Virus record (IMG/VR): IMGVR_UViG_3300034374_000896
Span: 1-43,013 of that record
Reading direction: 5' to 3' (one strand)
Origin: a virus
Length of the DNA stretch: 43,013 nucleotides
The position numbers were made by a program, and so were the translations under genes. Shown one piece after another: positions 1-43,013 of this stretch (positions within the stretch are counted from its first letter, which is position 1; the number at the start of each line of letters is the position of its first letter). The notes under the pieces are model-generated. The model was not told the DNA's origin. It saw nothing but the letters and a program-made list of their open reading frames with translations, and made no database searches.

Positions 1-296
1 TGTCCATTCTCATCACGTGCACGTACAATCTCAAGATCATCTGACTTCACTGCCTTTGCTTTAGGTGTTACTTTCTTAACTACCTTTTTAACTGCAGCTT
101 TAGCTTTAGTAGCTAAACCCATCTCAGCTTCTTGACAGATAGCATTTACGTTAGGGTCTTTACTTTGTACGTTACCGTAGTTGTCTTCACCTGCAGATTG
201 ATTACCCATAGAGTCCCACACGTAGCCGTGCTCGTCTACACGATAACCTTTAGCTTCAAGTGCGTCTTTATATTTATGGTAATACTTCTGTGTCAT
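1..296 (-). CDS. Hypothetical phage protein, 3' end missing
   Basis: The frame starts at an ATG at 296 and stays open to the window edge, so the C-terminus lies outside. The visible 98 residues begin MTQKYYHKYKDALEAKGYRV, followed by an acidic/glycine stretch and a very Lys/Ala-rich segment (KAKAAVKKVVKKV) around residues 63-80. The start overlaps the stop of the upstream gene by one base (TAATG), which implies translational coupling. I do not recognise the family. The Lys/Ala segment suggests nucleic-acid contact or a flexible linker, but that is inference. Confidence 0.65.
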   Translation of the reverse strand, partial: MTQKYYHKYKDALEAKGYRVDEHGYVWDSMGNQSAGEDNYGNVQSKDPNVNAICQEAEMGLATKAKAAVKKVVKKVTPKAKAVKSDDLEIVRARDENG

Positions 297-529
297 TATG
301 AACTCGTCTTCATTGGGCGCTCAGCTGGGTTAGATGCACCACAGTAGCCGCCTTTGTTGTAACCCTTCTTAGCAGTCATACCGCCTTTGGACATACCCAT
401 AGACATATAGTCTTTTTTCTTTTTAGCAGCCATACCACCATAAGCCATACCACTGGCTTTCTTAGCGCACTTACCTGCTGCAGTACACTGCGCTGGGGTA
501 GGACACCCTTTACACGGTTTAAACTTCAT
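296..529 (-). CDS. Small Cys/Lys/Gly/Met-rich protein (77 aa)
   Basis: I chose the ATG at 529, not the upstream in-frame start at 568, because an AGAGAG purine run precedes it and the protein then begins directly with a cysteine-rich segment (CKGC, then two more Cys by residue 20). The rest is low-complexity: KKASGMAYGGM, a lysine run, and repeated SMGMSKGGMTAKKGY units. The four early cysteines could bind metal. Its stop overlaps the next gene (TAATG). No function assigned. Confidence 0.6.
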   Translation of the reverse strand: MKFKPCKGCPTPAQCTAAGKCAKKASGMAYGGMAAKKKKDYMSMGMSKGGMTAKKGYNKGGYCGASNPAERPMKTSS

Positions 530-531
530 AG

Positions 532-831
532 CTATGTTCTCTCTCTTCCTGATGCTGTTGTTGACCAATTAACTTTAGATGGTCCTGTCTTTTTCTGTGC
601 CTCTTTTTTGGATATTTTTGAGGCAACTTTCTTCGGCCTACACGCTGGGTACGGTCTACTTGAGTCACTGGCTGAACTACGCCCACATTCTTTACCTGTC
701 TTAACGTCTGTCCATTCTTCACCAAACCACTTACCTAAGCCTCCTTGAGAAAAACTCCTACGCTGACTTTGTAATACGTGTTGGCTATTACGTGACCTTG
801 TTCTTGGTTGTGCCACTGTACTTGCCTCCAC
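532..831 (-). CDS. C-terminal half of a split DUF5872-like protein
   Basis: From about residue 30 this frame (GKWFGEEWTDVKTGKECGRS, then YPACRP and KVASKISKKEAQKKTGPSK) looks like the C-terminal part of a small basic protein found in many marine viruses (DUF5872-like, from memory). In such homologs it follows directly on an N-terminal part like the one encoded at 788-958. Here the two lie in different frames, offset by +1, and overlap by 44 bp. The first ~28 residues (MEASTVAQPRTRSR) are probably out-of-frame readthrough, not native sequence. Possible causes are a frameshift mutation, a sequencing error, or programmed +1 frameshifting. Confidence 0.5.
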   Translation of the reverse strand: MEASTVAQPRTRSRNSQHVLQSQRRSFSQGGLGKWFGEEWTDVKTGKECGRSSASDSSRPYPACRPKKVASKISKKEAQKKTGPSKVNWSTTASGRERT

Positions 832-958
832 GCTTCTTGTACTCTTTGGTTAACCACGCTGATGCATATGCGCTGGGCCACACATCAAACTTCTTTTTAG
901 CTTCTGCCTTTACTTGAGAGTATAACTTTTTGTTAGTTGGTGTTGGTGATTTACTCAT
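788..958 (-). CDS. N-terminal half of a split DUF5872-like protein (56 aa)
   Basis: The ATG at 958 opens a frame reading SKSPTPTNKKLYSQVKAEAK, then FDVWPSAYASAWLTKEYKKRGGKYS, and stops at 788-790. The segment WPSAYAS..LxKEYKxRGGKY is the typical N-terminal motif of small marine-phage proteins that normally continue into a GKWFxEEW..CGR segment, which is found here in the overlapping +1 frame at 532-831. One of the CCCAGCGC octamers (870-877) falls inside the conserved WPSAY codons. Below the usual ORF length cut-off because of the frame break. Confidence 0.55.
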   Translation of the reverse strand: MSKSPTPTNKKLYSQVKAEAKKKFDVWPSAYASAWLTKEYKKRGGKYSGTTKNKVT

Positions 959-959
959 A

Positions 960-1145
960 TTACGAACTCGTTCCTACTTCAAAACAGGCAGGTACAGCAT
1001 ACATACCTTTTTGTAACATACCTACAGCTACAGCTTCTGCTTCTTCTAAACAAGACTTCTCACTGTAGAACGCTTCTGGTTTAGCTATCACTTGACACGA
1101 TAACGCAGAAGGATCAAGACATATAAGCATTATTGCAACCCACAT
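960..1145 (-). CDS. Small secreted/membrane-anchored hypothetical protein (61 aa)
   Basis: The longer open frame extends upstream, but the ATG at 1145 lies just after the stop of the preceding gene (stop at 1147-1149), which makes it the natural start. The N-terminus MWVAIMLICLDPSALSCQVI is hydrophobic and could be a short signal or anchor. The remainder has three further cysteines (SCLEEAEAV, PACFEVG). The spacing suggests a disulphide-bonded periplasmic peptide. Position in the lysis block is the only functional hint. Confidence 0.5.
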   Translation of the reverse strand: MWVAIMLICLDPSALSCQVIAKPEAFYSEKSCLEEAEAVAVGMLQKGMYAVPACFEVGTSS

Positions 1146-1146
1146 A

Positions 1147-1431
1147 TCACCAAGCCTTACAAGACCAGTAACGTGCAGTAAACTTATCCGTTGCTGTATC
1201 ACAATTATGTCTAGCTCTGAAGCTAGCACGACGACCTGGTTGATCTTTCTTGATAGACATATTAGGATCACCGAAGCGTACAATCTTTACTTGGTCACCC
1301 TTCTTAGCTAGAACAGCTGACTTTTTAGCTTCACCAGGGGTGCGCTTAGGTTTATTGTACCCAGGGAAAGTCTCACCACGATACTTGAGCTTTCCGCTAG
1401 GTAAACGTTCTACGTCTTTAGTTGTAGCCAT
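1147..1431 (-). CDS. Conserved marine-phage basic protein (94 aa)
   Basis: A strongly basic protein (residues 10-50 rich in Lys/Gly/Pro: SGKLKYRGETFPGYNKPKRT) ending in RASFRARHNCDTATDKFTAR, then YWSCKAW. The terminal FRARHNCxxAxDK.TARYWSCKxW motif recurs in unnamed virion-neighbourhood proteins of marine phages, as I recall. It may bind DNA or metal. Its start lies inside the last codons of the spanin gene (14-bp overlap), indicating coupled translation. Confidence 0.65.
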   Translation of the reverse strand: MATTKDVERLPSGKLKYRGETFPGYNKPKRTPGEAKKSAVLAKKGDQVKIVRFGDPNMSIKKDQPGRRASFRARHNCDTATDKFTARYWSCKAW

Positions 1432-1783
1432 TCATCCGATCTTTCAGTGTTTTGCGTCTAAAGGGTGCTGTAATGAATCTATATATAGCCTTAGCCATCT
1501 GAGTAGGAGTAGGAAGTATCCAACCTAGTATAAGTACAAGTATTACCCACGGAGGTATATTCGTATTTATTATATCTAAGTTTTCCACTTTACCTGTTTC
1601 TACTTCTTTTGTTACTACGTCACGCCCAGCGCTAGTTTTATTTTCTACAGATAATACAGACTGTCTGTTCTCTTTGCCTATCTGAGCGTTTGAGTTTACT
1701 GTTGGACCTCCAGACCCACCAAGAAGACCTAGAGTACTCAAACCACAACCAGATAAGAAAAGAGCTAAGACTACCCATCTCAC
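1418..1783 (-). CDS. Probable unimolecular spanin (lipoprotein plus C-terminal membrane segment)
   Basis: The 121-residue product starts MRWVVLALFLSGCG: a lipoprotein signal with a lipobox ending at Cys13, placing the N-terminus in the outer membrane. A Gln/Asn/Thr-rich periplasmic stretch follows (residues ~25-75), then one hydrophobic segment (IPPWVILVLILGWILP, ~78-93) and a cationic cytosolic tail. Lipobox plus C-terminal transmembrane segment in one chain is the u-spanin architecture; the NAQIGKEN and IPPWVILxLILGW motifs match proteins named spanin2 in cyanophages, from memory. It lies directly downstream of the endolysin. Role: fusing inner and outer membranes in the last step of lysis. 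Confidence 0.65.
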   Translation of the reverse strand: MRWVVLALFLSGCGLSTLGLLGGSGGPTVNSNAQIGKENRQSVLSVENKTSAGRDVVTKEVETGKVENLDIINTNIPPWVILVLILGWILPTPTQMAKAIYRFITAPFRRKTLKDRMNGYN

Positions 1784-1789
1784 AATGTA

Positions 1790-2263
1790 CTATCCCATCA
1801 TCAATTCAAAATGTGGGGCATCTATGAAGGGACGACGACCTTGTGATCTACGTAGGTCAATGTAAGCGTTCATTGCATCCTCAGCTGTATCATCGTAGTA
1901 ACGAATGTCACCCTCTGACCAAGCTGCACCCCATTTGATAGGCACCTCTAGTTCTTCTGCTGCTTGAGCCATAGCGTCACAGATATTATCGTAAACATTG
2001 AGTTCCCAACTTACATTAGAACCAAAGTACGCTACAAGGTCTACAGCGTGGCTATAACCGTCACCCTGGATCAAGTGCTTACTTTTCATAGTCTGGCTAC
2101 GGCCTGACTCGTATAACTCTTTCTGTTCAGCTAAAGTTCTGACTCCATACGTCACACCGAAGTCTACATCAGTAAGCTCAATAGCTCGTTTAACTACAGC
2201 TACCATATCTGGATGTACACCATCTAGTTTATCTAACGAGCGCTGGGAAAGTCTAAATGCCAT
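1790..2263 (-). CDS. Endolysin, M15 family peptidase
   Basis: A 157-aa zinc peptidase of the M15 family (VanY / L-alanyl-D-glutamate peptidase type) that cuts peptidoglycan peptides at lysis. Zinc ligands are visible: His63 in SKHL, Asp75 in HAVDLVAY and His151 in DAPHFEL; the YGVRTLAEQ motif (39-47) is also typical. A few residues (IQGDGYS) are inserted between the first His and HAVD compared with the common SRHLTGHAVD arrangement. There is no signal peptide, so export would need a holin; the small membrane proteins upstream are candidates. Second gene of the lysis trio lipoprotein-endolysin-spanin. Confidence 0.85.
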   Translation of the reverse strand: MAFRLSQRSLDKLDGVHPDMVAVVKRAIELTDVDFGVTYGVRTLAEQKELYESGRSQTMKSKHLIQGDGYSHAVDLVAYFGSNVSWELNVYDNICDAMAQAAEELEVPIKWGAAWSEGDIRYYDDTAEDAMNAYIDLRRSQGRRPFIDAPHFELMMG

Positions 2264-2269
2264 CAGTTA

Positions 2270-2803
2270 TTACTCACAAGTATAGGTTGCATCAGATACA
2301 CAGATAGTGGTGTTGTTTACCACCTCTGGGTTCACTACTTCAGGGTTAACTATAGTAACTTCAGCAATGCCTGCCATAGTATCATTAGTGTGCGTAGCTA
2401 CAGTAGTGTCATTATTAGAGCTATTGATAGCTACCTCTTTATTGTTGTTACTATTATTAATAGCTATATCTTTTTGTACTTCAGCAGCATAAACTGTAGC
2501 ACCAATTTGACCTACACCAATAAGTGTATTACCTAGTGCTGGCATAATAGTCTTAGCTAAGTCTACAGCACGGTCACCACCTGTACGTGGGGGTGCGGCA
2601 TTGTATTGACCATTCTGTTGCATAAGTAAGGCAGCAGCTACTACCCCACTCTCACCTTGTTTAGCTATCTCAGAAATAGCCTCAAGCCGTTTCTGTTCAG
2701 CGTGAGACTTACTCCACTGATAATCTGTGTTCATAGCTACATCGTTCTTAGATGAACAAGCTGCTAATAAGACAGCAACAGGTATTACTAATAAGTATTT
2801 CAT
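2270..2803 (-). CDS. Predicted lipoprotein (177 aa)
   Basis: Begins MKYLLVIPVAVLLAACSS, a clear type II signal peptide with lipobox LAAC (Cys16). The mature part has an Ala/Gly region (~90-110) and then Asn/Ser/Thr-rich, repeat-like sequence (INNSNNNKEVAINSSNND). The last residues include two cysteines (ICVSDATYTCE) that could form a disulphide. It starts on the TAATG stop of the upstream gene. It may act in lysis or as an outer-membrane exclusion lipoprotein; the sequence does not decide. Confidence 0.7.
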   Translation of the reverse strand: MKYLLVIPVAVLLAACSSKNDVAMNTDYQWSKSHAEQKRLEAISEIAKQGESGVVAAALLMQQNGQYNAAPPRTGGDRAVDLAKTIMPALGNTLIGVGQIGATVYAAEVQKDIAINNSNNNKEVAINSSNNDTTVATHTNDTMAGIAEVTIVNPEVVNPEVVNNTTICVSDATYTCE

Positions 2804-3807
2804 TACCCCATAAGTCCTCTTACATTTGTATTTATACCACCATACTGACTAGGAGCCATCCCTGCTTTACGCTTAGGTTTAGATACTAAGGTGTTAGTAG
2901 GTATATTCTCTTCTGGGTCTACCTCTGGTTTTGGAGGCTTAGGAACGAAAGGTTGACGTATAGGATCAACAATCATCTGCGGCCCTCTGTTCGGTAAAGC
3001 AGGAATACCACCCTGACCACCTATGCCTTGACCAGAATGCTTTGCACCTGTAGTATCTGCAGGTTTGAAATCTACAAGCGGTCTTCCACCACCGCCTGTC
3101 ATTTTTACAAAATCCTCATAGTCAGTAGTACTTTTTCGATCTGGTACTTTTAAAATCTTCTCTTCTGGGTCTACTTCAGGCTTTACAGGTTTAGGAACAA
3201 AAGGCTGACGTATAGGGTCAACAACCATATTAGTATTAGTAGATGTAGGTACTGAAGGAGTAAAGCTTTCTGGAATCTTTTCTTCAGGGTCAACTTCAGG
3301 CTTAGGGGGTGGAGCAAGAATCTGAGGTGGTGCAGGTTGCAGTATTTCTTGCCGTTGCTGCAAGCTGTTTAAGGTCTTTATCCTTTGCTCTTCTTCCAAT
3401 CGCCTCTGTACTTGCTCCCCATAAAATGGTATTTGCTGTTGTAATTGTTGTTGCTGTTGTTGTACCTGCGAATACTGATTGGCTTGATTATTAAGACTTT
3501 GTAGCCTTTGTAAATCTGGAGCATATGTATTGTTGACATAGTTTTGTAGTTGTGCACTCAGATTTTGTATCTGTTGCATTAAACTAAGATAATTCTGATC
3601 AGAGTTTAGACGATTAAAGTAACTATTACTTGCTGTTCTATATAAATCTACAGGAGTTGGTGCTCTAACAGCAGGGTCAACTTCAGGTCTAGGTGGGGGA
3701 GCAGTAGATACAGGAGGGGCTATAGCAACAGAATCTAAGTTTCTAGCATTAGCTACCGTCTGTTGACGCATACCTTGAAAAGCTGTTCTGTCTGGTAGTG
3801 CTACCAT
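2803..3807 (-). CDS. Pro/Gln-rich repeat protein (334 aa)
   Basis: Low-complexity protein with four copies of a Pro-rich unit close to PPKPEVDPEEKI (about residues 37-48, 162-175, 208-219 and 293-305), and MxVDPIRQPFVPKP twice. A Gln-rich segment (YSQVQQQQQQLQQQ) at ~112-126 is probably coiled coil. It resembles extended, flexible structural or tail-associated proteins; no catalytic domain is visible. Coupled by TAATG to genes on both sides. Function unknown. Confidence 0.65.
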   Translation of the reverse strand: MVALPDRTAFQGMRQQTVANARNLDSVAIAPPVSTAPPPRPEVDPAVRAPTPVDLYRTASNSYFNRLNSDQNYLSLMQQIQNLSAQLQNYVNNTYAPDLQRLQSLNNQANQYSQVQQQQQQLQQQIPFYGEQVQRRLEEEQRIKTLNSLQQRQEILQPAPPQILAPPPKPEVDPEEKIPESFTPSVPTSTNTNMVVDPIRQPFVPKPVKPEVDPEEKILKVPDRKSTTDYEDFVKMTGGGGRPLVDFKPADTTGAKHSGQGIGGQGGIPALPNRGPQMIVDPIRQPFVPKPPKPEVDPEENIPTNTLVSKPKRKAGMAPSQYGGINTNVRGLMG

Positions 3808-4148
3808 TACCTCATATCCACTTTACTTGATGTCATTGCTACTTTGTTACCCATAGGCTTACCAGCCATATAAGCTGTAGCACCCATATATGCAGCTACA
3901 ATACCAGTCTGTGCTATATAGAACAAACCAAATAGATCAGCTAATGCATTAACACGAGAGTCACTTATCAAGCCATCATAAAATAGTACAGCTGTAAAGC
4001 CTATCATCATAAGCATAGCTACCCAAGCCATCTTCTTCTGAGACTCAGCTTTCTCTTCACGTAGCTCTATCTCAAGCATACGCTCCTTCATTGCTACTTC
4101 TTCTAGTGTGACCTTACCGTCACCGTCTATGTCAAAATCTACTACCAT
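3807..4148 (-). CDS. EF-hand membrane protein (113 aa)
   Basis: With the ATG at 4148 the protein starts MVVDFDIDGDGKVTLEEV. That is a complete 12-residue EF-hand calcium loop: Asp6, Asp8, Asp10, Gly11 and Glu17 at loop positions 1, 3, 5, 6 and 12. A charged helix (REEKAESQKK) and two hydrophobic segments follow (~40-60 and ~75-95). An upstream in-frame start at 4193 is possible but would place most of an overlapping gene in front of it. A single EF-hand next to membrane helices suggests a Ca-responsive membrane protein, perhaps a holin. The role is inferred from the neighbouring lysis genes only. Confidence 0.65.
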   Translation of the reverse strand: MVVDFDIDGDGKVTLEEVAMKERMLEIELREEKAESQKKMAWVAMLMMIGFTAVLFYDGLISDSRVNALADLFGLFYIAQTGIVAAYMGATAYMAGKPMGNKVAMTSSKVDMR

Positions 4149-4261
4149 AGCCAGTGATACACCTCGTGAGCTACAGCCAGAGCTACAATACAAAGGATGG
4201 CTGTCTTAGGGTTATTCTTAACACAAGTCCAATATTGTTTTACTTTATCAAGTATCTGCAT
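4142..4261 (-). CDS. Single-pass membrane micro-protein (39 aa)
   Basis: ATG at 4261, stop TAG at 4142-4144. The product is MQILDKVKQYWTCVKNNPKT, then AILCIVALAVAHEVYHWLW: a basic N-terminal half and one hydrophobic helix. It overlaps the upstream gene's end by 14 bp and the EF-hand gene's start by 7 bp (CTATGGTAG), so it fits exactly between them. Size, topology and position just before the lysis genes make it a candidate holin or antiholin (inference). Confidence 0.5.
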   Translation of the reverse strand: MQILDKVKQYWTCVKNNPKTAILCIVALAVAHEVYHWLW

Positions 4262-4508
4262 AGTGTCTCTTTCTATCTGGGTCTAACACTTCATTACGAT
4301 GTAAGTGACCCTCTAAGTACATAGCTCTCTCTACGTGATCCAATGTGTACCACACACCTGTGTCTTGATATATAGCTTGACGTACATAGAAAACGTCTGA
4401 CTTGGGTATGTGTACTTTCTGTAAGCTACGAGTATCATTAGAGGCTAATGCATCGTAAAACTCTTCGATTACACGATCTGTTGCATATAGTTTTACGTCT
4501 TTTTTCAT
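4248..4508 (-). CDS. Hypothetical protein (86 aa), first gene of the minus-strand operon
   Basis: I prefer the ATG at 4508 (MKKDVKLYATDRVIEEFYDA). The longer frame would start with TTG at 4517, which also forms part of a TTGACA box. The product is a soluble, charged protein without recognised domain (helical, with VRQAIYQDTG and VERAMYLEGH segments). No good ribosome-binding site is visible. It is the first minus-strand gene after the control region. Confidence 0.6.
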   Translation of the reverse strand: MKKDVKLYATDRVIEEFYDALASNDTRSLQKVHIPKSDVFYVRQAIYQDTGVWYTLDHVERAMYLEGHLHRNEVLDPDRKRHYADT

Positions 4509-4554
4509 AGTTGTCAAGCATTAATTACTACAAATATAGGAATACTTCCCCTAT

Positions 4555-4807
4555 AGTATAACTATAAGAGTTTAAACTTCCATAGATTGCTTAGGGAATG
4601 TTAGGTTAGTTAAACATTATGTAGAGTTTAACTATTGAGTGAGGAGGAGACTAAGAGGGAGTTTAACTCTACCCTAGTTTAACTAACCTTAAGTATAACT
4701 ATATCATAGTTTAATATTAGTGTCAAGCTATTTCTTTAGTTAAACTACAGTAGTTATACTATATATTAGTTTAAACTCTTCCTATGTCCAAACTTTATAG
4801 TTTAACT
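4555..4807. repeat. Iteron array, 9-bp unit AGTTTAACT and variants, 12 copies
   Basis: Copies of AGT(T/A)(T/A)AACT or its complement begin at 4555, 4569, 4609, 4625, 4660, 4676, 4692, 4708 (degenerate), 4738, 4752, 4768 and 4799. Two are extended palindromes (AGTTTAAACT at 4569 and 4768). Start-to-start distances are mostly 14-16 bp or about twice that (30-32), with two exceptions (35 and 40), so sites alternate on opposite faces of the helix. This is the pattern of cooperative protein binding at an iteron-type origin or multi-operator. Two units overlap promoter elements on the minus strand. Confidence 0.75.
4698..4726 (-). promoter_or_regulatory. Sigma70-type promoter for the minus-strand operon
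   Basis: On the minus strand, TTGACA (4726-4721) is followed after 17 bp by TATAGT (4703-4698), five of six matches to the -10 consensus. The -10 box is part of the iteron at 4692-4703, so a protein bound to the iterons would occlude it. It points toward the gene starting at 4508. Confidence 0.6.
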
Positions 4808-4826
4808 AAGCCCCCTTACCCCCGTA

Positions 4827-4855
4827 GTTATGCATAAAATGTAGGTACTTGTCAA
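4827..4855 (-). promoter_or_regulatory. Second, weaker minus-strand promoter
   Basis: TTGACA at 4855-4850 with a 17-bp spacer to CATAAC (4832-4827), four of six matches. It shares the CTTGACA word with the boxes at 4721 and 4512. Transcription would read through the whole iteron array. Confidence 0.4.
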
Positions 4856-4944
4856 GTGATTCTTTGTAGCTGTAGCATAAAAGTGATAATTACGTAGCGT
4901 CACTGTAATAGATTGAAACATTCTGTGATATACTTACTAGAAAT

Positions 4945-4984
4945 ACAAGGGAATGTGTGGAATTATATAGGAAAACAAGGGAAT
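4945..4984 (+). repeat. Two direct copies of ACAAGGGAAT, 30 bp apart
   Basis: Identical 10-mers at 4945-4954 and 4975-4984 lie just upstream of the extended -10 box at 4993-5001. Placement at about -20 and -50 relative to that box fits an activator or repressor site. No regulator is identified. Confidence 0.45.
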
Positions 4985-4992
4985 AGTGTAAC

Positions 4993-5001
4993 TGTTATAA
5001 T
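4993..5001 (+). promoter_or_regulatory. Extended -10 promoter for the early plus-strand operon
   Basis: TGTTATAAT is a perfect extended -10 element (TG, one base, TATAAT). No good -35 box lies 17 bp upstream; the ACAAGGGAAT repeats occupy that region instead, as expected for a regulated extended -10 promoter. It would give a leader of about 570 nt before the first early gene. Confidence 0.5.
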
Positions 5002-5381
5002 GTAACACCCTTTTGAAAAACCACTTCTGTTGCAGAGTACATATATACGTAACGGTATAGGGGGGTGTGGCCCCTGCCCGCCCGTGTTTAACGTGTGTGT
5101 TGCGCGTCCGAGGCGCGAGATGGGGTGCTAAGTTGTTGAAAATAAAGGGTTTTTATAGTGATATGACTTCACAGATTCGCTAAAATAGGCTGATTCACGG
5201 GCGCTCACGCATCACGCGCACAGCTCAGCGTTTTATGCACATAACACCCCTATCCCCCCGAACGCATTGCACACAGCACACCCCCCAGCGTTTGCGCATC
5301 ATACGCATCACGCTCTCGCATCACATCACGTCAGGCGCATCAGGCAGGCACATCACGTTGCGCTATCCGCATCACGCGAGG

Positions 5382-5434
5382 CAATGTTGCTGATTCGTTC
5401 CACCCTGCCGATGTCCAATGTTGCTGATTCGTTC
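5382..5434 (+). repeat. Perfect 19-bp direct repeat in the early leader
   Basis: CAATGTTGCTGATTCGTTC occurs at 5382-5400 and 5416-5434 (34-bp period). An inverted partial copy (AACGAATCAGC) lies at 5507-5517, and GCTGATTC also appears at 5189-5196. The inverted copy lets the leader fold back between 5420 and 5517 around the palindrome at 5449-5471. Confidence 0.65.
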
Positions 5435-5448
5435 TCATCAAAAAAAGC

Positions 5449-5471
5449 TATTTTCGGACCGTCCGAAGATA
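5449..5471. repeat. Palindromic element, copy a
   Basis: A 23-bp unit, TAT-NN-TCGGAC / C / GTCCGA-NN-ATA, with core TTCGGACCGTCCGAA at 5453-5467. The arms are 11 bp around one central base. It lies in the early leader about 106 bp before the ATG at 5578. Confidence 0.8.
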
Positions 5472-5577
5472 GATACCCTAAAGGGTAAAAAAAGTGTTTG
5501 ACATAAAACGAATCAGCTGCCAAGTTAAATGCATCGAAACGGCGACAATCGCCCAACAGCAAAAAAGGATTTTCGAT

Positions 5578-6114
5578 ATGACAAACGCAGTAGCAAAAAC
5601 ACACATCGACGCAAAAGTAACATACAAAGGCACATCATATACATTCACAGAGGCTTGTGATCACGTTTCACACCTATTTGATCAGCGTGATGACACCGCA
5701 GAATTGGTGCTCTTTCAGACCCGTGATATTGGCCTATGGTTGCTACAGCTTCGCTCAGTCTACAAGTCGAACAAGCAATTTGGTGCAGCTATCGCCGCCA
5801 CACCCCTAAGCAAGCGCTCAGCACAAGACCGCAACGATGCAATGTTCGTCGCTGAGAACTGGGACAAAGTAGCGAAGCTAAACAAAAAAGGTGAACTCAA
5901 TTCACTTGGTGCCTCAGCGGTCCGTAAGCGGGTCAAAAAAGCGCAGACTGCAGGTAACACATCCAAGGGCAAGCAAGCGGCTAAACCCACAGCGGAAGCG
6001 GATGCACCTATCACAGCGGACAGCCTTGCCAAGGCCACAATGAAATTGTTGAACGACAACGGCATCACACTTGCAGACTTCCGCAAGGCATTGACCAAGG
6101 CAAGCAAGGCATAA
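5578..6114 (+). CDS. First early gene, basic Ala/Lys-rich protein (178 aa)
   Basis: The ATG at 5578 has a well-spaced AAGGA 8 nt upstream; the frame also has a GTG at 5494 with no ribosome site, so I reject that. Residues 1-115 look globular (YTFTEACDHVSHLFDQRDDT, DIGLWLLQLRSVYKSNKQFG). A basic, Ala-rich linker (VRKRVKKAQTAGNTSKGKQ) and a short helical C-terminus (ITLADFRKALTKASK) follow. The codons are richer in GC than those of downstream genes. It could be a DNA-binding early regulator, but no known domain is evident. It is flanked by palindromic elements and followed by a hairpin terminator. Confidence 0.7.
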   Translation: MTNAVAKTHIDAKVTYKGTSYTFTEACDHVSHLFDQRDDTAELVLFQTRDIGLWLLQLRSVYKSNKQFGAAIAATPLSKRSAQDRNDAMFVAENWDKVAKLNKKGELNSLGASAVRKRVKKAQTAGNTSKGKQAAKPTAEADAPITADSLAKATMKLLNDNGITLADFRKALTKASKA

Positions 6115-6122
6115 TGAACACG

Positions 6123-6142
6123 GCCCCGCTTAGCGGCGGGGC
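6123..6142 (+). terminator. Hairpin after the first early gene
   Basis: GCCCCGC (6123-6129) pairs with GCGGGGC (6136-6142) around a 6-nt loop, starting 8 bp after the stop at 6114. The following TTCCCTAT is only weakly U-rich, so termination may be partial. Palindrome copy b begins 6 bp downstream. Confidence 0.6.
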
Positions 6143-6147
6143 TTCCC

Positions 6148-6170
6148 TATCTTCGGATCGTCCGAAAATA
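6148..6170. repeat. Palindromic element, copy b
   Basis: Core TTCGGATCGTCCGAA (6152-6166); one arm base differs from the consensus (GGAT instead of GGAC). It lies between the terminator and the ribosome site of the gene at 6199. Confidence 0.75.
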
Positions 6171-6198
6171 AAACTTTAATCCTGAAAGGATCAGTAAA

Positions 6199-6417
6199 AT
6201 GAAAGTAGTTTATGTTATTCACGGCTCAGACAATGACGGCACACTAGGCGCATTCAATCGCAAGAGTGATGCACTCGATAACGCAATCGCATATGTAGGT
6301 GATAACGCCGTCATAGACGGGGACGATAGCTGTTGGCATTTCAATATTTATGGTGATCGCCGCAATGCATCCATCCAATTGGTCCCGCTCGACGTTGAAC
6401 TTACAGTTCCTGCATAA
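6199..6417 (+). CDS. Small acidic hypothetical protein (72 aa)
   Basis: ATG at 6199 preceded by GAAAGGA at good spacing. The product is MKVVYVIHGSDNDGTLGAFN, then repeated acidic segments and a C-terminal SIQLVPLDVELTVPA. It looks like a small alpha/beta fold. A terminator with a UUCG tetraloop follows 6 bp after the stop, and palindromic elements sit on both sides, so it forms its own unit. Unknown function. Confidence 0.65.
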   Translation: MKVVYVIHGSDNDGTLGAFNRKSDALDNAIAYVGDNAVIDGDDSCWHFNIYGDRRNASIQLVPLDVELTVPA

Positions 6418-6423
6418 ACACAG

Positions 6424-6449
6424 CCGCCCTTCGGGGCGGTTTTCTTTTG
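6424..6449 (+). terminator. Strong intrinsic terminator
   Basis: CCGCCC (6424-6429), UUCG-type loop and GGGCGG (6434-6439), followed by TTTTCTTTT. This is a textbook rho-independent terminator after the 72-aa gene. Confidence 0.85.
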
Positions 6450-6455
6450 TCCCCC

Positions 6456-6478
6456 TATCTTCGGACCGTCCGAAAATA
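6456..6478. repeat. Palindromic element, copy c
   Basis: Core TTCGGACCGTCCGAA at 6460-6474, 16 bp after the terminator stem and 20 bp before the ATG at 6499. This repeats the order terminator, palindrome, ribosome site, gene seen at copy b. Confidence 0.8.
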
Positions 6479-6498
6479 CAACACAAGGATTTTTTGAT

Positions 6499-6621
6499 AT
6501 GACTAGCAAACAACGCAAAGCGAAACAACGCACTCACACCTTTATGCTCCTGCTCAATATGCTATGCCTGTGCCTGTTCGGCTATGTGCTCGGCTATGCT
6601 ATGGGTGCGGGGCTGCTGTGA
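6499..6621 (+). CDS. Small membrane protein (40 aa)
   Basis: The ATG at 6499 follows AAGGATTTTTTGAT, almost the same leader as the gene at 5578 (AAGGATTTTCGAT). The product has a basic head (MTSKQRKAKQRTHT) and a hydrophobic, Leu/Met/Cys-rich tail (~15-40) that should cross the membrane once. Such early micro-proteins in phages often alter host membrane processes; no specific homolog recognised. Confidence 0.55.
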   Translation: MTSKQRKAKQRTHTFMLLLNMLCLCLFGYVLGYAMGAGLL

Positions 6622-6622
6622 T

Positions 6623-6802
6623 ATGGGACGCAGAAAATACCCGCTACGCAAGCGTATACTGATGCGACCTATGAAGTTCTGTTGGCCTCATTATGGTGGG
6701 GTTGACAAACATTTTATGGGGTGTCATTCTTATATACATACGAGATCGAAACCGCTATCTTCGGACCGTCCGATGACAGCACAACCCAGAAGGAGAAAAT
6801 GA
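6623..6802 (+). CDS. Doubtful small basic ORF (59 aa) containing palindrome copy d
   Basis: ATG at 6623 just after the stop of the 40-aa gene (TGATATG). The product is very basic (MGRRKYPLRKRILMRPMKF) and its C-terminal part, SKPLSSDRPMTAQPRRRK, is encoded by palindrome copy d and its flanks. It stops at 6802, two bases before the next ATG. A TTGACA box at 6702 lies within it. It could be a real gene extended by the palindrome, or an intergenic region that is open by chance. Confidence 0.3.
   Translation: MGRRKYPLRKRILMRPMKFCWPHYGGVDKHFMGCHSYIHTRSKPLSSDRPMTAQPRRRK
6756..6773. repeat. Palindromic element, copy d (right arm degraded)
   Basis: TATCTTCGGAC / C / GTCCGAT: the left arm is intact and the right arm decays after GTCCGA. 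It ends 30 bp before the ATG at 6804. Confidence 0.7.
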
Positions 6803-6803
6803 T

Positions 6804-7247
6804 ATGGGTGAATATGTAATCTTTGCAATCGACAACGATGATGACGTACACACTAACGCTAAGTTCCTACGCTACGTAGATGAGCGTGAGGTGATGGGTA
6901 AAACCAAAGGCAAGATGAAGCTATGCATCGGCTCATACAAGGGCAAGCTTGAACGCTCGTACATAATGAGATGGGATGACTTTATGGAACACATCGCTGA
7001 GTCTGGCTATGTAGATAAGCAAGAGTCTATCCTGATACTGCGTGATGGGTACTACGGCAAGGTGTACGCCACGCTCAAGTTCAACAATGAGGCAGGGCAG
7101 TTCCCTAATGTAGGGTATGATGACTTGTTCTTGGGTGAGTTCAAATCCATCCCTGCAAGTGAGGCACAGTATGAGGAGGCGTGGACATACCGCCCAGACC
7201 TTGACACATACTATGTATGCGAGGAGATCACGGAGGAGGTGGCTTAG
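6804..7247 (+). CDS. Acidic hypothetical early protein (147 aa)
   Basis: The ATG at 6804 has AAGGAG upstream. It starts MGEYVIFAIDNDDDVHTNAK, with a central basic patch (GKTKGKMKLCIGSYKGKLER) and a long acidic C-terminal half ending YVCEEITEEVA. The net negative charge and beta-rich pattern recall DNA-mimic or host-inhibitor proteins, but this is only a resemblance. Flanked by palindromic copies d and e. Confidence 0.7.
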   Translation: MGEYVIFAIDNDDDVHTNAKFLRYVDEREVMGKTKGKMKLCIGSYKGKLERSYIMRWDDFMEHIAESGYVDKQESILILRDGYYGKVYATLKFNNEAGQFPNVGYDDLFLGEFKSIPASEAQYEEAWTYRPDLDTYYVCEEITEEVA

Positions 7248-7255
7248 GCCATCTC

Positions 7256-7278
7256 TTTCTTCGGACCGTCCGTAAATA
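7256..7278. repeat. Palindromic element, copy e
   Basis: TTTCTTCGGAC / C / GTCCGTAAATA; two arm positions differ from consensus. It lies between the stop at 7247 and the ATG at 7293. Confidence 0.7.
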
Positions 7279-7292
7279 GAGGAGTTGACAAT

Positions 7293-7454
7293 ATGGACAA
7301 GATTAAATTACAAGGTGGCTTCCACTGGAGCGACGAAGAGATTTTGTATTTCTTTGATACGCATTGGGGTGTCACAGTAGAGAAACTGAGTGCGATGTGT
7401 GGACGTTCAGTGCCATACGTCAAGCAGCTATTATTAGAGGAGCAATACCAATGA
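7293..7454 (+). CDS. Small HTH-like DNA-binding protein (53 aa)
   Basis: The ATG at 7293 follows AGAGGAG. The product is MDKIKLQGGFHWSDEEILYF, then FDTHWGVTVEKLSAMCGRSVPYV and KQLLLEEQYQ. The order W-S-D-E-E-I..F....G.T.EKLS...GRS...V is that of a small helix-turn-helix of the GcrA/SANT type (a WTDE helix, then a recognition helix). A small stand-alone HTH in the early operon is a candidate transcription regulator. Its stop overlaps the next gene (ATGA). The family assignment is by eye. Confidence 0.6.
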   Translation: MDKIKLQGGFHWSDEEILYFFDTHWGVTVEKLSAMCGRSVPYVKQLLLEEQYQ

Positions 7455-7717
7455 AACGTCACGCTAAATCTGCATACACTATGCTCAAGAATATGGGTGT
7501 GCCTATGTACATTCACGAAGGTGAGAGCTATCACTTCCTGATCAGCGCAGAGGAGAACTACGATACAGTATGGGCTGACTATTGGGCTATGTCTGATGGT
7601 TCCTATGGTGAGCTAGATGACTTCGGTGTAAACGAAAAGATTAACAAGGTGTTAGATCAGTATGATCTATTCTGTGAATGGCAGAACCCTGGTGCGTTAG
7701 GAGTGTATGATGCGTAA
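7451..7717 (+). CDS. Hypothetical protein (88 aa)
   Basis: The ATG at 7451 overlaps the stop of the HTH gene by 4 bp, with GAGGAG just upstream. Product starts MKRHAKSAYTMLKNMGVPMY and is acidic and aromatic (DTVWADYWAMSDGSYGELDD), ending in GVYDA. It ends with the junction GATGCGTAAG, which also starts the next gene (MRK). Unknown function. Confidence 0.6.
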   Translation: MKRHAKSAYTMLKNMGVPMYIHEGESYHFLISAEENYDTVWADYWAMSDGSYGELDDFGVNEKINKVLDQYDLFCEWQNPGALGVYDA

Positions 7718-7892
7718 GCAACCTATAACACTCGTAAATACTATTGATGGGGAAGTGTGGGAAGCCACACTGTTTGATATACTGCGTGAAATAAATGATG
7801 ATCGTGGTGAGGAATGGGAACCCTACGATGAAACCGATTGGCTAGAAGGACTGTTGAACTTTACTACTTGGGAGATAAAGAAAGATGCGTAA
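7710..7892 (+). CDS. Small acidic protein (60 aa)
   Basis: Of two adjacent ATG codons (7707, 7710) the second has better spacing from TAGGAG. Product MRKQPITLVNTIDGEVWEAT, then an acidic, Trp-rich tail (EEWEPYDETDWLEG). It ends with the same GATGCGTAAG junction used by the preceding gene. Unknown. Confidence 0.55.
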   Translation: MRKQPITLVNTIDGEVWEATLFDILREINDDRGEEWEPYDETDWLEGLLNFTTWEIKKDA

Positions 7893-8124
7893 GAGATACT
7901 ATGTAAATGTGTATGAGTATAGCCGTGAGTACGGTGGCCCAGAAGAAGGCGGGTGGTACTACGATGCAGGCTATAACGGTTATGTGTGGAACTCATACTT
8001 CGATGAGGACGCTGCACTCAATAGAGCAACTGAACTTAGGATGGGTATTGACAAACATCTGAAGGTCAGAGTAGAAGAGCATAGACCTAGGGATTGGCCT
8101 GAGGTTAGACCACATTACGAGTGA
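7885..8124 (+). CDS. Tyr/Gly-rich small protein (79 aa)
   Basis: ATG at 7885 inside the previous gene's last codons. Product MRKRYYVNVYEYSREYGGPE, then EGGWYYDAGYNGYVWNSYFDED, with a charged C-terminal helix (RVEEHRPRDWPEVRPHYE). The pattern resembles small phage proteins with a single beta-sheet and helix. Function unknown. Confidence 0.55.
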   Translation: MRKRYYVNVYEYSREYGGPEEGGWYYDAGYNGYVWNSYFDEDAALNRATELRMGIDKHLKVRVEEHRPRDWPEVRPHYE

Positions 8125-8135
8125 TGGAGAATGTA

Positions 8136-8282
8136 ATGACTGATCAAGAAAAAGAACAGCTAGTACGTGAGAGCTTACGCTTTGTACGTGAGGCTATCAA
8201 GGAAGCTATTGACAATGATGACACATCAGGTTTAACTGGTGCTCTATATGTCATCGGCCTACTGGATGGCACAGAAAGATAA
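8136..8282 (+). CDS. Small helical protein (48 aa)
   Basis: ATG at 8136 with GGAGAATGTA upstream, stop at 8280-8282. Product MTDQEKEQLVRESLRFVREA, then IKEAIDNDDTSGLTGALYVI and GLLDGTER. Two amphipathic helices are likely. Positioned in the chain between 79-aa and HhH genes. Unknown. Confidence 0.5.
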   Translation: MTDQEKEQLVRESLRFVREAIKEAIDNDDTSGLTGALYVIGLLDGTER

Positions 8283-8306
8283 AACGATACGAGAGGAGAC
8301 TTCACA

Positions 8307-8927
8307 ATGTATCAACGTGACTGTAACGCAATCGCTCAATACGCTATGGCATCAGCCGATGGATTGTATGACGTGATAGAGTTCACCCTATGCACAATCA
8401 ATATGCCACTCTCACGTGTCATACAGCAGCGTGTATCTATTAAAGCGGAGGGCATCCACAGCAAGTGGGTGTCCAGTACCAAGGCGCAAGGCATAGAGTA
8501 TGCCAAGGCTAACGCCCAGCGCTTGCACGAAAAGATCAACTCTATCGCTCAGCAGTATGGCAAGGACACTATTGACGGTGCTCAAGAGGCTGTCGATTTG
8601 TTTGTGTCTATTCCGTCTATCGGTATGGTCAAGGCGGGTTTCATTGCACAGATGTGCGGCTTTGAGGTGGCTTGTCTGGATCGCCACAACATTCGTATGC
8701 TCGGACGGTCCGAAGATAGCTTGCTGCTTAACAAGAAGGTCAAGCCTGAGCTACGCCGCCGCAAGATACGTGACTACGTTAAGCTGTGTAGACGCAGAGG
8801 TGCCGAGTACTGGTGGAACACGTGGTGTAACTACGTAGCTGACAAGGGTGGTATGAATAAGTCCTTGCCAACTGGTGATGCTGTGTCTAAGTATCACGTC
8901 ACTGCAATTATGGAGTTAGAACAATGA
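8307..8927 (+). CDS. Helix-hairpin-helix protein related to DNA glycosylases (206 aa)
   Basis: The ATG at 8307 follows GAGAGGAG. Residues ~98-130 read LFVSIPSIGMVKAGFIAQMC, then GFEVACLDRHNIRMLG. This is a helix-hairpin-helix (I-P-S-I-G-x-x-K-A) followed by an Asp-containing segment (CLDRHN), the order found in HhH-GPD glycosylases and EndoIII relatives. A base-excision or structure-specific DNA-binding role is likely but not proven; no Fe-S cysteine cluster is visible. Palindrome copy f is inserted right after this motif and encodes GRSEDS. The C-terminus is basic (LRRRKIRDYVKLCRRRG). It ends in the GGAGTTAGAACAATGA junction. Confidence 0.6.
   Translation: MYQRDCNAIAQYAMASADGLYDVIEFTLCTINMPLSRVIQQRVSIKAEGIHSKWVSSTKAQGIEYAKANAQRLHEKINSIAQQYGKDTIDGAQEAVDLFVSIPSIGMVKAGFIAQMCGFEVACLDRHNIRMLGRSEDSLLLNKKVKPELRRRKIRDYVKLCRRRGAEYWWNTWCNYVADKGGMNKSLPTGDAVSKYHVTAIMELEQ
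8696..8718. repeat. Palindromic element, copy f, inside the HhH gene
   Basis: TATGCTCGGAC / G / GTCCGAAGATA in opposite orientation to most copies (central G on the plus strand). It is in frame within the HhH gene and encodes YMLGRSEDS-like residues without breaking the reading frame. Confidence 0.8.
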
Positions 8928-9130
8928 AGACAGTTAAGATACGTTTAAATACTACGGTTGAATACGAGGTCACACGCCGTGTAGCAGACGATTGTACTGA
9001 TGATGAGCTTCGTAATATGGCAGATAATTTAGAGCGTGATGATTTGTATGATGAACCTGATGCCAAACAGATATGTTATTATACTGAATGGATTGGTTGG
9101 GATGTTGTACCAGAGGAGTTAGAACAATGA
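8924..9130 (+). CDS. Acidic small protein (68 aa)
   Basis: Starts at the ATGA overlap (8924) of the first GGAGTTAGAACAATGA junction. Product MKTVKIRLNTTVEYEVTRRV, then an acidic stretch (ADDCTDDELRNMADNLERDD) and EWIGWDVVPEELEQ. It ends with a second copy of the same junction. Unknown function. Confidence 0.55.
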   Translation: MKTVKIRLNTTVEYEVTRRVADDCTDDELRNMADNLERDDLYDEPDAKQICYYTEWIGWDVVPEELEQ

Positions 9131-9459
9131 GTAACGATGTAGCATACAAGATGATCAACGATGTGATTACACACACTGAGTGCGTAGTAATGATATCGTG
9201 GGAGGGTGAGATAGATTACACAGGCCGCAACCCTGATGCGATATGGGAAGCTGCCACTGCGTGTGATGAGGTAGAGCTTGAGCTATGCACCGTGAACCCT
9301 GACACACTGGAGCTTACACCTGTAGACTGGGCATACCTAGTGCACGGCAATGCACCTGATGAAACTATCTGTGACTGCTTGCACGGCAAGTGGATTGATA
9401 ACTGGTGTAACGTTACCGACTTTGGTAGCAAACCTTATGTAATGGAGTTAGAACAATGA
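9127..9459 (+). CDS. Acidic Cys/Trp-containing protein (110 aa)
   Basis: Starts at the ATGA overlap at 9127; the longer frame from 9088 has no ribosome site. Product MSNDVAYKMINDVITHTECV, many acidic and aromatic residues, C-terminal DCLHGKWIDNWCNVTDF and MELEQ. Six cysteines could bind metal. It ends with the third GGAGTTAGAACAATGA copy. Confidence 0.55.
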   Translation: MSNDVAYKMINDVITHTECVVMISWEGEIDYTGRNPDAIWEAATACDEVELELCTVNPDTLELTPVDWAYLVHGNAPDETICDCLHGKWIDNWCNVTDFGSKPYVMELEQ

Positions 9460-9599
9460 AGTATAAGTTTATCATATCATATCCTGACGGACAGTATCAT
9501 CTGTGGAATGCTATGCCTGACAACGAATGGCAGATCACATTCGAGTACGAAGAGCAGATGCTAAAGTTTATGCAGAGATTACTTCAGGAGGAAAACTAA
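9456..9599 (+). CDS. Small protein (47 aa)
   Basis: ATG at 9456 from the third junction copy. Product MKYKFIISYPDGQYHLWNAM, then PDNEWQITFEYEEQMLKFMQ, RLLQEEN. Short beta strands followed by one amphipathic helix. TAATG overlap with the next gene. Unknown. Confidence 0.5.
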   Translation: MKYKFIISYPDGQYHLWNAMPDNEWQITFEYEEQMLKFMQRLLQEEN

Positions 9600-9841
9600 T
9601 GCCCCTAATATGTAGAGCAACACGAACAGAACTTGTAGCTGAGATTGCAGGTGCTGTACTAGAGAATATGTACTATGCTAATGTGACTGCACCAGAGGAC
9701 TTGTACTTTCACGACAAGGTGCACGACTGTGTGATGTACACGGATGATGCACAAGATAGATTCAATACGCTATTCGATATAGTCGAGGAGACTATAGGTA
9801 GCTACTTACTTAACGAGGAGATGAGTGATGCCCAGAGTTAG
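9599..9841 (+). CDS. Hypothetical protein (80 aa)
   Basis: ATG at 9599 with a strong CAGGAGGAAA ribosome site, overlapping the previous stop (TAATG). Product MPLICRATRTELVAEIAGAV, then LENMYYANVTAPEDLYFHDK and an acidic helical tail. An upstream in-frame start at 9527 lies inside the previous gene and is not preferred. Unknown. Confidence 0.55.
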   Translation: MPLICRATRTELVAEIAGAVLENMYYANVTAPEDLYFHDKVHDCVMYTDDAQDRFNTLFDIVEETIGSYLLNEEMSDAQS

Positions 9842-10019
9842 ATCGACAGCACAAATGATTAGCTTCTTGGATTGGGAGGGTTATGTACCTGATGATATTC
9901 CAGAGGACGAATGGTGGCGTTGGATCAAGGACAACGTTGACGGTGGCGAGTTCAACGACAGCGGTGTAGGTGATTGGGTATGGGAAACAGATGTGGAGTT
10001 ATTGGAAGATGAGAGTTGA
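9828..10019 (+). CDS. Trp-rich acidic small protein (63 aa)
   Basis: ATG at 9828, seven bases after GAGGAG, overlapping the upstream gene. Product MPRVRSTAQMISFLDWEGYV, PDDIPEDEWWRWIKDNVDGG, then VGDWVWETDVELLEDES. Seven tryptophans in 63 residues is unusual. Unknown. Confidence 0.5.
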   Translation: MPRVRSTAQMISFLDWEGYVPDDIPEDEWWRWIKDNVDGGEFNDSGVGDWVWETDVELLEDES

Positions 10020-10149
10020 TAGACGTACAGATGAATCGGTTTATGTAGAAATAAATGGATGGGTTATTTACTTAGAGGTGTCGGAAGCCACAGGAAATAA
10101 ACCTTATGTAAGTAAATGGAAGAAAGGGTGTGTCAATGAAACGAGTTGA
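10009..10149 (+). CDS. Small beta-rich protein (46 aa)
   Basis: ATG at 10009 within the end of the previous gene (TTGGAAGATGAG), stop at 10147-10149. Product MRVDRRTDESVYVEINGWVI, YLEVSEATGNKPYVSKWKKG, CVNETS. Overlaps the start of the next gene by 14 bp. Plausible from position and open frame only. Confidence 0.4.
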   Translation: MRVDRRTDESVYVEINGWVIYLEVSEATGNKPYVSKWKKGCVNETS

Positions 10150-10543
10150 AGTATACTTTAATCTGCACAAGAAGTTATTCAGTGTGCGTGACTGTAAGAC
10201 AGGGCGTGTGATTGACCACACTAATCACATTGCTATCGCTAACCCTCAGTTCGTAGTACGTAAGGCAGGACGTGAGCGTGTACTACGTGAGCGTAAGAAG
10301 AATGTCCACGCTTTTGTACGTGGTTACATCTTGCCAGAGGATGACGAGGCTTGTGCTCGTAACTACTTCCACGCTGTGTTTCACGGCAAGGAGGTGACGT
10401 ACAATCCATACAAGTACAGCAGCTTCGTAGTTAAGGACACTGGAGAGCCTATTGACAAAGCAACATTGGCTGTGCTAACTGGTGGTGGTGACCAGAAGGT
10501 TACGACAAAGGTGATGCTAGGAGCAGGCTATGAATACATATAA
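10136..10543 (+). CDS. Basic hypothetical protein (135 aa)
   Basis: ATG at 10136 preceded by an AAAGGG run; GTG at 10130 is an alternative. Product MKRVEVYFNLHKKLFSVRDC, with a basic central segment (VRKAGRERVLRERKKNVHAF) and a C-terminal Gly-rich turn (LTGGGDQKVTTK). The basic residues suggest nucleic-acid binding. No family recognised. Confidence 0.65.
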   Translation: MKRVEVYFNLHKKLFSVRDCKTGRVIDHTNHIAIANPQFVVRKAGRERVLRERKKNVHAFVRGYILPEDDEACARNYFHAVFHGKEVTYNPYKYSSFVVKDTGEPIDKATLAVLTGGGDQKVTTKVMLGAGYEYI

Positions 10544-10745
10544 AATATTCATTGACGGTAAGTTCATAGCAACTGTACCTGAAGATCGTATAGATGGTAC
10601 GCTCAAGAAGTTAAGACATTACAAAGTAGATGTAAGGAGACACAACAATGACTATGCATACACTCGACGAGACAGACGAGGATACCCGCTACCTTTCCGA
10701 GGTGATCAACGACAACAAGTATTTGATTACGGCTTGCAGGACTGA
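10530..10745 (+). CDS. Basic small protein (71 aa), long overlap with next gene
   Basis: ATG at 10530 inside the previous gene's end. Product MNTYKIFIDGKFIATVPEDR, then a basic Tyr/Arg-rich half (VDVRRHNNDYAYTRRDRRGY). Its last 98 bp overlap the gene at 10648 in another frame, which has its own strong ribosome site. Either the C-terminal part is a real overlap or this frame is partly accidental. Confidence 0.4.
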   Translation: MNTYKIFIDGKFIATVPEDRIDGTLKKLRHYKVDVRRHNNDYAYTRRDRRGYPLPFRGDQRQQVFDYGLQD

Positions 10746-10950
10746 GCAGTCAGGCATACGTATGCTTGCATTGCTTGAGACCCTGTTCAACTTCGCTTGG
10801 TTTGATCTATCTTCGGACCGTCCGAAGTTAAGACTCGATGAGTATGACTACGATAGGTTCCTTGAGTACAGACACGAACTCATACGTCCTGTACCCAAGG
10901 CTGCCTACAAACCTAAACTTATTGTCATAGACGGAGGGCTTGACAAATGA
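10648..10950 (+). CDS. Acidic protein (100 aa) containing palindrome copy g
   Basis: The ATG at 10648 follows AAGGAGACACAACA. Product MTMHTLDETDEDTRYLSEVI, a hydrophobic helix (MLALLETLFNFAWF), then SSDRPK encoded by palindrome copy g, and DEYDYDRFLEYRHEL. The palindrome is in frame and sits at a junction between two helical segments. The stop overlaps the next ATG (ATGA). Unknown function. Confidence 0.6.
   Translation: MTMHTLDETDEDTRYLSEVINDNKYLITACRTEQSGIRMLALLETLFNFAWFDLSSDRPKLRLDEYDYDRFLEYRHELIRPVPKAAYKPKLIVIDGGLDK
10808..10830. repeat. Palindromic element, copy g, inside a coding gene
   Basis: TATCTTCGGAC / C / GTCCGAAGTTA; core at 10812-10826. It is read as LSSDRPK, the same peptide frame as the 27.5-kb copy (VSSDRPN). 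Confidence 0.8.
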
Positions 10951-11081
10951 TTACTAAACAACTAAACCTGAAGATACTTGATATGTGTGAGAAGATATTG
11001 CCTAACACTCGTATGGCTAACAACGCAGAACTCAAGAACTTACTATCTGAAATTCGTACAGCACTAGAGGAGACAAAATAA
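10947..11081 (+). CDS. Small helical protein (44 aa)
   Basis: ATG at 10947 (ATGA overlap), with GGAGGG 12 nt upstream. Product MITKQLNLKILDMCEKILPN, TRMANNAELKNLLSEIRTAL, EETK. Two helices likely. TAATG overlap with the following gene. Unknown. Confidence 0.5.
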   Translation: MITKQLNLKILDMCEKILPNTRMANNAELKNLLSEIRTALEETK

Positions 11082-11305
11082 TGTTTGTATGTTTCGCAAC
11101 TAAACCACTTAACGATGGCACTACTGGCTTCCGCTTTAACTTCGCAGGCATCAAGGGCTTGACCCGCAAGCGCCAATATATCAAACGCTTTGGCGTGACA
11201 CGTGGTGCTTGTATGACTGCATACCACATAGGTAAGCGCAGCGTGTACATCGAACAGTCTGGCAACAAGCGTGGCTCACGTAAGGTGCGTCACTTTGCAG
11301 GCTAA
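11081..11305 (+). CDS. Strongly basic small protein (74 aa)
   Basis: ATG at 11081 with GAGGAGACAAAATA upstream. Product MFVCFATKPLNDGTTGFRFN, then Lys/Arg-rich sequence (GLTRKRQYIKRFGVTRG, GKRSVYIEQSGNKRGSRKVR). Probably binds nucleic acid. Followed by a hairpin terminator. No family recognised. Confidence 0.6.
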   Translation: MFVCFATKPLNDGTTGFRFNFAGIKGLTRKRQYIKRFGVTRGACMTAYHIGKRSVYIEQSGNKRGSRKVRHFAG

Positions 11306-11311
11306 ACTAGT

Positions 11312-11325
11312 GGGGCTTCGGCCCC
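11312..11325 (+). terminator. Hairpin with UUCG loop
   Basis: GGGGC-TTCG-GCCCC, 7 bp after the stop at 11305, followed by GCCTTTACTT. The U-tract is weak, so this may be an attenuating or mRNA-stabilising hairpin. Confidence 0.6.
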
Positions 11326-11353
11326 GCCTTTACTTATACATAGGAGAACAACA

Positions 11354-11839
11354 ATGCCTAACTGGTGTATGAATACAATCACTGTCAGTGGAACCAAAGA
11401 GAAGATGGATGCTCTGGTTGCTGCTGCTCAAGAAGATAAACTATTAGAGTTCCTTAACCCTATCGGTGAGTGGGACTACGGCACAGCACTCGAAGAGTGG
11501 GGTACTAAGTGGGAGATCAGTGACGCTACTGTAGATGGACCTGAAGAGATTGAAGGTGATTACTTTGCTTACGTGAGCTTTGATAGTGCGTGGGGTCCAC
11601 CCATCGCAGCCTATCAGAATGGTGAAGCTAATCACGACATCAAAATATCTGCGTCATACTATGAGCCAGGTATGTGCTTCATAGGTCTGTATGATCTAGG
11701 CGAAGACAACAGCTACGAAGTAGACTTTACAGATGATGACTGGTCTGATAATGTACCTAGTGATCTAATCTCTGAGTGGAGTTTAGATGATGAGTATGAG
11801 AACTGGAAAGAATACCAAGAGGAGTATGAAGATGCCTAA
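11354..11839 (+). CDS. Api92/YubB-like ferredoxin-fold protein (161 aa)
   Basis: Begins MPNWCMNTITVSGTKEKMDA, the hallmark MPNWC.N.....G start of the Api92-like/DUF1281 family found on plasmids and phages (ferredoxin-like fold). The central segment FAYVSFDSAWGPPIAAYQNG and AYYEPGMCFIGLYD-like stretch fit the family. Very acidic C-terminus (DDDWSDNVPSDLISEWSLDD). Family function is not established; it may be a DNA-mimic or anti-defence protein. The next gene starts inside its last codons. Confidence 0.75.
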   Translation: MPNWCMNTITVSGTKEKMDALVAAAQEDKLLEFLNPIGEWDYGTALEEWGTKWEISDATVDGPEEIEGDYFAYVSFDSAWGPPIAAYQNGEANHDIKISASYYEPGMCFIGLYDLGEDNSYEVDFTDDDWSDNVPSDLISEWSLDDEYENWKEYQEEYEDA

Positions 11840-12011
11840 CTATGATGATCCACGTTTGTCACCTATCAATGAGGAGCATAATCGTGTAGCTCGTGCTATC
11901 GACGATGCTGACTGGGATGGTGAGTTCGATGAGGCTGATGCTTTACGTCAAGAGCTACGCCACATTGATGCACTACGTGACAAGGGGGAACTGTATGTTC
12001 CAAATTTTTAA
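11832..12011 (+). CDS. Small acidic helical protein (59 aa)
   Basis: ATG at 11832 overlaps the previous stop. Product MPNYDDPRLSPINEEHNRVA, RAIDDADWDGEFDEADALRQ, ELRHIDALRDKGELYVPNF. The helical-hairpin pattern (alternating A/E/L) is typical of small regulatory phage proteins. Unknown function. Confidence 0.55.
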   Translation: MPNYDDPRLSPINEEHNRVARAIDDADWDGEFDEADALRQELRHIDALRDKGELYVPNF

Positions 12012-12084
12012 AGACCTACTATTGTACTGCGCCATCGTACTGATGGCGTGGGTTACATTTGGTCTAGGCTTTGGAGTATTTTAA
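11995..12084 (+). CDS. Single-helix membrane peptide (29 aa)
   Basis: ATG at 11995 preceded by AAGGGGGAACTGT. The product is MFQIFKDLLLYCAIVLMAWV, TFGLGFGVF, nearly all hydrophobic, and it ends at 12084. Good ribosome site and close packing (17-bp overlap upstream) support it despite the short length. Confidence 0.45.
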   Translation: MFQIFKDLLLYCAIVLMAWVTFGLGFGVF

Positions 12085-12085
12085 T

Positions 12086-12265
12086 ATGACAGAAGAGAGT
12101 GGAGAAGAGGATGACCCGACTGATGATGTTACACACTGGGTTGGTAATCTACCTGAGTCGAGTACTGACAGCACTGAGCGTACTGATAAACGTAATCCTC
12201 GGAGGACAAAACAATCAGACGTTCAGCGCAAGGAACTACCAGTGGCAAAAGGAAAAGAAACCTAA
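12086..12265 (+). CDS. Low-complexity acidic/basic small ORF (59 aa)
   Basis: ATG at 12086, GGAG nine bases upstream. Product MTEESGEEDDPTDDVTHWVG, then Ser/Thr/Arg-rich sequence (DSTERTDKRNPRRTKQSDVQ). A second frame over the same DNA (to 12350) ends in QWQKEKKPNVVYFIDLVLG, then HCVECWAYWKVRKKW, which looks more protein-like at its end but has no ATG near its GGAGGA site at 12201. One of the two may be a frameshifted remnant. Confidence 0.35.
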   Translation: MTEESGEEDDPTDDVTHWVGNLPESSTDSTERTDKRNPRRTKQSDVQRKELPVAKGKET

Positions 12266-12343
12266 CGTTGTGTACTTCATTGATCTTGTGCTAGGGCAAG
12301 GACATTGTGTAGAGTGTTGGGCATACTGGAAAGTGAGGAAAAA

Positions 12344-13273
12344 ATGGTGAAACATAAACAGCTAGACTTGAAGGGTACTAACACCCTGCGTGATGCAATC
12401 ACTGCATACTTGAATAGCCCTGCCTTTGCTGAACTAAGTGGCCCAACACAGAAGCAGTACGAGACTAGACTGGTTGTAGTTTGTATGACTAAGGTGCAGA
12501 AAGGTAAGGTGCTAGGTAACATCAAGCTACGTGACATCAGCCTCAAGCACGTCACTTACGCTTACGACACGTGGCTTAACGAGAGAGGCCCACGTGCAGC
12601 TAACTACAACGCTTCGTGCCTGAGTATAGTACTTAACCTAGCTCGTCGGCACGAGGCTCTCTTGTACAATCCTGTGTCCCTGCTGAAGCGTAAGGTTGAC
12701 AAGCCTCGCAATGTGAAGTGGACGACTGATGATGTGCGCTTGTTCCTAGACACAGCGTACTCACACTGGTGGTCCCGTAGCATAGGTCTAATCGTACATA
12801 TGTCATACGAGTGGGGCCAACGTATAGGTGATATGCGTCTACTCAAGTGGGACGCTATCGACTTTGAACAGGAACGTGTAGACATCACACAGTCTAAGCG
12901 TGGCGCTGAGGTACACCTGCCTATTGATGATGGGCTAATGCCTATGCTCAAACAACAGAAGGAAGACTTCGGGTTCCAACCATACGTAGCACCACACGTC
13001 AAGCCTAAGAGTGGTAGCTACAATCCATACTCAGAGACTGACATACATCACTACGTCAATCGCGTTAAGGATGAGGCAGGACTAGACCCTGACTTACAGG
13101 CACGTGACTTACGCCGCACAGCTATCACTGAGATGGTGGAAGCAGGCGTTGATCTCGTAGGTATTATGCAGGTGAGTGGACACCAGAACCCTGCCAGTGT
13201 TAAGCCTTACCTAGTCAACACACTCAGCGGTGCATCAGCTGCACTAGCTAAACGCAAAGGAATTACTGAATGA
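12344..13273 (+). CDS. int: Tyrosine recombinase / integrase
   Basis: A 309-aa tyrosine recombinase. ATG at 12344 follows GTGAGGA. N-terminal core-binding domain ~15-115, then the catalytic domain: Arg160 (WGQRIGD), Lys185 (TQSKRG), the box-II segment ARDLRRTAITEM (253-264), His280 (SGHQ) and Tyr289 (VKPYL). The usual His of the HxxR motif is Arg254 here (RDLR with Arg257). It may integrate the phage into the host or resolve concatemers; some T7-like marine phages carry such genes. No tRNA-derived attachment site is visible next to it. It leads directly into the primase gene (ATGA overlap). Confidence 0.85.
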   Translation: MVKHKQLDLKGTNTLRDAITAYLNSPAFAELSGPTQKQYETRLVVVCMTKVQKGKVLGNIKLRDISLKHVTYAYDTWLNERGPRAANYNASCLSIVLNLARRHEALLYNPVSLLKRKVDKPRNVKWTTDDVRLFLDTAYSHWWSRSIGLIVHMSYEWGQRIGDMRLLKWDAIDFEQERVDITQSKRGAEVHLPIDDGLMPMLKQQKEDFGFQPYVAPHVKPKSGSYNPYSETDIHHYVNRVKDEAGLDPDLQARDLRRTAITEMVEAGVDLVGIMQVSGHQNPASVKPYLVNTLSGASAALAKRKGITE

Positions 13274-14061
13274 ATATCAGAGGCTTCCTAGATACACTTA
13301 ACTTAAAGGATGGAGATTCCCTGCGCTTGGATTGCCCTAGCTGCAGGGGGCGTAACACATTCACGTGCTTCAAGGATGGCGGTGACTATGTGTATAACTG
13401 TTTCAAGCTAGACTGTAAGCTCAAGGGTGCGTACTCTACAGATATGACTGTCGAGGAACTCAAGTTGCGTATGGCTCAGCCTAGAAACACTAATGAAAAC
13501 AAAGAGTTACAGCCCTTAGTTTATCCAGAATATGTAGTGCAGCCTACGTCTGATCACATTTTGTTACATAAGTTTATCGACAAGTATGACCTGCACAACG
13601 AGGGCTTGATGTATGACGTGAAGGACAGACGTGCTGTGTTCCCTATCCACTACAACGGTAGACTACTGGATGCTGTGGGACGTGCACTTGATGGTGCTGT
13701 ACCTAAATGGTATCGCTATTCAGGTCAGGCTGACTTCTTTACTAAGCGGGTGAACCCTGATGCAGATGTAGCTGTAGTAGTTGAGGATGTGATAAGTGCG
13801 ATAAAAGTGTCACACTTTGCACCCAGCGCAGTAGGGTTTGCCATACTAGGTACATCACTTAATGTTACAATAATGAAACATTTGGGTGAGTTTCGTGAGG
13901 TAGTCATAGCGTTAGACAGGGACGCTACACACAAGACCTTGCAATACAAGCGAGAGGTAGAGCTATGGACTGGCCTACCTACAAGAGCATTACTACTTGA
14001 CGACGACATCAAGTATGGTGTACAAGATGATATAATGAGATTAAAGGAGATGATACATTGA
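13270..14061 (+). CDS. DNA primase, T7 gp4 N-terminal type (zinc ribbon plus TOPRIM)
   Basis: A 263-aa stand-alone primase that makes RNA primers at the phage fork. N-terminal zinc ribbon: Cys22/Cys25 (CPSC) and Cys44/Cys49. TOPRIM motifs are VVVEDVISAIKVS (Glu near residue 171) and VIALDRDATHK (DxD). In T7 this domain is fused to the helicase; here it is separate and the helicase lies two genes downstream, an arrangement seen in other marine podoviruses. ATG at 13270 overlaps the integrase stop; its own stop overlaps the ThyX start. Confidence 0.85.
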   Translation: MNIRGFLDTLNLKDGDSLRLDCPSCRGRNTFTCFKDGGDYVYNCFKLDCKLKGAYSTDMTVEELKLRMAQPRNTNENKELQPLVYPEYVVQPTSDHILLHKFIDKYDLHNEGLMYDVKDRRAVFPIHYNGRLLDAVGRALDGAVPKWYRYSGQADFFTKRVNPDADVAVVVEDVISAIKVSHFAPSAVGFAILGTSLNVTIMKHLGEFREVVIALDRDATHKTLQYKREVELWTGLPTRALLLDDDIKYGVQDDIMRLKEMIH

Positions 14062-14717
14062 TTGAAGTAACATACATAGATCATATGGGTTCAGACATAT
14101 CTGTAGTTAACGCAGCACGTGTTAGCTTCGGTAAGAAAAGCGAATGGATGCCACGCATACACTACGGTGAGGAGCTAGTGTTGAAACCTAAAGACGCTAA
14201 GCTAATCAAGTATCTCGCTAAGCATAAACACAAGTCACCATTCAATCACACGTTTGTTACATTCCACGTCAAGGCACCTATCTTTGTGGCACGTCAGCTT
14301 CAGAAACACGAGTATATGCCTTGGAACGAAGTGTCGAGGCGGTACGTGGATAGTGAGCCAGAGTTCTACGTACCTGATGTGTGGCGTGGACGTAGTGCTG
14401 ATAAGAAGCAAGGCAGTGAAGGTGAAGTAAAGAGTAATGCGAATGTGTTCTACTACAACACAAAAGCTCTAATGCTTTACAACCAACAACTAGATGAAGG
14501 TGTAACACCTGAACAAGCACGTATGCATTTACCACAGTCTATGATGACGGAGTGGTACTGGTCAGGTACACTGTTCGCCTTTGCTAAGATGTGTAGCCTA
14601 CGCTTGAAGTCAGACACACAAGAAGAGACACAGTTAGTAGCACAGAAGGTTGCTTTGACTATGGCTAAGATATATCCTGTATCGTGGGATGCACTAATGG
14701 AGTACGAGGAGGAATAG
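14058..14717 (+). CDS. thyX: Flavin-dependent thymidylate synthase
   Basis: ThyX (219 aa) methylates dUMP to dTMP using FAD and methylene-tetrahydrofolate, supplying dTTP for phage DNA. The signature is RQLQKHEYMPWNEVSRRYV (79-97): the classical RHR-x7-S appears as Lys83-His84-Glu85 with Ser93, a variant I recall from marine phages. LAKHKHKSPFNHTFVTFHV (53-71) is the conserved N-terminal motif. It starts with TTG at 14058, just after AAGGAGATGAT, overlapping the primase stop by 4 bp. A class II reductase and MazG downstream complete the nucleotide module. Confidence 0.9.
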   Translation: MIEVTYIDHMGSDISVVNAARVSFGKKSEWMPRIHYGEELVLKPKDAKLIKYLAKHKHKSPFNHTFVTFHVKAPIFVARQLQKHEYMPWNEVSRRYVDSEPEFYVPDVWRGRSADKKQGSEGEVKSNANVFYYNTKALMLYNQQLDEGVTPEQARMHLPQSMMTEWYWSGTLFAFAKMCSLRLKSDTQEETQLVAQKVALTMAKIYPVSWDALMEYEEE

Positions 14718-14720
14718 TTT

Positions 14721-14921
14721 TTGTTAGACTTACATTTTATTTACGGTCTGTTAGTTATGTATGGCCTGGGTGCTATCCTATTGCTGTACATTACAGATGC
14801 AGCTGATCCTGATAGACCTAACGCACACATATGGCTAGCCTTGACTTGGCCTTTCATTACAGTAATGACTGTGCTAGAGGACTTAGTACTACGAAGTAGA
14901 GGAGACTACGACGATGAGTGA
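14721..14921 (+). CDS. Two-helix membrane protein (66 aa), TTG start
   Basis: No ATG is usable; TTG at 14721 lies seven bases after GAGGAGGA, so it is the likely start. Product MLDLHFIYGLLVMYGLGAIL, LLYITDAADPDRPNAHIWLA, then LTWPFITVMTVLEDL. Two transmembrane helices with a short polar loop. It overlaps the helicase gene by 8 bp. Unknown function. Confidence 0.6.
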   Translation: MLDLHFIYGLLVMYGLGAILLLYITDAADPDRPNAHIWLALTWPFITVMTVLEDLVLRSRGDYDDE

Positions 14922-16143
14922 GACAGCGTTACTACGTACCCTGTTAGACAAAGAGTTCTACGACAACCACAAAGGAATACGTTGTCCTGATGAGTTGTTC
15001 ACTAAAGATATGCGTAAGATCAAGCAAGCCTTAGATCAAGCTATGGATGTTTACGATAAGTCAGTCAGCCCTGCTGAACTGGAGGCGTTGTTCTTTACAG
15101 CTAACCGCACTATGACTACAGCTAACAAGGAGACATACAAGCAACTGTTCAAACGCATAGAGAACGAACAGCCTATGCACGAGGAGATTGCTACTGAGGT
15201 TATGTCTCGTTTGTTTCAACAGCACGTAGGTGAGAAGGTAGCTAACCTTGGGTTCAAGTATGTGAATGGCGAAGAGAATAACTTGGAGTCACTGCGTACT
15301 TTGCTCGACGATTACAAGGATAACTTTACACCCAACCTCAACATCAAGTTCGAGGACATTGAGCTAGACACTGTGCTTGACGGTATTCAGATTGAGAGCC
15401 AGTGGAAGATGAACATCCCTAGCCTGCGACAACGTGTTGAGGGTATCAGTGGTGGTCATTTAGTGATGGTGGGCGCACGTCCTAACACAGGTAAGACTAC
15501 ATTCCACGCATCTCTTATCGCTGCACCGAATGGCTTTGCTCATCAGGGTGCTAAGTGTCTTGTGCTTACCAACGAAGAGAAGTATGTACGTGTAGCTGCA
15601 CGTTATGTACAGGCATCATCAGGTATGAACATCAAGCAGATCGTAGAGAACAAAGCTCTAGCTCTGACACGGTACAATGCAGTCAAGCAGAACGTACAGA
15701 TGAAGGACAGCACAGGTAAAGATATGAACTGGGTTGAGGCTGTAGTGAAGAGCTACCGTCCTGACATTGTAGTGCTAGATATGGGTGACAAGTTTGCTAA
15801 CCGTACTGGTGATAAGTCAGACATCTACTTGAAGGATGCAGCTATCCACGCACGTAACATCGCTAAGCTGTACGACTGTGCAGTGATCTGGATGTCACAG
15901 CTGAGTGCTGTAGCTGAGGGTGTAGTACAACCTGATATGTCAATGATGGAGGGCAGTAAGACAGGCAAGGCTGCTGAAGCTGATCTGATGATACTGATCT
16001 CTAAGAACAGACAAGTCGAGGGCGTTGACTCAGATGAGGACTTGACACGGTACTTAACTATTGCTAAGAACAAACTCGACGGTGGGTGGCACGGACGTAT
16101 CACCTGTGAGTTAGACGGAGACATAGCGCAGTACAGCGCATAA
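14914..16143 (+). CDS. Replicative DnaB-like helicase (T7 gp4 C-terminal type)
   Basis: A 409-aa hexameric-helicase homolog. Walker A is GARPNTGKT (187-195), Walker B IVVLDMGD (285-292), followed by CAVIWMSQLS (sensor-like Gln) and a C-terminal KNKLDGG element. Residues 1-140 form a helical N-terminal domain without primase motifs. Works with the separate primase upstream and PolA downstream at the replication fork. ATG at 14914 follows AGAGGAG. Confidence 0.85.
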   Translation: MSETALLRTLLDKEFYDNHKGIRCPDELFTKDMRKIKQALDQAMDVYDKSVSPAELEALFFTANRTMTTANKETYKQLFKRIENEQPMHEEIATEVMSRLFQQHVGEKVANLGFKYVNGEENNLESLRTLLDDYKDNFTPNLNIKFEDIELDTVLDGIQIESQWKMNIPSLRQRVEGISGGHLVMVGARPNTGKTTFHASLIAAPNGFAHQGAKCLVLTNEEKYVRVAARYVQASSGMNIKQIVENKALALTRYNAVKQNVQMKDSTGKDMNWVEAVVKSYRPDIVVLDMGDKFANRTGDKSDIYLKDAAIHARNIAKLYDCAVIWMSQLSAVAEGVVQPDMSMMEGSKTGKAAEADLMILISKNRQVEGVDSDEDLTRYLTIAKNKLDGGWHGRITCELDGDIAQYSA

Positions 16144-16156
16144 AGAGGAGAGTAGA

Positions 16157-18205
16157 GTGAGGACAGTATTAGACGTAGAAAACAATAGCCAGAAGATAGA
16201 AGGTAAGACTATACTTGATCCTTGGCAACCTGGTAACATACTTGTACAGGTAGGCACTCTCAATGTAGATAACACAGATGAGATGCACATCTTGAACTTC
16301 GATCACACTGAAGCTAAAGACACGACAGGTGGTGCAGCATTCGTGCTACAAGCAGTGCTTGATGAGACTACCTTGTTGATTATGCATAACGCACGTCACG
16401 ACTTGCCTTGGCTATGGGAGTCAGGCTTCAACTATGATGGCTTGATATACGACACACTGATTGGTGAGTACCTACTACTGCGTGGGGTCAAGCGAGGATT
16501 GGGTCTGGGTCATTGTGCTGAGGTGCGTAACTTACCATCGTATAAACTAGACACACTCAAGGAGTACTACAAGAAAGGGTACAACACAGATGAGATACCA
16601 CTGGCTGAACTGACAGAGTATCTTGTAGGTGACTTGAATGTGACACGTGAATTGTTCTTAGCACAGGAGCACGACTTCTCACAGCCAGAGAGTAAGTCAA
16701 TGATACGTGTACGTGACATCAGTATGAAGGTATGTATGACTCTGTGTCGTATGTATCAGCGTGGCTTCAAGGTAGATCGTAATGCACTAGAGCAAGTACG
16801 TGAAGAGTTCGAGCAAGAGAAGGTTGAACTAGAGACACGCATCAACGCTAAGGTACGTGACCTGATGGGAGACACGCCTATCAATATGTCATCCCCTGAG
16901 CAGAAGTCTCAAGTGATCTACAGTAAGAAGCCTAACAACAAGAAGGAATGGGCTGAACTATTTGAGCACGTCAACACAGTCGATGAGTATCGCTCTACTG
17001 TCAAGGCTAACTCTACTCACGTGATGAAGACTAAAGCTTACACGTGTCCTACGTGCAACGGCGCTGGGCATACATACAAAGTCAAGAAGGATGGCACCAA
17101 GTACGCTAGACCTAACAAGTGCAAGGACTGTGATGCACGTGGCTACAAACTAGAAGAGACCAACCAAGTAGCAGGTCTCAACTTCTTCCCGCCTAACAAG
17201 GACTGGGTTAGCGATAGTGGGTTCTCTACATCCAAGGGTAACCTTGATATACTTATCGCTACAGCTAGATCAAAAGGTATGCTAGAGGCTGAGGCTTTCC
17301 TAGCTGATCTACGTAGGTTAAACGCTATCACTAGCTACCTGAATAACTTTGTAGGTGGTATCAGTTTGTTCACTAAGCCTGACGATTTGCTGCACGTTGA
17401 TCTATCACAGACTACTGCAGCTACTGGACGGTTCAGTGGACGTAACCCTAATATGCAGAATATGCCAAGAGGCAACACGTTCCCAATCAAGAAGGTCTTC
17501 GTGTCTCGCTTCGATGGTGGCTACGTGATGGAGGCCGACTTTGCCCAGCTTGAATTTAGAACAGCAGCGTTCCTCGCACAGGACGAGACTGCAATGCAAG
17601 AGATCGCCACAGGGTTCGACGTGCACAGTTACACGGCGCAAGTTATCACTGATGCTGGTCAACCAACGACACGCCAAGAAGCTAAGGAGCACACCTTCGC
17701 ACCCCTCTTTGGCGCAACTGGTTATGGAAGACCCAAGGCTGTCGCAGCGTATTATGAACACTTCACAGAGAAGTACAAAGGCGTAGCTAAGTGGCACAAG
17801 AAGCTAGCCAAGGAAGCAGTTAACCTATTGAAGATTACTAACGTGAGTGGTAGGCAGTATGCTTTCCCTGACTGTAAGCGTAGAGAGAATGGCAGCGTGA
17901 CTCATATGACTAACATCAAGAACTATCCAGTGCAGGGCTTTGCTACTGGTGATGTGGTGCCAGTCGTACTGATGGAGATAGAGGAGAGGCTCAAGGGTTT
18001 GCAGTCCTGCTTAGTCAATACAGTACACGACTCAGCTGTAATAGATATTCACCCAGACGAGAAGGAGTATGTCATTGCTATGATAAATACATTGAACGAT
18101 GATCTCAATCGTATCATCGAAGAAGCTTACGGAGTAGAGATGAATGTGCCTCTATTATTAGAAGCAAAAATCGGTCCGAATTGGCTTGACACTAAGGACG
18201 TTTAG
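16157..18205 (+). CDS. polA: Family A DNA polymerase with DnaJ-like zinc-finger insert
   Basis: A 682-aa replicative polymerase starting with GTG at 16157 (AGAGGAG upstream). The 3'-5' exonuclease has DVE (Asp6, Glu8), HNARHDLPWL and VGDLNVTRELF. Polymerase motif A has Asp461 in EADFAQLEFR; motif B is R506-K510-F514 with Phe518 where Pol I and T7 have Tyr (LFGA instead of YG); motif C is His624-Asp625. In the thumb region lies a zinc finger: Cys297/Cys300 in CPTCNGAG and Cys322/Cys325 in CKDCDARG, the CxxCxGxG pattern of DnaJ. A DnaJ-like insert is the described hallmark of HMO-2011-type phages, as I recall, and is the main basis for my taxonomic call. Confidence 0.92.
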   Translation: MRTVLDVENNSQKIEGKTILDPWQPGNILVQVGTLNVDNTDEMHILNFDHTEAKDTTGGAAFVLQAVLDETTLLIMHNARHDLPWLWESGFNYDGLIYDTLIGEYLLLRGVKRGLGLGHCAEVRNLPSYKLDTLKEYYKKGYNTDEIPLAELTEYLVGDLNVTRELFLAQEHDFSQPESKSMIRVRDISMKVCMTLCRMYQRGFKVDRNALEQVREEFEQEKVELETRINAKVRDLMGDTPINMSSPEQKSQVIYSKKPNNKKEWAELFEHVNTVDEYRSTVKANSTHVMKTKAYTCPTCNGAGHTYKVKKDGTKYARPNKCKDCDARGYKLEETNQVAGLNFFPPNKDWVSDSGFSTSKGNLDILIATARSKGMLEAEAFLADLRRLNAITSYLNNFVGGISLFTKPDDLLHVDLSQTTAATGRFSGRNPNMQNMPRGNTFPIKKVFVSRFDGGYVMEADFAQLEFRTAAFLAQDETAMQEIATGFDVHSYTAQVITDAGQPTTRQEAKEHTFAPLFGATGYGRPKAVAAYYEHFTEKYKGVAKWHKKLAKEAVNLLKITNVSGRQYAFPDCKRRENGSVTHMTNIKNYPVQGFATGDVVPVVLMEIEERLKGLQSCLVNTVHDSAVIDIHPDEKEYVIAMINTLNDDLNRIIEEAYGVEMNVPLLLEAKIGPNWLDTKDV

Positions 18206-18254
18206 TGTTATAACTACGACTCTTTGAAACTGTGTAAATGTGAAAGGATACACA

Positions 18255-19136
18255 ATGAGTAACAATCAAATCGCACTGGCTACAGAAGGTAAATCATTGG
18301 CAGAGATGATGGGTCTAGCTGAGAACTCAAGTGGTAAGCGTTCAATGCTACCTCGCTTCAGTCAAATCCATTCGCCTGTCAAAGGTGAGATCGAAGTCAA
18401 CGGCAAGACTATTAAAGTCGATGCTATTCCAGCTGGTGCATACAAGCTTACACAATCAGACGACAAGATCGTGTACGCTACAAACCCGAAGGTTCGCATC
18501 TTTGCCCAGCGCCAGCAGTGGACACGTTGGGACTCTCAAGCTAACGAGATGATCAAGACTGTTCTAGTTAACAACTTGAATGGTGACCTGAAGGATAACA
18601 CTGGTGGCTTCAACGCAGGCCGACCATCAGGCTATGTCGAAGACTTCAAGTCTCTACCTAAAGAGACACAGCAGTTGATGCGTGACACTAAGCGCACCAA
18701 GGTAGTCTTCGGTACTGTAGTGATGGAAGGTGCTATGGATGAGCAGGGTAATCCTATTGATGATTCATCTATCACAGCACAAGAGATTCCATTTGTGTTG
18801 GACGTGAAGAGCCGTGGTTCTATCAAGGCTGTTGATGATGCACTCAAGAAGATTGAGCGTAAGAATGCACTGCCTTTGCAGTACTACCTTACACTTGGTG
18901 CTGATCTACACGAGATGCCTAACGGTAGTGAGTACGCTACATTCACGCTTGACCTTGCAGACAAGCACGAGCTAGACGAGTCAGACAAAGACATCTTGGA
19001 TAGCTTTATGGATTGGATTGCAGGGATGAATGGTTACATCAATGACCAACACGAAGAGCGTAGCGGTGGCACTATGTCAGCTAAAGCTGAAGCGGTGATC
19101 AACGACATCGTGGAAGTCGAGGTTGCAGCAGAATGA
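18255..19136 (+). CDS. Probable single-stranded DNA-binding protein (293 aa)
   Basis: ATG at 18255 after GAAAGGA. It lies between PolA and the exonuclease, where T7-like phages place the SSB gene. The N-terminal region (MMGLAENSSGKRSMLPRFSQ) is basic, followed by a beta-rich body (KTIKVDAIPAGAYKLTQSDD) and an acidic C-terminal end (INDIVEVEVAAE) like SSB tails. No catalytic motif is visible. The SSB call rests on position and tail; an annealing or recombination-mediator role is possible. Confidence 0.5.
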   Translation: MSNNQIALATEGKSLAEMMGLAENSSGKRSMLPRFSQIHSPVKGEIEVNGKTIKVDAIPAGAYKLTQSDDKIVYATNPKVRIFAQRQQWTRWDSQANEMIKTVLVNNLNGDLKDNTGGFNAGRPSGYVEDFKSLPKETQQLMRDTKRTKVVFGTVVMEGAMDEQGNPIDDSSITAQEIPFVLDVKSRGSIKAVDDALKKIERKNALPLQYYLTLGADLHEMPNGSEYATFTLDLADKHELDESDKDILDSFMDWIAGMNGYINDQHEERSGGTMSAKAEAVINDIVEVEVAAE

Positions 19137-20005
19137 ACCACACAGCTGAGCTAGCACTACACACATTCCTACAGAAAGCACTTGCAGGTGAGACTATAGT
19201 TGATGAAGCTGTGATCGAACAGGTAGGTAAAGACGTAGCGGATGCTGTGCGTAAGCAGTTCAGCGGCGGTCCACGTGACGAGTTTAAACTACGGATGTCC
19301 AACCTTGGGCGTCCGACTTGTCAGTTGTGGTTCGAGAAGAATGACCCTGAAGATAAGACACCATTTCCTCCACACTTCCTAGTTAATATGATGCTAGGCG
19401 ATATTGTAGAGGCGATGTTCAAAGGGTTACTTCGTGCTGCTGATGTAGAGTTTACGGATAACGAGAAGGTTGTACTCACTCTGTCTGACGGTACAGAGAT
19501 ACAAGGTGAGTACGATATGGTTCTTGATGGTAAGGTGGATGATGTTAAGTCTGCATCACCTTGGTCATACAAGAATAAGTTCAAGGACTTTGAAACACTA
19601 GCACAAGGCGATAGCTTTGGTTATGTAAGTCAGCTTGTAGGGTACGCTACAGCAGCCGACAAAGAGGTTGGCGGTTGGTGGGTAGTCAATAAAGCTAATG
19701 GGGAGTTCAAGTATGTTGACGCTGGTAATGTTAACGTTGATGAGCAACTACAGAAGATTGAAAAGACGGTAGAGTACATACAGTCTGATCAACCATTCGA
19801 GCGTTGCTTTGATGCAGTACCTGAAACGTATCGTAAGAAAGCGTCAGGTAATCTTGTGCTCAACTCTGCGTGTAAGTTCTGTGCATACAAACATAAGTGT
19901 TGGCCTAACCTAACTACTGAGCCATCACGTGTATCACAGGCTGCAGAGAAACCTATGGTAGACTATGTGTTTATAGGAGATGAACTTGCCAGCGAAGAGA
20001 CATAA
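19133..20005 (+). CDS. Cas4/RecB-like exonuclease with Fe-S cysteines
   Basis: A 290-aa PD-(D/E)XK nuclease. Active-site residues are Asp128 (GEYDMVLDG), Asp137 and Lys139 (DDVKS), and YVSQLVGYA (~164-172, Gln). Cys63 (RPTCQLW) together with Cys247, Cys250 and Cys256 (ACKFCAYKHKC) forms the split four-cysteine Fe-S cluster typical of Cas4 and AddB nucleases. It replaces T7 gp6 exonuclease: degrading host DNA, removing primers, or recombination. ATGA overlap with the SSB-like gene; endonuclease I follows. Confidence 0.85.
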   Translation: MNHTAELALHTFLQKALAGETIVDEAVIEQVGKDVADAVRKQFSGGPRDEFKLRMSNLGRPTCQLWFEKNDPEDKTPFPPHFLVNMMLGDIVEAMFKGLLRAADVEFTDNEKVVLTLSDGTEIQGEYDMVLDGKVDDVKSASPWSYKNKFKDFETLAQGDSFGYVSQLVGYATAADKEVGGWWVVNKANGEFKYVDAGNVNVDEQLQKIEKTVEYIQSDQPFERCFDAVPETYRKKASGNLVLNSACKFCAYKHKCWPNLTTEPSRVSQAAEKPMVDYVFIGDELASEET

Positions 20006-20423
20006 CCCTCGCAGGTATCGTAGTGGTCTGGAGAAAGTTGTAGCTAAGTTCCTGAAGGACAAACAAAAGAGGTTGAGATATGAAGACCTCAAGATTGACT
20101 GGAAGGACTTACGCTATAGAACTTACACTCCAGACTTCGTACTAGACAACGGTATCATAATCGAAACTAAGGGCATCTTCGATAGTGAAGATAGACGCAA
20201 GCACGTAGCAGTACGAGAGCAGCACCCTGAGTTAGACATCAGGTTTGTATTTAGTAACGCTAATGCTAAGCTGTACAAGGGAGCCAAGAGTACGTATGCA
20301 GTCTGGTGTAAGAAGCACGACTTCAAGTATGCACACAGGGTGATACCCGAAGAGTGGTTAGCAGAAGAAGGTGAGCCACTTAGAACTACACACATTAAAC
20401 TAGAGGCAGAGAAAGATGAGTGA
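19980..20423 (+). CDS. Endonuclease I, Holliday-junction resolvase (T7 gp3 type)
   Basis: 147 aa, very close in layout to T7 endonuclease I: Glu18 (RSGLEKVV), Asp52 (YTPDFVLDNG), Glu62 and Lys64 (IIIETKG) correspond to T7 Glu20, Asp55, Glu65 and Lys67. It resolves branched DNA before packaging and helps break down host DNA. It starts in the last codons of the exonuclease gene (TATAGGAG site), a 26-bp overlap. Confidence 0.9.
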   Translation: MNLPAKRHNPRRYRSGLEKVVAKFLKDKQKRLRYEDLKIDWKDLRYRTYTPDFVLDNGIIIETKGIFDSEDRRKHVAVREQHPELDIRFVFSNANAKLYKGAKSTYAVWCKKHDFKYAHRVIPEEWLAEEGEPLRTTHIKLEAEKDE

Positions 20424-20712
20424 GATAGACAAGGATGAGTTTGCAGTAGTGTTGAAACCTACAGGCTTAGTAGACGGTGAATACACTACAGTGACACTGT
20501 ATCTTATGCCGCACGACGATACGACACTAGATGATAAGACTTACGGTAGACTTTATGATGCAGCTAGCTTGATGGCTACGCTGTTTGATCTTATGGAGGA
20601 CTACCCTCAGCTTGTCGATATGGCTGTGCAACGGCGTAACGAGATAGCACAAACTGATTTCTTAGAAACTAATCGACTGACACCTTTCAGTAAAACATAT
20701 GGGAGCGCCTAA
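20416..20712 (+). CDS. Hypothetical acidic protein (98 aa)
   Basis: ATG at 20416 overlaps the endonuclease I stop by 8 bp. Product MSEIDKDEFAVVLKPTGLVD, a beta-rich middle (EYTTVTLYLMPHDDTTLDDK) and a helical end (LMATLFDLMEDYPQLVDMAV). Likely an accessory of the replication module. No family recognised. Confidence 0.65.
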   Translation: MSEIDKDEFAVVLKPTGLVDGEYTTVTLYLMPHDDTTLDDKTYGRLYDAASLMATLFDLMEDYPQLVDMAVQRRNEIAQTDFLETNRLTPFSKTYGSA

Positions 20713-20882
20713 TGAACAAACGTTTTAGTGTGACATTTGTTCTTGAAGTAGATGAGGATAACAACTTACTATCCTCTGTAGAAGAAGCACATATTGATGA
20801 TGTGTATGATTTAATTAAAGACTTATTCTACGATGTAGATGATGTCGAAGCAGAAAACATAACAGTTAAGGAGAGACTATGA
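20712..20882 (+). CDS. Small acidic protein (56 aa)
   Basis: ATG at 20712 overlaps the preceding stop (TAATG); stop 20880-20882 overlaps the MazG start. Product MNKRFSVTFVLEVDEDNNLL, SSVEEAHIDDVYDLIKDLFY, DVDDVEAENITVKERL. Complete, well-coupled frame in the operon. Unknown function. Confidence 0.6.
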   Translation: MNKRFSVTFVLEVDEDNNLLSSVEEAHIDDVYDLIKDLFYDVDDVEAENITVKERL

Positions 20883-21259
20883 GTACGTTAAGTGATGGCG
20901 ACTTAGAAGCGTGGGAATATTATAGTGACGTGTACAGTAAGAAAGAGATGGGATTAAATGCATACCAAAAGGCAGCAGCCAAGACAGCCATTTACAAAGC
21001 CGAGCATTCTATCCTGTATCCTGCGCTGGGCTTGGCAGGTGAAGCAGGGGAAGTAGCAAACAAAGTAAAGAAGATGCTGCGTGATGGTGACTTTGATCGT
21101 CAAGCTATCTCAGCAGAGATCGGTGATGTGCTGTGGTATATTGCTGCACTATCACGAGACTTAAACATTAATATGCACGACTTAGCTATGAAGAATTTAG
21201 AGAAGCTCTACGGACGTAAAGCACGTGGCACACTACAAGGATCAGGAGACAAAAGATAA
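20879..21259 (+). CDS. mazG: MazG-like nucleotide pyrophosphohydrolase
   Basis: 126 aa with the MazG fold signature: GEAGEVANKVKKMLRDG (around 51-67, the ExxE part) and AEIGDVLWYIAAL (~81-93, the ExxD part). It hydrolyses NTPs or (p)ppGpp-like nucleotides; marine phages widely carry it to adjust host nucleotide or alarmone pools, though the physiological substrate is debated. Between nucleotide genes, ATGA overlap upstream and TAATG overlap with nrdJ. Confidence 0.85.
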   Translation: MSTLSDGDLEAWEYYSDVYSKKEMGLNAYQKAAAKTAIYKAEHSILYPALGLAGEAGEVANKVKKMLRDGDFDRQAISAEIGDVLWYIAALSRDLNINMHDLAMKNLEKLYGRKARGTLQGSGDKR

Positions 21260-23007
21260 TGACATTACGTAACGACATTGGACCAACAATAGATATATCA
21301 GAAGAGATTCACGCAATGAAGTATCGCTCAAAGGGCGAGACATTCCGTGAAGCTATGACACGTGTAGCTGAAGCTTTGAAGGATAATGAGTCACACTTTA
21401 ATAACTTCCGCACAATCCTCTATGAGCAACGCTTCCTACCTGCAGGACGTGTACAGTCAGCTATGGGTGCACCTCGTCGTGTGACACCTTACAACTGCTT
21501 TGTGTCTATGACTATTGAAGATAGTATGGATGGTATTATGGAAGCTGCTCGTCGTGCTGCAGAGACTATGCGTCTAGGTGGTGGCATTGGTTATGACTTC
21601 AGTACACTACGTCCACGTGGTACACTTATCAAATCACTAGAGTCTAAGTCATCTGGTCCTATCTCATTTATGGGTATCTTTGATGCAGTGTGTAGAACTA
21701 TTGCATCAGCAGGTCACAGACGTGGAGCACAGATGGGCGTCCTACGTGTTGATCATCCTGACATTGAAGAGTTCATCACAGCAAAGAACAACAGTGACAC
21801 ACTGACACAGTTCAACATCTCTGTTGGTGTGACTGATGAGTTTATGACTGCAGTTAAGGATGACCTAGAGTTTGACTTAAAGTTTGATGGGCGTGTGCAC
21901 AAGACAGTAAACGCTCGTGCATTGTGGGATCAGATACTACGTAGTACTTGGGACTGGGCTGAGCCAGGTATCCTATTCATTGATCGTATCAACAAGAAGA
22001 ATAACTTGTGGTACGCTGAGAAGATTGCAGCTACTAACCCTTGTGGTGAACAGCCGCTACCACCTAACGGTGCGTGTCTACTTGGTTCATTCAACTTGAC
22101 TAAGTATGTAGTAGAGCACGAAGGTAAGTACGTCTTCAATATGAACCAACTACGTAATGACATCCCTCACGTTGTACGTGCTATGGATAATGTAGTTGAT
22201 CGTGCAACGTATCCACTAAAAGAACAGGAGTTAGAAGCCAAGAGTAAAAGACGTATGGGCCTTGGTGTTACTGGGGTAGCTAATGCTATCGAAGCACTAG
22301 GGTTTGAGTATGGCAGTGAACGATTCCTACAGACCCTTGAAGAAATTATGGGGGTGATTAGGGATGTTGCATATACTACATCTGTCGAGCTTGCTATTGA
22401 GAAAGGTCCGTTTCCTCTCTTTACTCAAGCTTATCTGGAGAGTGACTTTGCTAAGTCTTTACCTAGTGATATCCGCAATCTCATTAGCGATCACGGTATT
22501 CGTAACAGCCATCTGCTTTCTGTTGCTCCAACAGGAACTATCAGTCTGTCAGCCGACAACGTATCCTCTGGAATCGAGCCTGTCTTCTCACATTACTACG
22601 ACAGAACTATCCAGACCTTCGATGGACCCAAGGTTGAGCGAGTAGAGGACTACGGCTATCGTGTGTTTGGTGTGAAGGGTAAGACTGCAGACGAACTGTC
22701 TGTGTTCGATCACGTCAAGGTACTGAATGTTGCCTCTCGTTTTGTTGACTCAGCCTGTTCTAAGACGTGTAACGTAGGTGAAGATGTAACGTGGGAAGAG
22801 TTCAAGCAGGTGTATATGGATGCCTATGATGGGGGTTCATCTGGTTGTACTACATTCCGTGCAGCAGGTAAGCGATACGGTATCCTCAATGCATCCACAT
22901 CTGAGGACGTTGTAGAGGAGCCACAGGTAGAGGAAACAAAAGACTACGTAGATGAAGGTGGTGCTTGTTACTTCGATCCTGCTACTGGCTTACGTCAGTG
23001 TGAGTAG
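21259..23007 (+). CDS. nrdJ: Class II (cobalamin-dependent) ribonucleotide reductase
   Basis: 582-aa catalytic subunit reducing ribonucleotides to deoxyribonucleotides. Cys80 (TPYNCFV) is one redox cysteine; NPCGEQPLPPNGACLLGSF (260-278) holds the thiyl Cys262 and catalytic Glu264 and is typical of class II. MRLGGGIGYDFSTLRPRG is the allied loop motif. The C-terminus GGACYFDPATGLRQCE carries the cysteine pair for re-reduction. No NrdB radical subunit lies beside it, consistent with an adenosylcobalamin enzyme. It implies a host that makes or imports vitamin B12. Confidence 0.9.
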   Translation: MTLRNDIGPTIDISEEIHAMKYRSKGETFREAMTRVAEALKDNESHFNNFRTILYEQRFLPAGRVQSAMGAPRRVTPYNCFVSMTIEDSMDGIMEAARRAAETMRLGGGIGYDFSTLRPRGTLIKSLESKSSGPISFMGIFDAVCRTIASAGHRRGAQMGVLRVDHPDIEEFITAKNNSDTLTQFNISVGVTDEFMTAVKDDLEFDLKFDGRVHKTVNARALWDQILRSTWDWAEPGILFIDRINKKNNLWYAEKIAATNPCGEQPLPPNGACLLGSFNLTKYVVEHEGKYVFNMNQLRNDIPHVVRAMDNVVDRATYPLKEQELEAKSKRRMGLGVTGVANAIEALGFEYGSERFLQTLEEIMGVIRDVAYTTSVELAIEKGPFPLFTQAYLESDFAKSLPSDIRNLISDHGIRNSHLLSVAPTGTISLSADNVSSGIEPVFSHYYDRTIQTFDGPKVERVEDYGYRVFGVKGKTADELSVFDHVKVLNVASRFVDSACSKTCNVGEDVTWEEFKQVYMDAYDGGSSGCTTFRAAGKRYGILNASTSEDVVEEPQVEETKDYVDEGGACYFDPATGLRQCE

Positions 23008-23191
23008 GAATAGGCCAAAGAAACTGGGTACTGTCCCATCACCCTGCGTGAAGGTCTGTCGTATAGACAATGATGGCTTTTGCGTGGGGTGTAAAAGAAC
23101 TCTTGACGAGATACGAGAATGGTGTATAATGTCAGAGTACGAGCAACAGAAACTCTTGTTTGAGTTAAAGTGGAGACAAGATGCAACTTGA
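23000..23191 (+). CDS. DUF1289 protein
   Basis: The DUF1289 signature is clear: PSPCVKVCRIDNDGFCVGCKRTLDEI, with the C-x3-C...C-x2-C cysteines likely binding zinc or an Fe-S cluster, then EIREWCIMSEYE. GTG at 23000 near the end of nrdJ is the probable start; the upstream ATG at 22952 lies within nrdJ. DUF1289 is common in proteobacteria, especially alphaproteobacteria, so this may be host-derived. Confidence 0.75.
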   Translation: MSRNRPKKLGTVPSPCVKVCRIDNDGFCVGCKRTLDEIREWCIMSEYEQQKLLFELKWRQDAT

Positions 23192-23585
23192 TCTATTCAA
23201 TGAAAAAGTAGAAAATAAACCTAACATAGATGAAGCACATAAGTGCTGCAGCATATGTAATGAGGTAAAACCTGAACATAAGTTTCGCACTATCTACTTT
23301 AAAAAAGGCGGTTATCGTGTGTATGGCAATCAGTGTAAAAGCTGTATGAGCGAAATGGGTAAGCTTGTAAATACATTAAAGAAGCTACACCCTAAACCTA
23401 AAGACGGTAAGTGTCAGGCTTGTGGAGATATACCAGAAGTTCTATGCTTAGACCACGATCACGCTACAGGGAAGTTTAGGGGTTATGTATGCGAGGGATG
23501 CAATCACAGTATGGGTAAGTCTAATGATGACCCTGATAAGTTAATCAAGCAAGCGGAGTATCTACGTGAACGATCCAGTAAATAG
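23181..23585 (+). CDS. Recombination endonuclease VII-like nuclease
   Basis: 134 aa. Zinc-binding CCSICNEVKPEHKFR and CKSCMSEMGKL pairs, then CQACGDIPEVLCLDHDHATGK and RGYVCEGCNHSMG. This is the CxxC...LDHDHxTGxxRGxxCxxCN signature of T4 endonuclease VII (His-Me nuclease). It cuts Holliday junctions and mismatched or branched DNA. Two resolvases (this and endonuclease I) in one phage is notable. ATG at 23181 follows GTGGAGACAAG. Confidence 0.85.
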   Translation: MQLDLFNEKVENKPNIDEAHKCCSICNEVKPEHKFRTIYFKKGGYRVYGNQCKSCMSEMGKLVNTLKKLHPKPKDGKCQACGDIPEVLCLDHDHATGKFRGYVCEGCNHSMGKSNDDPDKLIKQAEYLRERSSK

Positions 23586-23793
23586 ACCAGTGCACTACAA
23601 CCAGAGTGGTATCGAATGCATTGACGCTATAGAAGCTATGACTGAGAATATGTCAGGCGCTATAGCACCACAGGCAGCTAACGTATTAAAGTATATGTGG
23701 CGATGCGAATACAAGAATGGCTTAGAGGACATCGACAAAGCTATCTGGTATCTCAATCGAATGCGAAAGCGCTGGGTAGAAACACACAAATAG
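23566..23793 (+). CDS. DUF3310 protein
   Basis: GTG start at 23566 with GCGGAG upstream. Product has the DUF3310 signature PVNRPVHYNQSGIECIDAIE, followed by the NVLKYMWRCEYKNGLEDIDK and AIWYLNRM segments. DUF3310 is a widespread phage family, sometimes called a nucleotide kinase-associated protein; function not established. A CCCAGCGC octamer lies in its last codons. Confidence 0.8.
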   Translation: MNDPVNRPVHYNQSGIECIDAIEAMTENMSGAIAPQAANVLKYMWRCEYKNGLEDIDKAIWYLNRMRKRWVETHK

Positions 23794-23796
23794 GTG

Positions 23797-23825
23797 TTGA
23801 CAGTGTGTTTTACTTATGGTAGAAT
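23797..23825 (+). promoter_or_regulatory. Near-consensus sigma70 promoter
   Basis: TTGACA (23797-23802), 17-bp spacer, TAGAAT (23820-23825). Six of six at -35 and five of six at -10 with optimal spacing, the best promoter in the window. It serves only the 69-aa gene that follows, since a terminator comes right after. Confidence 0.85.
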
Positions 23826-23855
23826 ACACGAACATCCCCCAGCACTGGAGTTAGT

Positions 23856-24065
23856 ATGGGATTTAGTATAGAAGAAGAAGCTAAGCGTTTCATTGAACAT
23901 AAGCGTGTGCAGTTCATCCAAGGGTTAGACGATGCAGCGTCTGACTTAATACATTACTTAGATGATAACCTACACAATGCTGATGAGAAGGATTACGCTA
24001 TTAAGGCTCTAAAAGAAGCTGCGTTATGGGCACGAAGTTGTGCTACAAAACACGGCATTAAGTAG
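23856..24065 (+). CDS. Candidate Acb2/Tad1-hairpin-like anti-defence protein (69 aa)
   Basis: ATG at 23856, GGAG upstream. The product is MGFSIEEEAKRFIEHKRVQF, then IQGLDDAASDLIHYLDDNLH and NADEKDYAIKALKEAALWAR, ending SCATKHGIK. Two long helices with a polar turn and the C-terminal pattern EK..A+..L+EA.+WA resemble the Acb2/Tad1 hairpin domain of phage proteins that sequester CBASS and Thoeris cyclic nucleotides; RFIEH recalls the RFxYH motif near their N-terminus. It is isolated from the replication operon, with its own strong promoter and terminator, as expected for an immediate-early anti-defence gene. The family call is by eye; an unrelated helical protein is possible. Confidence 0.5.
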   Translation: MGFSIEEEAKRFIEHKRVQFIQGLDDAASDLIHYLDDNLHNADEKDYAIKALKEAALWARSCATKHGIK

Positions 24066-24074
24066 AACTAGAAA

Positions 24075-24098
24075 GGGGGGCAACTAAGCCCCCCTCTT
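24075..24098 (+). terminator. Strong, possibly bidirectional terminator
   Basis: GGGGGGC (24075-24081) and GCCCCCC (24088-24094) with a 6-nt loop, then TCTTTTT. It sits between converging genes ending at 24065 (+) and 24100 (-); the reverse strand also has a U-rich tail (TTTCTAGTT), so it probably stops both. Confidence 0.9.
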
Positions 24099-24099
24099 T

Positions 24100-27000
24100 T
24101 TATTCATCCCTCTTTTCGTCCCTGAGTTCTTCCATCAACTCAACGTATCCTACAAAGAGTTGAAGCTGTGGTAGCTCTAGGTCTGTTAGTTCTTCCTCAT
24201 CTAGACCAAACTCTTTCTGGTATTCCTGTATGCGCCTCTTGTTAGCGTACTCCCCAGCGCCCAGCTTATATAGTAACAGACTACGTGTATCCTCTGGGTC
24301 AAAGCTGTTAGCTAAAATCTCCTTAACAAACTTCTTACTTGTATTGATAGTGTCGTAGATGTACTGTTTACGTTCTTCTGGTGTGCCTGACTTCCACTTA
24401 GGCTTTTCTAGTAGTAGAGCAAACTCATACTCTAAGATAGGTGATATGATACGGTTCATATCGTTACGTGCTTCAGGGATAGATGTACGTATGTTAGTCT
24501 TCCAATCAGCAATACCAGCCTCGTTGAATGCACGTTCAGCTGATGATGTTGCAGGAGAGAAGCGTACACCAAACACTTTACCAATAGGAACCTGATCAGC
24601 CTCTGTAGTAATAGCTTGATACTTTTTCTCAGGCTTAACGTAAGCTCCGATAGACTCCAGTAGTTCATCTGAGTAGCGTACAGATTTGTTTACCCACTCA
24701 GAGCCTTGCTTACGATCAGGTGCTACGTAAGCTTCACCTTTCATCATACTTGCAGTGAGGTTTACTGGATCAAGGAAACGTGTATAGCCTGATGCATACA
24801 TAGCTGTTGTGTTCTGTACAAGCTTGACTACGGCTTGACCATACTCAGGGTCTTCGGCGGTAACAGCATCAGAGATAATGTCATACATACCTTTCATATT
24901 GTCGTCTAGCTGACGAGTAAGGTTACCAGGTCCAAAGGTTACTACTACTTCATCAAACAATTCACGAGGTACTGTACCATCCTTCTCAATGTGAGCACCC
25001 ATACGTCCAATAGCTTTGTAGAATATATAAGGGAAGTCATACAGACGGTTACGGATAGACCCATCTGATGCACGTTCTTCATACCAAGCTAAGCCTGCAT
25101 CTAGGTTCTCTTTCTCAAACTGAGACAGTACACCGATAGAGCTAAGACCAATAGAGGTTTTAGTTAAAAGCTCCATAGGATCACGTGTTGTACCTGCCCA
25201 GTATTTGTGAGCTAAACTAATACCTGTATGATCCATCATATGAGCTAGAGTGTTGTTGAAGAACTGACCAAACGGAACCATAGCGCCAATGATAGGCTGA
25301 CGACTTAAGCTCTCAATAAACCCAGCGATTGTACCTACTGGTGTTTTAGAATCAGCATAGCTCTTAGAGAACACGTTACGTAGTGCATCTTGAGAAGCTG
25401 TACTTACAATCTCTGCATAGTCGTCCCCCATCATACGCTTCCACATATTAGGGTCATTCAAGAAGTCTACATAAGTCATATCGTACTTCAAGCGCATCTG
25501 CTTATCTATAGCGTACATAAACTCCTGAGATTTAGTAGCCATATCCTGCAGCTTAACACCATAGACTAGCTGAATCTTATCCATTATTTTGTCTAGCTTA
25601 CTACGGCTAATATCTTTAATGGCATCCTTACCCAGCGCATCCTTAGCTATCTCAGCGAACTCTTCTAGTTGTAGATCACGAGACATCTGCTCAATGTCTA
25701 CACCGCCAGCCATATAACGTAGCATATCTTTCTGTGCTGCAGGGTTAAACGCTAGGAAATCCATAAACGCTTCATACGTCATATTAGGGTCTAGCAAGTT
25801 ACGCATCTTGTCTTTCTGTAGGCTGAACATAAGCCCAGCTTTCTTAGCGAACTTAGCTGCACCTTCTTTGTTCAAGACAGCTGCGTTAATCACAGAGGCA
25901 CCACCATACAAAGTACCACGTACAATGTCAGCCATACTTTGCATTGTGCTAGCTGTCTGCCAACCAATCAAGTTAAGTGCAGTAGTACCAGGGTGTGTAA
26001 CAAGCATACGAATAAGGTTACGCTGCATATAGTCAGCACCCGACTTGATCTTGTTTACAGCTGCACGTGCTGGTGCTCCTGCTTCTACTTGGATAAACTC
26101 TTCGATAAGCTCGTCTGCATCAGCATCAGGTTTAAGTTCTTTTAGCTTAGTGAATACCTTAGATGCTTGGCTTGTAAAGTTCATAAGCTTAGCGCCATCA
26201 CTTACTTCACTAGCTACCATATCAAGCGCAGACTTTCCGTCCTCATTACCAAACAGCTTCTTGCCTTTGTATATCTCAACGTTAGCACCTAGTGTATCAT
26301 CATAGATGTCAGACAGCTGGTCCTTAACATTATCAGGCATAGCTTTCATAAGGTCAGACATCCAGTTAAGGAAGCCGTCTTGAGGACCACGCTTAGCCCA
26401 GTACTTAACACCGTTGTCAGCTAGTGCGTTAGACACCCCAGCAAAGAAAGCCTCTTGCCAAGCTAGCTCATCAGGTAGATAACCTTTGTCAGCTTCCATA
26501 CGAAGAGGCTCACCACGTGCAGCTTTGTCCTTTAGTGTCTCTACCATATCACGGAAGCCTGGGAGACTAGCTTCAAAGCCATTAACATCTAAGTCTTTAA
26601 TAGTCTGTGATGTATCCCCAGCAAGCTGACGCGCTCTAGCTAAGTGTTCCTGTGCTTGGAAGAACTTGATAGCACCAAGAGAGGACACATCAGCTTCATC
26701 CATCTGGAAGCCACGAGCAAAAGAATAACCTAAGCCCATACCCAGCGCACCACCTGCTAGGGCGATAGAGCCTTGCATCATATTGTAGCCATCTTGTAGA
26801 TCAACATCATCCATAATGTTCTGGTACACAGCGTCCATACCTACACCAGCTACAGCATCAACTACACCTACGCCTAGTGCTTCTCTACGAGCAATCTGAT
26901 TAGTGGTAATCTCTTTGCCTGCTGTCTTGAATGAACCTTCTTTGATGATCTTGTTAGCAGCTACACGTTCAAGCTGTTTAACTTGTGCACGAGCACCTTC

Positions 27001-27609
27001 AGTAATACCTTTACTCTTGATTACATTCTGTGCTTCTTTACGTACAGCATACTTAGCTGCCTGTGCTGCAGCTTTAGTTGCACCACCTGACACTAGCTTA
27101 CCTACGCCTAGACCTACAAGGTTAACTGGGTCTACAATAAGTGCACGTCCGTAGTCACCTACTGCATCTAGTTTTTCCCAAGCAGTTGTACCGTCAGCAA
27201 AGGCACCCTTCATAGAGTCAAACGTATCGTAAGCAGCACGTGCCTCAGCTAGTTGCTTAGCTTTCAGACGTTCATCATCTAAGCCTTTAACCTTGTTGAT
27301 GTACGCTAGTTCTTCTAGGGTAGTTACAGACTGACCAAAGTTAAACTTACGCATATGGTTAACATATGCATCAGCAATCTCTTGACGTGAGTAGTCGTCC
27401 TCATTCATACCAAAGTGAGAGTCCATATACCCAGCATAACGATTGAATACATCATCACGTGTAAGGTCACGCACACCTCTTGGAGTAAAGGCTCCTTCAG
27501 TCTGATCTTCTATGTTCGGACGGTCCGAAGATACAGGACTACCAAAGTAGCTGTCGTACTTGGACTCTGCCTGTACAGGTTGACCAAAGTAGCTATCATA
27601 TTTAGACAT
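24100..27609 (-). CDS. Very large internal virion protein (1169 aa)
   Basis: Last gene of the virion block, in the place of T7 gp16. Residues 1-36 hold a tandem repeat (SKYDSYFGQPVQAE, then SKYDSYFGSPVSS), directly followed by DRPN encoded by palindrome copy h. The body is mainly helical and Ala-rich (AKLVSGGATKAAAQAAKYAV near 170-195; a Gly/Ala hydrophobic stretch SIALAGGALGMGLGYSF near 275-291; LGSVT..-like helices). The hydrophobic segments are consistent with a core protein ejected into the host envelope during DNA delivery. No transglycosylase motif visible here; that lies in the gene at 31122. Confidence 0.7.
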   Translation of the reverse strand: MSKYDSYFGQPVQAESKYDSYFGSPVSSDRPNIEDQTEGAFTPRGVRDLTRDDVFNRYAGYMDSHFGMNEDDYSRQEIADAYVNHMRKFNFGQSVTTLEELAYINKVKGLDDERLKAKQLAEARAAYDTFDSMKGAFADGTTAWEKLDAVGDYGRALIVDPVNLVGLGVGKLVSGGATKAAAQAAKYAVRKEAQNVIKSKGITEGARAQVKQLERVAANKIIKEGSFKTAGKEITTNQIARREALGVGVVDAVAGVGMDAVYQNIMDDVDLQDGYNMMQGSIALAGGALGMGLGYSFARGFQMDEADVSSLGAIKFFQAQEHLARARQLAGDTSQTIKDLDVNGFEASLPGFRDMVETLKDKAARGEPLRMEADKGYLPDELAWQEAFFAGVSNALADNGVKYWAKRGPQDGFLNWMSDLMKAMPDNVKDQLSDIYDDTLGANVEIYKGKKLFGNEDGKSALDMVASEVSDGAKLMNFTSQASKVFTKLKELKPDADADELIEEFIQVEAGAPARAAVNKIKSGADYMQRNLIRMLVTHPGTTALNLIGWQTASTMQSMADIVRGTLYGGASVINAAVLNKEGAAKFAKKAGLMFSLQKDKMRNLLDPNMTYEAFMDFLAFNPAAQKDMLRYMAGGVDIEQMSRDLQLEEFAEIAKDALGKDAIKDISRSKLDKIMDKIQLVYGVKLQDMATKSQEFMYAIDKQMRLKYDMTYVDFLNDPNMWKRMMGDDYAEIVSTASQDALRNVFSKSYADSKTPVGTIAGFIESLSRQPIIGAMVPFGQFFNNTLAHMMDHTGISLAHKYWAGTTRDPMELLTKTSIGLSSIGVLSQFEKENLDAGLAWYEERASDGSIRNRLYDFPYIFYKAIGRMGAHIEKDGTVPRELFDEVVVTFGPGNLTRQLDDNMKGMYDIISDAVTAEDPEYGQAVVKLVQNTTAMYASGYTRFLDPVNLTASMMKGEAYVAPDRKQGSEWVNKSVRYSDELLESIGAYVKPEKKYQAITTEADQVPIGKVFGVRFSPATSSAERAFNEAGIADWKTNIRTSIPEARNDMNRIISPILEYEFALLLEKPKWKSGTPEERKQYIYDTINTSKKFVKEILANSFDPEDTRSLLLYKLGAGEYANKRRIQEYQKEFGLDEEELTDLELPQLQLFVGYVELMEELRDEKRDE
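27511..27533. repeat. Palindromic element, copy h, inside the internal virion gene
   Basis: TATGTTCGGAC / G / GTCCGAAGATA. The only copy outside the 5.4-10.9 kb early region and the only one in the virion block. Read on the minus strand it encodes VSSDRPN, in frame, at the end of a duplicated N-terminal peptide. Confidence 0.8.
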
Positions 27610-27620
27610 AGTGCTTAGCC

Positions 27621-30524
27621 TTATCGTTTATTCAGTGCGTCACGTAAGTCGAATAGGGATTCTAGTAGTCTTCCTCTTGATGATGTTTTAGGTAGTTTAC
27701 GTGTAGCTTTAATCAAGCGTGTTACATCAGCAGCTGTTACTTTACCTGACGACACTTTGTTGTTGAAAGCTTCAGCAGCTTTAGATGAGCCGTGTACACG
27801 ATCAATCAAATCACCAAACTCAGCTTGTCCTAACTTAGGTGCAGCACCGCTACTTGGTGGTGACATTAATCCAGATGGTGTAGCTCTCTTGCCACGAGTA
27901 GTCATTTGTTCTACTACCATACTTGTAGGTAGAGTTGCATCAGGATCAGTACGAGTATCACCTAGTGGTGCTCTTGTTCTAGTCTGTGCATCAGGTTCAT
28001 TCTCAGCAGCTAAGAACGATAGACTTGGAGAGTCCTCAACATTAACAGAGTCTCTCTCTAGTATACCACGTCCACGTCTTGCTTCTGCTTTTCTAAATGC
28101 CTCTGCGTTCTTACCTCTAACGAAGTCTATGGCTGGATTAACTAAATCGTCTAGTTTTTCAACAAGAGTTTTACCACTAATAGGACCACGATATAGTTCT
28201 TGTGTCTCAGTGTCTATTAGCTGCTCTAGCTCTAGTATAGTCTTTAAGTTTTCAATATCTTCTCGTGAAGGTGTAGCCCCCATCAAATCCATCTTTTGTA
28301 CATAGCCAGCCATAGCATTATCAATTTCTAGCTCTTGTACTTGCTCAACTACTTTCTTAGCTTTTCTTTTAGGTACATTAGTACGATCTGAGATTATCTC
28401 TTGTAGTCTCTTATAAGCAGGTGTATCAGATGCACGAGTAAATACATTTGCATATTCTTCTACATCCTCTTCCGTTTCTGATACAACACCTAAGCTCTCA
28501 ATAATTTTAAGCGTAGGATTGTCTTCATCAGCTGTAGTCAAAGACACATCAGATAAACTAAAGTCTTTTACTGCCGCTGTAAGTTTACGCCAAGCATCCG
28601 TAGCTTGAGAGCCTAGCTTCTCAATATGCTCTGGTGCTCTGTCAAGTGCAGCGTCTAAGTCAGAACCTTTAAAGGCTGCATCAACTTCTTTCTTCACACG
28701 ATCAAGTTGCTCTTGAGTGTATCCATCATCTATGTAAGATGAATCTGGATAAGGCTCATTTTGCCTGTCATACACTAACGTATCAAATAAAATATCATCT
28801 GTTCTAAGCAGTCTACCATTTTCATCTGCAGGCTGAGAAGTAGGAGTCCAACTTGAACGTTTAGGTATTTCACTGTTTTGTGGGATAGCACTGAGTACAA
28901 ACTCTACTGCTTTATCTAGTGCTACTTGAGGATCATCTGTCTCTGAATAGTCTGGTACACCAAACTCATCTAACAAGTTGTTGATTGCAGGTATTAGACC
29001 TTCAGTAGTTTCTGCTCCGTCTTCAGACTTAACTGCCTGAGTATAGAAGAAGTCAGCCAGATCATTAGCCCCTACTGTTTGAGCAACACCACCAAGTATA
29101 GTGTTACCGTATGCGTTTGTAGTCATTGCACCTGAAGCAAACCCTTGATCTAAGCGCTGGGTAAAGCTAGATACGTTACTATCAACAGCGTCAATCACAC
29201 CTTGTGCTGCATCTCGCTTAGCTTGTACACGCTCTTCTACAGTAAGCTCTGGCTTAGGTTCAATTAATTCAGCTACACTTACACCAGAAGCATCAGCTAC
29301 ACCTTCAAGAGATGAGGTGTCTGTCATAGATGTATCTACTGGCTCGTAAGACGGAGGAGGAGTGAATGTAACGATAGGCCCATCACCGACCTTTACCCTA
29401 GCGTTAAGGGGAATAGTACCAGCTTCAACAGCTGCGTCACGATCCGCTACAGTTTCAAACTTTATTACGCCAGTGTCGGTAACAGTAGCATTTTTAGGAG
29501 GCTGTTTAACTTCAGTCGTTACAACAGGAGCCTGAGTTCCAGCTGTCTCAGTTGTACCTGCTGCTGCAGCTTCATCGTCTTTAATGTCACCTATTTGTGT
29601 AAGGTATGTAGTTTTAAATGAGTCAGTCAGTAGAGGGTTACGTGATACTGACCCAGCATAAAACTCATCAAACTGCTGTAGTGACGCTGCAAAAGACGAT
29701 CTATATAGTAGGTTATCTGACTCTAAGTATGTTTGCATAGCCTCAGAGTACTTATTGTTTTTTATTAGCTCGTCAATAGCATCTAATTTAAGTTTCATAG
29801 CTCCAAGGGTTTTAGCTGTCTCTGAACTCTGATTGTTAGCTGATTCTTGAAGGATATATGCCCTTTCTTGAGCTATAGATGACTCCAAGCTAGGCACCAT
29901 TTTCACGTTGATAAAGTCATTGTTCTGCTTGAAGGTAAAGGGTTTAGGTGGAAGCTTAACACCCATAGGCTTACCTGCCCCAGGTCCAGCACTACCCATA
30001 ATACGATAGATGTCTGAGCCTGTATAGCCATCAATGTACATATCATTTAGTACATCATCTTCCATCATAGAAGCGTCTAGCCCTAGCATAGCACCAAAGA
30101 TATTACGCTTACGTGCAACTGGGTCTTTCGTACTCTTGTATAGACCATAAGCACGTTTAACTACAGTTGATAGGTCTTCGTCTGGGTTATCATTTACAAA
30201 GTCTTTAGCTGAAGCTTCAATCTCTTTAATGTCTTTCTCTGTTAAGTCTGTACGCTTAGAGATTTGATCAGCAAACTCAACCATAGAACGCACACCGTTG
30301 TTGGCAGCGATGCTAGTTACATACTCTTTAGAGAAGCCTCGGTTCATAAGCGTATTAGCTACACCCAGCGCTGCATTAGCTTTATCTTCACGCTCCATTA
30401 CAGCACGAGTACCGTATGTCTGAATGTAGTCACGGCGTTTAGCTGCAGCATCACGGTAATACTTACGATCTTCTTCGATTAGTTGGGCTAGCGTAGTGCC
30501 GAACCCTGACATAAAACCTGCCAT
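27621..30524 (-). CDS. Large internal virion protein (967 aa)
   Basis: Located just upstream of the 1169-aa gene, comparable to T7 gp15. N-terminus MAGFMSGFGTTLAQLIEEDR followed by a long helical, acidic region; middle Thr/Ala/Val/Pro-rich section (GTTETAGTQAPVVTTEVKQP, ~320-350); C-terminal basic helical end (TRLIKATRKLPKTSSRGRLL). Probable component of the internal core that is injected with the DNA. Assignment by position, size and composition; no motif search possible. Confidence 0.65.
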   Translation of the reverse strand: MAGFMSGFGTTLAQLIEEDRKYYRDAAAKRRDYIQTYGTRAVMEREDKANAALGVANTLMNRGFSKEYVTSIAANNGVRSMVEFADQISKRTDLTEKDIKEIEASAKDFVNDNPDEDLSTVVKRAYGLYKSTKDPVARKRNIFGAMLGLDASMMEDDVLNDMYIDGYTGSDIYRIMGSAGPGAGKPMGVKLPPKPFTFKQNNDFINVKMVPSLESSIAQERAYILQESANNQSSETAKTLGAMKLKLDAIDELIKNNKYSEAMQTYLESDNLLYRSSFAASLQQFDEFYAGSVSRNPLLTDSFKTTYLTQIGDIKDDEAAAAGTTETAGTQAPVVTTEVKQPPKNATVTDTGVIKFETVADRDAAVEAGTIPLNARVKVGDGPIVTFTPPPSYEPVDTSMTDTSSLEGVADASGVSVAELIEPKPELTVEERVQAKRDAAQGVIDAVDSNVSSFTQRLDQGFASGAMTTNAYGNTILGGVAQTVGANDLADFFYTQAVKSEDGAETTEGLIPAINNLLDEFGVPDYSETDDPQVALDKAVEFVLSAIPQNSEIPKRSSWTPTSQPADENGRLLRTDDILFDTLVYDRQNEPYPDSSYIDDGYTQEQLDRVKKEVDAAFKGSDLDAALDRAPEHIEKLGSQATDAWRKLTAAVKDFSLSDVSLTTADEDNPTLKIIESLGVVSETEEDVEEYANVFTRASDTPAYKRLQEIISDRTNVPKRKAKKVVEQVQELEIDNAMAGYVQKMDLMGATPSREDIENLKTILELEQLIDTETQELYRGPISGKTLVEKLDDLVNPAIDFVRGKNAEAFRKAEARRGRGILERDSVNVEDSPSLSFLAAENEPDAQTRTRAPLGDTRTDPDATLPTSMVVEQMTTRGKRATPSGLMSPPSSGAAPKLGQAEFGDLIDRVHGSSKAAEAFNNKVSSGKVTAADVTRLIKATRKLPKTSSRGRLLESLFDLRDALNKR

Positions 30525-30528
30525 ACTC

Positions 30529-31107
30529 TTAACCTTTCGCCATCAAGCCACGTGGTTCTTGTGGCATAGTTTCTTCTTGTTCTTCTTGCATCATCATAGG
30601 CTCAGCTTCTGCTTCGATGTCTTCTTGCGGTTCTTCTTCTTGGTCAGCCATCATATCAGCAGTCTGCTGCATCATCTCAACACCAGCGTCCATCTCATCA
30701 GCTTCATCAATCTTCTTACGTAGTAGAGCTAAGACTTCTTGTTCTTCTTTTTCTTTAGTATCAATCTTAGAAGGTTCATCACCAGTAACGTAATCAATAC
30801 CAGCCTCCTCAGCGATGCTAATAAGCTCTTCTTTGATGACATCACCAATGATAAGGCTTACATCTACAGAGTGAATACCTTCCATCTGTGCTGTAGTAAG
30901 TGCAGTCTTAGATAAAGCATTAACAGGTATGCCTAACTGAAGCATCTCAATAATGTTGTCGAGAGCTTCTGGTCTGTTAATACCATCAAGATGAAACTTG
31001 ATAGCTTCACGAGGATCAGTAATCTCTGCTGGTCTTTCCCAAGGATAGTTCTTAGGTGTATCTGTGAGTGACTGCCCAGGAATAGGGGCGCTGAATACGT
31101 CTGCCAT
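30529..31107 (-). CDS. Acidic virion-associated protein (192 aa)
   Basis: MADVFSAPIPGQSLTDTPKN at the start, a helical middle, and a highly acidic Glu/Gln/Met-rich C-terminal third (QEEEPQEDIEAEAEPMMMQE). T7 has a small core protein (gp14) at the equivalent place, upstream of the large core proteins; that parallel is inference. It could also be an assembly chaperone because of its charge. Confidence 0.6.
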   Translation of the reverse strand: MADVFSAPIPGQSLTDTPKNYPWERPAEITDPREAIKFHLDGINRPEALDNIIEMLQLGIPVNALSKTALTTAQMEGIHSVDVSLIIGDVIKEELISIAEEAGIDYVTGDEPSKIDTKEKEEQEVLALLRKKIDEADEMDAGVEMMQQTADMMADQEEEPQEDIEAEAEPMMMQEEQEETMPQEPRGLMAKG

Positions 31108-31121
31108 TATTGTGTCCTACT

Positions 31122-31961
31122 TTAGAATGCTTCTATGATAGCGTTATAATATTTGGTGCCCTTAGTACCGAAAGCATCTCTACCCTCTACGCCAGTGTTC
31201 AACCAGTCACGTGCACCTTTCCATCCTTGGTTGTGTGCGTATGCTAACACAGCTAGTTTTTCTTTTATTGGTAATGCTCTATACTTAGAAGAGTTCTGTG
31301 TTAGATAGCTATGGTTCTGCGCTGTGTAAGCTGCTACTGCTTCTTCTTGAAGCGCTGGGTCATTACGGAACTTTTGTCGTGATGCTTTATCGTGACCTAG
31401 ATCATAACCAAGTATCTTGCTAGCGTCTGCCTTAGCCATTTGACCCATCTGGTAGTAGCCATCGTAGTGATCGCCTGAGCCACCTACTTTATTGTAAGTA
31501 TTAGAAGACTCGATAAACCCAACCTTGTCTCTATAGATGTCCCACATCTCACCAGTGATGCCGATGTTTTCTTCTACTATACTTTTAGCTTTAGTTAAGG
31601 CATTTTTTAATTCAGGGGTTTTAGGTGTAGCTGGTCTTTCACCTGAGCTATAATCGTACTGTGTATCTGCAGAGTCTATCATACGTTGGGCCTGTTCGTC
31701 AACCCCATAATCGTAATCATCTAAGCGTGTTTCATCTACTGTAGATTTGAGGTAATCCATAGTAGCACGTTCATCACGCATAGTAGACAATAAGTCACCA
31801 ATATAGGTAGGCAAATCATAGTCAGGGTCTTCGCCTACTCCTAGACCTGGCCTTTGTTGAGCCATAAGACCTCTAGTTTTTGTAACTGATTGCTCTGACG
31901 TAGGCACACTAGTTGCTGCACCTACAATAACGTCTGCTAAACCAGGTTCATTGTTTGCCAT
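31122..31961 (-). CDS. Lytic transglycosylase/lysozyme-like virion protein (279 aa)
   Basis: The C-terminal half reads YRDKVGFIESSNTYNKVG, then GDHYDGYYQMGQMAKADASK and a helical lysozyme-like tail (LAVLAYAHNQGWKGARDWLN). Glu151 in FIESSNTY is the probable catalytic acid, and the Y-D-G-Y-Y-Q-M-G motif follows as in transglycosylase folds. The N-terminal ~120 residues are disordered and acidic. Probably opens peptidoglycan locally during DNA entry, the job T7 gp16's N-terminal domain performs. Confidence 0.7.
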   Translation of the reverse strand: MANNEPGLADVIVGAATSVPTSEQSVTKTRGLMAQQRPGLGVGEDPDYDLPTYIGDLLSTMRDERATMDYLKSTVDETRLDDYDYGVDEQAQRMIDSADTQYDYSSGERPATPKTPELKNALTKAKSIVEENIGITGEMWDIYRDKVGFIESSNTYNKVGGSGDHYDGYYQMGQMAKADASKILGYDLGHDKASRQKFRNDPALQEEAVAAYTAQNHSYLTQNSSKYRALPIKEKLAVLAYAHNQGWKGARDWLNTGVEGRDAFGTKGTKYYNAIIEAF

Positions 31962-31972
31962 ATTGTTTTACC

Positions 31973-34900
31973 TTATACTATCTTGCCGCCAGCCATATAG
32001 TTGAGTGCGCCCTTGAGTAGTGTAGCACCCAGTATACCTCTACCTTGTGCGTCAGCATATTTAGCTTTAGCTTCAGCGTTCATTTCTGCTAATAGTACCT
32101 CAGACATACGTGCTGCAGCATTCTCAGCTGATGTAAATGCAAAGCTCATAATGTCACGCTCACGCTGCCAGTACGCATCTAGGTTAGTAGATGTAAATGC
32201 ATTCATAGTTTTAGCAAAGTTCATATTGCTTTCGTTCTGCGCTGCAGTGTTTAGTGTAGCAATGTTCTGTCTCCACTGTGCATTAGCTTGTGCAACTACA
32301 AGACCGTTCTGTGCGTTAAACATATCACGCTGGTTTTGCATTTCAGAGTTAAACTCACGTAAAGCATTAATACTATTTACATTAAACTGATCCATAGCAT
32401 TTTGTTGTGCTGCGTTGAACTGAGATGTCTGTGCAGACAAGTTAGCAAAGAACTGGTTAGTCTGGTTTTCACTAGAAGCGTTGAACTGTGCAGCAGCATT
32501 CTCAGCAGCTTGATCAGTGAATAGAGCTTGAATGTTTTGCTGTGCCTTAAACATAGCTGTCTGTTGTTCAAACCCTAAGTTTGTCATATCCATCTGCAAG
32601 AAGTTCTGAGCATTTTGTACTGCAGCTTGCTGGCGGTTGCTTAGGTTAGCCATATCTAAGTTAGCTAGTGCAGCAGCCTCTGCCATTACCATAGCTTGAG
32701 AGTTAGATAGGTTCTGCAGGTTCATTGTGTTAGCTGCACGAGAGTTCTCTAACGCAATGTTTTGCTCTGCAGTAAAGTTCATATTGGCAATGTCACCAAT
32801 ACGTGCTGAGTTTTGTACACGAGCTTGGAATGCTTGATCAAACTCCATACCTAAGAACTGAGCACGTTGTTGAGCAGCTAGCATTGCACGTTGTTGACGG
32901 TTAGACAAGTTCTGAGCTTCAAATTGTGCAGTAGTCTGTGCGTCCATCTGAGCGATAGGTAGTGCAGCCTCCATAGCAGCTTGAATAACTGCTTGCCCTG
33001 CAAGAGATGAAGCACCTAGACCACGAGCAGATAGATTAGCCATAGCTGCTCTCATAGAACCAGCTGCCCAAGCAGGCGTATTACCGCCTTCAAACTGCTG
33101 CATAAGTCCTTCTAGCTGACCTTGAACGGTAGCCTTAGCAGATGGCTCTGCTGTAGCTGCTTCAATTTGTTCTGTAAACTCTGCAGCTTTTTGTGCATTA
33201 GCTGCACCAGAGATAAGCTCACCATCTTGGATTTCCCTTTGTACTGGGTTATCCATTATAATGGCTGTACCTTGCTGTGCTTTTAAGTCTGATACAGCAG
33301 AGGTTTCTTGTTGTGCAGCGGTAACTTGAGCTTGATCCGACACAGTACCTGTTACAGGCTGCATACCTGAAGTTACACCTTGTACGCCAGGAGTAACCAT
33401 AGTAGGAGTCATTGTATTAGCACCTGTGACTGTAGGTATACCTGCTTGTTGTACTGTACCCACTGTTGCAGCTTCAGCATAAGGTGCTGTTTCCCCTACT
33501 TGACCTGCCCCCGTAGGTATAAAGTCTTCTGTAGTAGGCTGGATATAATTTACAGTAGACTGCTGAGGTGTCATAGTCTGACCGATAAGGTCTTTAGTTT
33601 GACCAGCTAGTTGTGTAGCAAAAGACGGATCGGTTGAAGTGCCTGGTTGTACATCTACACCTTCTTGTGCATAAAGTACAGCACCACCCTTATTCATCAT
33701 AGCACCAATAGCACGAGCCTTAGCACGTAGACCTTCTGAGCTATTCATAAATAGTCTTGCTTGTTCTGGTGTTGAGCCTTGGAAGCCATTCATCTGAGCT
33801 ATTTTAAGAATAGCTTTATCTACAGTGCCACCTTCAGCATAGCCATTACGCATCATACCGCCTTGTGCAGCAGCTGTTGTTTTTTTATAACCAGGGGGTA
33901 CATAAGTAATAGGCTGTCCGTTGTTTTCAGTTACAGAAATAGTTTGACCAAATTCGTTTGTATATTGCACTGTCTGTACTCCTATGGACCCTCCACCCAT
34001 ACCAGGCATAGTTGAGGTAAGTTGCTGTGGAGTGAACCCTGCTTGTTGTTGTACAGGTTGATTATAATTAAATGTAGGTACAGCAGAAAGTCCTGCAGTT
34101 TGTAAAGTTGTACCTGTAGTACTTGTTGTTATAGGTTGTTGTCCGTAAGTTGTACCATAAGGAGTTGTTGGTTGTGTGACAGGCTCGTCTGGCTCACTAG
34201 GTGGAAACAATTCATCTGTTTGATCATCTATAGTAGTAGTATCCTGAGTCTGATCACCCATAATATTTTTAAAACTACCTTCTGGATCAGTGTAGCCATA
34301 GTCAGCAAAGTCCTCTACTGTAGGGTCACGTCCGTACTCTTCCCTGAATGCATCAGGATAGTTAGGTAAGTTTTCAAAATCTTTTATATCAAACTCGTCT
34401 ATAGCACCAATACGCATTAGGTCTTTATACCTATCAAGACGTGTAGTGTTTGTTCTTTCAGAAGGTTTTTTAAGAACTTCCTCACGCATCTCGCCTGTGT
34501 TTACGTCCTTAAACCTAACGATATCCCCTCTTAATAGAAGTTCTTTTTGCTCTGGGGTAGCCGTGCTATAGTTACGAATAATCTCGTCCCAAGTTTGGGG
34601 TATCTGGTGGATGTATTGATCTGCACCAGTGTTTTCTGCTCTAGAGTCTTGTGGAGTATACCTGTAGTACAACTGTTTCTGAGCATCTATCGCAGCTTGG
34701 TACGGGTCTCCAGCTTGAAGGATTGCACCCCAGTTACGAATATCACCAGATGCAAAGTTTCCTCCAAGAGCTTTCAACGACTCATTAAGACTTCGACCAG
34801 TTATAGCCGCAAACTCAGACGCCTCTGGTTTACCTAGTCGGTTAGCACTTGCAATATCAGCTGAACTAGCAATCTTATTCTTAAAAACAGACGGGTCCAT

Positions 34901-36943
34901 TCTGTCTGAATCCAAGAATACGTTACCACGAATAGTACCACCAAGATTGTCACGTATGGTTAGGTCATTCCACCCCATACCACTGCTCATAGTTTTTACA
35001 GACAAAAGCTCCTGTCCATTTGGACCTGTACCCTCTGAATTAATTCTAAGCTCAGAAAACTCTGGAAGTCCAGTTGGTCCCATACCACCAGACACAAGTT
35101 TATCTACACCCATACCTTTGAGTTGGCGAAGAAAATCTTGGTCTTTTAGAAGTTGAGGGTCTAGTGTAGCAGTGTTAGCACCTGTTCTAAGGATTGCCCT
35201 TTTCTTTATTAACTCAGGAGATAAGGGACCACCCTCATAATCACGAAGGTCTTGTAGTGCACGGAATGACTCTAGTGCAGCTTGTTTCTTAGCATTGTAC
35301 TCATCGGTAGCTTCGGGTTGAGGGGTGCGTTTGAAGAAGCCGTCTGCTTTTTGCTGTTTAGCTATGTAAGCCTGAGCTGATCCTTCATTAACCAACTGGT
35401 TAAACCCACTAAGATAAGCTTGTGCAGCCTCACGTGTAGCAAAGGTAGGACGATTTCCAGGAAGGTTAAGTTGAAAGCCTCCACTTGGTGACTCAGTAAT
35501 TTGACCGTAACCTTCACGATCCGCATAACGTTCTGCATTAGTTTGGACACCGTAAGTTTTTTCATACTTCTTGGCTTCTTCAGCCATACGCTTATTTATT
35601 GCGTTCTCTTGAAGCTTACCAAACATACGAGTAAAAATACTACGACTAACACCTGGATTTGTAGAGTTATAAAAAGCATCAACTACGTTTTGAGGAGGTG
35701 TAGCATTTGTTGCTAAGTAATCCTGAACTTTATTAAGAGACTCTTGCAAACGTTTAGTTTCATCTTGTATTACAGAAGGACTATGACCTGCACGATATGT
35801 ACGTATAGTTTCTCCATTAAGAGTTATAGCAGACGTACCATCTTCATTCTGCTGCACAGTAAGTCCACCACCAGCGTAACCTCTACGCATAAGGCCACCT
35901 TGTGCAGCACCAGTAGTTTTAGTGTATCCTGGTGGCACATACGTGATAGGCTGACCATTAGACTCTGTGACAGGTATACTCTGTCCGTACTGATTTGTGT
36001 ATTGTACTGTTTGGACTCCTGTAGGTGCACCCCCCATACCTGGCATAGTCGAGGTCAACTGCTGTTGGGTAAACCCTGCCTGTTGTTGTACAGGCTGATT
36101 ATAGTTGAATGTAGGTACAGCAGATAGCCCTGAAGTTTGTAGAGGTGTACCGAAAGTACCTGTAATAGGTTGTTGACCATAAGTAGTACCACCACCTATA
36201 GTACCTGTGCCTGTTCCAGTGCCTGTTGGATCAGTAGCTACAGGTGTACCACCTTCATCAGTAGAGTCACCAACATAAGTAGTACCACCTCCAGTAGTTG
36301 TATCATAAGTAGTGCCAGTGCCTACACCAGTACCACCAAACTGCCCATCTTCTGTAGGTGTAGTAGCACCTGTTTGGATAGCACCCACAGTCAGACCTTC
36401 TTGCTCTAAACGTTGCCGTGTTCGGTTAATAACAGAAGCATTAGGGGCTTGGCTCCTTAACACAGAGTTAATCTCAGAGTATCGGTTTTTTGTTGCCTCT
36501 AGTTTAGCTGGGTCTGGTGTGGCATACTGTTTCTTTGTAGCACCTAATTGAGAGCTATATGTATCTTGATCTACTAACTGTCTACCGCTTACAGTATAAC
36601 CAGGGTTACTAGGGTCTTCTGTTAAGTCACGTAGAGACTGCTCAAGAGCCTCTTTTTCTTTTTCAAGGGCATAACTTTGATTAGCATTAACTTCCTGTGT
36701 CTCTGTACCATAGTTAGTTTTTATGGTTACAGGTCTACCTTCTACAGAAGACTTATGTTTAGCTATCATTGTATTAATAGCATCTGTAGCCGCTTGCTTA
36801 CTGCTAAATACACCAGACCGTTCCATAGCAGTACCGCCATCTGCATAGTCGATCATAAGCAAATACTCATACTGCTTATTTCCTGTCATAGGATGGGGTT
36901 TAGCATCAATAGCTTTAATTTTATACTGGAAGTCAGTTGCCAT
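31973..36943 (-). CDS. Giant repeat-rich virion protein (1656 aa)
   Basis: The longest gene. Three parts: an N-terminal region with Gly/Thr-rich linkers (GGGTTYVGDSTDEGG), a middle, and a C-terminal Asn/Gln/Ala-rich helical array (~1370-1600; NLSNRQQAAVQNAQNFLQMD-like units). A ~105-residue block starting TYGQQPIT and ending in GYA(G/E)GG occurs twice, about 2 kb apart. Probably part of the internal core or a tail-associated ejection protein; similar Asn/Gln/Ala arrays occur in marine podovirus structural proteins. Exact role unknown. Confidence 0.65.
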   Translation of the reverse strand: MATDFQYKIKAIDAKPHPMTGNKQYEYLLMIDYADGGTAMERSGVFSSKQAATDAINTMIAKHKSSVEGRPVTIKTNYGTETQEVNANQSYALEKEKEALEQSLRDLTEDPSNPGYTVSGRQLVDQDTYSSQLGATKKQYATPDPAKLEATKNRYSEINSVLRSQAPNASVINRTRQRLEQEGLTVGAIQTGATTPTEDGQFGGTGVGTGTTYDTTTGGGTTYVGDSTDEGGTPVATDPTGTGTGTGTIGGGTTYGQQPITGTFGTPLQTSGLSAVPTFNYNQPVQQQAGFTQQQLTSTMPGMGGAPTGVQTVQYTNQYGQSIPVTESNGQPITYVPPGYTKTTGAAQGGLMRRGYAGGGLTVQQNEDGTSAITLNGETIRTYRAGHSPSVIQDETKRLQESLNKVQDYLATNATPPQNVVDAFYNSTNPGVSRSIFTRMFGKLQENAINKRMAEEAKKYEKTYGVQTNAERYADREGYGQITESPSGGFQLNLPGNRPTFATREAAQAYLSGFNQLVNEGSAQAYIAKQQKADGFFKRTPQPEATDEYNAKKQAALESFRALQDLRDYEGGPLSPELIKKRAILRTGANTATLDPQLLKDQDFLRQLKGMGVDKLVSGGMGPTGLPEFSELRINSEGTGPNGQELLSVKTMSSGMGWNDLTIRDNLGGTIRGNVFLDSDRMDPSVFKNKIASSADIASANRLGKPEASEFAAITGRSLNESLKALGGNFASGDIRNWGAILQAGDPYQAAIDAQKQLYYRYTPQDSRAENTGADQYIHQIPQTWDEIIRNYSTATPEQKELLLRGDIVRFKDVNTGEMREEVLKKPSERTNTTRLDRYKDLMRIGAIDEFDIKDFENLPNYPDAFREEYGRDPTVEDFADYGYTDPEGSFKNIMGDQTQDTTTIDDQTDELFPPSEPDEPVTQPTTPYGTTYGQQPITTSTTGTTLQTAGLSAVPTFNYNQPVQQQAGFTPQQLTSTMPGMGGGSIGVQTVQYTNEFGQTISVTENNGQPITYVPPGYKKTTAAAQGGMMRNGYAEGGTVDKAILKIAQMNGFQGSTPEQARLFMNSSEGLRAKARAIGAMMNKGGAVLYAQEGVDVQPGTSTDPSFATQLAGQTKDLIGQTMTPQQSTVNYIQPTTEDFIPTGAGQVGETAPYAEAATVGTVQQAGIPTVTGANTMTPTMVTPGVQGVTSGMQPVTGTVSDQAQVTAAQQETSAVSDLKAQQGTAIIMDNPVQREIQDGELISGAANAQKAAEFTEQIEAATAEPSAKATVQGQLEGLMQQFEGGNTPAWAAGSMRAAMANLSARGLGASSLAGQAVIQAAMEAALPIAQMDAQTTAQFEAQNLSNRQQRAMLAAQQRAQFLGMEFDQAFQARVQNSARIGDIANMNFTAEQNIALENSRAANTMNLQNLSNSQAMVMAEAAALANLDMANLSNRQQAAVQNAQNFLQMDMTNLGFEQQTAMFKAQQNIQALFTDQAAENAAAQFNASSENQTNQFFANLSAQTSQFNAAQQNAMDQFNVNSINALREFNSEMQNQRDMFNAQNGLVVAQANAQWRQNIATLNTAAQNESNMNFAKTMNAFTSTNLDAYWQRERDIMSFAFTSAENAAARMSEVLLAEMNAEAKAKYADAQGRGILGATLLKGALNYMAGGKIV
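33828..34152 (-). repeat. Second copy of ~105-aa duplicated block in the 1656-aa gene
   Basis: Encodes TYGQQPITTSTTGTTLQTAG, then SAVPTFNYNQPVQQQAGFTP and so on to GGMMRNGYAEGG. The DNA has diverged more than the protein at third positions, so the duplication is old. Confidence 0.75.
35868..36187 (-). repeat. First copy of the duplicated block in the 1656-aa gene
   Basis: Encodes TYGQQPITGTFGTPLQTSG, SAVPTFNYNQPVQQQAGFTQ, to GGLMRRGYAGGG. Differs from the second copy by scattered conservative changes. Confidence 0.75.
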
Positions 36944-36982
36944 TATATTATACCTTGTTCGCTTATAAGCAAGCTTACTGTG

Positions 36983-37237
36983 TTACTTATTCATTGTCAT
37001 CCATACCGCACCTGCAATAAACGTCAGGACTCCAACGGTAGCTAATTTTACTACTGTAGACCAGATAGACTTACGAGTGTCACGCCAAGCTTCCAACAAG
37101 CTACGCATCTCTGTAATATCTTTATGTGCGTCATCGTCTAGTAAGCCAATAGAACGCAGGGCTTCTTTAGCTCCACGTCTTGCTGCACGATCTAGCATAT
37201 CTTCTATTTCTTCTGGAGAAAGTTTGATGTCACTCAT
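36983..37237 (-). CDS. DUF6127-like membrane protein (84 aa)
   Basis: N-terminal amphipathic helix (IEDMLDRAARRGAKEALRSI), LGLLDDDAHKD-like turn, a charged segment (RSLLEAWRDTRKSIWSTVVK) and one C-terminal hydrophobic helix (LATVGVLTFIAGAVWMTM). The RGAKEALRSIGL...D..DI..(L)..LL.AWRD.R+..W pattern matches DUF6127 of alphaproteobacterial phages, from memory. A holin role has been suggested for such proteins by position, but here it lies among tail genes. Confidence 0.6.
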   Translation of the reverse strand: MSDIKLSPEEIEDMLDRAARRGAKEALRSIGLLDDDAHKDITEMRSLLEAWRDTRKSIWSTVVKLATVGVLTFIAGAVWMTMNK

Positions 37238-37269
37238 AGTTTAACTCATAAAGGCTTAAATAACAAGAA

Positions 37270-37533
37270 CTATTCAGGCTTAATAGGCCAAGTTATATTC
37301 TCTGGGAAGCCCTCTTGCGCTGGGACATCCCGTAGTGCTTGGCAGTAGTCAATCCATTCTTGTGAAACTGTTAAATCTGAACGGAAACGCCAGTCTGTTT
37401 CAGCTAAAAGGCTGTTTCGACGCTCACGAGCAAATTCAACGGCTGCTGCTGCTTGATCGTTAAGGAATTGCTCTAATTCAGCCCCTTCGATAGGAACCAA
37501 CGTATCCCCTATTTGCTTTAATAATTTCGCCAT
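37270..37533 (-). CDS. Tail fibre assembly chaperone-like protein (87 aa)
   Basis: The C-terminal half RRNSLLAETDWRFRSDLTVS, then WIDYCQALRDVPAQEGFPEN, is the phage tail assembly chaperone signature (R..LL.ETDW....D.....W..Y.QALRD......P...WP). Such proteins help fibre folding. A second copy of the domain is in the gene at 38383. Confidence 0.7.
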   Translation of the reverse strand: MAKLLKQIGDTLVPIEGAELEQFLNDQAAAAVEFARERRNSLLAETDWRFRSDLTVSQEWIDYCQALRDVPAQEGFPENITWPIKPE

Positions 37534-37542
37534 TATAATCTC

Positions 37543-38370
37543 CTATGTGGTAGAACCATAAAGATATATTGTTCCACTTGACATTGTTGCAGCCTGATTT
37601 AGATTGAACGTGACAGAAGGAACGGCATCATCCGCATATGTACCATTACTACCTCCCGTAAACCTTTCTGTACCATAGTAATTGTTTGTAGTATCTACAT
37701 TACCTCCAAAAGCATAAATCCCTGTTTTTCCAGTATTATATGCATTGTAAAGGAGTACCGTACCATTTGAAGTTTCACTACTTTGAGTTACAAATAAAAG
37801 ACTAGCATTATTTAAAGTAGAGTTTGATCGTGATGCCCAAGTTTCAATAAAACGTGCGCCACGAAAGGTTACATTATTTGTACCATCGTTGGCTTTTACA
37901 TTCAGATACAGACCAGAATTTGCAGAATGCTCTATCTCAACGTACTCAAAACGCAAAACTGGATAATCTGCTAAACTAATTGAAACGGAACTAGGGTTAC
38001 CTGATATTGTTGTTGTCGATATTAATTCCCAGCCACCGCCGCCACCATCAGCCCACTCACCCGCAGTAGCACCTGAATTAACAGTCAAAACCTGACCCGC
38101 AGTGCCAAGCGTTGATGGAATGTTGGTTGCAATGTCACGCCCATCTACAGTACCAGACACAGTGATATTCCCAGTAATGTCTACGTCACCTGTATAAGTC
38201 GGTGTCATCTTAGCATCTAACTGAGTCTGAATATTAGATGTAACACCATCTGTGTAGTTCAATTCTGTAGCACTAGCAGTGACATCCGTAATGTCTGTCG
38301 TTTCAATAGTACCATCCGCAAGTGGCTGACCTGCTGCTACAATATCTGCTAAGTTTCTTGCTTTACTCAT
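37543..38370 (-). CDS. Tail fibre protein (275 aa)
   Basis: N-terminus MSKARNLADIVAAGQPLADG, then TDITDVTASATELNYTDGVT and DVDITGNITVSGTVDGRDI, a beta-helical, repeat-like shaft common in cyanophage and pelagiphage fibres. The C-terminal ~160 residues are a beta-rich domain (SISLADYPVLRFEYVEIEHS), perhaps the receptor-binding tip. Confidence 0.7.
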   Translation of the reverse strand: MSKARNLADIVAAGQPLADGTIETTDITDVTASATELNYTDGVTSNIQTQLDAKMTPTYTGDVDITGNITVSGTVDGRDIATNIPSTLGTAGQVLTVNSGATAGEWADGGGGGWELISTTTISGNPSSVSISLADYPVLRFEYVEIEHSANSGLYLNVKANDGTNNVTFRGARFIETWASRSNSTLNNASLLFVTQSSETSNGTVLLYNAYNTGKTGIYAFGGNVDTTNNYYGTERFTGGSNGTYADDAVPSVTFNLNQAATMSSGTIYLYGSTT

Positions 38371-38382
38371 CTCAGTTTATCC

Positions 38383-38841
38383 TTACGGTTTTGTAGGCCA
38401 ATCATCTGGCTCAAGGTTGGGCCAGTTTGCGTGTGTAGTAATATCACGAAGAGCTTGACGGTAAGTAGTCATCTCTGCAGACATTGTAACATCAGAAAGA
38501 CCTGTCCAATCTGTCTCAGATAAAAGACTATTACGAAGATCACGGTTTTGTACTGCTACAGCAGTATCGTATTCTGTAATTTCTTCTGCAGTTTTATCTG
38601 TAATAGTCCAACCTACAGTCCACACACCATTAACAAGAGTGGGTGTGCTTTCTTGAGTAATGTTTTGAGTTCTTTGTGTGTAACTAGGTTGATCTGTTTT
38701 CGTTACAGAATAAACACCATACTGCTCAAGTAATGAGTCAGGTACTTGTTTTGGAAAAGATGTATTTGGATTTTCACGGCGTAGTAATCCTATTGAATAA
38801 GGATATGTCTCTACTGAACCATTTGTAATTTTAACGTACAT
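38383..38841 (-). CDS. Tail assembly chaperone-like protein (152 aa)
   Basis: N-terminal ~95 residues are beta-rich (TNGSVETYPYSIGLLRRENP, FPKQVPDSLLEQYGVYSVTK); the C-terminal part (RDLRNSLLSETDWTGLSDVT, then TTYRQALRDITTHANWPNLE) repeats the chaperone domain of the gene at 37270. Two paralogs with different N-termini may serve the fibre proteins at 37543 and 38897. Confidence 0.7.
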   Translation of the reverse strand: MYVKITNGSVETYPYSIGLLRRENPNTSFPKQVPDSLLEQYGVYSVTKTDQPSYTQRTQNITQESTPTLVNGVWTVGWTITDKTAEEITEYDTAVAVQNRDLRNSLLSETDWTGLSDVTMSAEMTTYRQALRDITTHANWPNLEPDDWPTKP

Positions 38842-38896
38842 TTAAGTTTTCCTTGTCAGCTATGTCTCTTGCTTTATTCATTGTTGTTTTCTTTGT

Positions 38897-39853
38897 TTAA
38901 ATAACTGTCTGTAACCGTTTAATACCAGTATCTGTAGAGGGAAACTCTAAATTAGTTTCTAACCCTGTTACACGATAGATAAGTCTAACTACACCATCAC
39001 CACCATTACCACCATAACCCCAGTAAACACTTGCAGAACCACCGCCTCCACCGCCGTAGTCACCACCTTTTGTATATGCCCCTGTACTGTCACTGTTTGT
39101 ACCGCTGTCTGGAGCATCACCATTGCCACCACCAGAGCCTCCGATACCATTTCCATAAGTAGTAGCAGTACCATTAGCCCCTTCGCCATAAACTCCAGTG
39201 CCACCACCGCCACCAGATACGTGGTCTACTGTACTGTAAGTGTATCGTGCAGCACCTCCGCCGCCGCCTCCACCGCCAGAACCATAGTCACCCCTAGTGT
39301 AGTAATCATCCCTACCGTGACCGCCATTGCCTGAGTAACCACCTGCGCCACCGCCACCTGCAGGGCCATAGCCAGATGATGCTTGACTATAGGAAGTACC
39401 TCCTACACCACCGCCACGGGCAGTTCCGTAACCACCATTTAAATAGTATGAACCGCCTGGTGTATCAGTGTTGTATGTACCTGCAGAACCACCAAATGCT
39501 TTTATCCTAAGAAAAGACCAAAACAGGGAATCTTCACCTGCTGTCGAACCTGATGGATAGGCTCCATTAGAACCTCCTGCCCCAACAACTACACTATAAT
39601 TATTTCCAGGGGTTACAGATATATTGTTCATCCAAGCTAGGCCACCACCACCACCGCCTCCCATAGCATATGTATGACTGCTACTACTATTATTGTAGTA
39701 CATACCACCACCACCACCGCCTATACAAACAACGGAAACGTAGTTTACTCCTGCAGGACAAGTCCAAGTGTATGTTCCTGGAGTAGTGTAAAGTATCTCA
39801 CGTTCTAAAACGTGGCTACGTCCTACTGCTACTACACTAGCTGCACCAATCAT
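38897..39853 (-). CDS. Glycine-rich tail fibre/adhesin protein (318 aa)
   Basis: Contains ETLYTTPGTYTWTCPAGVNY-like start (ILYTTPGTYTWTCPAGVNYV), then extended poly-Gly segments (GGGGGGLAW, GGGGGGGGAARY, GGGGGSASVY). This is the glycine-rich domain of phage tail fibre tips and adhesins, forming polyglycine-II lattices that bind receptors. Rapidly evolving host-range determinant. Start ATG at 39853 overlaps the upstream fibre gene's stop. Confidence 0.75.
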   Translation of the reverse strand: MIGAASVVAVGRSHVLEREILYTTPGTYTWTCPAGVNYVSVVCIGGGGGGMYYNNSSSSHTYAMGGGGGGGLAWMNNISVTPGNNYSVVVGAGGSNGAYPSGSTAGEDSLFWSFLRIKAFGGSAGTYNTDTPGGSYYLNGGYGTARGGGVGGTSYSQASSGYGPAGGGGAGGYSGNGGHGRDDYYTRGDYGSGGGGGGGGAARYTYSTVDHVSGGGGGTGVYGEGANGTATTYGNGIGGSGGGNGDAPDSGTNSDSTGAYTKGGDYGGGGGGSASVYWGYGGNGGDGVVRLIYRVTGLETNLEFPSTDTGIKRLQTVI

Positions 39854-42114
39854 TATTGATCCCCTGCATAAGAAATGTAAGCACTAGCACCAATTTTCCA
39901 AATACTAAATACGTTAAAACCAGTGGTTACTAATGTAGGAGCTACACCATCATTGTTAGACCAAGTAAACCCTGACCAAGTAACAGCATAAGCTGAACCA
40001 TCATCAACCATAAGGATTAAAGAATCTCCATCGTTTAAACTAGAACTACTAACAGTAATGCTTGCACCCAGTGTTATTTTTTGTATTTGTCCATCACTTG
40101 CAGATACGTTAAATGTAGAAGATACTGTACTGTGATCTGTAGTTCCTGTAACTACGTTATTAAATGTTACACTGTCATCTGTGGCTAAGTCTTGGTTTAT
40201 AGATGCCAGATTAGAACTATAAGCTTGTACGTCTGAACCAATAGCTACACCAAGGTTTGTTCTAGCTGTAGATGCACTTGCAAGATCAGATAAGTTATTT
40301 GCTACTTGAGCAAACTTTGCATCAGCTTGTGTTTGTGTATACGTATCTGCAATAGTAAAGATGTTGTAAGCTACAATGTCAACAATATCACCTGCAGTAG
40401 CACCTGTAGTTAATACGACAGTAGTACCATTTGTAGCTGTAAAGTCTGTGCCCAGTAAAAGCTTTACACCATTTAGATATACATTTACATAACCTACTTC
40501 ATAGCTTACTGCAAAAGATGTTTGACCACCTGTAGCTGTGTAATTAGTAAATGCTACACCGTAGTTAGTATTACTTACCCAAGCTGTACCTGTATATACA
40601 TACAATCCATTATCTGTAGAGTTAAAGTACAAAGCACCAGTAATAAGTGCATCACCATCGTTATCTACTGTAGGTGCAGAGGCTTTAGCACCAAGGTATC
40701 TGTCATCAAACGAATCATAAGAAGCTGCAGCATTTGTTGCTGAAGTTGCAGCATCAGTAGCACTTGTGGCTGCATTGGTAGCTGATGTAGCAGCCGCAGC
40801 AGCACTTGTAGCCGCAGCAGTAGCTGATCCTAAGATACCGTCAACGTATGTTTTTGTAGTCAAATCGGCATTGTCTGTAGGTGTATAGGTAGTTGTAATC
40901 TTAGAGCTACCCATATCAATAGCACCTGTCATAGTGCCACCAGACAATGCTAGACGTGTATCACGTTGTGTGTCTGTATATGCCTTTGTACTTGCATCTT
41001 GAGCAGCAGTAGGATCACCCATACCAGTGATCTTATTAGTGCTCATAGCAATAGCACCAGTCATCGTACCACCTGCTAGTGGTAGCTTGGTTGCTATGCT
41101 GTTTGTAATAGTTGTAGAGAAGTTAGGGTCATCATCTAAAGCAGCAGCTAGTTCGTTTAGTGTGTCTAGTGTTCCTGGTGCTGAGTCTACAAGACTTGCT
41201 ATTTCTGTATCTACATAATTTTTTGTGGCGGCTTGTTGTGCCGAAACTGGATCACTAACGTTGTTAATTACGGTAGATGTAACATCTAGTGTTCCATTAA
41301 TTGTCATATTGTTAAATGTAGAGGAGCCACTAGCAGCCGTAACATTACCAGTTACATCACCTGTAATATCACCAGTTACGTTACCAGTAACATTGCCTGT
41401 AACGTTACCTGTTACATCACCAGTAAGATTACCTGTAAAGCCTGTGTTAGCAGTAATAGTAGTACCTGTAATAGCTGCAGCAGTAGTACCACCAATGACT
41501 ACGTTATCTGCTGTACCACCGTTAATATCAGCAGTAGCTAGTGTTGCTTGACCAGATGTGGTTACAGTTGTAAAGCTACCTGCAGCAGCACTAGAAGCAC
41601 CAATTACAGTACCGTCAATAGCACCACCATTAATGTCTACAGTGGCGTGAGTAGACGTACCAGTAGATGTAATATTTGCTACAGTAGTATCACCAGTTAC
41701 ACCTAGAGTACCTGTAATAGTAGCATTCTCGTGTACATTAACTGTATCAATATATCCAGTACCATCAATGTATAAGTCTTTAAACTCTAAGCCAGATGCA
41801 CCAAGATCAATATCATTATCAGTTACAGGTTTTAATACACCGTCTTCTAGTCTAATTTGTTCTACAGCAGTAGTAGATACCTCATTATAAAAACTAATTC
41901 TGTTGTTTGTAGCATCTATTACAATTTTGTTGTATGCATCTGGGTCAGAGATCATAGGTACATAGGCACCCTCTGCAGTTGTGCCATCGTGTTTGTGACC
42001 TGTAGCTTGAGCAAATGCACTCTGAATTGCATTATACTCTGCATTAACTGGTGCAGCTTTAATAACTGCATTAGCAATAATGTCAGCTACGGATTGTCTT
42101 GTATAACCTGCCAT
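39853..42114 (-). CDS. Large tail fibre protein with tandem repeats (753 aa)
   Basis: N-terminus MAGYTRQSVADIIANAVIKA is a likely virion-attachment region. Then a beta-rich shaft (TLGVTGDTTVANITSTGTST), a run of TGNVTGN/TGDVTGN units (~225-262), two copies of GGTMTGAI.M...KIT...(P)T..AD..TKxY.D, and a SATNAAT/SATDAAT repeat (~434-462). The C-terminal part has LYVYTGTAWVSNTNYG and a final beta domain. Typical trimeric beta-helix and coiled shaft; receptor binding probably at the C-terminus or through the next proteins. Confidence 0.8.
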   Translation of the reverse strand: MAGYTRQSVADIIANAVIKAAPVNAEYNAIQSAFAQATGHKHDGTTAEGAYVPMISDPDAYNKIVIDATNNRISFYNEVSTTAVEQIRLEDGVLKPVTDNDIDLGASGLEFKDLYIDGTGYIDTVNVHENATITGTLGVTGDTTVANITSTGTSTHATVDINGGAIDGTVIGASSAAAGSFTTVTTSGQATLATADINGGTADNVVIGGTTAAAITGTTITANTGFTGNLTGDVTGNVTGNVTGNVTGDITGDVTGNVTAASGSSTFNNMTINGTLDVTSTVINNVSDPVSAQQAATKNYVDTEIASLVDSAPGTLDTLNELAAALDDDPNFSTTITNSIATKLPLAGGTMTGAIAMSTNKITGMGDPTAAQDASTKAYTDTQRDTRLALSGGTMTGAIDMGSSKITTTYTPTDNADLTTKTYVDGILGSATAAATSAAAAATSATNAATSATDAATSATNAAASYDSFDDRYLGAKASAPTVDNDGDALITGALYFNSTDNGLYVYTGTAWVSNTNYGVAFTNYTATGGQTSFAVSYEVGYVNVYLNGVKLLLGTDFTATNGTTVVLTTGATAGDIVDIVAYNIFTIADTYTQTQADAKFAQVANNLSDLASASTARTNLGVAIGSDVQAYSSNLASINQDLATDDSVTFNNVVTGTTDHSTVSSTFNVSASDGQIQKITLGASITVSSSSLNDGDSLILMVDDGSAYAVTWSGFTWSNNDGVAPTLVTTGFNVFSIWKIGASAYISYAGDQ
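40732..40828 (-). repeat. Tandem (A)ATSA(T/A)(N/D/A) repeat, about 21-nt unit
   Basis: Encodes SATAAATSAAAAATSATNAA and on; seven-residue periodicity suits a collagen- or coil-like stalk. Length variation is likely among relatives. Confidence 0.65.
41341..41437 (-). repeat. Tandem 12-nt repeat encoding TGNV/TGDV
   Basis: At least seven units of about 12 nt (GTTACATCACCA-like) read on the minus strand as TGDVTGNVTGN. Third-position differences show that the repeat is not brand-new. Confidence 0.75.
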
Positions 42115-42115
42115 T

Positions 42116-43013
42116 TTATAACCTGTCTCCTACTCCGAATGTAATCACTAGACCCTGAATACTGTGTGATGCATTGGAATCATTAGTTACGAATTTAAAT
42201 GATGCTGACTTGCCTGAACCTGAAATGTTTGTTCTTTTAACAGGAGCAGGGTTACCATCAAAGATTGCTGTACTATTATATAAAGCTTCGTTATAGTATG
42301 CTGCAGCACCTGTAGTTGTTAATGTAAAGTTTGTAGGACTTAGTGTGTCAACATCTTCATAGTCATACAAAGCAGACATAACAATCTCATTGTCACCTTC
42401 AGAACGTAGATATGTAGCTACTGTGTAGAATACCTTACGTTGCTCTGGGTCTTGCATATGGAAGAACGGTGTCTGGAATAAACTAAAGATGTCTGTGCCA
42501 TCAAAGTCATTACCTTGTTCTTGACGATGCACTTTACCGTTACTGTCACCGTGTATTACAAACTCATTCTGCCCAATGTAGCCACTGGCAGCACAAGTAG
42601 CTGTGATACCTAGCATCTGGCTATATTCAAACTGCAAACCATTAGGTGTTTGTCTGAAGCCCCCAATAATACCTTGAGAGTCTGCTGCACCAAAGAAGTA
42701 ACGGAATTGTGTCTTTTGTCGTATTACTACAGCATTAAGACTTTCTAGGTCAATATCAAACACAATGTCAGTAAAAATAGACTGAATATCTTTTGATACT
42801 GTCTCTAGATTAACGTCACCAATCTTGTCTGTACCACTAACAGGACGTAAGCCATCTTGTGATAAGAATAGTAGGTCACCACCGATCTCAATAACACTAT
42901 CTGTAGCTAGGCATCCAAGGTCATCTGTAACTTCTTGTAGTACAAAGTTAGAGATGTTGTCACCTGCTAACTTACGAATGTTATTACTACCAAAGATATA
43001 TAACACATCACGG
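42116..43013 (-). CDS. Tail tubular protein B-like (T7 gp12), 5' end missing
   Basis: The frame is open to the edge, reading RDVLYIFGSNNIRKLAGDN; this is internal sequence, so the start lies outside. Motifs IGGDLLFLSQDGLRPVSGTD and QSIFTDIVFDIDLESLNAVV are typical of podovirus tail tubular protein B (beta-propeller tail nozzle, T7 gp12 type). The C-terminal part (SLFQTPFFHMQDPEQRKVFY) also fits. It sits upstream of the fibre genes, the expected order in T7-like phages. Confidence 0.8.
   Translation of the reverse strand, partial: RDVLYIFGSNNIRKLAGDNISNFVLQEVTDDLGCLATDSVIEIGGDLLFLSQDGLRPVSGTDKIGDVNLETVSKDIQSIFTDIVFDIDLESLNAVVIRQKTQFRYFFGAADSQGIIGGFRQTPNGLQFEYSQMLGITATCAASGYIGQNEFVIHGDSNGKVHRQEQGNDFDGTDIFSLFQTPFFHMQDPEQRKVFYTVATYLRSEGDNEIVMSALYDYEDVDTLSPTNFTLTTTGAAAYYNEALYNSTAIFDGNPAPVKRTNISGSGKSASFKFVTNDSNASHSIQGLVITFGVGDRL

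Follow-up and report, generated by a model that had tools for sequence, protein, structure and literature searches.

The RecBCD Chi site of E. coli, GCTGGTGG, which occurs in lambdoid, T5-like and P1-like phages, is a non-palindromic G-rich octamer (PMC3784561, partial text), and the octamer of the present study, GCGCTGGG, is alike in this respect. According to the available part of that paper, Chi is over-represented in E. coli phages that have no RecBCD inhibitor and is missing from those that have one (PMC3784561). For the AddAB of Caulobacter crescentus, GCGGTGGT slowed degradation in vivo and was regarded by the authors as a likely chi (PMC5443536, partial text). In a survey of Proteobacteria from 2021, the two hits in Alphaproteobacteria were considered likely to be false (PMC8022716, partial text); the same text holds that further Chi-like words very likely exist in Proteobacteria and that Alphaproteobacteria use another recombination complex (PMC8022716). 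The literature searched yielded no Chi for the AddAB of marine Roseobacter, and no paper was recognised that links GCGCTGGG to phages or to Chi, which does not imply absence, the letter string being widespread in print. The available part of PMC5993296 added nothing on GCGCTGGG.

The DNA analysed, referred to as the window, is a 43,013-base IMG/VR record from an HMO-2011-type phage (for background on this type, see PMC9038755, partial text). It carries genes for an integrase, a primase, a DnaB-like helicase, a DNA polymerase, a Cas4-like exonuclease, an endonuclease, MazG and a ribonucleotide reductase. With a 7.5-kb query, the nearest named relatives were the Roseobacter phages CRP-2 and CRP-603, at ~71% DNA identity over 72% of the query.

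Copies of the octamer in the window

Exact matching on both strands reproduced the 17 copies of GCGCTGGG that an earlier note on this DNA had counted between 490 and 37324, 9 on the + strand and 8 on the - strand. All of the following are exact matches.

Copy 1, 490..497, + strand: antisense in ORF 296-568(-)
Copy 2, 870..877, + strand: outside any ORF of at least 70 aa
Copy 3, 1625..1632, - strand: sense in ORF 1418-1783(-), which matches phrog_30566 (unknown) and, more weakly, an Rz-like spanin
Copy 4, 2240..2247, + strand: antisense in ORF 1790-2263(-)
Copy 5, 8515..8522, - strand: antisense in ORF 8307-8927(+); common to phage G001
Copy 6, 13822..13829, - strand: antisense in the DNA primase gene; common to phage G001
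Copy 7, 17061..17068, + strand: sense in the DNA polymerase gene
Copy 8, 18505..18512, - strand: antisense in ORF 18240-19136(+), which has no family
Copy 9, 21023..21030, + strand: sense in the MazG-like gene; common to phage G001
Copy 10, 23769..23776, + strand: sense in ORF 23566-23793(+)
Copy 11, 24253..24260, - strand: sense in ORF 24100-27609(-)
Copy 12, 25631..25638, - strand: sense in ORF 24100-27609(-)
Copy 13, 26741..26748, - strand: sense in ORF 24100-27609(-)
Copy 14, 29154..29161, + strand: antisense in ORF 27621-30524(-)
Copy 15, 30364..30371, - strand: sense in ORF 27621-30524(-)
Copy 16, 31352..31359, + strand: antisense in ORF 31122-31961(-)
Copy 17, 37317..37324, + strand: antisense in ORF 37270-37533(-)

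Markov models of order 1, 2 and 3 predicted 0.45, 0.40 and 0.46 copies in the window, respectively, and dinucleotide shuffles gave 0.52 on average and 4 at most, none of 100 reaching 17. The expectation, which the earlier note had put well below one (~0.3), was computed in this way as 0.40-0.52. When all 8-mers were counted against a Markov background, GCGCTGGG was the most significant octamer of the window. The 11 words with a dinucleotide content identical to that of GCGCTGGG averaged 1.3 copies and did not exceed 3. Its 24 one-mismatch words amounted to 11 copies in total, compared with 13.1 expected; since these neighbours are not enriched, the word is exact. In 200 synonymous-codon shuffles among window genes of at least 100 aa, in which proteins and codon usage were kept fixed, 0.47 copies were obtained on average and 3 at most, whereas 13 copies were observed in these genes. 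The flanks of the copies are random. The enrichment of GCGCTGGG in the window is thus confirmed to be real, and in coding DNA the word is selected beyond codon usage.

The spacing of the copies along the window, at 0.4 per kb on average, is that of random placement, and the spread of the gaps is unremarkable. The best 10.4 kb holds 8 copies, and since 43% of random placements equal that, the earlier impression that the copies are densest at 21-31 kb was not upheld. Nor was their supposed avoidance of 4.5-5.5 kb, since an empty 1 kb is expected at this density.

Other octamers enriched in the window are explained otherwise than GCGCTGGG. One of them, CCACCGCC, has its 10 copies on a single strand, with 8 at 39.0-39.7 kb; the words CGGTCCGAA/GGACCGTCC are part of a 23-bp palindromic repeat.

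Distribution among phages and turnover of the sites

The earlier note had called for a count in HMO-2011-type relatives, and the octamer proved to be the top-ranked word in those pooled as roseophage-like. Among the IMG/VR polymerase-relative loci (the best 80 of a longer list), 69 pooled as roseophage-like contained 222 copies of GCGCTGGG, compared with 6.8 expected (rank 1, present in 63 of the 69), an expectation that, as for every IMG/VR set below, understates chance because pooled loci are kin rather than independent. The remaining 11 low-G+C HMO-type loci contained 0 copies (0.5 expected), a split made post hoc for low G+C and zero counts; three low-G+C loci with copies (L055, L061 and L063) and one without (L049) were kept in the 69. 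The split changes little, since all 80 loci together gave 222 copies compared with about 7.3 expected. SIO1-like cobaviruses contained 57 copies (2.0 expected, rank 3) in 32 of 64 loci, and distant cobaviruses 4 copies (0.2 expected), all in one of 9 loci. CRP-804-like loci of at least 72% identity contained 23 copies (3.9 expected) and those at 59-62% identity 3 copies (1.2 expected). CRP-9-like loci at 67-77% contained 22 copies (2.0 expected) in 16 of 52 loci. Besides the low-G+C HMO-type loci, two further control sets were close to expectation, the CRP-9-like loci of at least 79% with 1 copy (0.9 expected) and distant T7-like phages with 19 (17.6 expected).

Counts in the whole records of 26 named phages were as follows: CRP-603, 19; CRP-2, 18; CRP-207, 11; ICBM3, 9; SIO1 and P12053L, 8 each; CRP-4, CRP-235 and CRP-113, 7 each; CRP-3 and CRP-227, 6 each; CRP-804, 5; CRP-6, RDJL phi 1 and CRP-212, 4 each; CRP-13, 3; CRP-1, CRP-9 and ICBM2, 2 each; CRP-5 and phiCB2047-B, 1 each; and HMO-2011, CRP-345, EE36phi1, HTVC010P and HTVC008M, 0, those for CRP-113, CRP-227, CRP-212, RDJL phi 1, ICBM2, EE36phi1, phiCB2047-B and the HTVC phages being raw counts without regard to composition. 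Six IMG/VR phage records contained 13 (G002), 12 (G001 and G004), 9 (G006), 7 (G003) and 0 (G005) copies. As in the window, GCGCTGGG is the rank-1 octamer in CRP-2, CRP-603, SIO1, P12053L and CRP-4, and the window, CRP-2 and CRP-603 carry it at 0.33-0.40 per kb. No clear enrichment over matched words was found in CRP-3 (6, mean 4.9), CRP-804 (5, mean 4.0) or CRP-6 (4, mean 1.3), and CRP-235, in which one control word reached 8, is doubtful (7, mean 2.3). HMO-2011 (SAR116) and two SAR11 phages contained no copy, and the chance expectation there is also small. Thus, GCGCTGGG is enriched in several roseophage lineages, including the more distantly related SIO1-type cobaviruses and CRP-4, whereas no enrichment is seen in HMO-2011, the two SAR11 phages, CRP-345 and the distant T7-like phages. 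Phages of the single host strain FZCC0023 also differ, with 18 copies in CRP-2, 7 each in CRP-4 and CRP-113, 3 in CRP-13 and 2 each in CRP-1 and CRP-9.

Comparison of the peptides around the copies assigned the 143 copies of 12 motif-rich phages (G003 was left out as near-identical to G002) to 96 site groups, 66 of which were single-copy, 20 of these lying in no gene of 100 aa or more and hence being without comparison. In the window, 3 of the 13 comparable copies are shared with other phages, each with G001. Some sites are kept in homologous genes, for example a pair 333 bases apart in CRP-2, CRP-207, G001 and G002. Since the copies occur mostly at differing places between phages, the number of sites rather than their position seems to be under selection. 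Such turnover is typical of a signal distributed along the genome and not of local regulatory sites.

In the window, 8 copies are sense and 8 antisense, with 1 outside any ORF of at least 70 aa; the earlier claim of both orientations to transcription therefore holds there, whereas the 12 motif-rich phages lean antisense (79 of 124 genic copies, compared with 35% predicted by codon shuffling). With one count per site group, 45 of 76 were antisense, which exceeds 35% (p 3e-5) without exceeding one half (p 0.14). Copies on the + strand tend weakly to lie right of those on the - strand; across 14 phages this held for 217 of 335 pairs (p 0.01, uncorrected for kinship; the 14 include some without enrichment, and their physical ends are mostly unknown). 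By group, this order was found in 164 of 251 pairs for HMO-type phages (p 0.02), 38 of 62 for cobaviruses (p 0.17) and 15 of 19 for T7-like phages (p 0.08). Such an order would guard both DNA ends. The antisense lean and the strand order fit a polar site without proving one.

The ninth base, following GCGCTGGG, is C in 28 of 33 copies of CRP-207, G002 and G006, in 11 of 12 of G001 and in 6 of 7 of CRP-4. It is less fixed in CRP-2, CRP-603 and G004 (18 of 49), in SIO1, ICBM3 and P12053L (10 of 25) and in the window (6 of 17). This split between phage groups, in which C is wanted or not, counts against the Chi reading. The preceding base is C in 0 of 110 copies from nine phages (12.5 expected), and a few preceding C were seen in CRP-207 and IMG/VR loci. 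An absence of C was rejected as a part of the motif, because CGCG is itself avoided, with an O/E of 0-0.17 in 9 of the 11 phages examined.

Host chromosomes and candidate readers

AddB (TIGR02786) was above the cut-off in 16 of 16 alphaproteobacterial genomes, from strains other than the hosts of the isolates. These included genomes G037 and G135, both of which are without any GCGCTGGG, and this counts against Chi. The earlier note had named a lack of enrichment in candidate hosts among its refuting outcomes, and the word turned out to be ordinary in the Rhodobacterales chromosomes examined, among which the isolates' own host strains were not represented. With 300-400 kb sampled per genome, GCGCTGGG was not over-represented in Roseobacter MED193 (52 compared with 48.3 expected, order-2 O/E 1.08), the Planktomarina genome (30 and 31.2, order-2 O/E 0.96) or AG-319-F15 (27 and 20.0, order-2 O/E 1.35), and Leisingera aquimarina had 63 compared with 48.8 at order 2 (O/E 1.29) and 71.9 at order 4 (0.88). 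In 29 whole host genomes, hand-picked from the 80 loci of a 16S-probe scan, two dinucleotide-matched control words were counted alongside. GCGCTGGG exceeded both in 15 genomes, a slight excess over the third (about 10) expected, and reached at most ~1.75 times the mean of the two (G027, 820 compared with 415 and 524). It was strongly depleted in G007 and G017, and occurred every 4.5-15 kb in 24 of the 29. A reversed-word control was dropped because its dinucleotides differ from those of GCGCTGGG; since it was unsuitable, a class-wide survey of 289 genomes was not used as evidence on enrichment. A strand bias taken from the place listing of that survey was also dropped, because for genomes with many matches, such as G275, + places come first in it.

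Leading and lagging copies of GCGCTGGG numbered 39:13 in MED193 and 23:7 in Planktomarina (pooled 62:20, which ranks first among 168 words of equal composition and tenth among 5584 octamers). Leisingera, taken afterwards as a test, gave 44:19 (22nd of the 168 words and 170th of 6026 octamers), and the fragmented genome of AG-319-F15 gave 15:12 (rank 83 of 168). For the first three genomes pooled, the counts were 106:39 (rank 3 of 168 and 13 of 10781). The leading-strand bias is thus strong in two genomes, weaker in the third and absent in the fragmented fourth. The KOPS consensus is GGGNAGGG, and GGGCAGGG, which headed the strand-bias list of MED193 and Planktomarina, is a word that we take to fit it.

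Among the phages, no protein family was common to all 11 motif-rich genomes while missing from each of the 7 motif-poor ones, in a comparison that overlooked one ICBM3 homologue found by another search and that would miss proteins below 45 aa and very divergent homologues. The best correlate is an acidic ~80-aa protein (CRP-2 8725-8976), which tracks GCGCTGGG among the named phages save CRP-13 (3 copies). It was rejected as the reader because it is absent from the window and the motif-rich loci L001-L004 and is present in L076, which has no GCGCTGGG. The phage Cas4/AddB-like exonuclease, to which the earlier note pointed, was found in motif-rich and motif-poor phages alike, including HMO-2011, CRP-1, CRP-345, CRP-9 and G005 with 0-2 copies, and was likewise rejected. 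Trees of the Cas4-like protein, PolA, endonuclease I and thymidylate synthase required the motif label to change 4 to 7 times. A gene-motif association within the CRP-9-like loci was dropped, as motif-rich loci were only 3 of 48. Since no protein family found here tracks GCGCTGGG, a host reader appears likelier than a phage-encoded one, though a small or divergent phage protein may have been overlooked. The families compared also contained no inhibitor or recombinase that explains the variation between phages; under the Chi reading the differences among the FZCC0023 phages would need such genes, and this counts against it.

A Chi-like reading and its alternatives

We put at about 50% the probability that the copies of GCGCTGGG are scattered Chi-like sites at which host AddAB switches from the degradation of phage DNA to its recombination. 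A host helicase-nuclease, most likely AddAB, would enter the phage DNA through an end or a break, meet GCGCTGGG on the 3'-ended strand, halt double-strand digestion and load RecA, so that the DNA would be spared and joined through recombination rather than destroyed. We infer both that AddAB reads the word and that the word protects the DNA and promotes its recombination. In phages of ~43-47% G+C, GCGCTGGG would be rare by chance, and selection would have installed one per 2.5-6 kb on both strands, whereas the G+C-richer host chromosomes would carry it at their observed spacing through composition alone. This frequent occurrence by composition may be a possible excuse for the missing over-representation in hosts. 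Like Chi, GCGCTGGG is a DNA-level word that is short, exact and non-palindromic, and a Chi-like role explains its exactness, its presence on both strands, its spacing, its presence in several lineages, its patchy loss and its match to the Caulobacter word at 6 of 8 positions. The E. coli phages provide a precedent, and AddB, the candidate reader, is present in the alphaproteobacterial genomes examined. The Chi-like idea is the best among those that the earlier note offered: the form of the word, its several lineages, its absence from HMO-2011 and the two SAR11 phages (where chance would give few) and the lack of a phage reader in our comparison speak for it, and the lack of enrichment in the sampled hosts against it. 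The ideas of a methylation target, a packaging mark and a nucleoid site gained no support. If true, the Chi-like role would provide a direct test of marine phage survival against a host end-degrading enzyme, and a general method by which the recombination signals of a host are read from octamers kept by its different phages; a host word that goes unnoticed in a G+C-richer chromosome may become visible in G+C-poor phage genomes.

It is possible, though not likely, that another host DNA-binding or defence protein reads GCGCTGGG and that many sites profit the phage as a decoy, an immunity mark or a genome organiser. The breadth of lineages and the turnover of sites would be as for Chi, no phage reader was found, and the absence of over-representation in hosts suits a non-Chi reader better; however, no protein found here suits the word, and the resemblance to the Caulobacter chi would have to be a coincidence. 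To our knowledge, no host factor suits an exact, non-palindromic octamer that is scattered along both strands. A further proposal, which we consider rather doubtful, is that several roseophage lineages have converged on a protection mark other than the Chi of the chromosome; it would be read by an undescribed host nuclease or defence factor and would exist in two or more dialects, among them GCGCTGGG and GCGCTGGGC, each suited to other host lineages.

A phage-encoded replication, recombination or packaging protein of the motif-rich lineages is an unlikely reader. The varying content among phages of FZCC0023 and the ninth base that changes by phage group would be expected if readers vary by phage, but no family separates the 11 motif-rich from the 7 motif-poor phages, the acidic protein is missing from the window and L001-L004 and present in L076, and the four protein trees demand 4 to 7 label changes. 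We regard it as very improbable that GCGCTGGG is a methyltransferase or restriction target, or an orienting site of the KOPS/FtsK type. Short restriction-like palindromes are avoided in these phages, whereas GCGCTGGG is enriched; the strand bias in two host chromosomes, with GGGCAGGG heading the list, is what a KOPS-type site would show, but such a site should be strand-polar in the replicon, and the window divides its copies 9:8 between the strands, most relatives being mixed as well. The idea that GCGCTGGG merely results from codon usage, repeats or common descent can practically be dismissed: some sites are indeed conserved in homologous genes, such as the pair shared by four phages, but codon shuffling gave 0.47 copies where 13 are found, the flanks are random, the neighbouring words are unenriched and the 143 copies fall into 96 site groups.

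Among the known systems, restriction and methylation targets are expected to be avoided in phage DNA, and GCGCTGGG is enriched. KOPS and GCGCTGGG are both G-rich octamers, and GCGCTGGG is biased to the leading strand in some of the sampled chromosomes; unlike KOPS, it lies on both strands in phages, and there is no evident reason for phages to keep KOPS. The Caulobacter chi GCGGTGGT, the word of an alphaproteobacterial AddAB, is identical to GCGCTGGG at 6 of 8 positions in register and differs at two, and a leading-strand bias of GCGCTGGG in two of four Roseobacter-group genomes, weaker in a third, can be set beside it. The first 50 of the 156 kb of Caulobacter phage Cr30 held 1 GCGGTGGT (0.23 expected) and 0 GCGCTGGG, which is no clear enrichment. 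E. coli Chi resembles GCGCTGGG in that some phages of a host are enriched in it while others lack it (PMC3784561, partial text). The density of Chi in E. coli phages that lack a recombinase is 0.2 per kb, and it has a median O/E of 3.12 in E. coli phages (PMC3784561), compared with 0.33-0.40 per kb and an O/E of about 10-60 for GCGCTGGG in enriched phages. In the host, Chi has an O/E of 2.29 in E. coli (PMC3784561), whereas GCGCTGGG is without enrichment in the sampled chromosomes. Since over-representation in the host is a hallmark of Chi, GCGCTGGG is not filed as Chi, and the best reading is that it works like Chi rather than that it is Chi.

Short palindromes and the octamer

CATG and CCGG are absent from the window (1-43013), in which ~190 and 22 copies are expected, respectively, and CGCG occurs 6 times against 35 expected. 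In the near relatives, no CATG was found in L001 (55 expected) or L003 (87 expected), one copy was found in L004 (28 expected), and 12 copies were found in L002 (42 expected). The GATC count was 0 in HMO-2011, a SAR116 phage. This scarcity of short palindromes looks like an extreme degree of restriction site avoidance. The Chi-like octamer GCGCTGGG was present at ~0.2-0.3 of two dinucleotide-matched words in the genomes of Pseudooceanicola spongiae and a Tateyamaria, where it is perhaps a restriction target.

Repeated palindrome and conserved protein of the window

5449, 6148, 6456, 6756, 7256, 8696, 10808, 27511: 23-bp palindrome close to TATCTTCGGACSGTCCGAAGATA
18240-19136 (+): conserved ~298-aa protein, flanked by DNA polymerase and Cas4-like exonuclease

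Seven of the eight palindromes lie within 5.4-10.9 kb. They are perhaps repressor operators in this phage, which bears an integrase. The ~298-aa protein was present in all 15 HMO-type phages compared and had no match in Pfam or PHROG.

Acidic proteins of roseophages

L602 2445-2669 and CRP-13 3578-3790: second small acidic protein, likeness judged by eye
CRP-2 (L089) 8725-8976: strongly acidic ~80-aa protein with homologues, flanked by thymidylate synthase and helicase

The second small acidic protein, conceivably a nuclease inhibitor, was found in none of the three CRP-9/CRP-13-like loci with at least two motif copies and in 12 of the 37 without the motif. The CRP-2 protein matched nothing in Pfam or PHROG; it and its homologues occur in 19 phage records, all of them roseophages, and it is a possible DNA mimic.

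Follow-up and report, generated by a model that had tools for sequence, protein, structure and literature searches.

Introduction

In lambda-type phages, CI and Cro act at early promoters through operator regions of three 17-bp sites each. These operators are palindromic and overlap the promoters, and they differ among heteroimmune relatives. Iterons, known from plasmids and from the lambda origin, are short repeated sites in AT-rich DNA and usually lie about 20 bp apart.

In cluster A mycobacteriophages such as L5 and Bxb1, a single phage repressor has many short sites in each genome. From these operators and stoperators it can block elongation, and the motif diverges among relatives along with the repressor (PMC9283540, PMC6550527). 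Stoperators are asymmetric, 13–14 bp long, scattered over the genome in an orientation that follows transcription and bound by monomers without cooperativity. Apl of phage 186 and Cox of P2 instead occupy a row of short sites over promoters, where cooperative binding represses both promoters (PMC7498355). The sites of Apl are 6-bp direct repeats spaced one helical turn (10–11 bp) apart at the early promoters and attP.

The HMO-2011-type phages are described as a dominant marine group with a broad distribution (PMC9038755). In the papers examined we found no account of how they time gene expression, given that no RNA polymerase encoded by these phages is recognised. The words 'promoter' and 'repressor' do not occur in the papers on the group that were examined for them, among them PMC9038755 and PMC6918029, and literature searches listed no transcription study. 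Here we examine a repeat array in the divergent promoter region of one such phage.

Results

The window and its relatives

The stretch of DNA analysed, hereafter the window, is a 43-kb viral contig (43,013 nucleotides) with no end repeats. Its nucleotide relatives include the Roseobacter phages CRP-1, CRP-2, CRP-9, CRP-207 and CRP-603, and all of them are HMO-2011-type. It encodes a tyrosine integrase, a primase, a DnaB-like helicase, a family A DNA polymerase, a Cas4-like exonuclease and an endonuclease. These relatives and this gene set place the window among the HMO-2011-type phages, in the Roseobacter-phage branch (the group is described in PMC9038755 and PMC6918029). The original prediction had called it T7-like, a label that finds no support in these relatives or in a search for a phage RNA polymerase. 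The window proteins tested against PHROGs gave no match to such an enzyme, although the window is a fragment and the control of the PF00940 search was silent; an RNA polymerase annotation is also absent from the complete relatives. As inferred from coordinates, about 11 kb of the portal/terminase/capsid region of CRP-2 is absent between the two ends of the window, so positions 1 and 43013 are not natural genome ends. The genes relevant here are as follows.

1790 to 2263, minus strand: endolysin in the leftward lysis/virion operon (phrog_465, E 3.1e-55)
4248 to 4508, minus strand: first leftward gene, 86 aa, HMO-2011 gp71 family, in every HMO-2011-type genome examined
5578 to 6114, plus strand: first rightward gene, 178 aa, with homologues recovered in the window's close subclade alone
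12305 to 13273: tyrosine integrase, upstream of the replication module

A dense array of palindromic units

The divergent promoter region contains the following repeats.

4555 to 4807, unstranded: array of about twelve palindromic units of the AGTTWAACT type
4555–4563, 4608–4616, 4625–4633, 4660–4668, 4676–4684, 4692–4700, 4738–4746, 4752–4760 and 4799–4807: units with at most one mismatch to AGTTWAACT
4570–4578, 4708–4716 and 4769–4777: weaker units

The array exists far beyond chance. AGTTWAACT matched it 5, 9 and 14 times at zero, at most one and at most two mismatches, compared with shuffle means of 0.05, 0.56 and 3.6, and none of 2000 dinucleotide shuffles reached the observed counts. The runner-up 253-bp stretch of the window had 2 matches, and a weight matrix built from the units found only five sites in the unit score range elsewhere (37238, 32347, 27339, 2187 and 2226). 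The density of GTTWAAC in the promoter-to-gene interval was 59-fold that of the remaining window sequence. The predicted array is thus real, with nine units of at most one mismatch and about three weaker ones, and the two extended palindromes that had been noted are present as AGTTTAAACT at 4569–4578 and 4768–4777.

The start distances between successive units are 15, 38, 17, 35, 16, 16, 16, 30, 14, 17 and 30 bp. The proposed spacing of 14–16 bp or twice that describes most units (14–17 or about 30 bp) but not all (38 and 35 bp). The proposed helical phasing did not hold up, as the Rayleigh R at 10.5 bp was 0.09 (p about 0.9). The best period tried for the window was about 15.5 bp, with an R of 0.62 and a p of 0.009 before correction for several periods. 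Steps of about 15 bp amount to some 1.4–1.5 helical turns, and at 15–16 bp (about 1.5 turns) adjacent units therefore lie on different faces of the helix.

Similar spacing was seen in relatives. With 18 phages pooled, identical 5-mers recurred in excess at 12–16, 29–30, 43–46 and 58–62 bp, although these z-scores are not independent evidence because the phages share ancestry. Taken singly, 16 of 22 regions were enriched for multiples of about 14.8 bp (p ≤ 0.025). In the other six (L018, L053, L055, CRP-13, CRP-345 and HMO-2011) the spacing of about 15 bp was not significant when each was taken by itself.

Three conserved leftward promoter-like sites

Leftward sigma-70-type promoter-like sites occur at three places.

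4827 to 4855, minus strand: P1, -35 TTGACA (4855–4850), 17-bp spacer, -10 CATAAC (4832–4827)
4698 to 4726, minus strand: P2, TTGACA, 17-bp spacer, TATAGT, 11 of 12 matches
4490 to 4517, minus strand: P3, TTGACA, 16-bp spacer, TAAAAC, overlapping the start codon of the 86-aa gene

On its own, a generic promoter scan (6 sites, with 4.2 expected from shuffles) showed no excess, and the case for these putative promoters is made by their conservation in relatives. P1 is kept in nearly all relatives and matches the consensus at 12 of 12 positions in HMO-2011, CRP-2 and CRP-13. P2 is present in most Roseobacter-type relatives and absent from HMO-2011, CRP-1 and CRP-345. At P3, the spacing from TTGAC to a -10-like GTA(A/C/T)AACTA is invariant in all 28 phages compared, with AT in place of GT in L055 and CRP-207. 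The start codon falls between the P3 -35 and -10 in most of the 28; a P3 transcript would then begin within the gene, which suggests that the gene itself is translated from P1 or P2 transcripts. In CRP-9, CRP-13 and L104, P3 has the same spacing and precedes the coding sequence.

The array starts just beyond the P1 start site and stops about 40 bp before P3. Its first unit, 4799–4807, follows the P1 -10 at a distance of about 20 bp. The P2 -10 TATAGT (4698–4703) overlaps unit 4692–4700, and unit 4708–4716 lies in the P2 spacer. The array therefore covers the -10 box of one minus-strand promoter while a second, P1, reads into it, just as originally predicted. Most phages listed have a unit about 18–22 bp past the P1 -10, regardless of what the unit sequence is. 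This placement just past the -10 would be a repression-type position.

These positions bear on the possibility that the array is an iteron-type replication origin, in which a phage initiator would bind the units and the AT-rich DNA would melt. The repeats do lie in AT-rich DNA (72%) in a divergent region, and the cumulative GC skew has a minimum near the divergent region in CRP-1, CRP-2, CRP-9, CRP-207 and the window. No initiator was recognised, which leaves the sequence of its site unconstrained. However, the skew does not discriminate because its change coincides with the coding-strand switch, and in the CRP genomes the minimum is not at the array but close to where the divergent region ends on its rightward side. 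An origin would have no need for units that track the P1 start and the P2 -10. We regard an origin as unlikely.

The array could also be a set of binding sites for the small terminase subunit (TerS) at a pac or cos site. Repeated TerS sites occur in other phages, and the array lies on the genome's late side. Against this, terS lies several kb away in relatives, the units track promoters, and the break points of related contigs are spread out upstream of the 86-aa gene and do not point to a fixed end. Packaging is thus a very improbable role.

Several other features of the divergent region were noted. To the right of P1, at 5015–5085, nearly all relatives show by eye a conserved element that reads approximately GTATATACGTA-n-CGGTATA, then a run rich in C or G, then TGGCCC-n-GCC; it might serve as an early promoter, as an origin or as some other site. 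GC-richer repeats (GCATCAC, CACATCACG and TTGCTGATTCGTTC) lie at 5180–5440 on the rightward side. Also on this side, TTGTGATCACAA palindromes recur in CRP-1, CRP-13 and CRP-345, and CRP-9 and CRP-13 have a separate TTTAAC-N-TTAAAC array to the right of the GC-rich element. Upstream of P1, L031, L036, L043 and others carry a second small cluster of TGTAACA/GTGATCA about 10–11 bp apart. No Rfam element was found in 4200–5800, and a search for a tRNA 3'-end or attP motif found none.

Relatives keep the position and replace the unit

Relatives were gathered through the first leftward gene, which retrieved 52 loci from IMG/VR, nine records of eight phages and a few phage contigs binned in MAGs. Most of them keep P1 and P3 with a repeat cluster in the same interval, but the sequence of the unit differs. 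The unit words across lineages include GTTWAAC, GTAATAAC, GTAGACTAC, GTAGCTAC, GTGTTAC and TTTAARTG, and they were assigned as follows.

GTTWAAC: window subclade, L043, L037, L018, L020
GTAATAAC with some GTTWAAC: CRP-603, CRP-2, L017, L031, L036
AGACTAC: L034
GTAGCTAC: L055
GTGTTAC: CRP-207
AAGTATA: CRP-9, CRP-13
TTTAARTG: HMO-2011, CRP-1, L106
ATTAGATG: L105

A table of counts of unit words by phage is nearly diagonal. In the genomes with a background count (CRP-1, CRP-9, CRP-207, HMO-2011 and CRP-2), the main class word is 44–100-fold denser in the interval than in the rest of the genome; Poisson values for class words are descriptive only, since the words were chosen after the sequences had been inspected. 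An unbiased best-word shuffle test was significant for the window subclade, L034, CRP-207, CRP-603, L017, L018, L053 and CRP-9, and weak or negative for L016, L023, L030, L044, CRP-2, CRP-1, CRP-345 and HMO-2011.

The replacement can be followed at aligned sites. In the P1–P2 segment, L034 and the CRP-2 group both keep GGGGGTAAGGGGG and GGACATAGG between units, whereas the aligned unit positions read AGTTAAAC, GTAGTTAC, AGTTATTAC and AGTTATTAC in CRP-2 and AGATAGACTAC, GTAGTCTAC, AGTAGTCTAC and AGTAGTCTAT in L034. Within the window subclade, 83% of columns are invariant in units versus 69% in spacers (Fisher p = 0.017). One unit there takes three forms, AGTATAACT, the reverse complement of this (AGTTATACT) and AGTTTAACT, and in L009 a gain of about 28 bp consists of unit-like sequence. 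These comparisons show that the position of the array is kept while the unit sequence changes in concert between lineages. Both points on which the original prediction could have failed, enrichment over shuffles and conservation among relatives, thus came out in favour of the array, the latter for its position.

CRP-1, CRP-2, CRP-9 and CRP-13 were all isolated on Rhodobacteraceae FZCC0023, yet they have three unit classes, with one shared by CRP-9 and CRP-13. That phages from the same host strain differ in their units speaks against a host factor. Since the unit changes as a set by lineage, also at aligned sites and on the same host, the factor that reads it is more plausibly sequence-specific and probably phage-encoded. 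The units might also be suspected to serve a host regulator, for example CtrA (TTAA-N7-TTAA), or to be arm-type sites for the integrase, as they contain TTAAC half-sites and the phage has an integrase. The array nevertheless has no TTAA-N7-TTAA, and several unit classes lack TTAA altogether. Arm-type sites fit poorly with the distance of about 7.5 kb that separates array and int in the window, and with an array in CRP-9, which has no annotated integrase. Together with the host evidence, these observations make either kind of site extremely unlikely.

The rapid divergence of the unit raises the question of lysogeny. Operators of an immunity repressor would resemble this array and would serve mainly to maintain a prophage. 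Such divergence among relatives is typical of immunity systems, for example cluster A stoperators (PMC6550527). The window has the tyrosine integrase at 12305–13273, and CRP-3 of the same group integrates into tRNA-Met (PMC6918029). On the other hand, CRP-9 without an annotated integrase still has an array of its own class, the array is on lysis/virion promoters rather than on early rightward ones, and no CI-like gene was recognised. A main role in prophage maintenance thus seems rather unlikely to us.

Search for the binding protein

No candidate for an array-binding phage protein was recognised by Pfam, PHROGs or fold search, and the early genes mostly have no recognisable domains. The AF2 model of the 86-aa gp71-family protein has four helices (pLDDT 80), and the protein gave no sequence or fold match in the PDB. 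It was rejected as the determinant of specificity, as the window and L034, whose units differ, have the identical sequence TLDHVERAMYLEGHL in its conserved putative helix. The product of 5578–6114 is a possible regulator. As a universal one it was rejected, for it was recovered in the window subclade only and its AF2 model was too poor (pLDDT 47). A 74-aa basic protein (11081–11305) was also set aside because its matches among phage records are only CRP-4 and CRP-5, with no HMO-2011-type records.

Three other window genes gave matches of separate interest. The region 6804–7247 matches the S-adenosylmethionine lyase family weakly (Pfam E 2.9e-4, below cut-off) and may encode an anti-restriction protein. 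The region 10130–10543 encodes a homologue of the mycobacteriophage L5 gene 82 protein (Pfam E 9e-36), which is also present in HMO-2011 and CRP-1. The region 23856–24065 weakly resembles the Acb2/Tad1 hairpin domain (E 0.0025, below cut-off) and possibly encodes a counter-defence protein.

Discussion

We favour, with some but not strong confidence, the reading that the array is a multi-site cooperative operator for a sequence-specific and probably phage-encoded protein, which would repress P1 and P2 and block read-through. Dimers of this protein would bind the short palindromic units of GT...AC form about every 15 bp, probably cooperatively, such that occupancy may extend from just past the P1 start, over P2 and towards P3. 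The bound protein would stop initiation at both P1 and P2 as well as block read-through into the leftward lysis/terminase/virion operon, which ordinary host sigma-70-type promoters would serve. We infer binding by a phage protein, its cooperativity, and repression and its timing; repression in particular is proposed because units sit just downstream of the start site at P1 and on the -10 at P2. A weakness of this model is that P3 is outside the array, so full shut-off would need a roadblock or spreading. The original prediction had left the choice between an operator and an origin. A cooperative operator on host-type lysis/virion promoters is the better supported of these, given the conserved position and the concerted replacement of units, while an iteron origin has found no specific support.

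A more general proposal, which we put forward only tentatively, is that HMO-2011-type marine phages, lytic and temperate, share an undescribed late-gene switch. It would consist of a protein filament at about 15 bp per unit on tandem host-type late promoters, with protein and sites changing together so fast that phages of one host differ. We found no description of the array in the open-access papers examined. A promoter-linked array with units rewritten as a set among relatives shows where to look for such a switch, and its reading as an operator predicts that phages of one host do not cross-regulate. The several natural site classes also offer a handle for finding the binding protein by correlation or pull-down.

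The array has the clustered sites overlapping promoters, beyond chance, that characterize an operator array. Like lambda operators, its palindromic sites overlap promoters and differ among relatives, but it has about twelve 9-mers and no CI/Cro-like gene was recognised. Like iteron origins, it has short repeats in AT-rich DNA; unlike theirs, its units are placed relative to promoters. In contrast to the asymmetric and scattered cluster A stoperators, its units are near-palindromic and form one dense cluster at a spacing of about 15 bp. It differs from the Apl and Cox sites in this spacing, in having no 10.5-bp phase, in its near-palindromic units and in its location on lysis/virion promoters. 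By analogy, the array appears to resemble cluster A stoperators most in its apparent co-divergence and Apl/Cox in forming what may be a cooperative row over promoters, while its site geometry matches that of neither.
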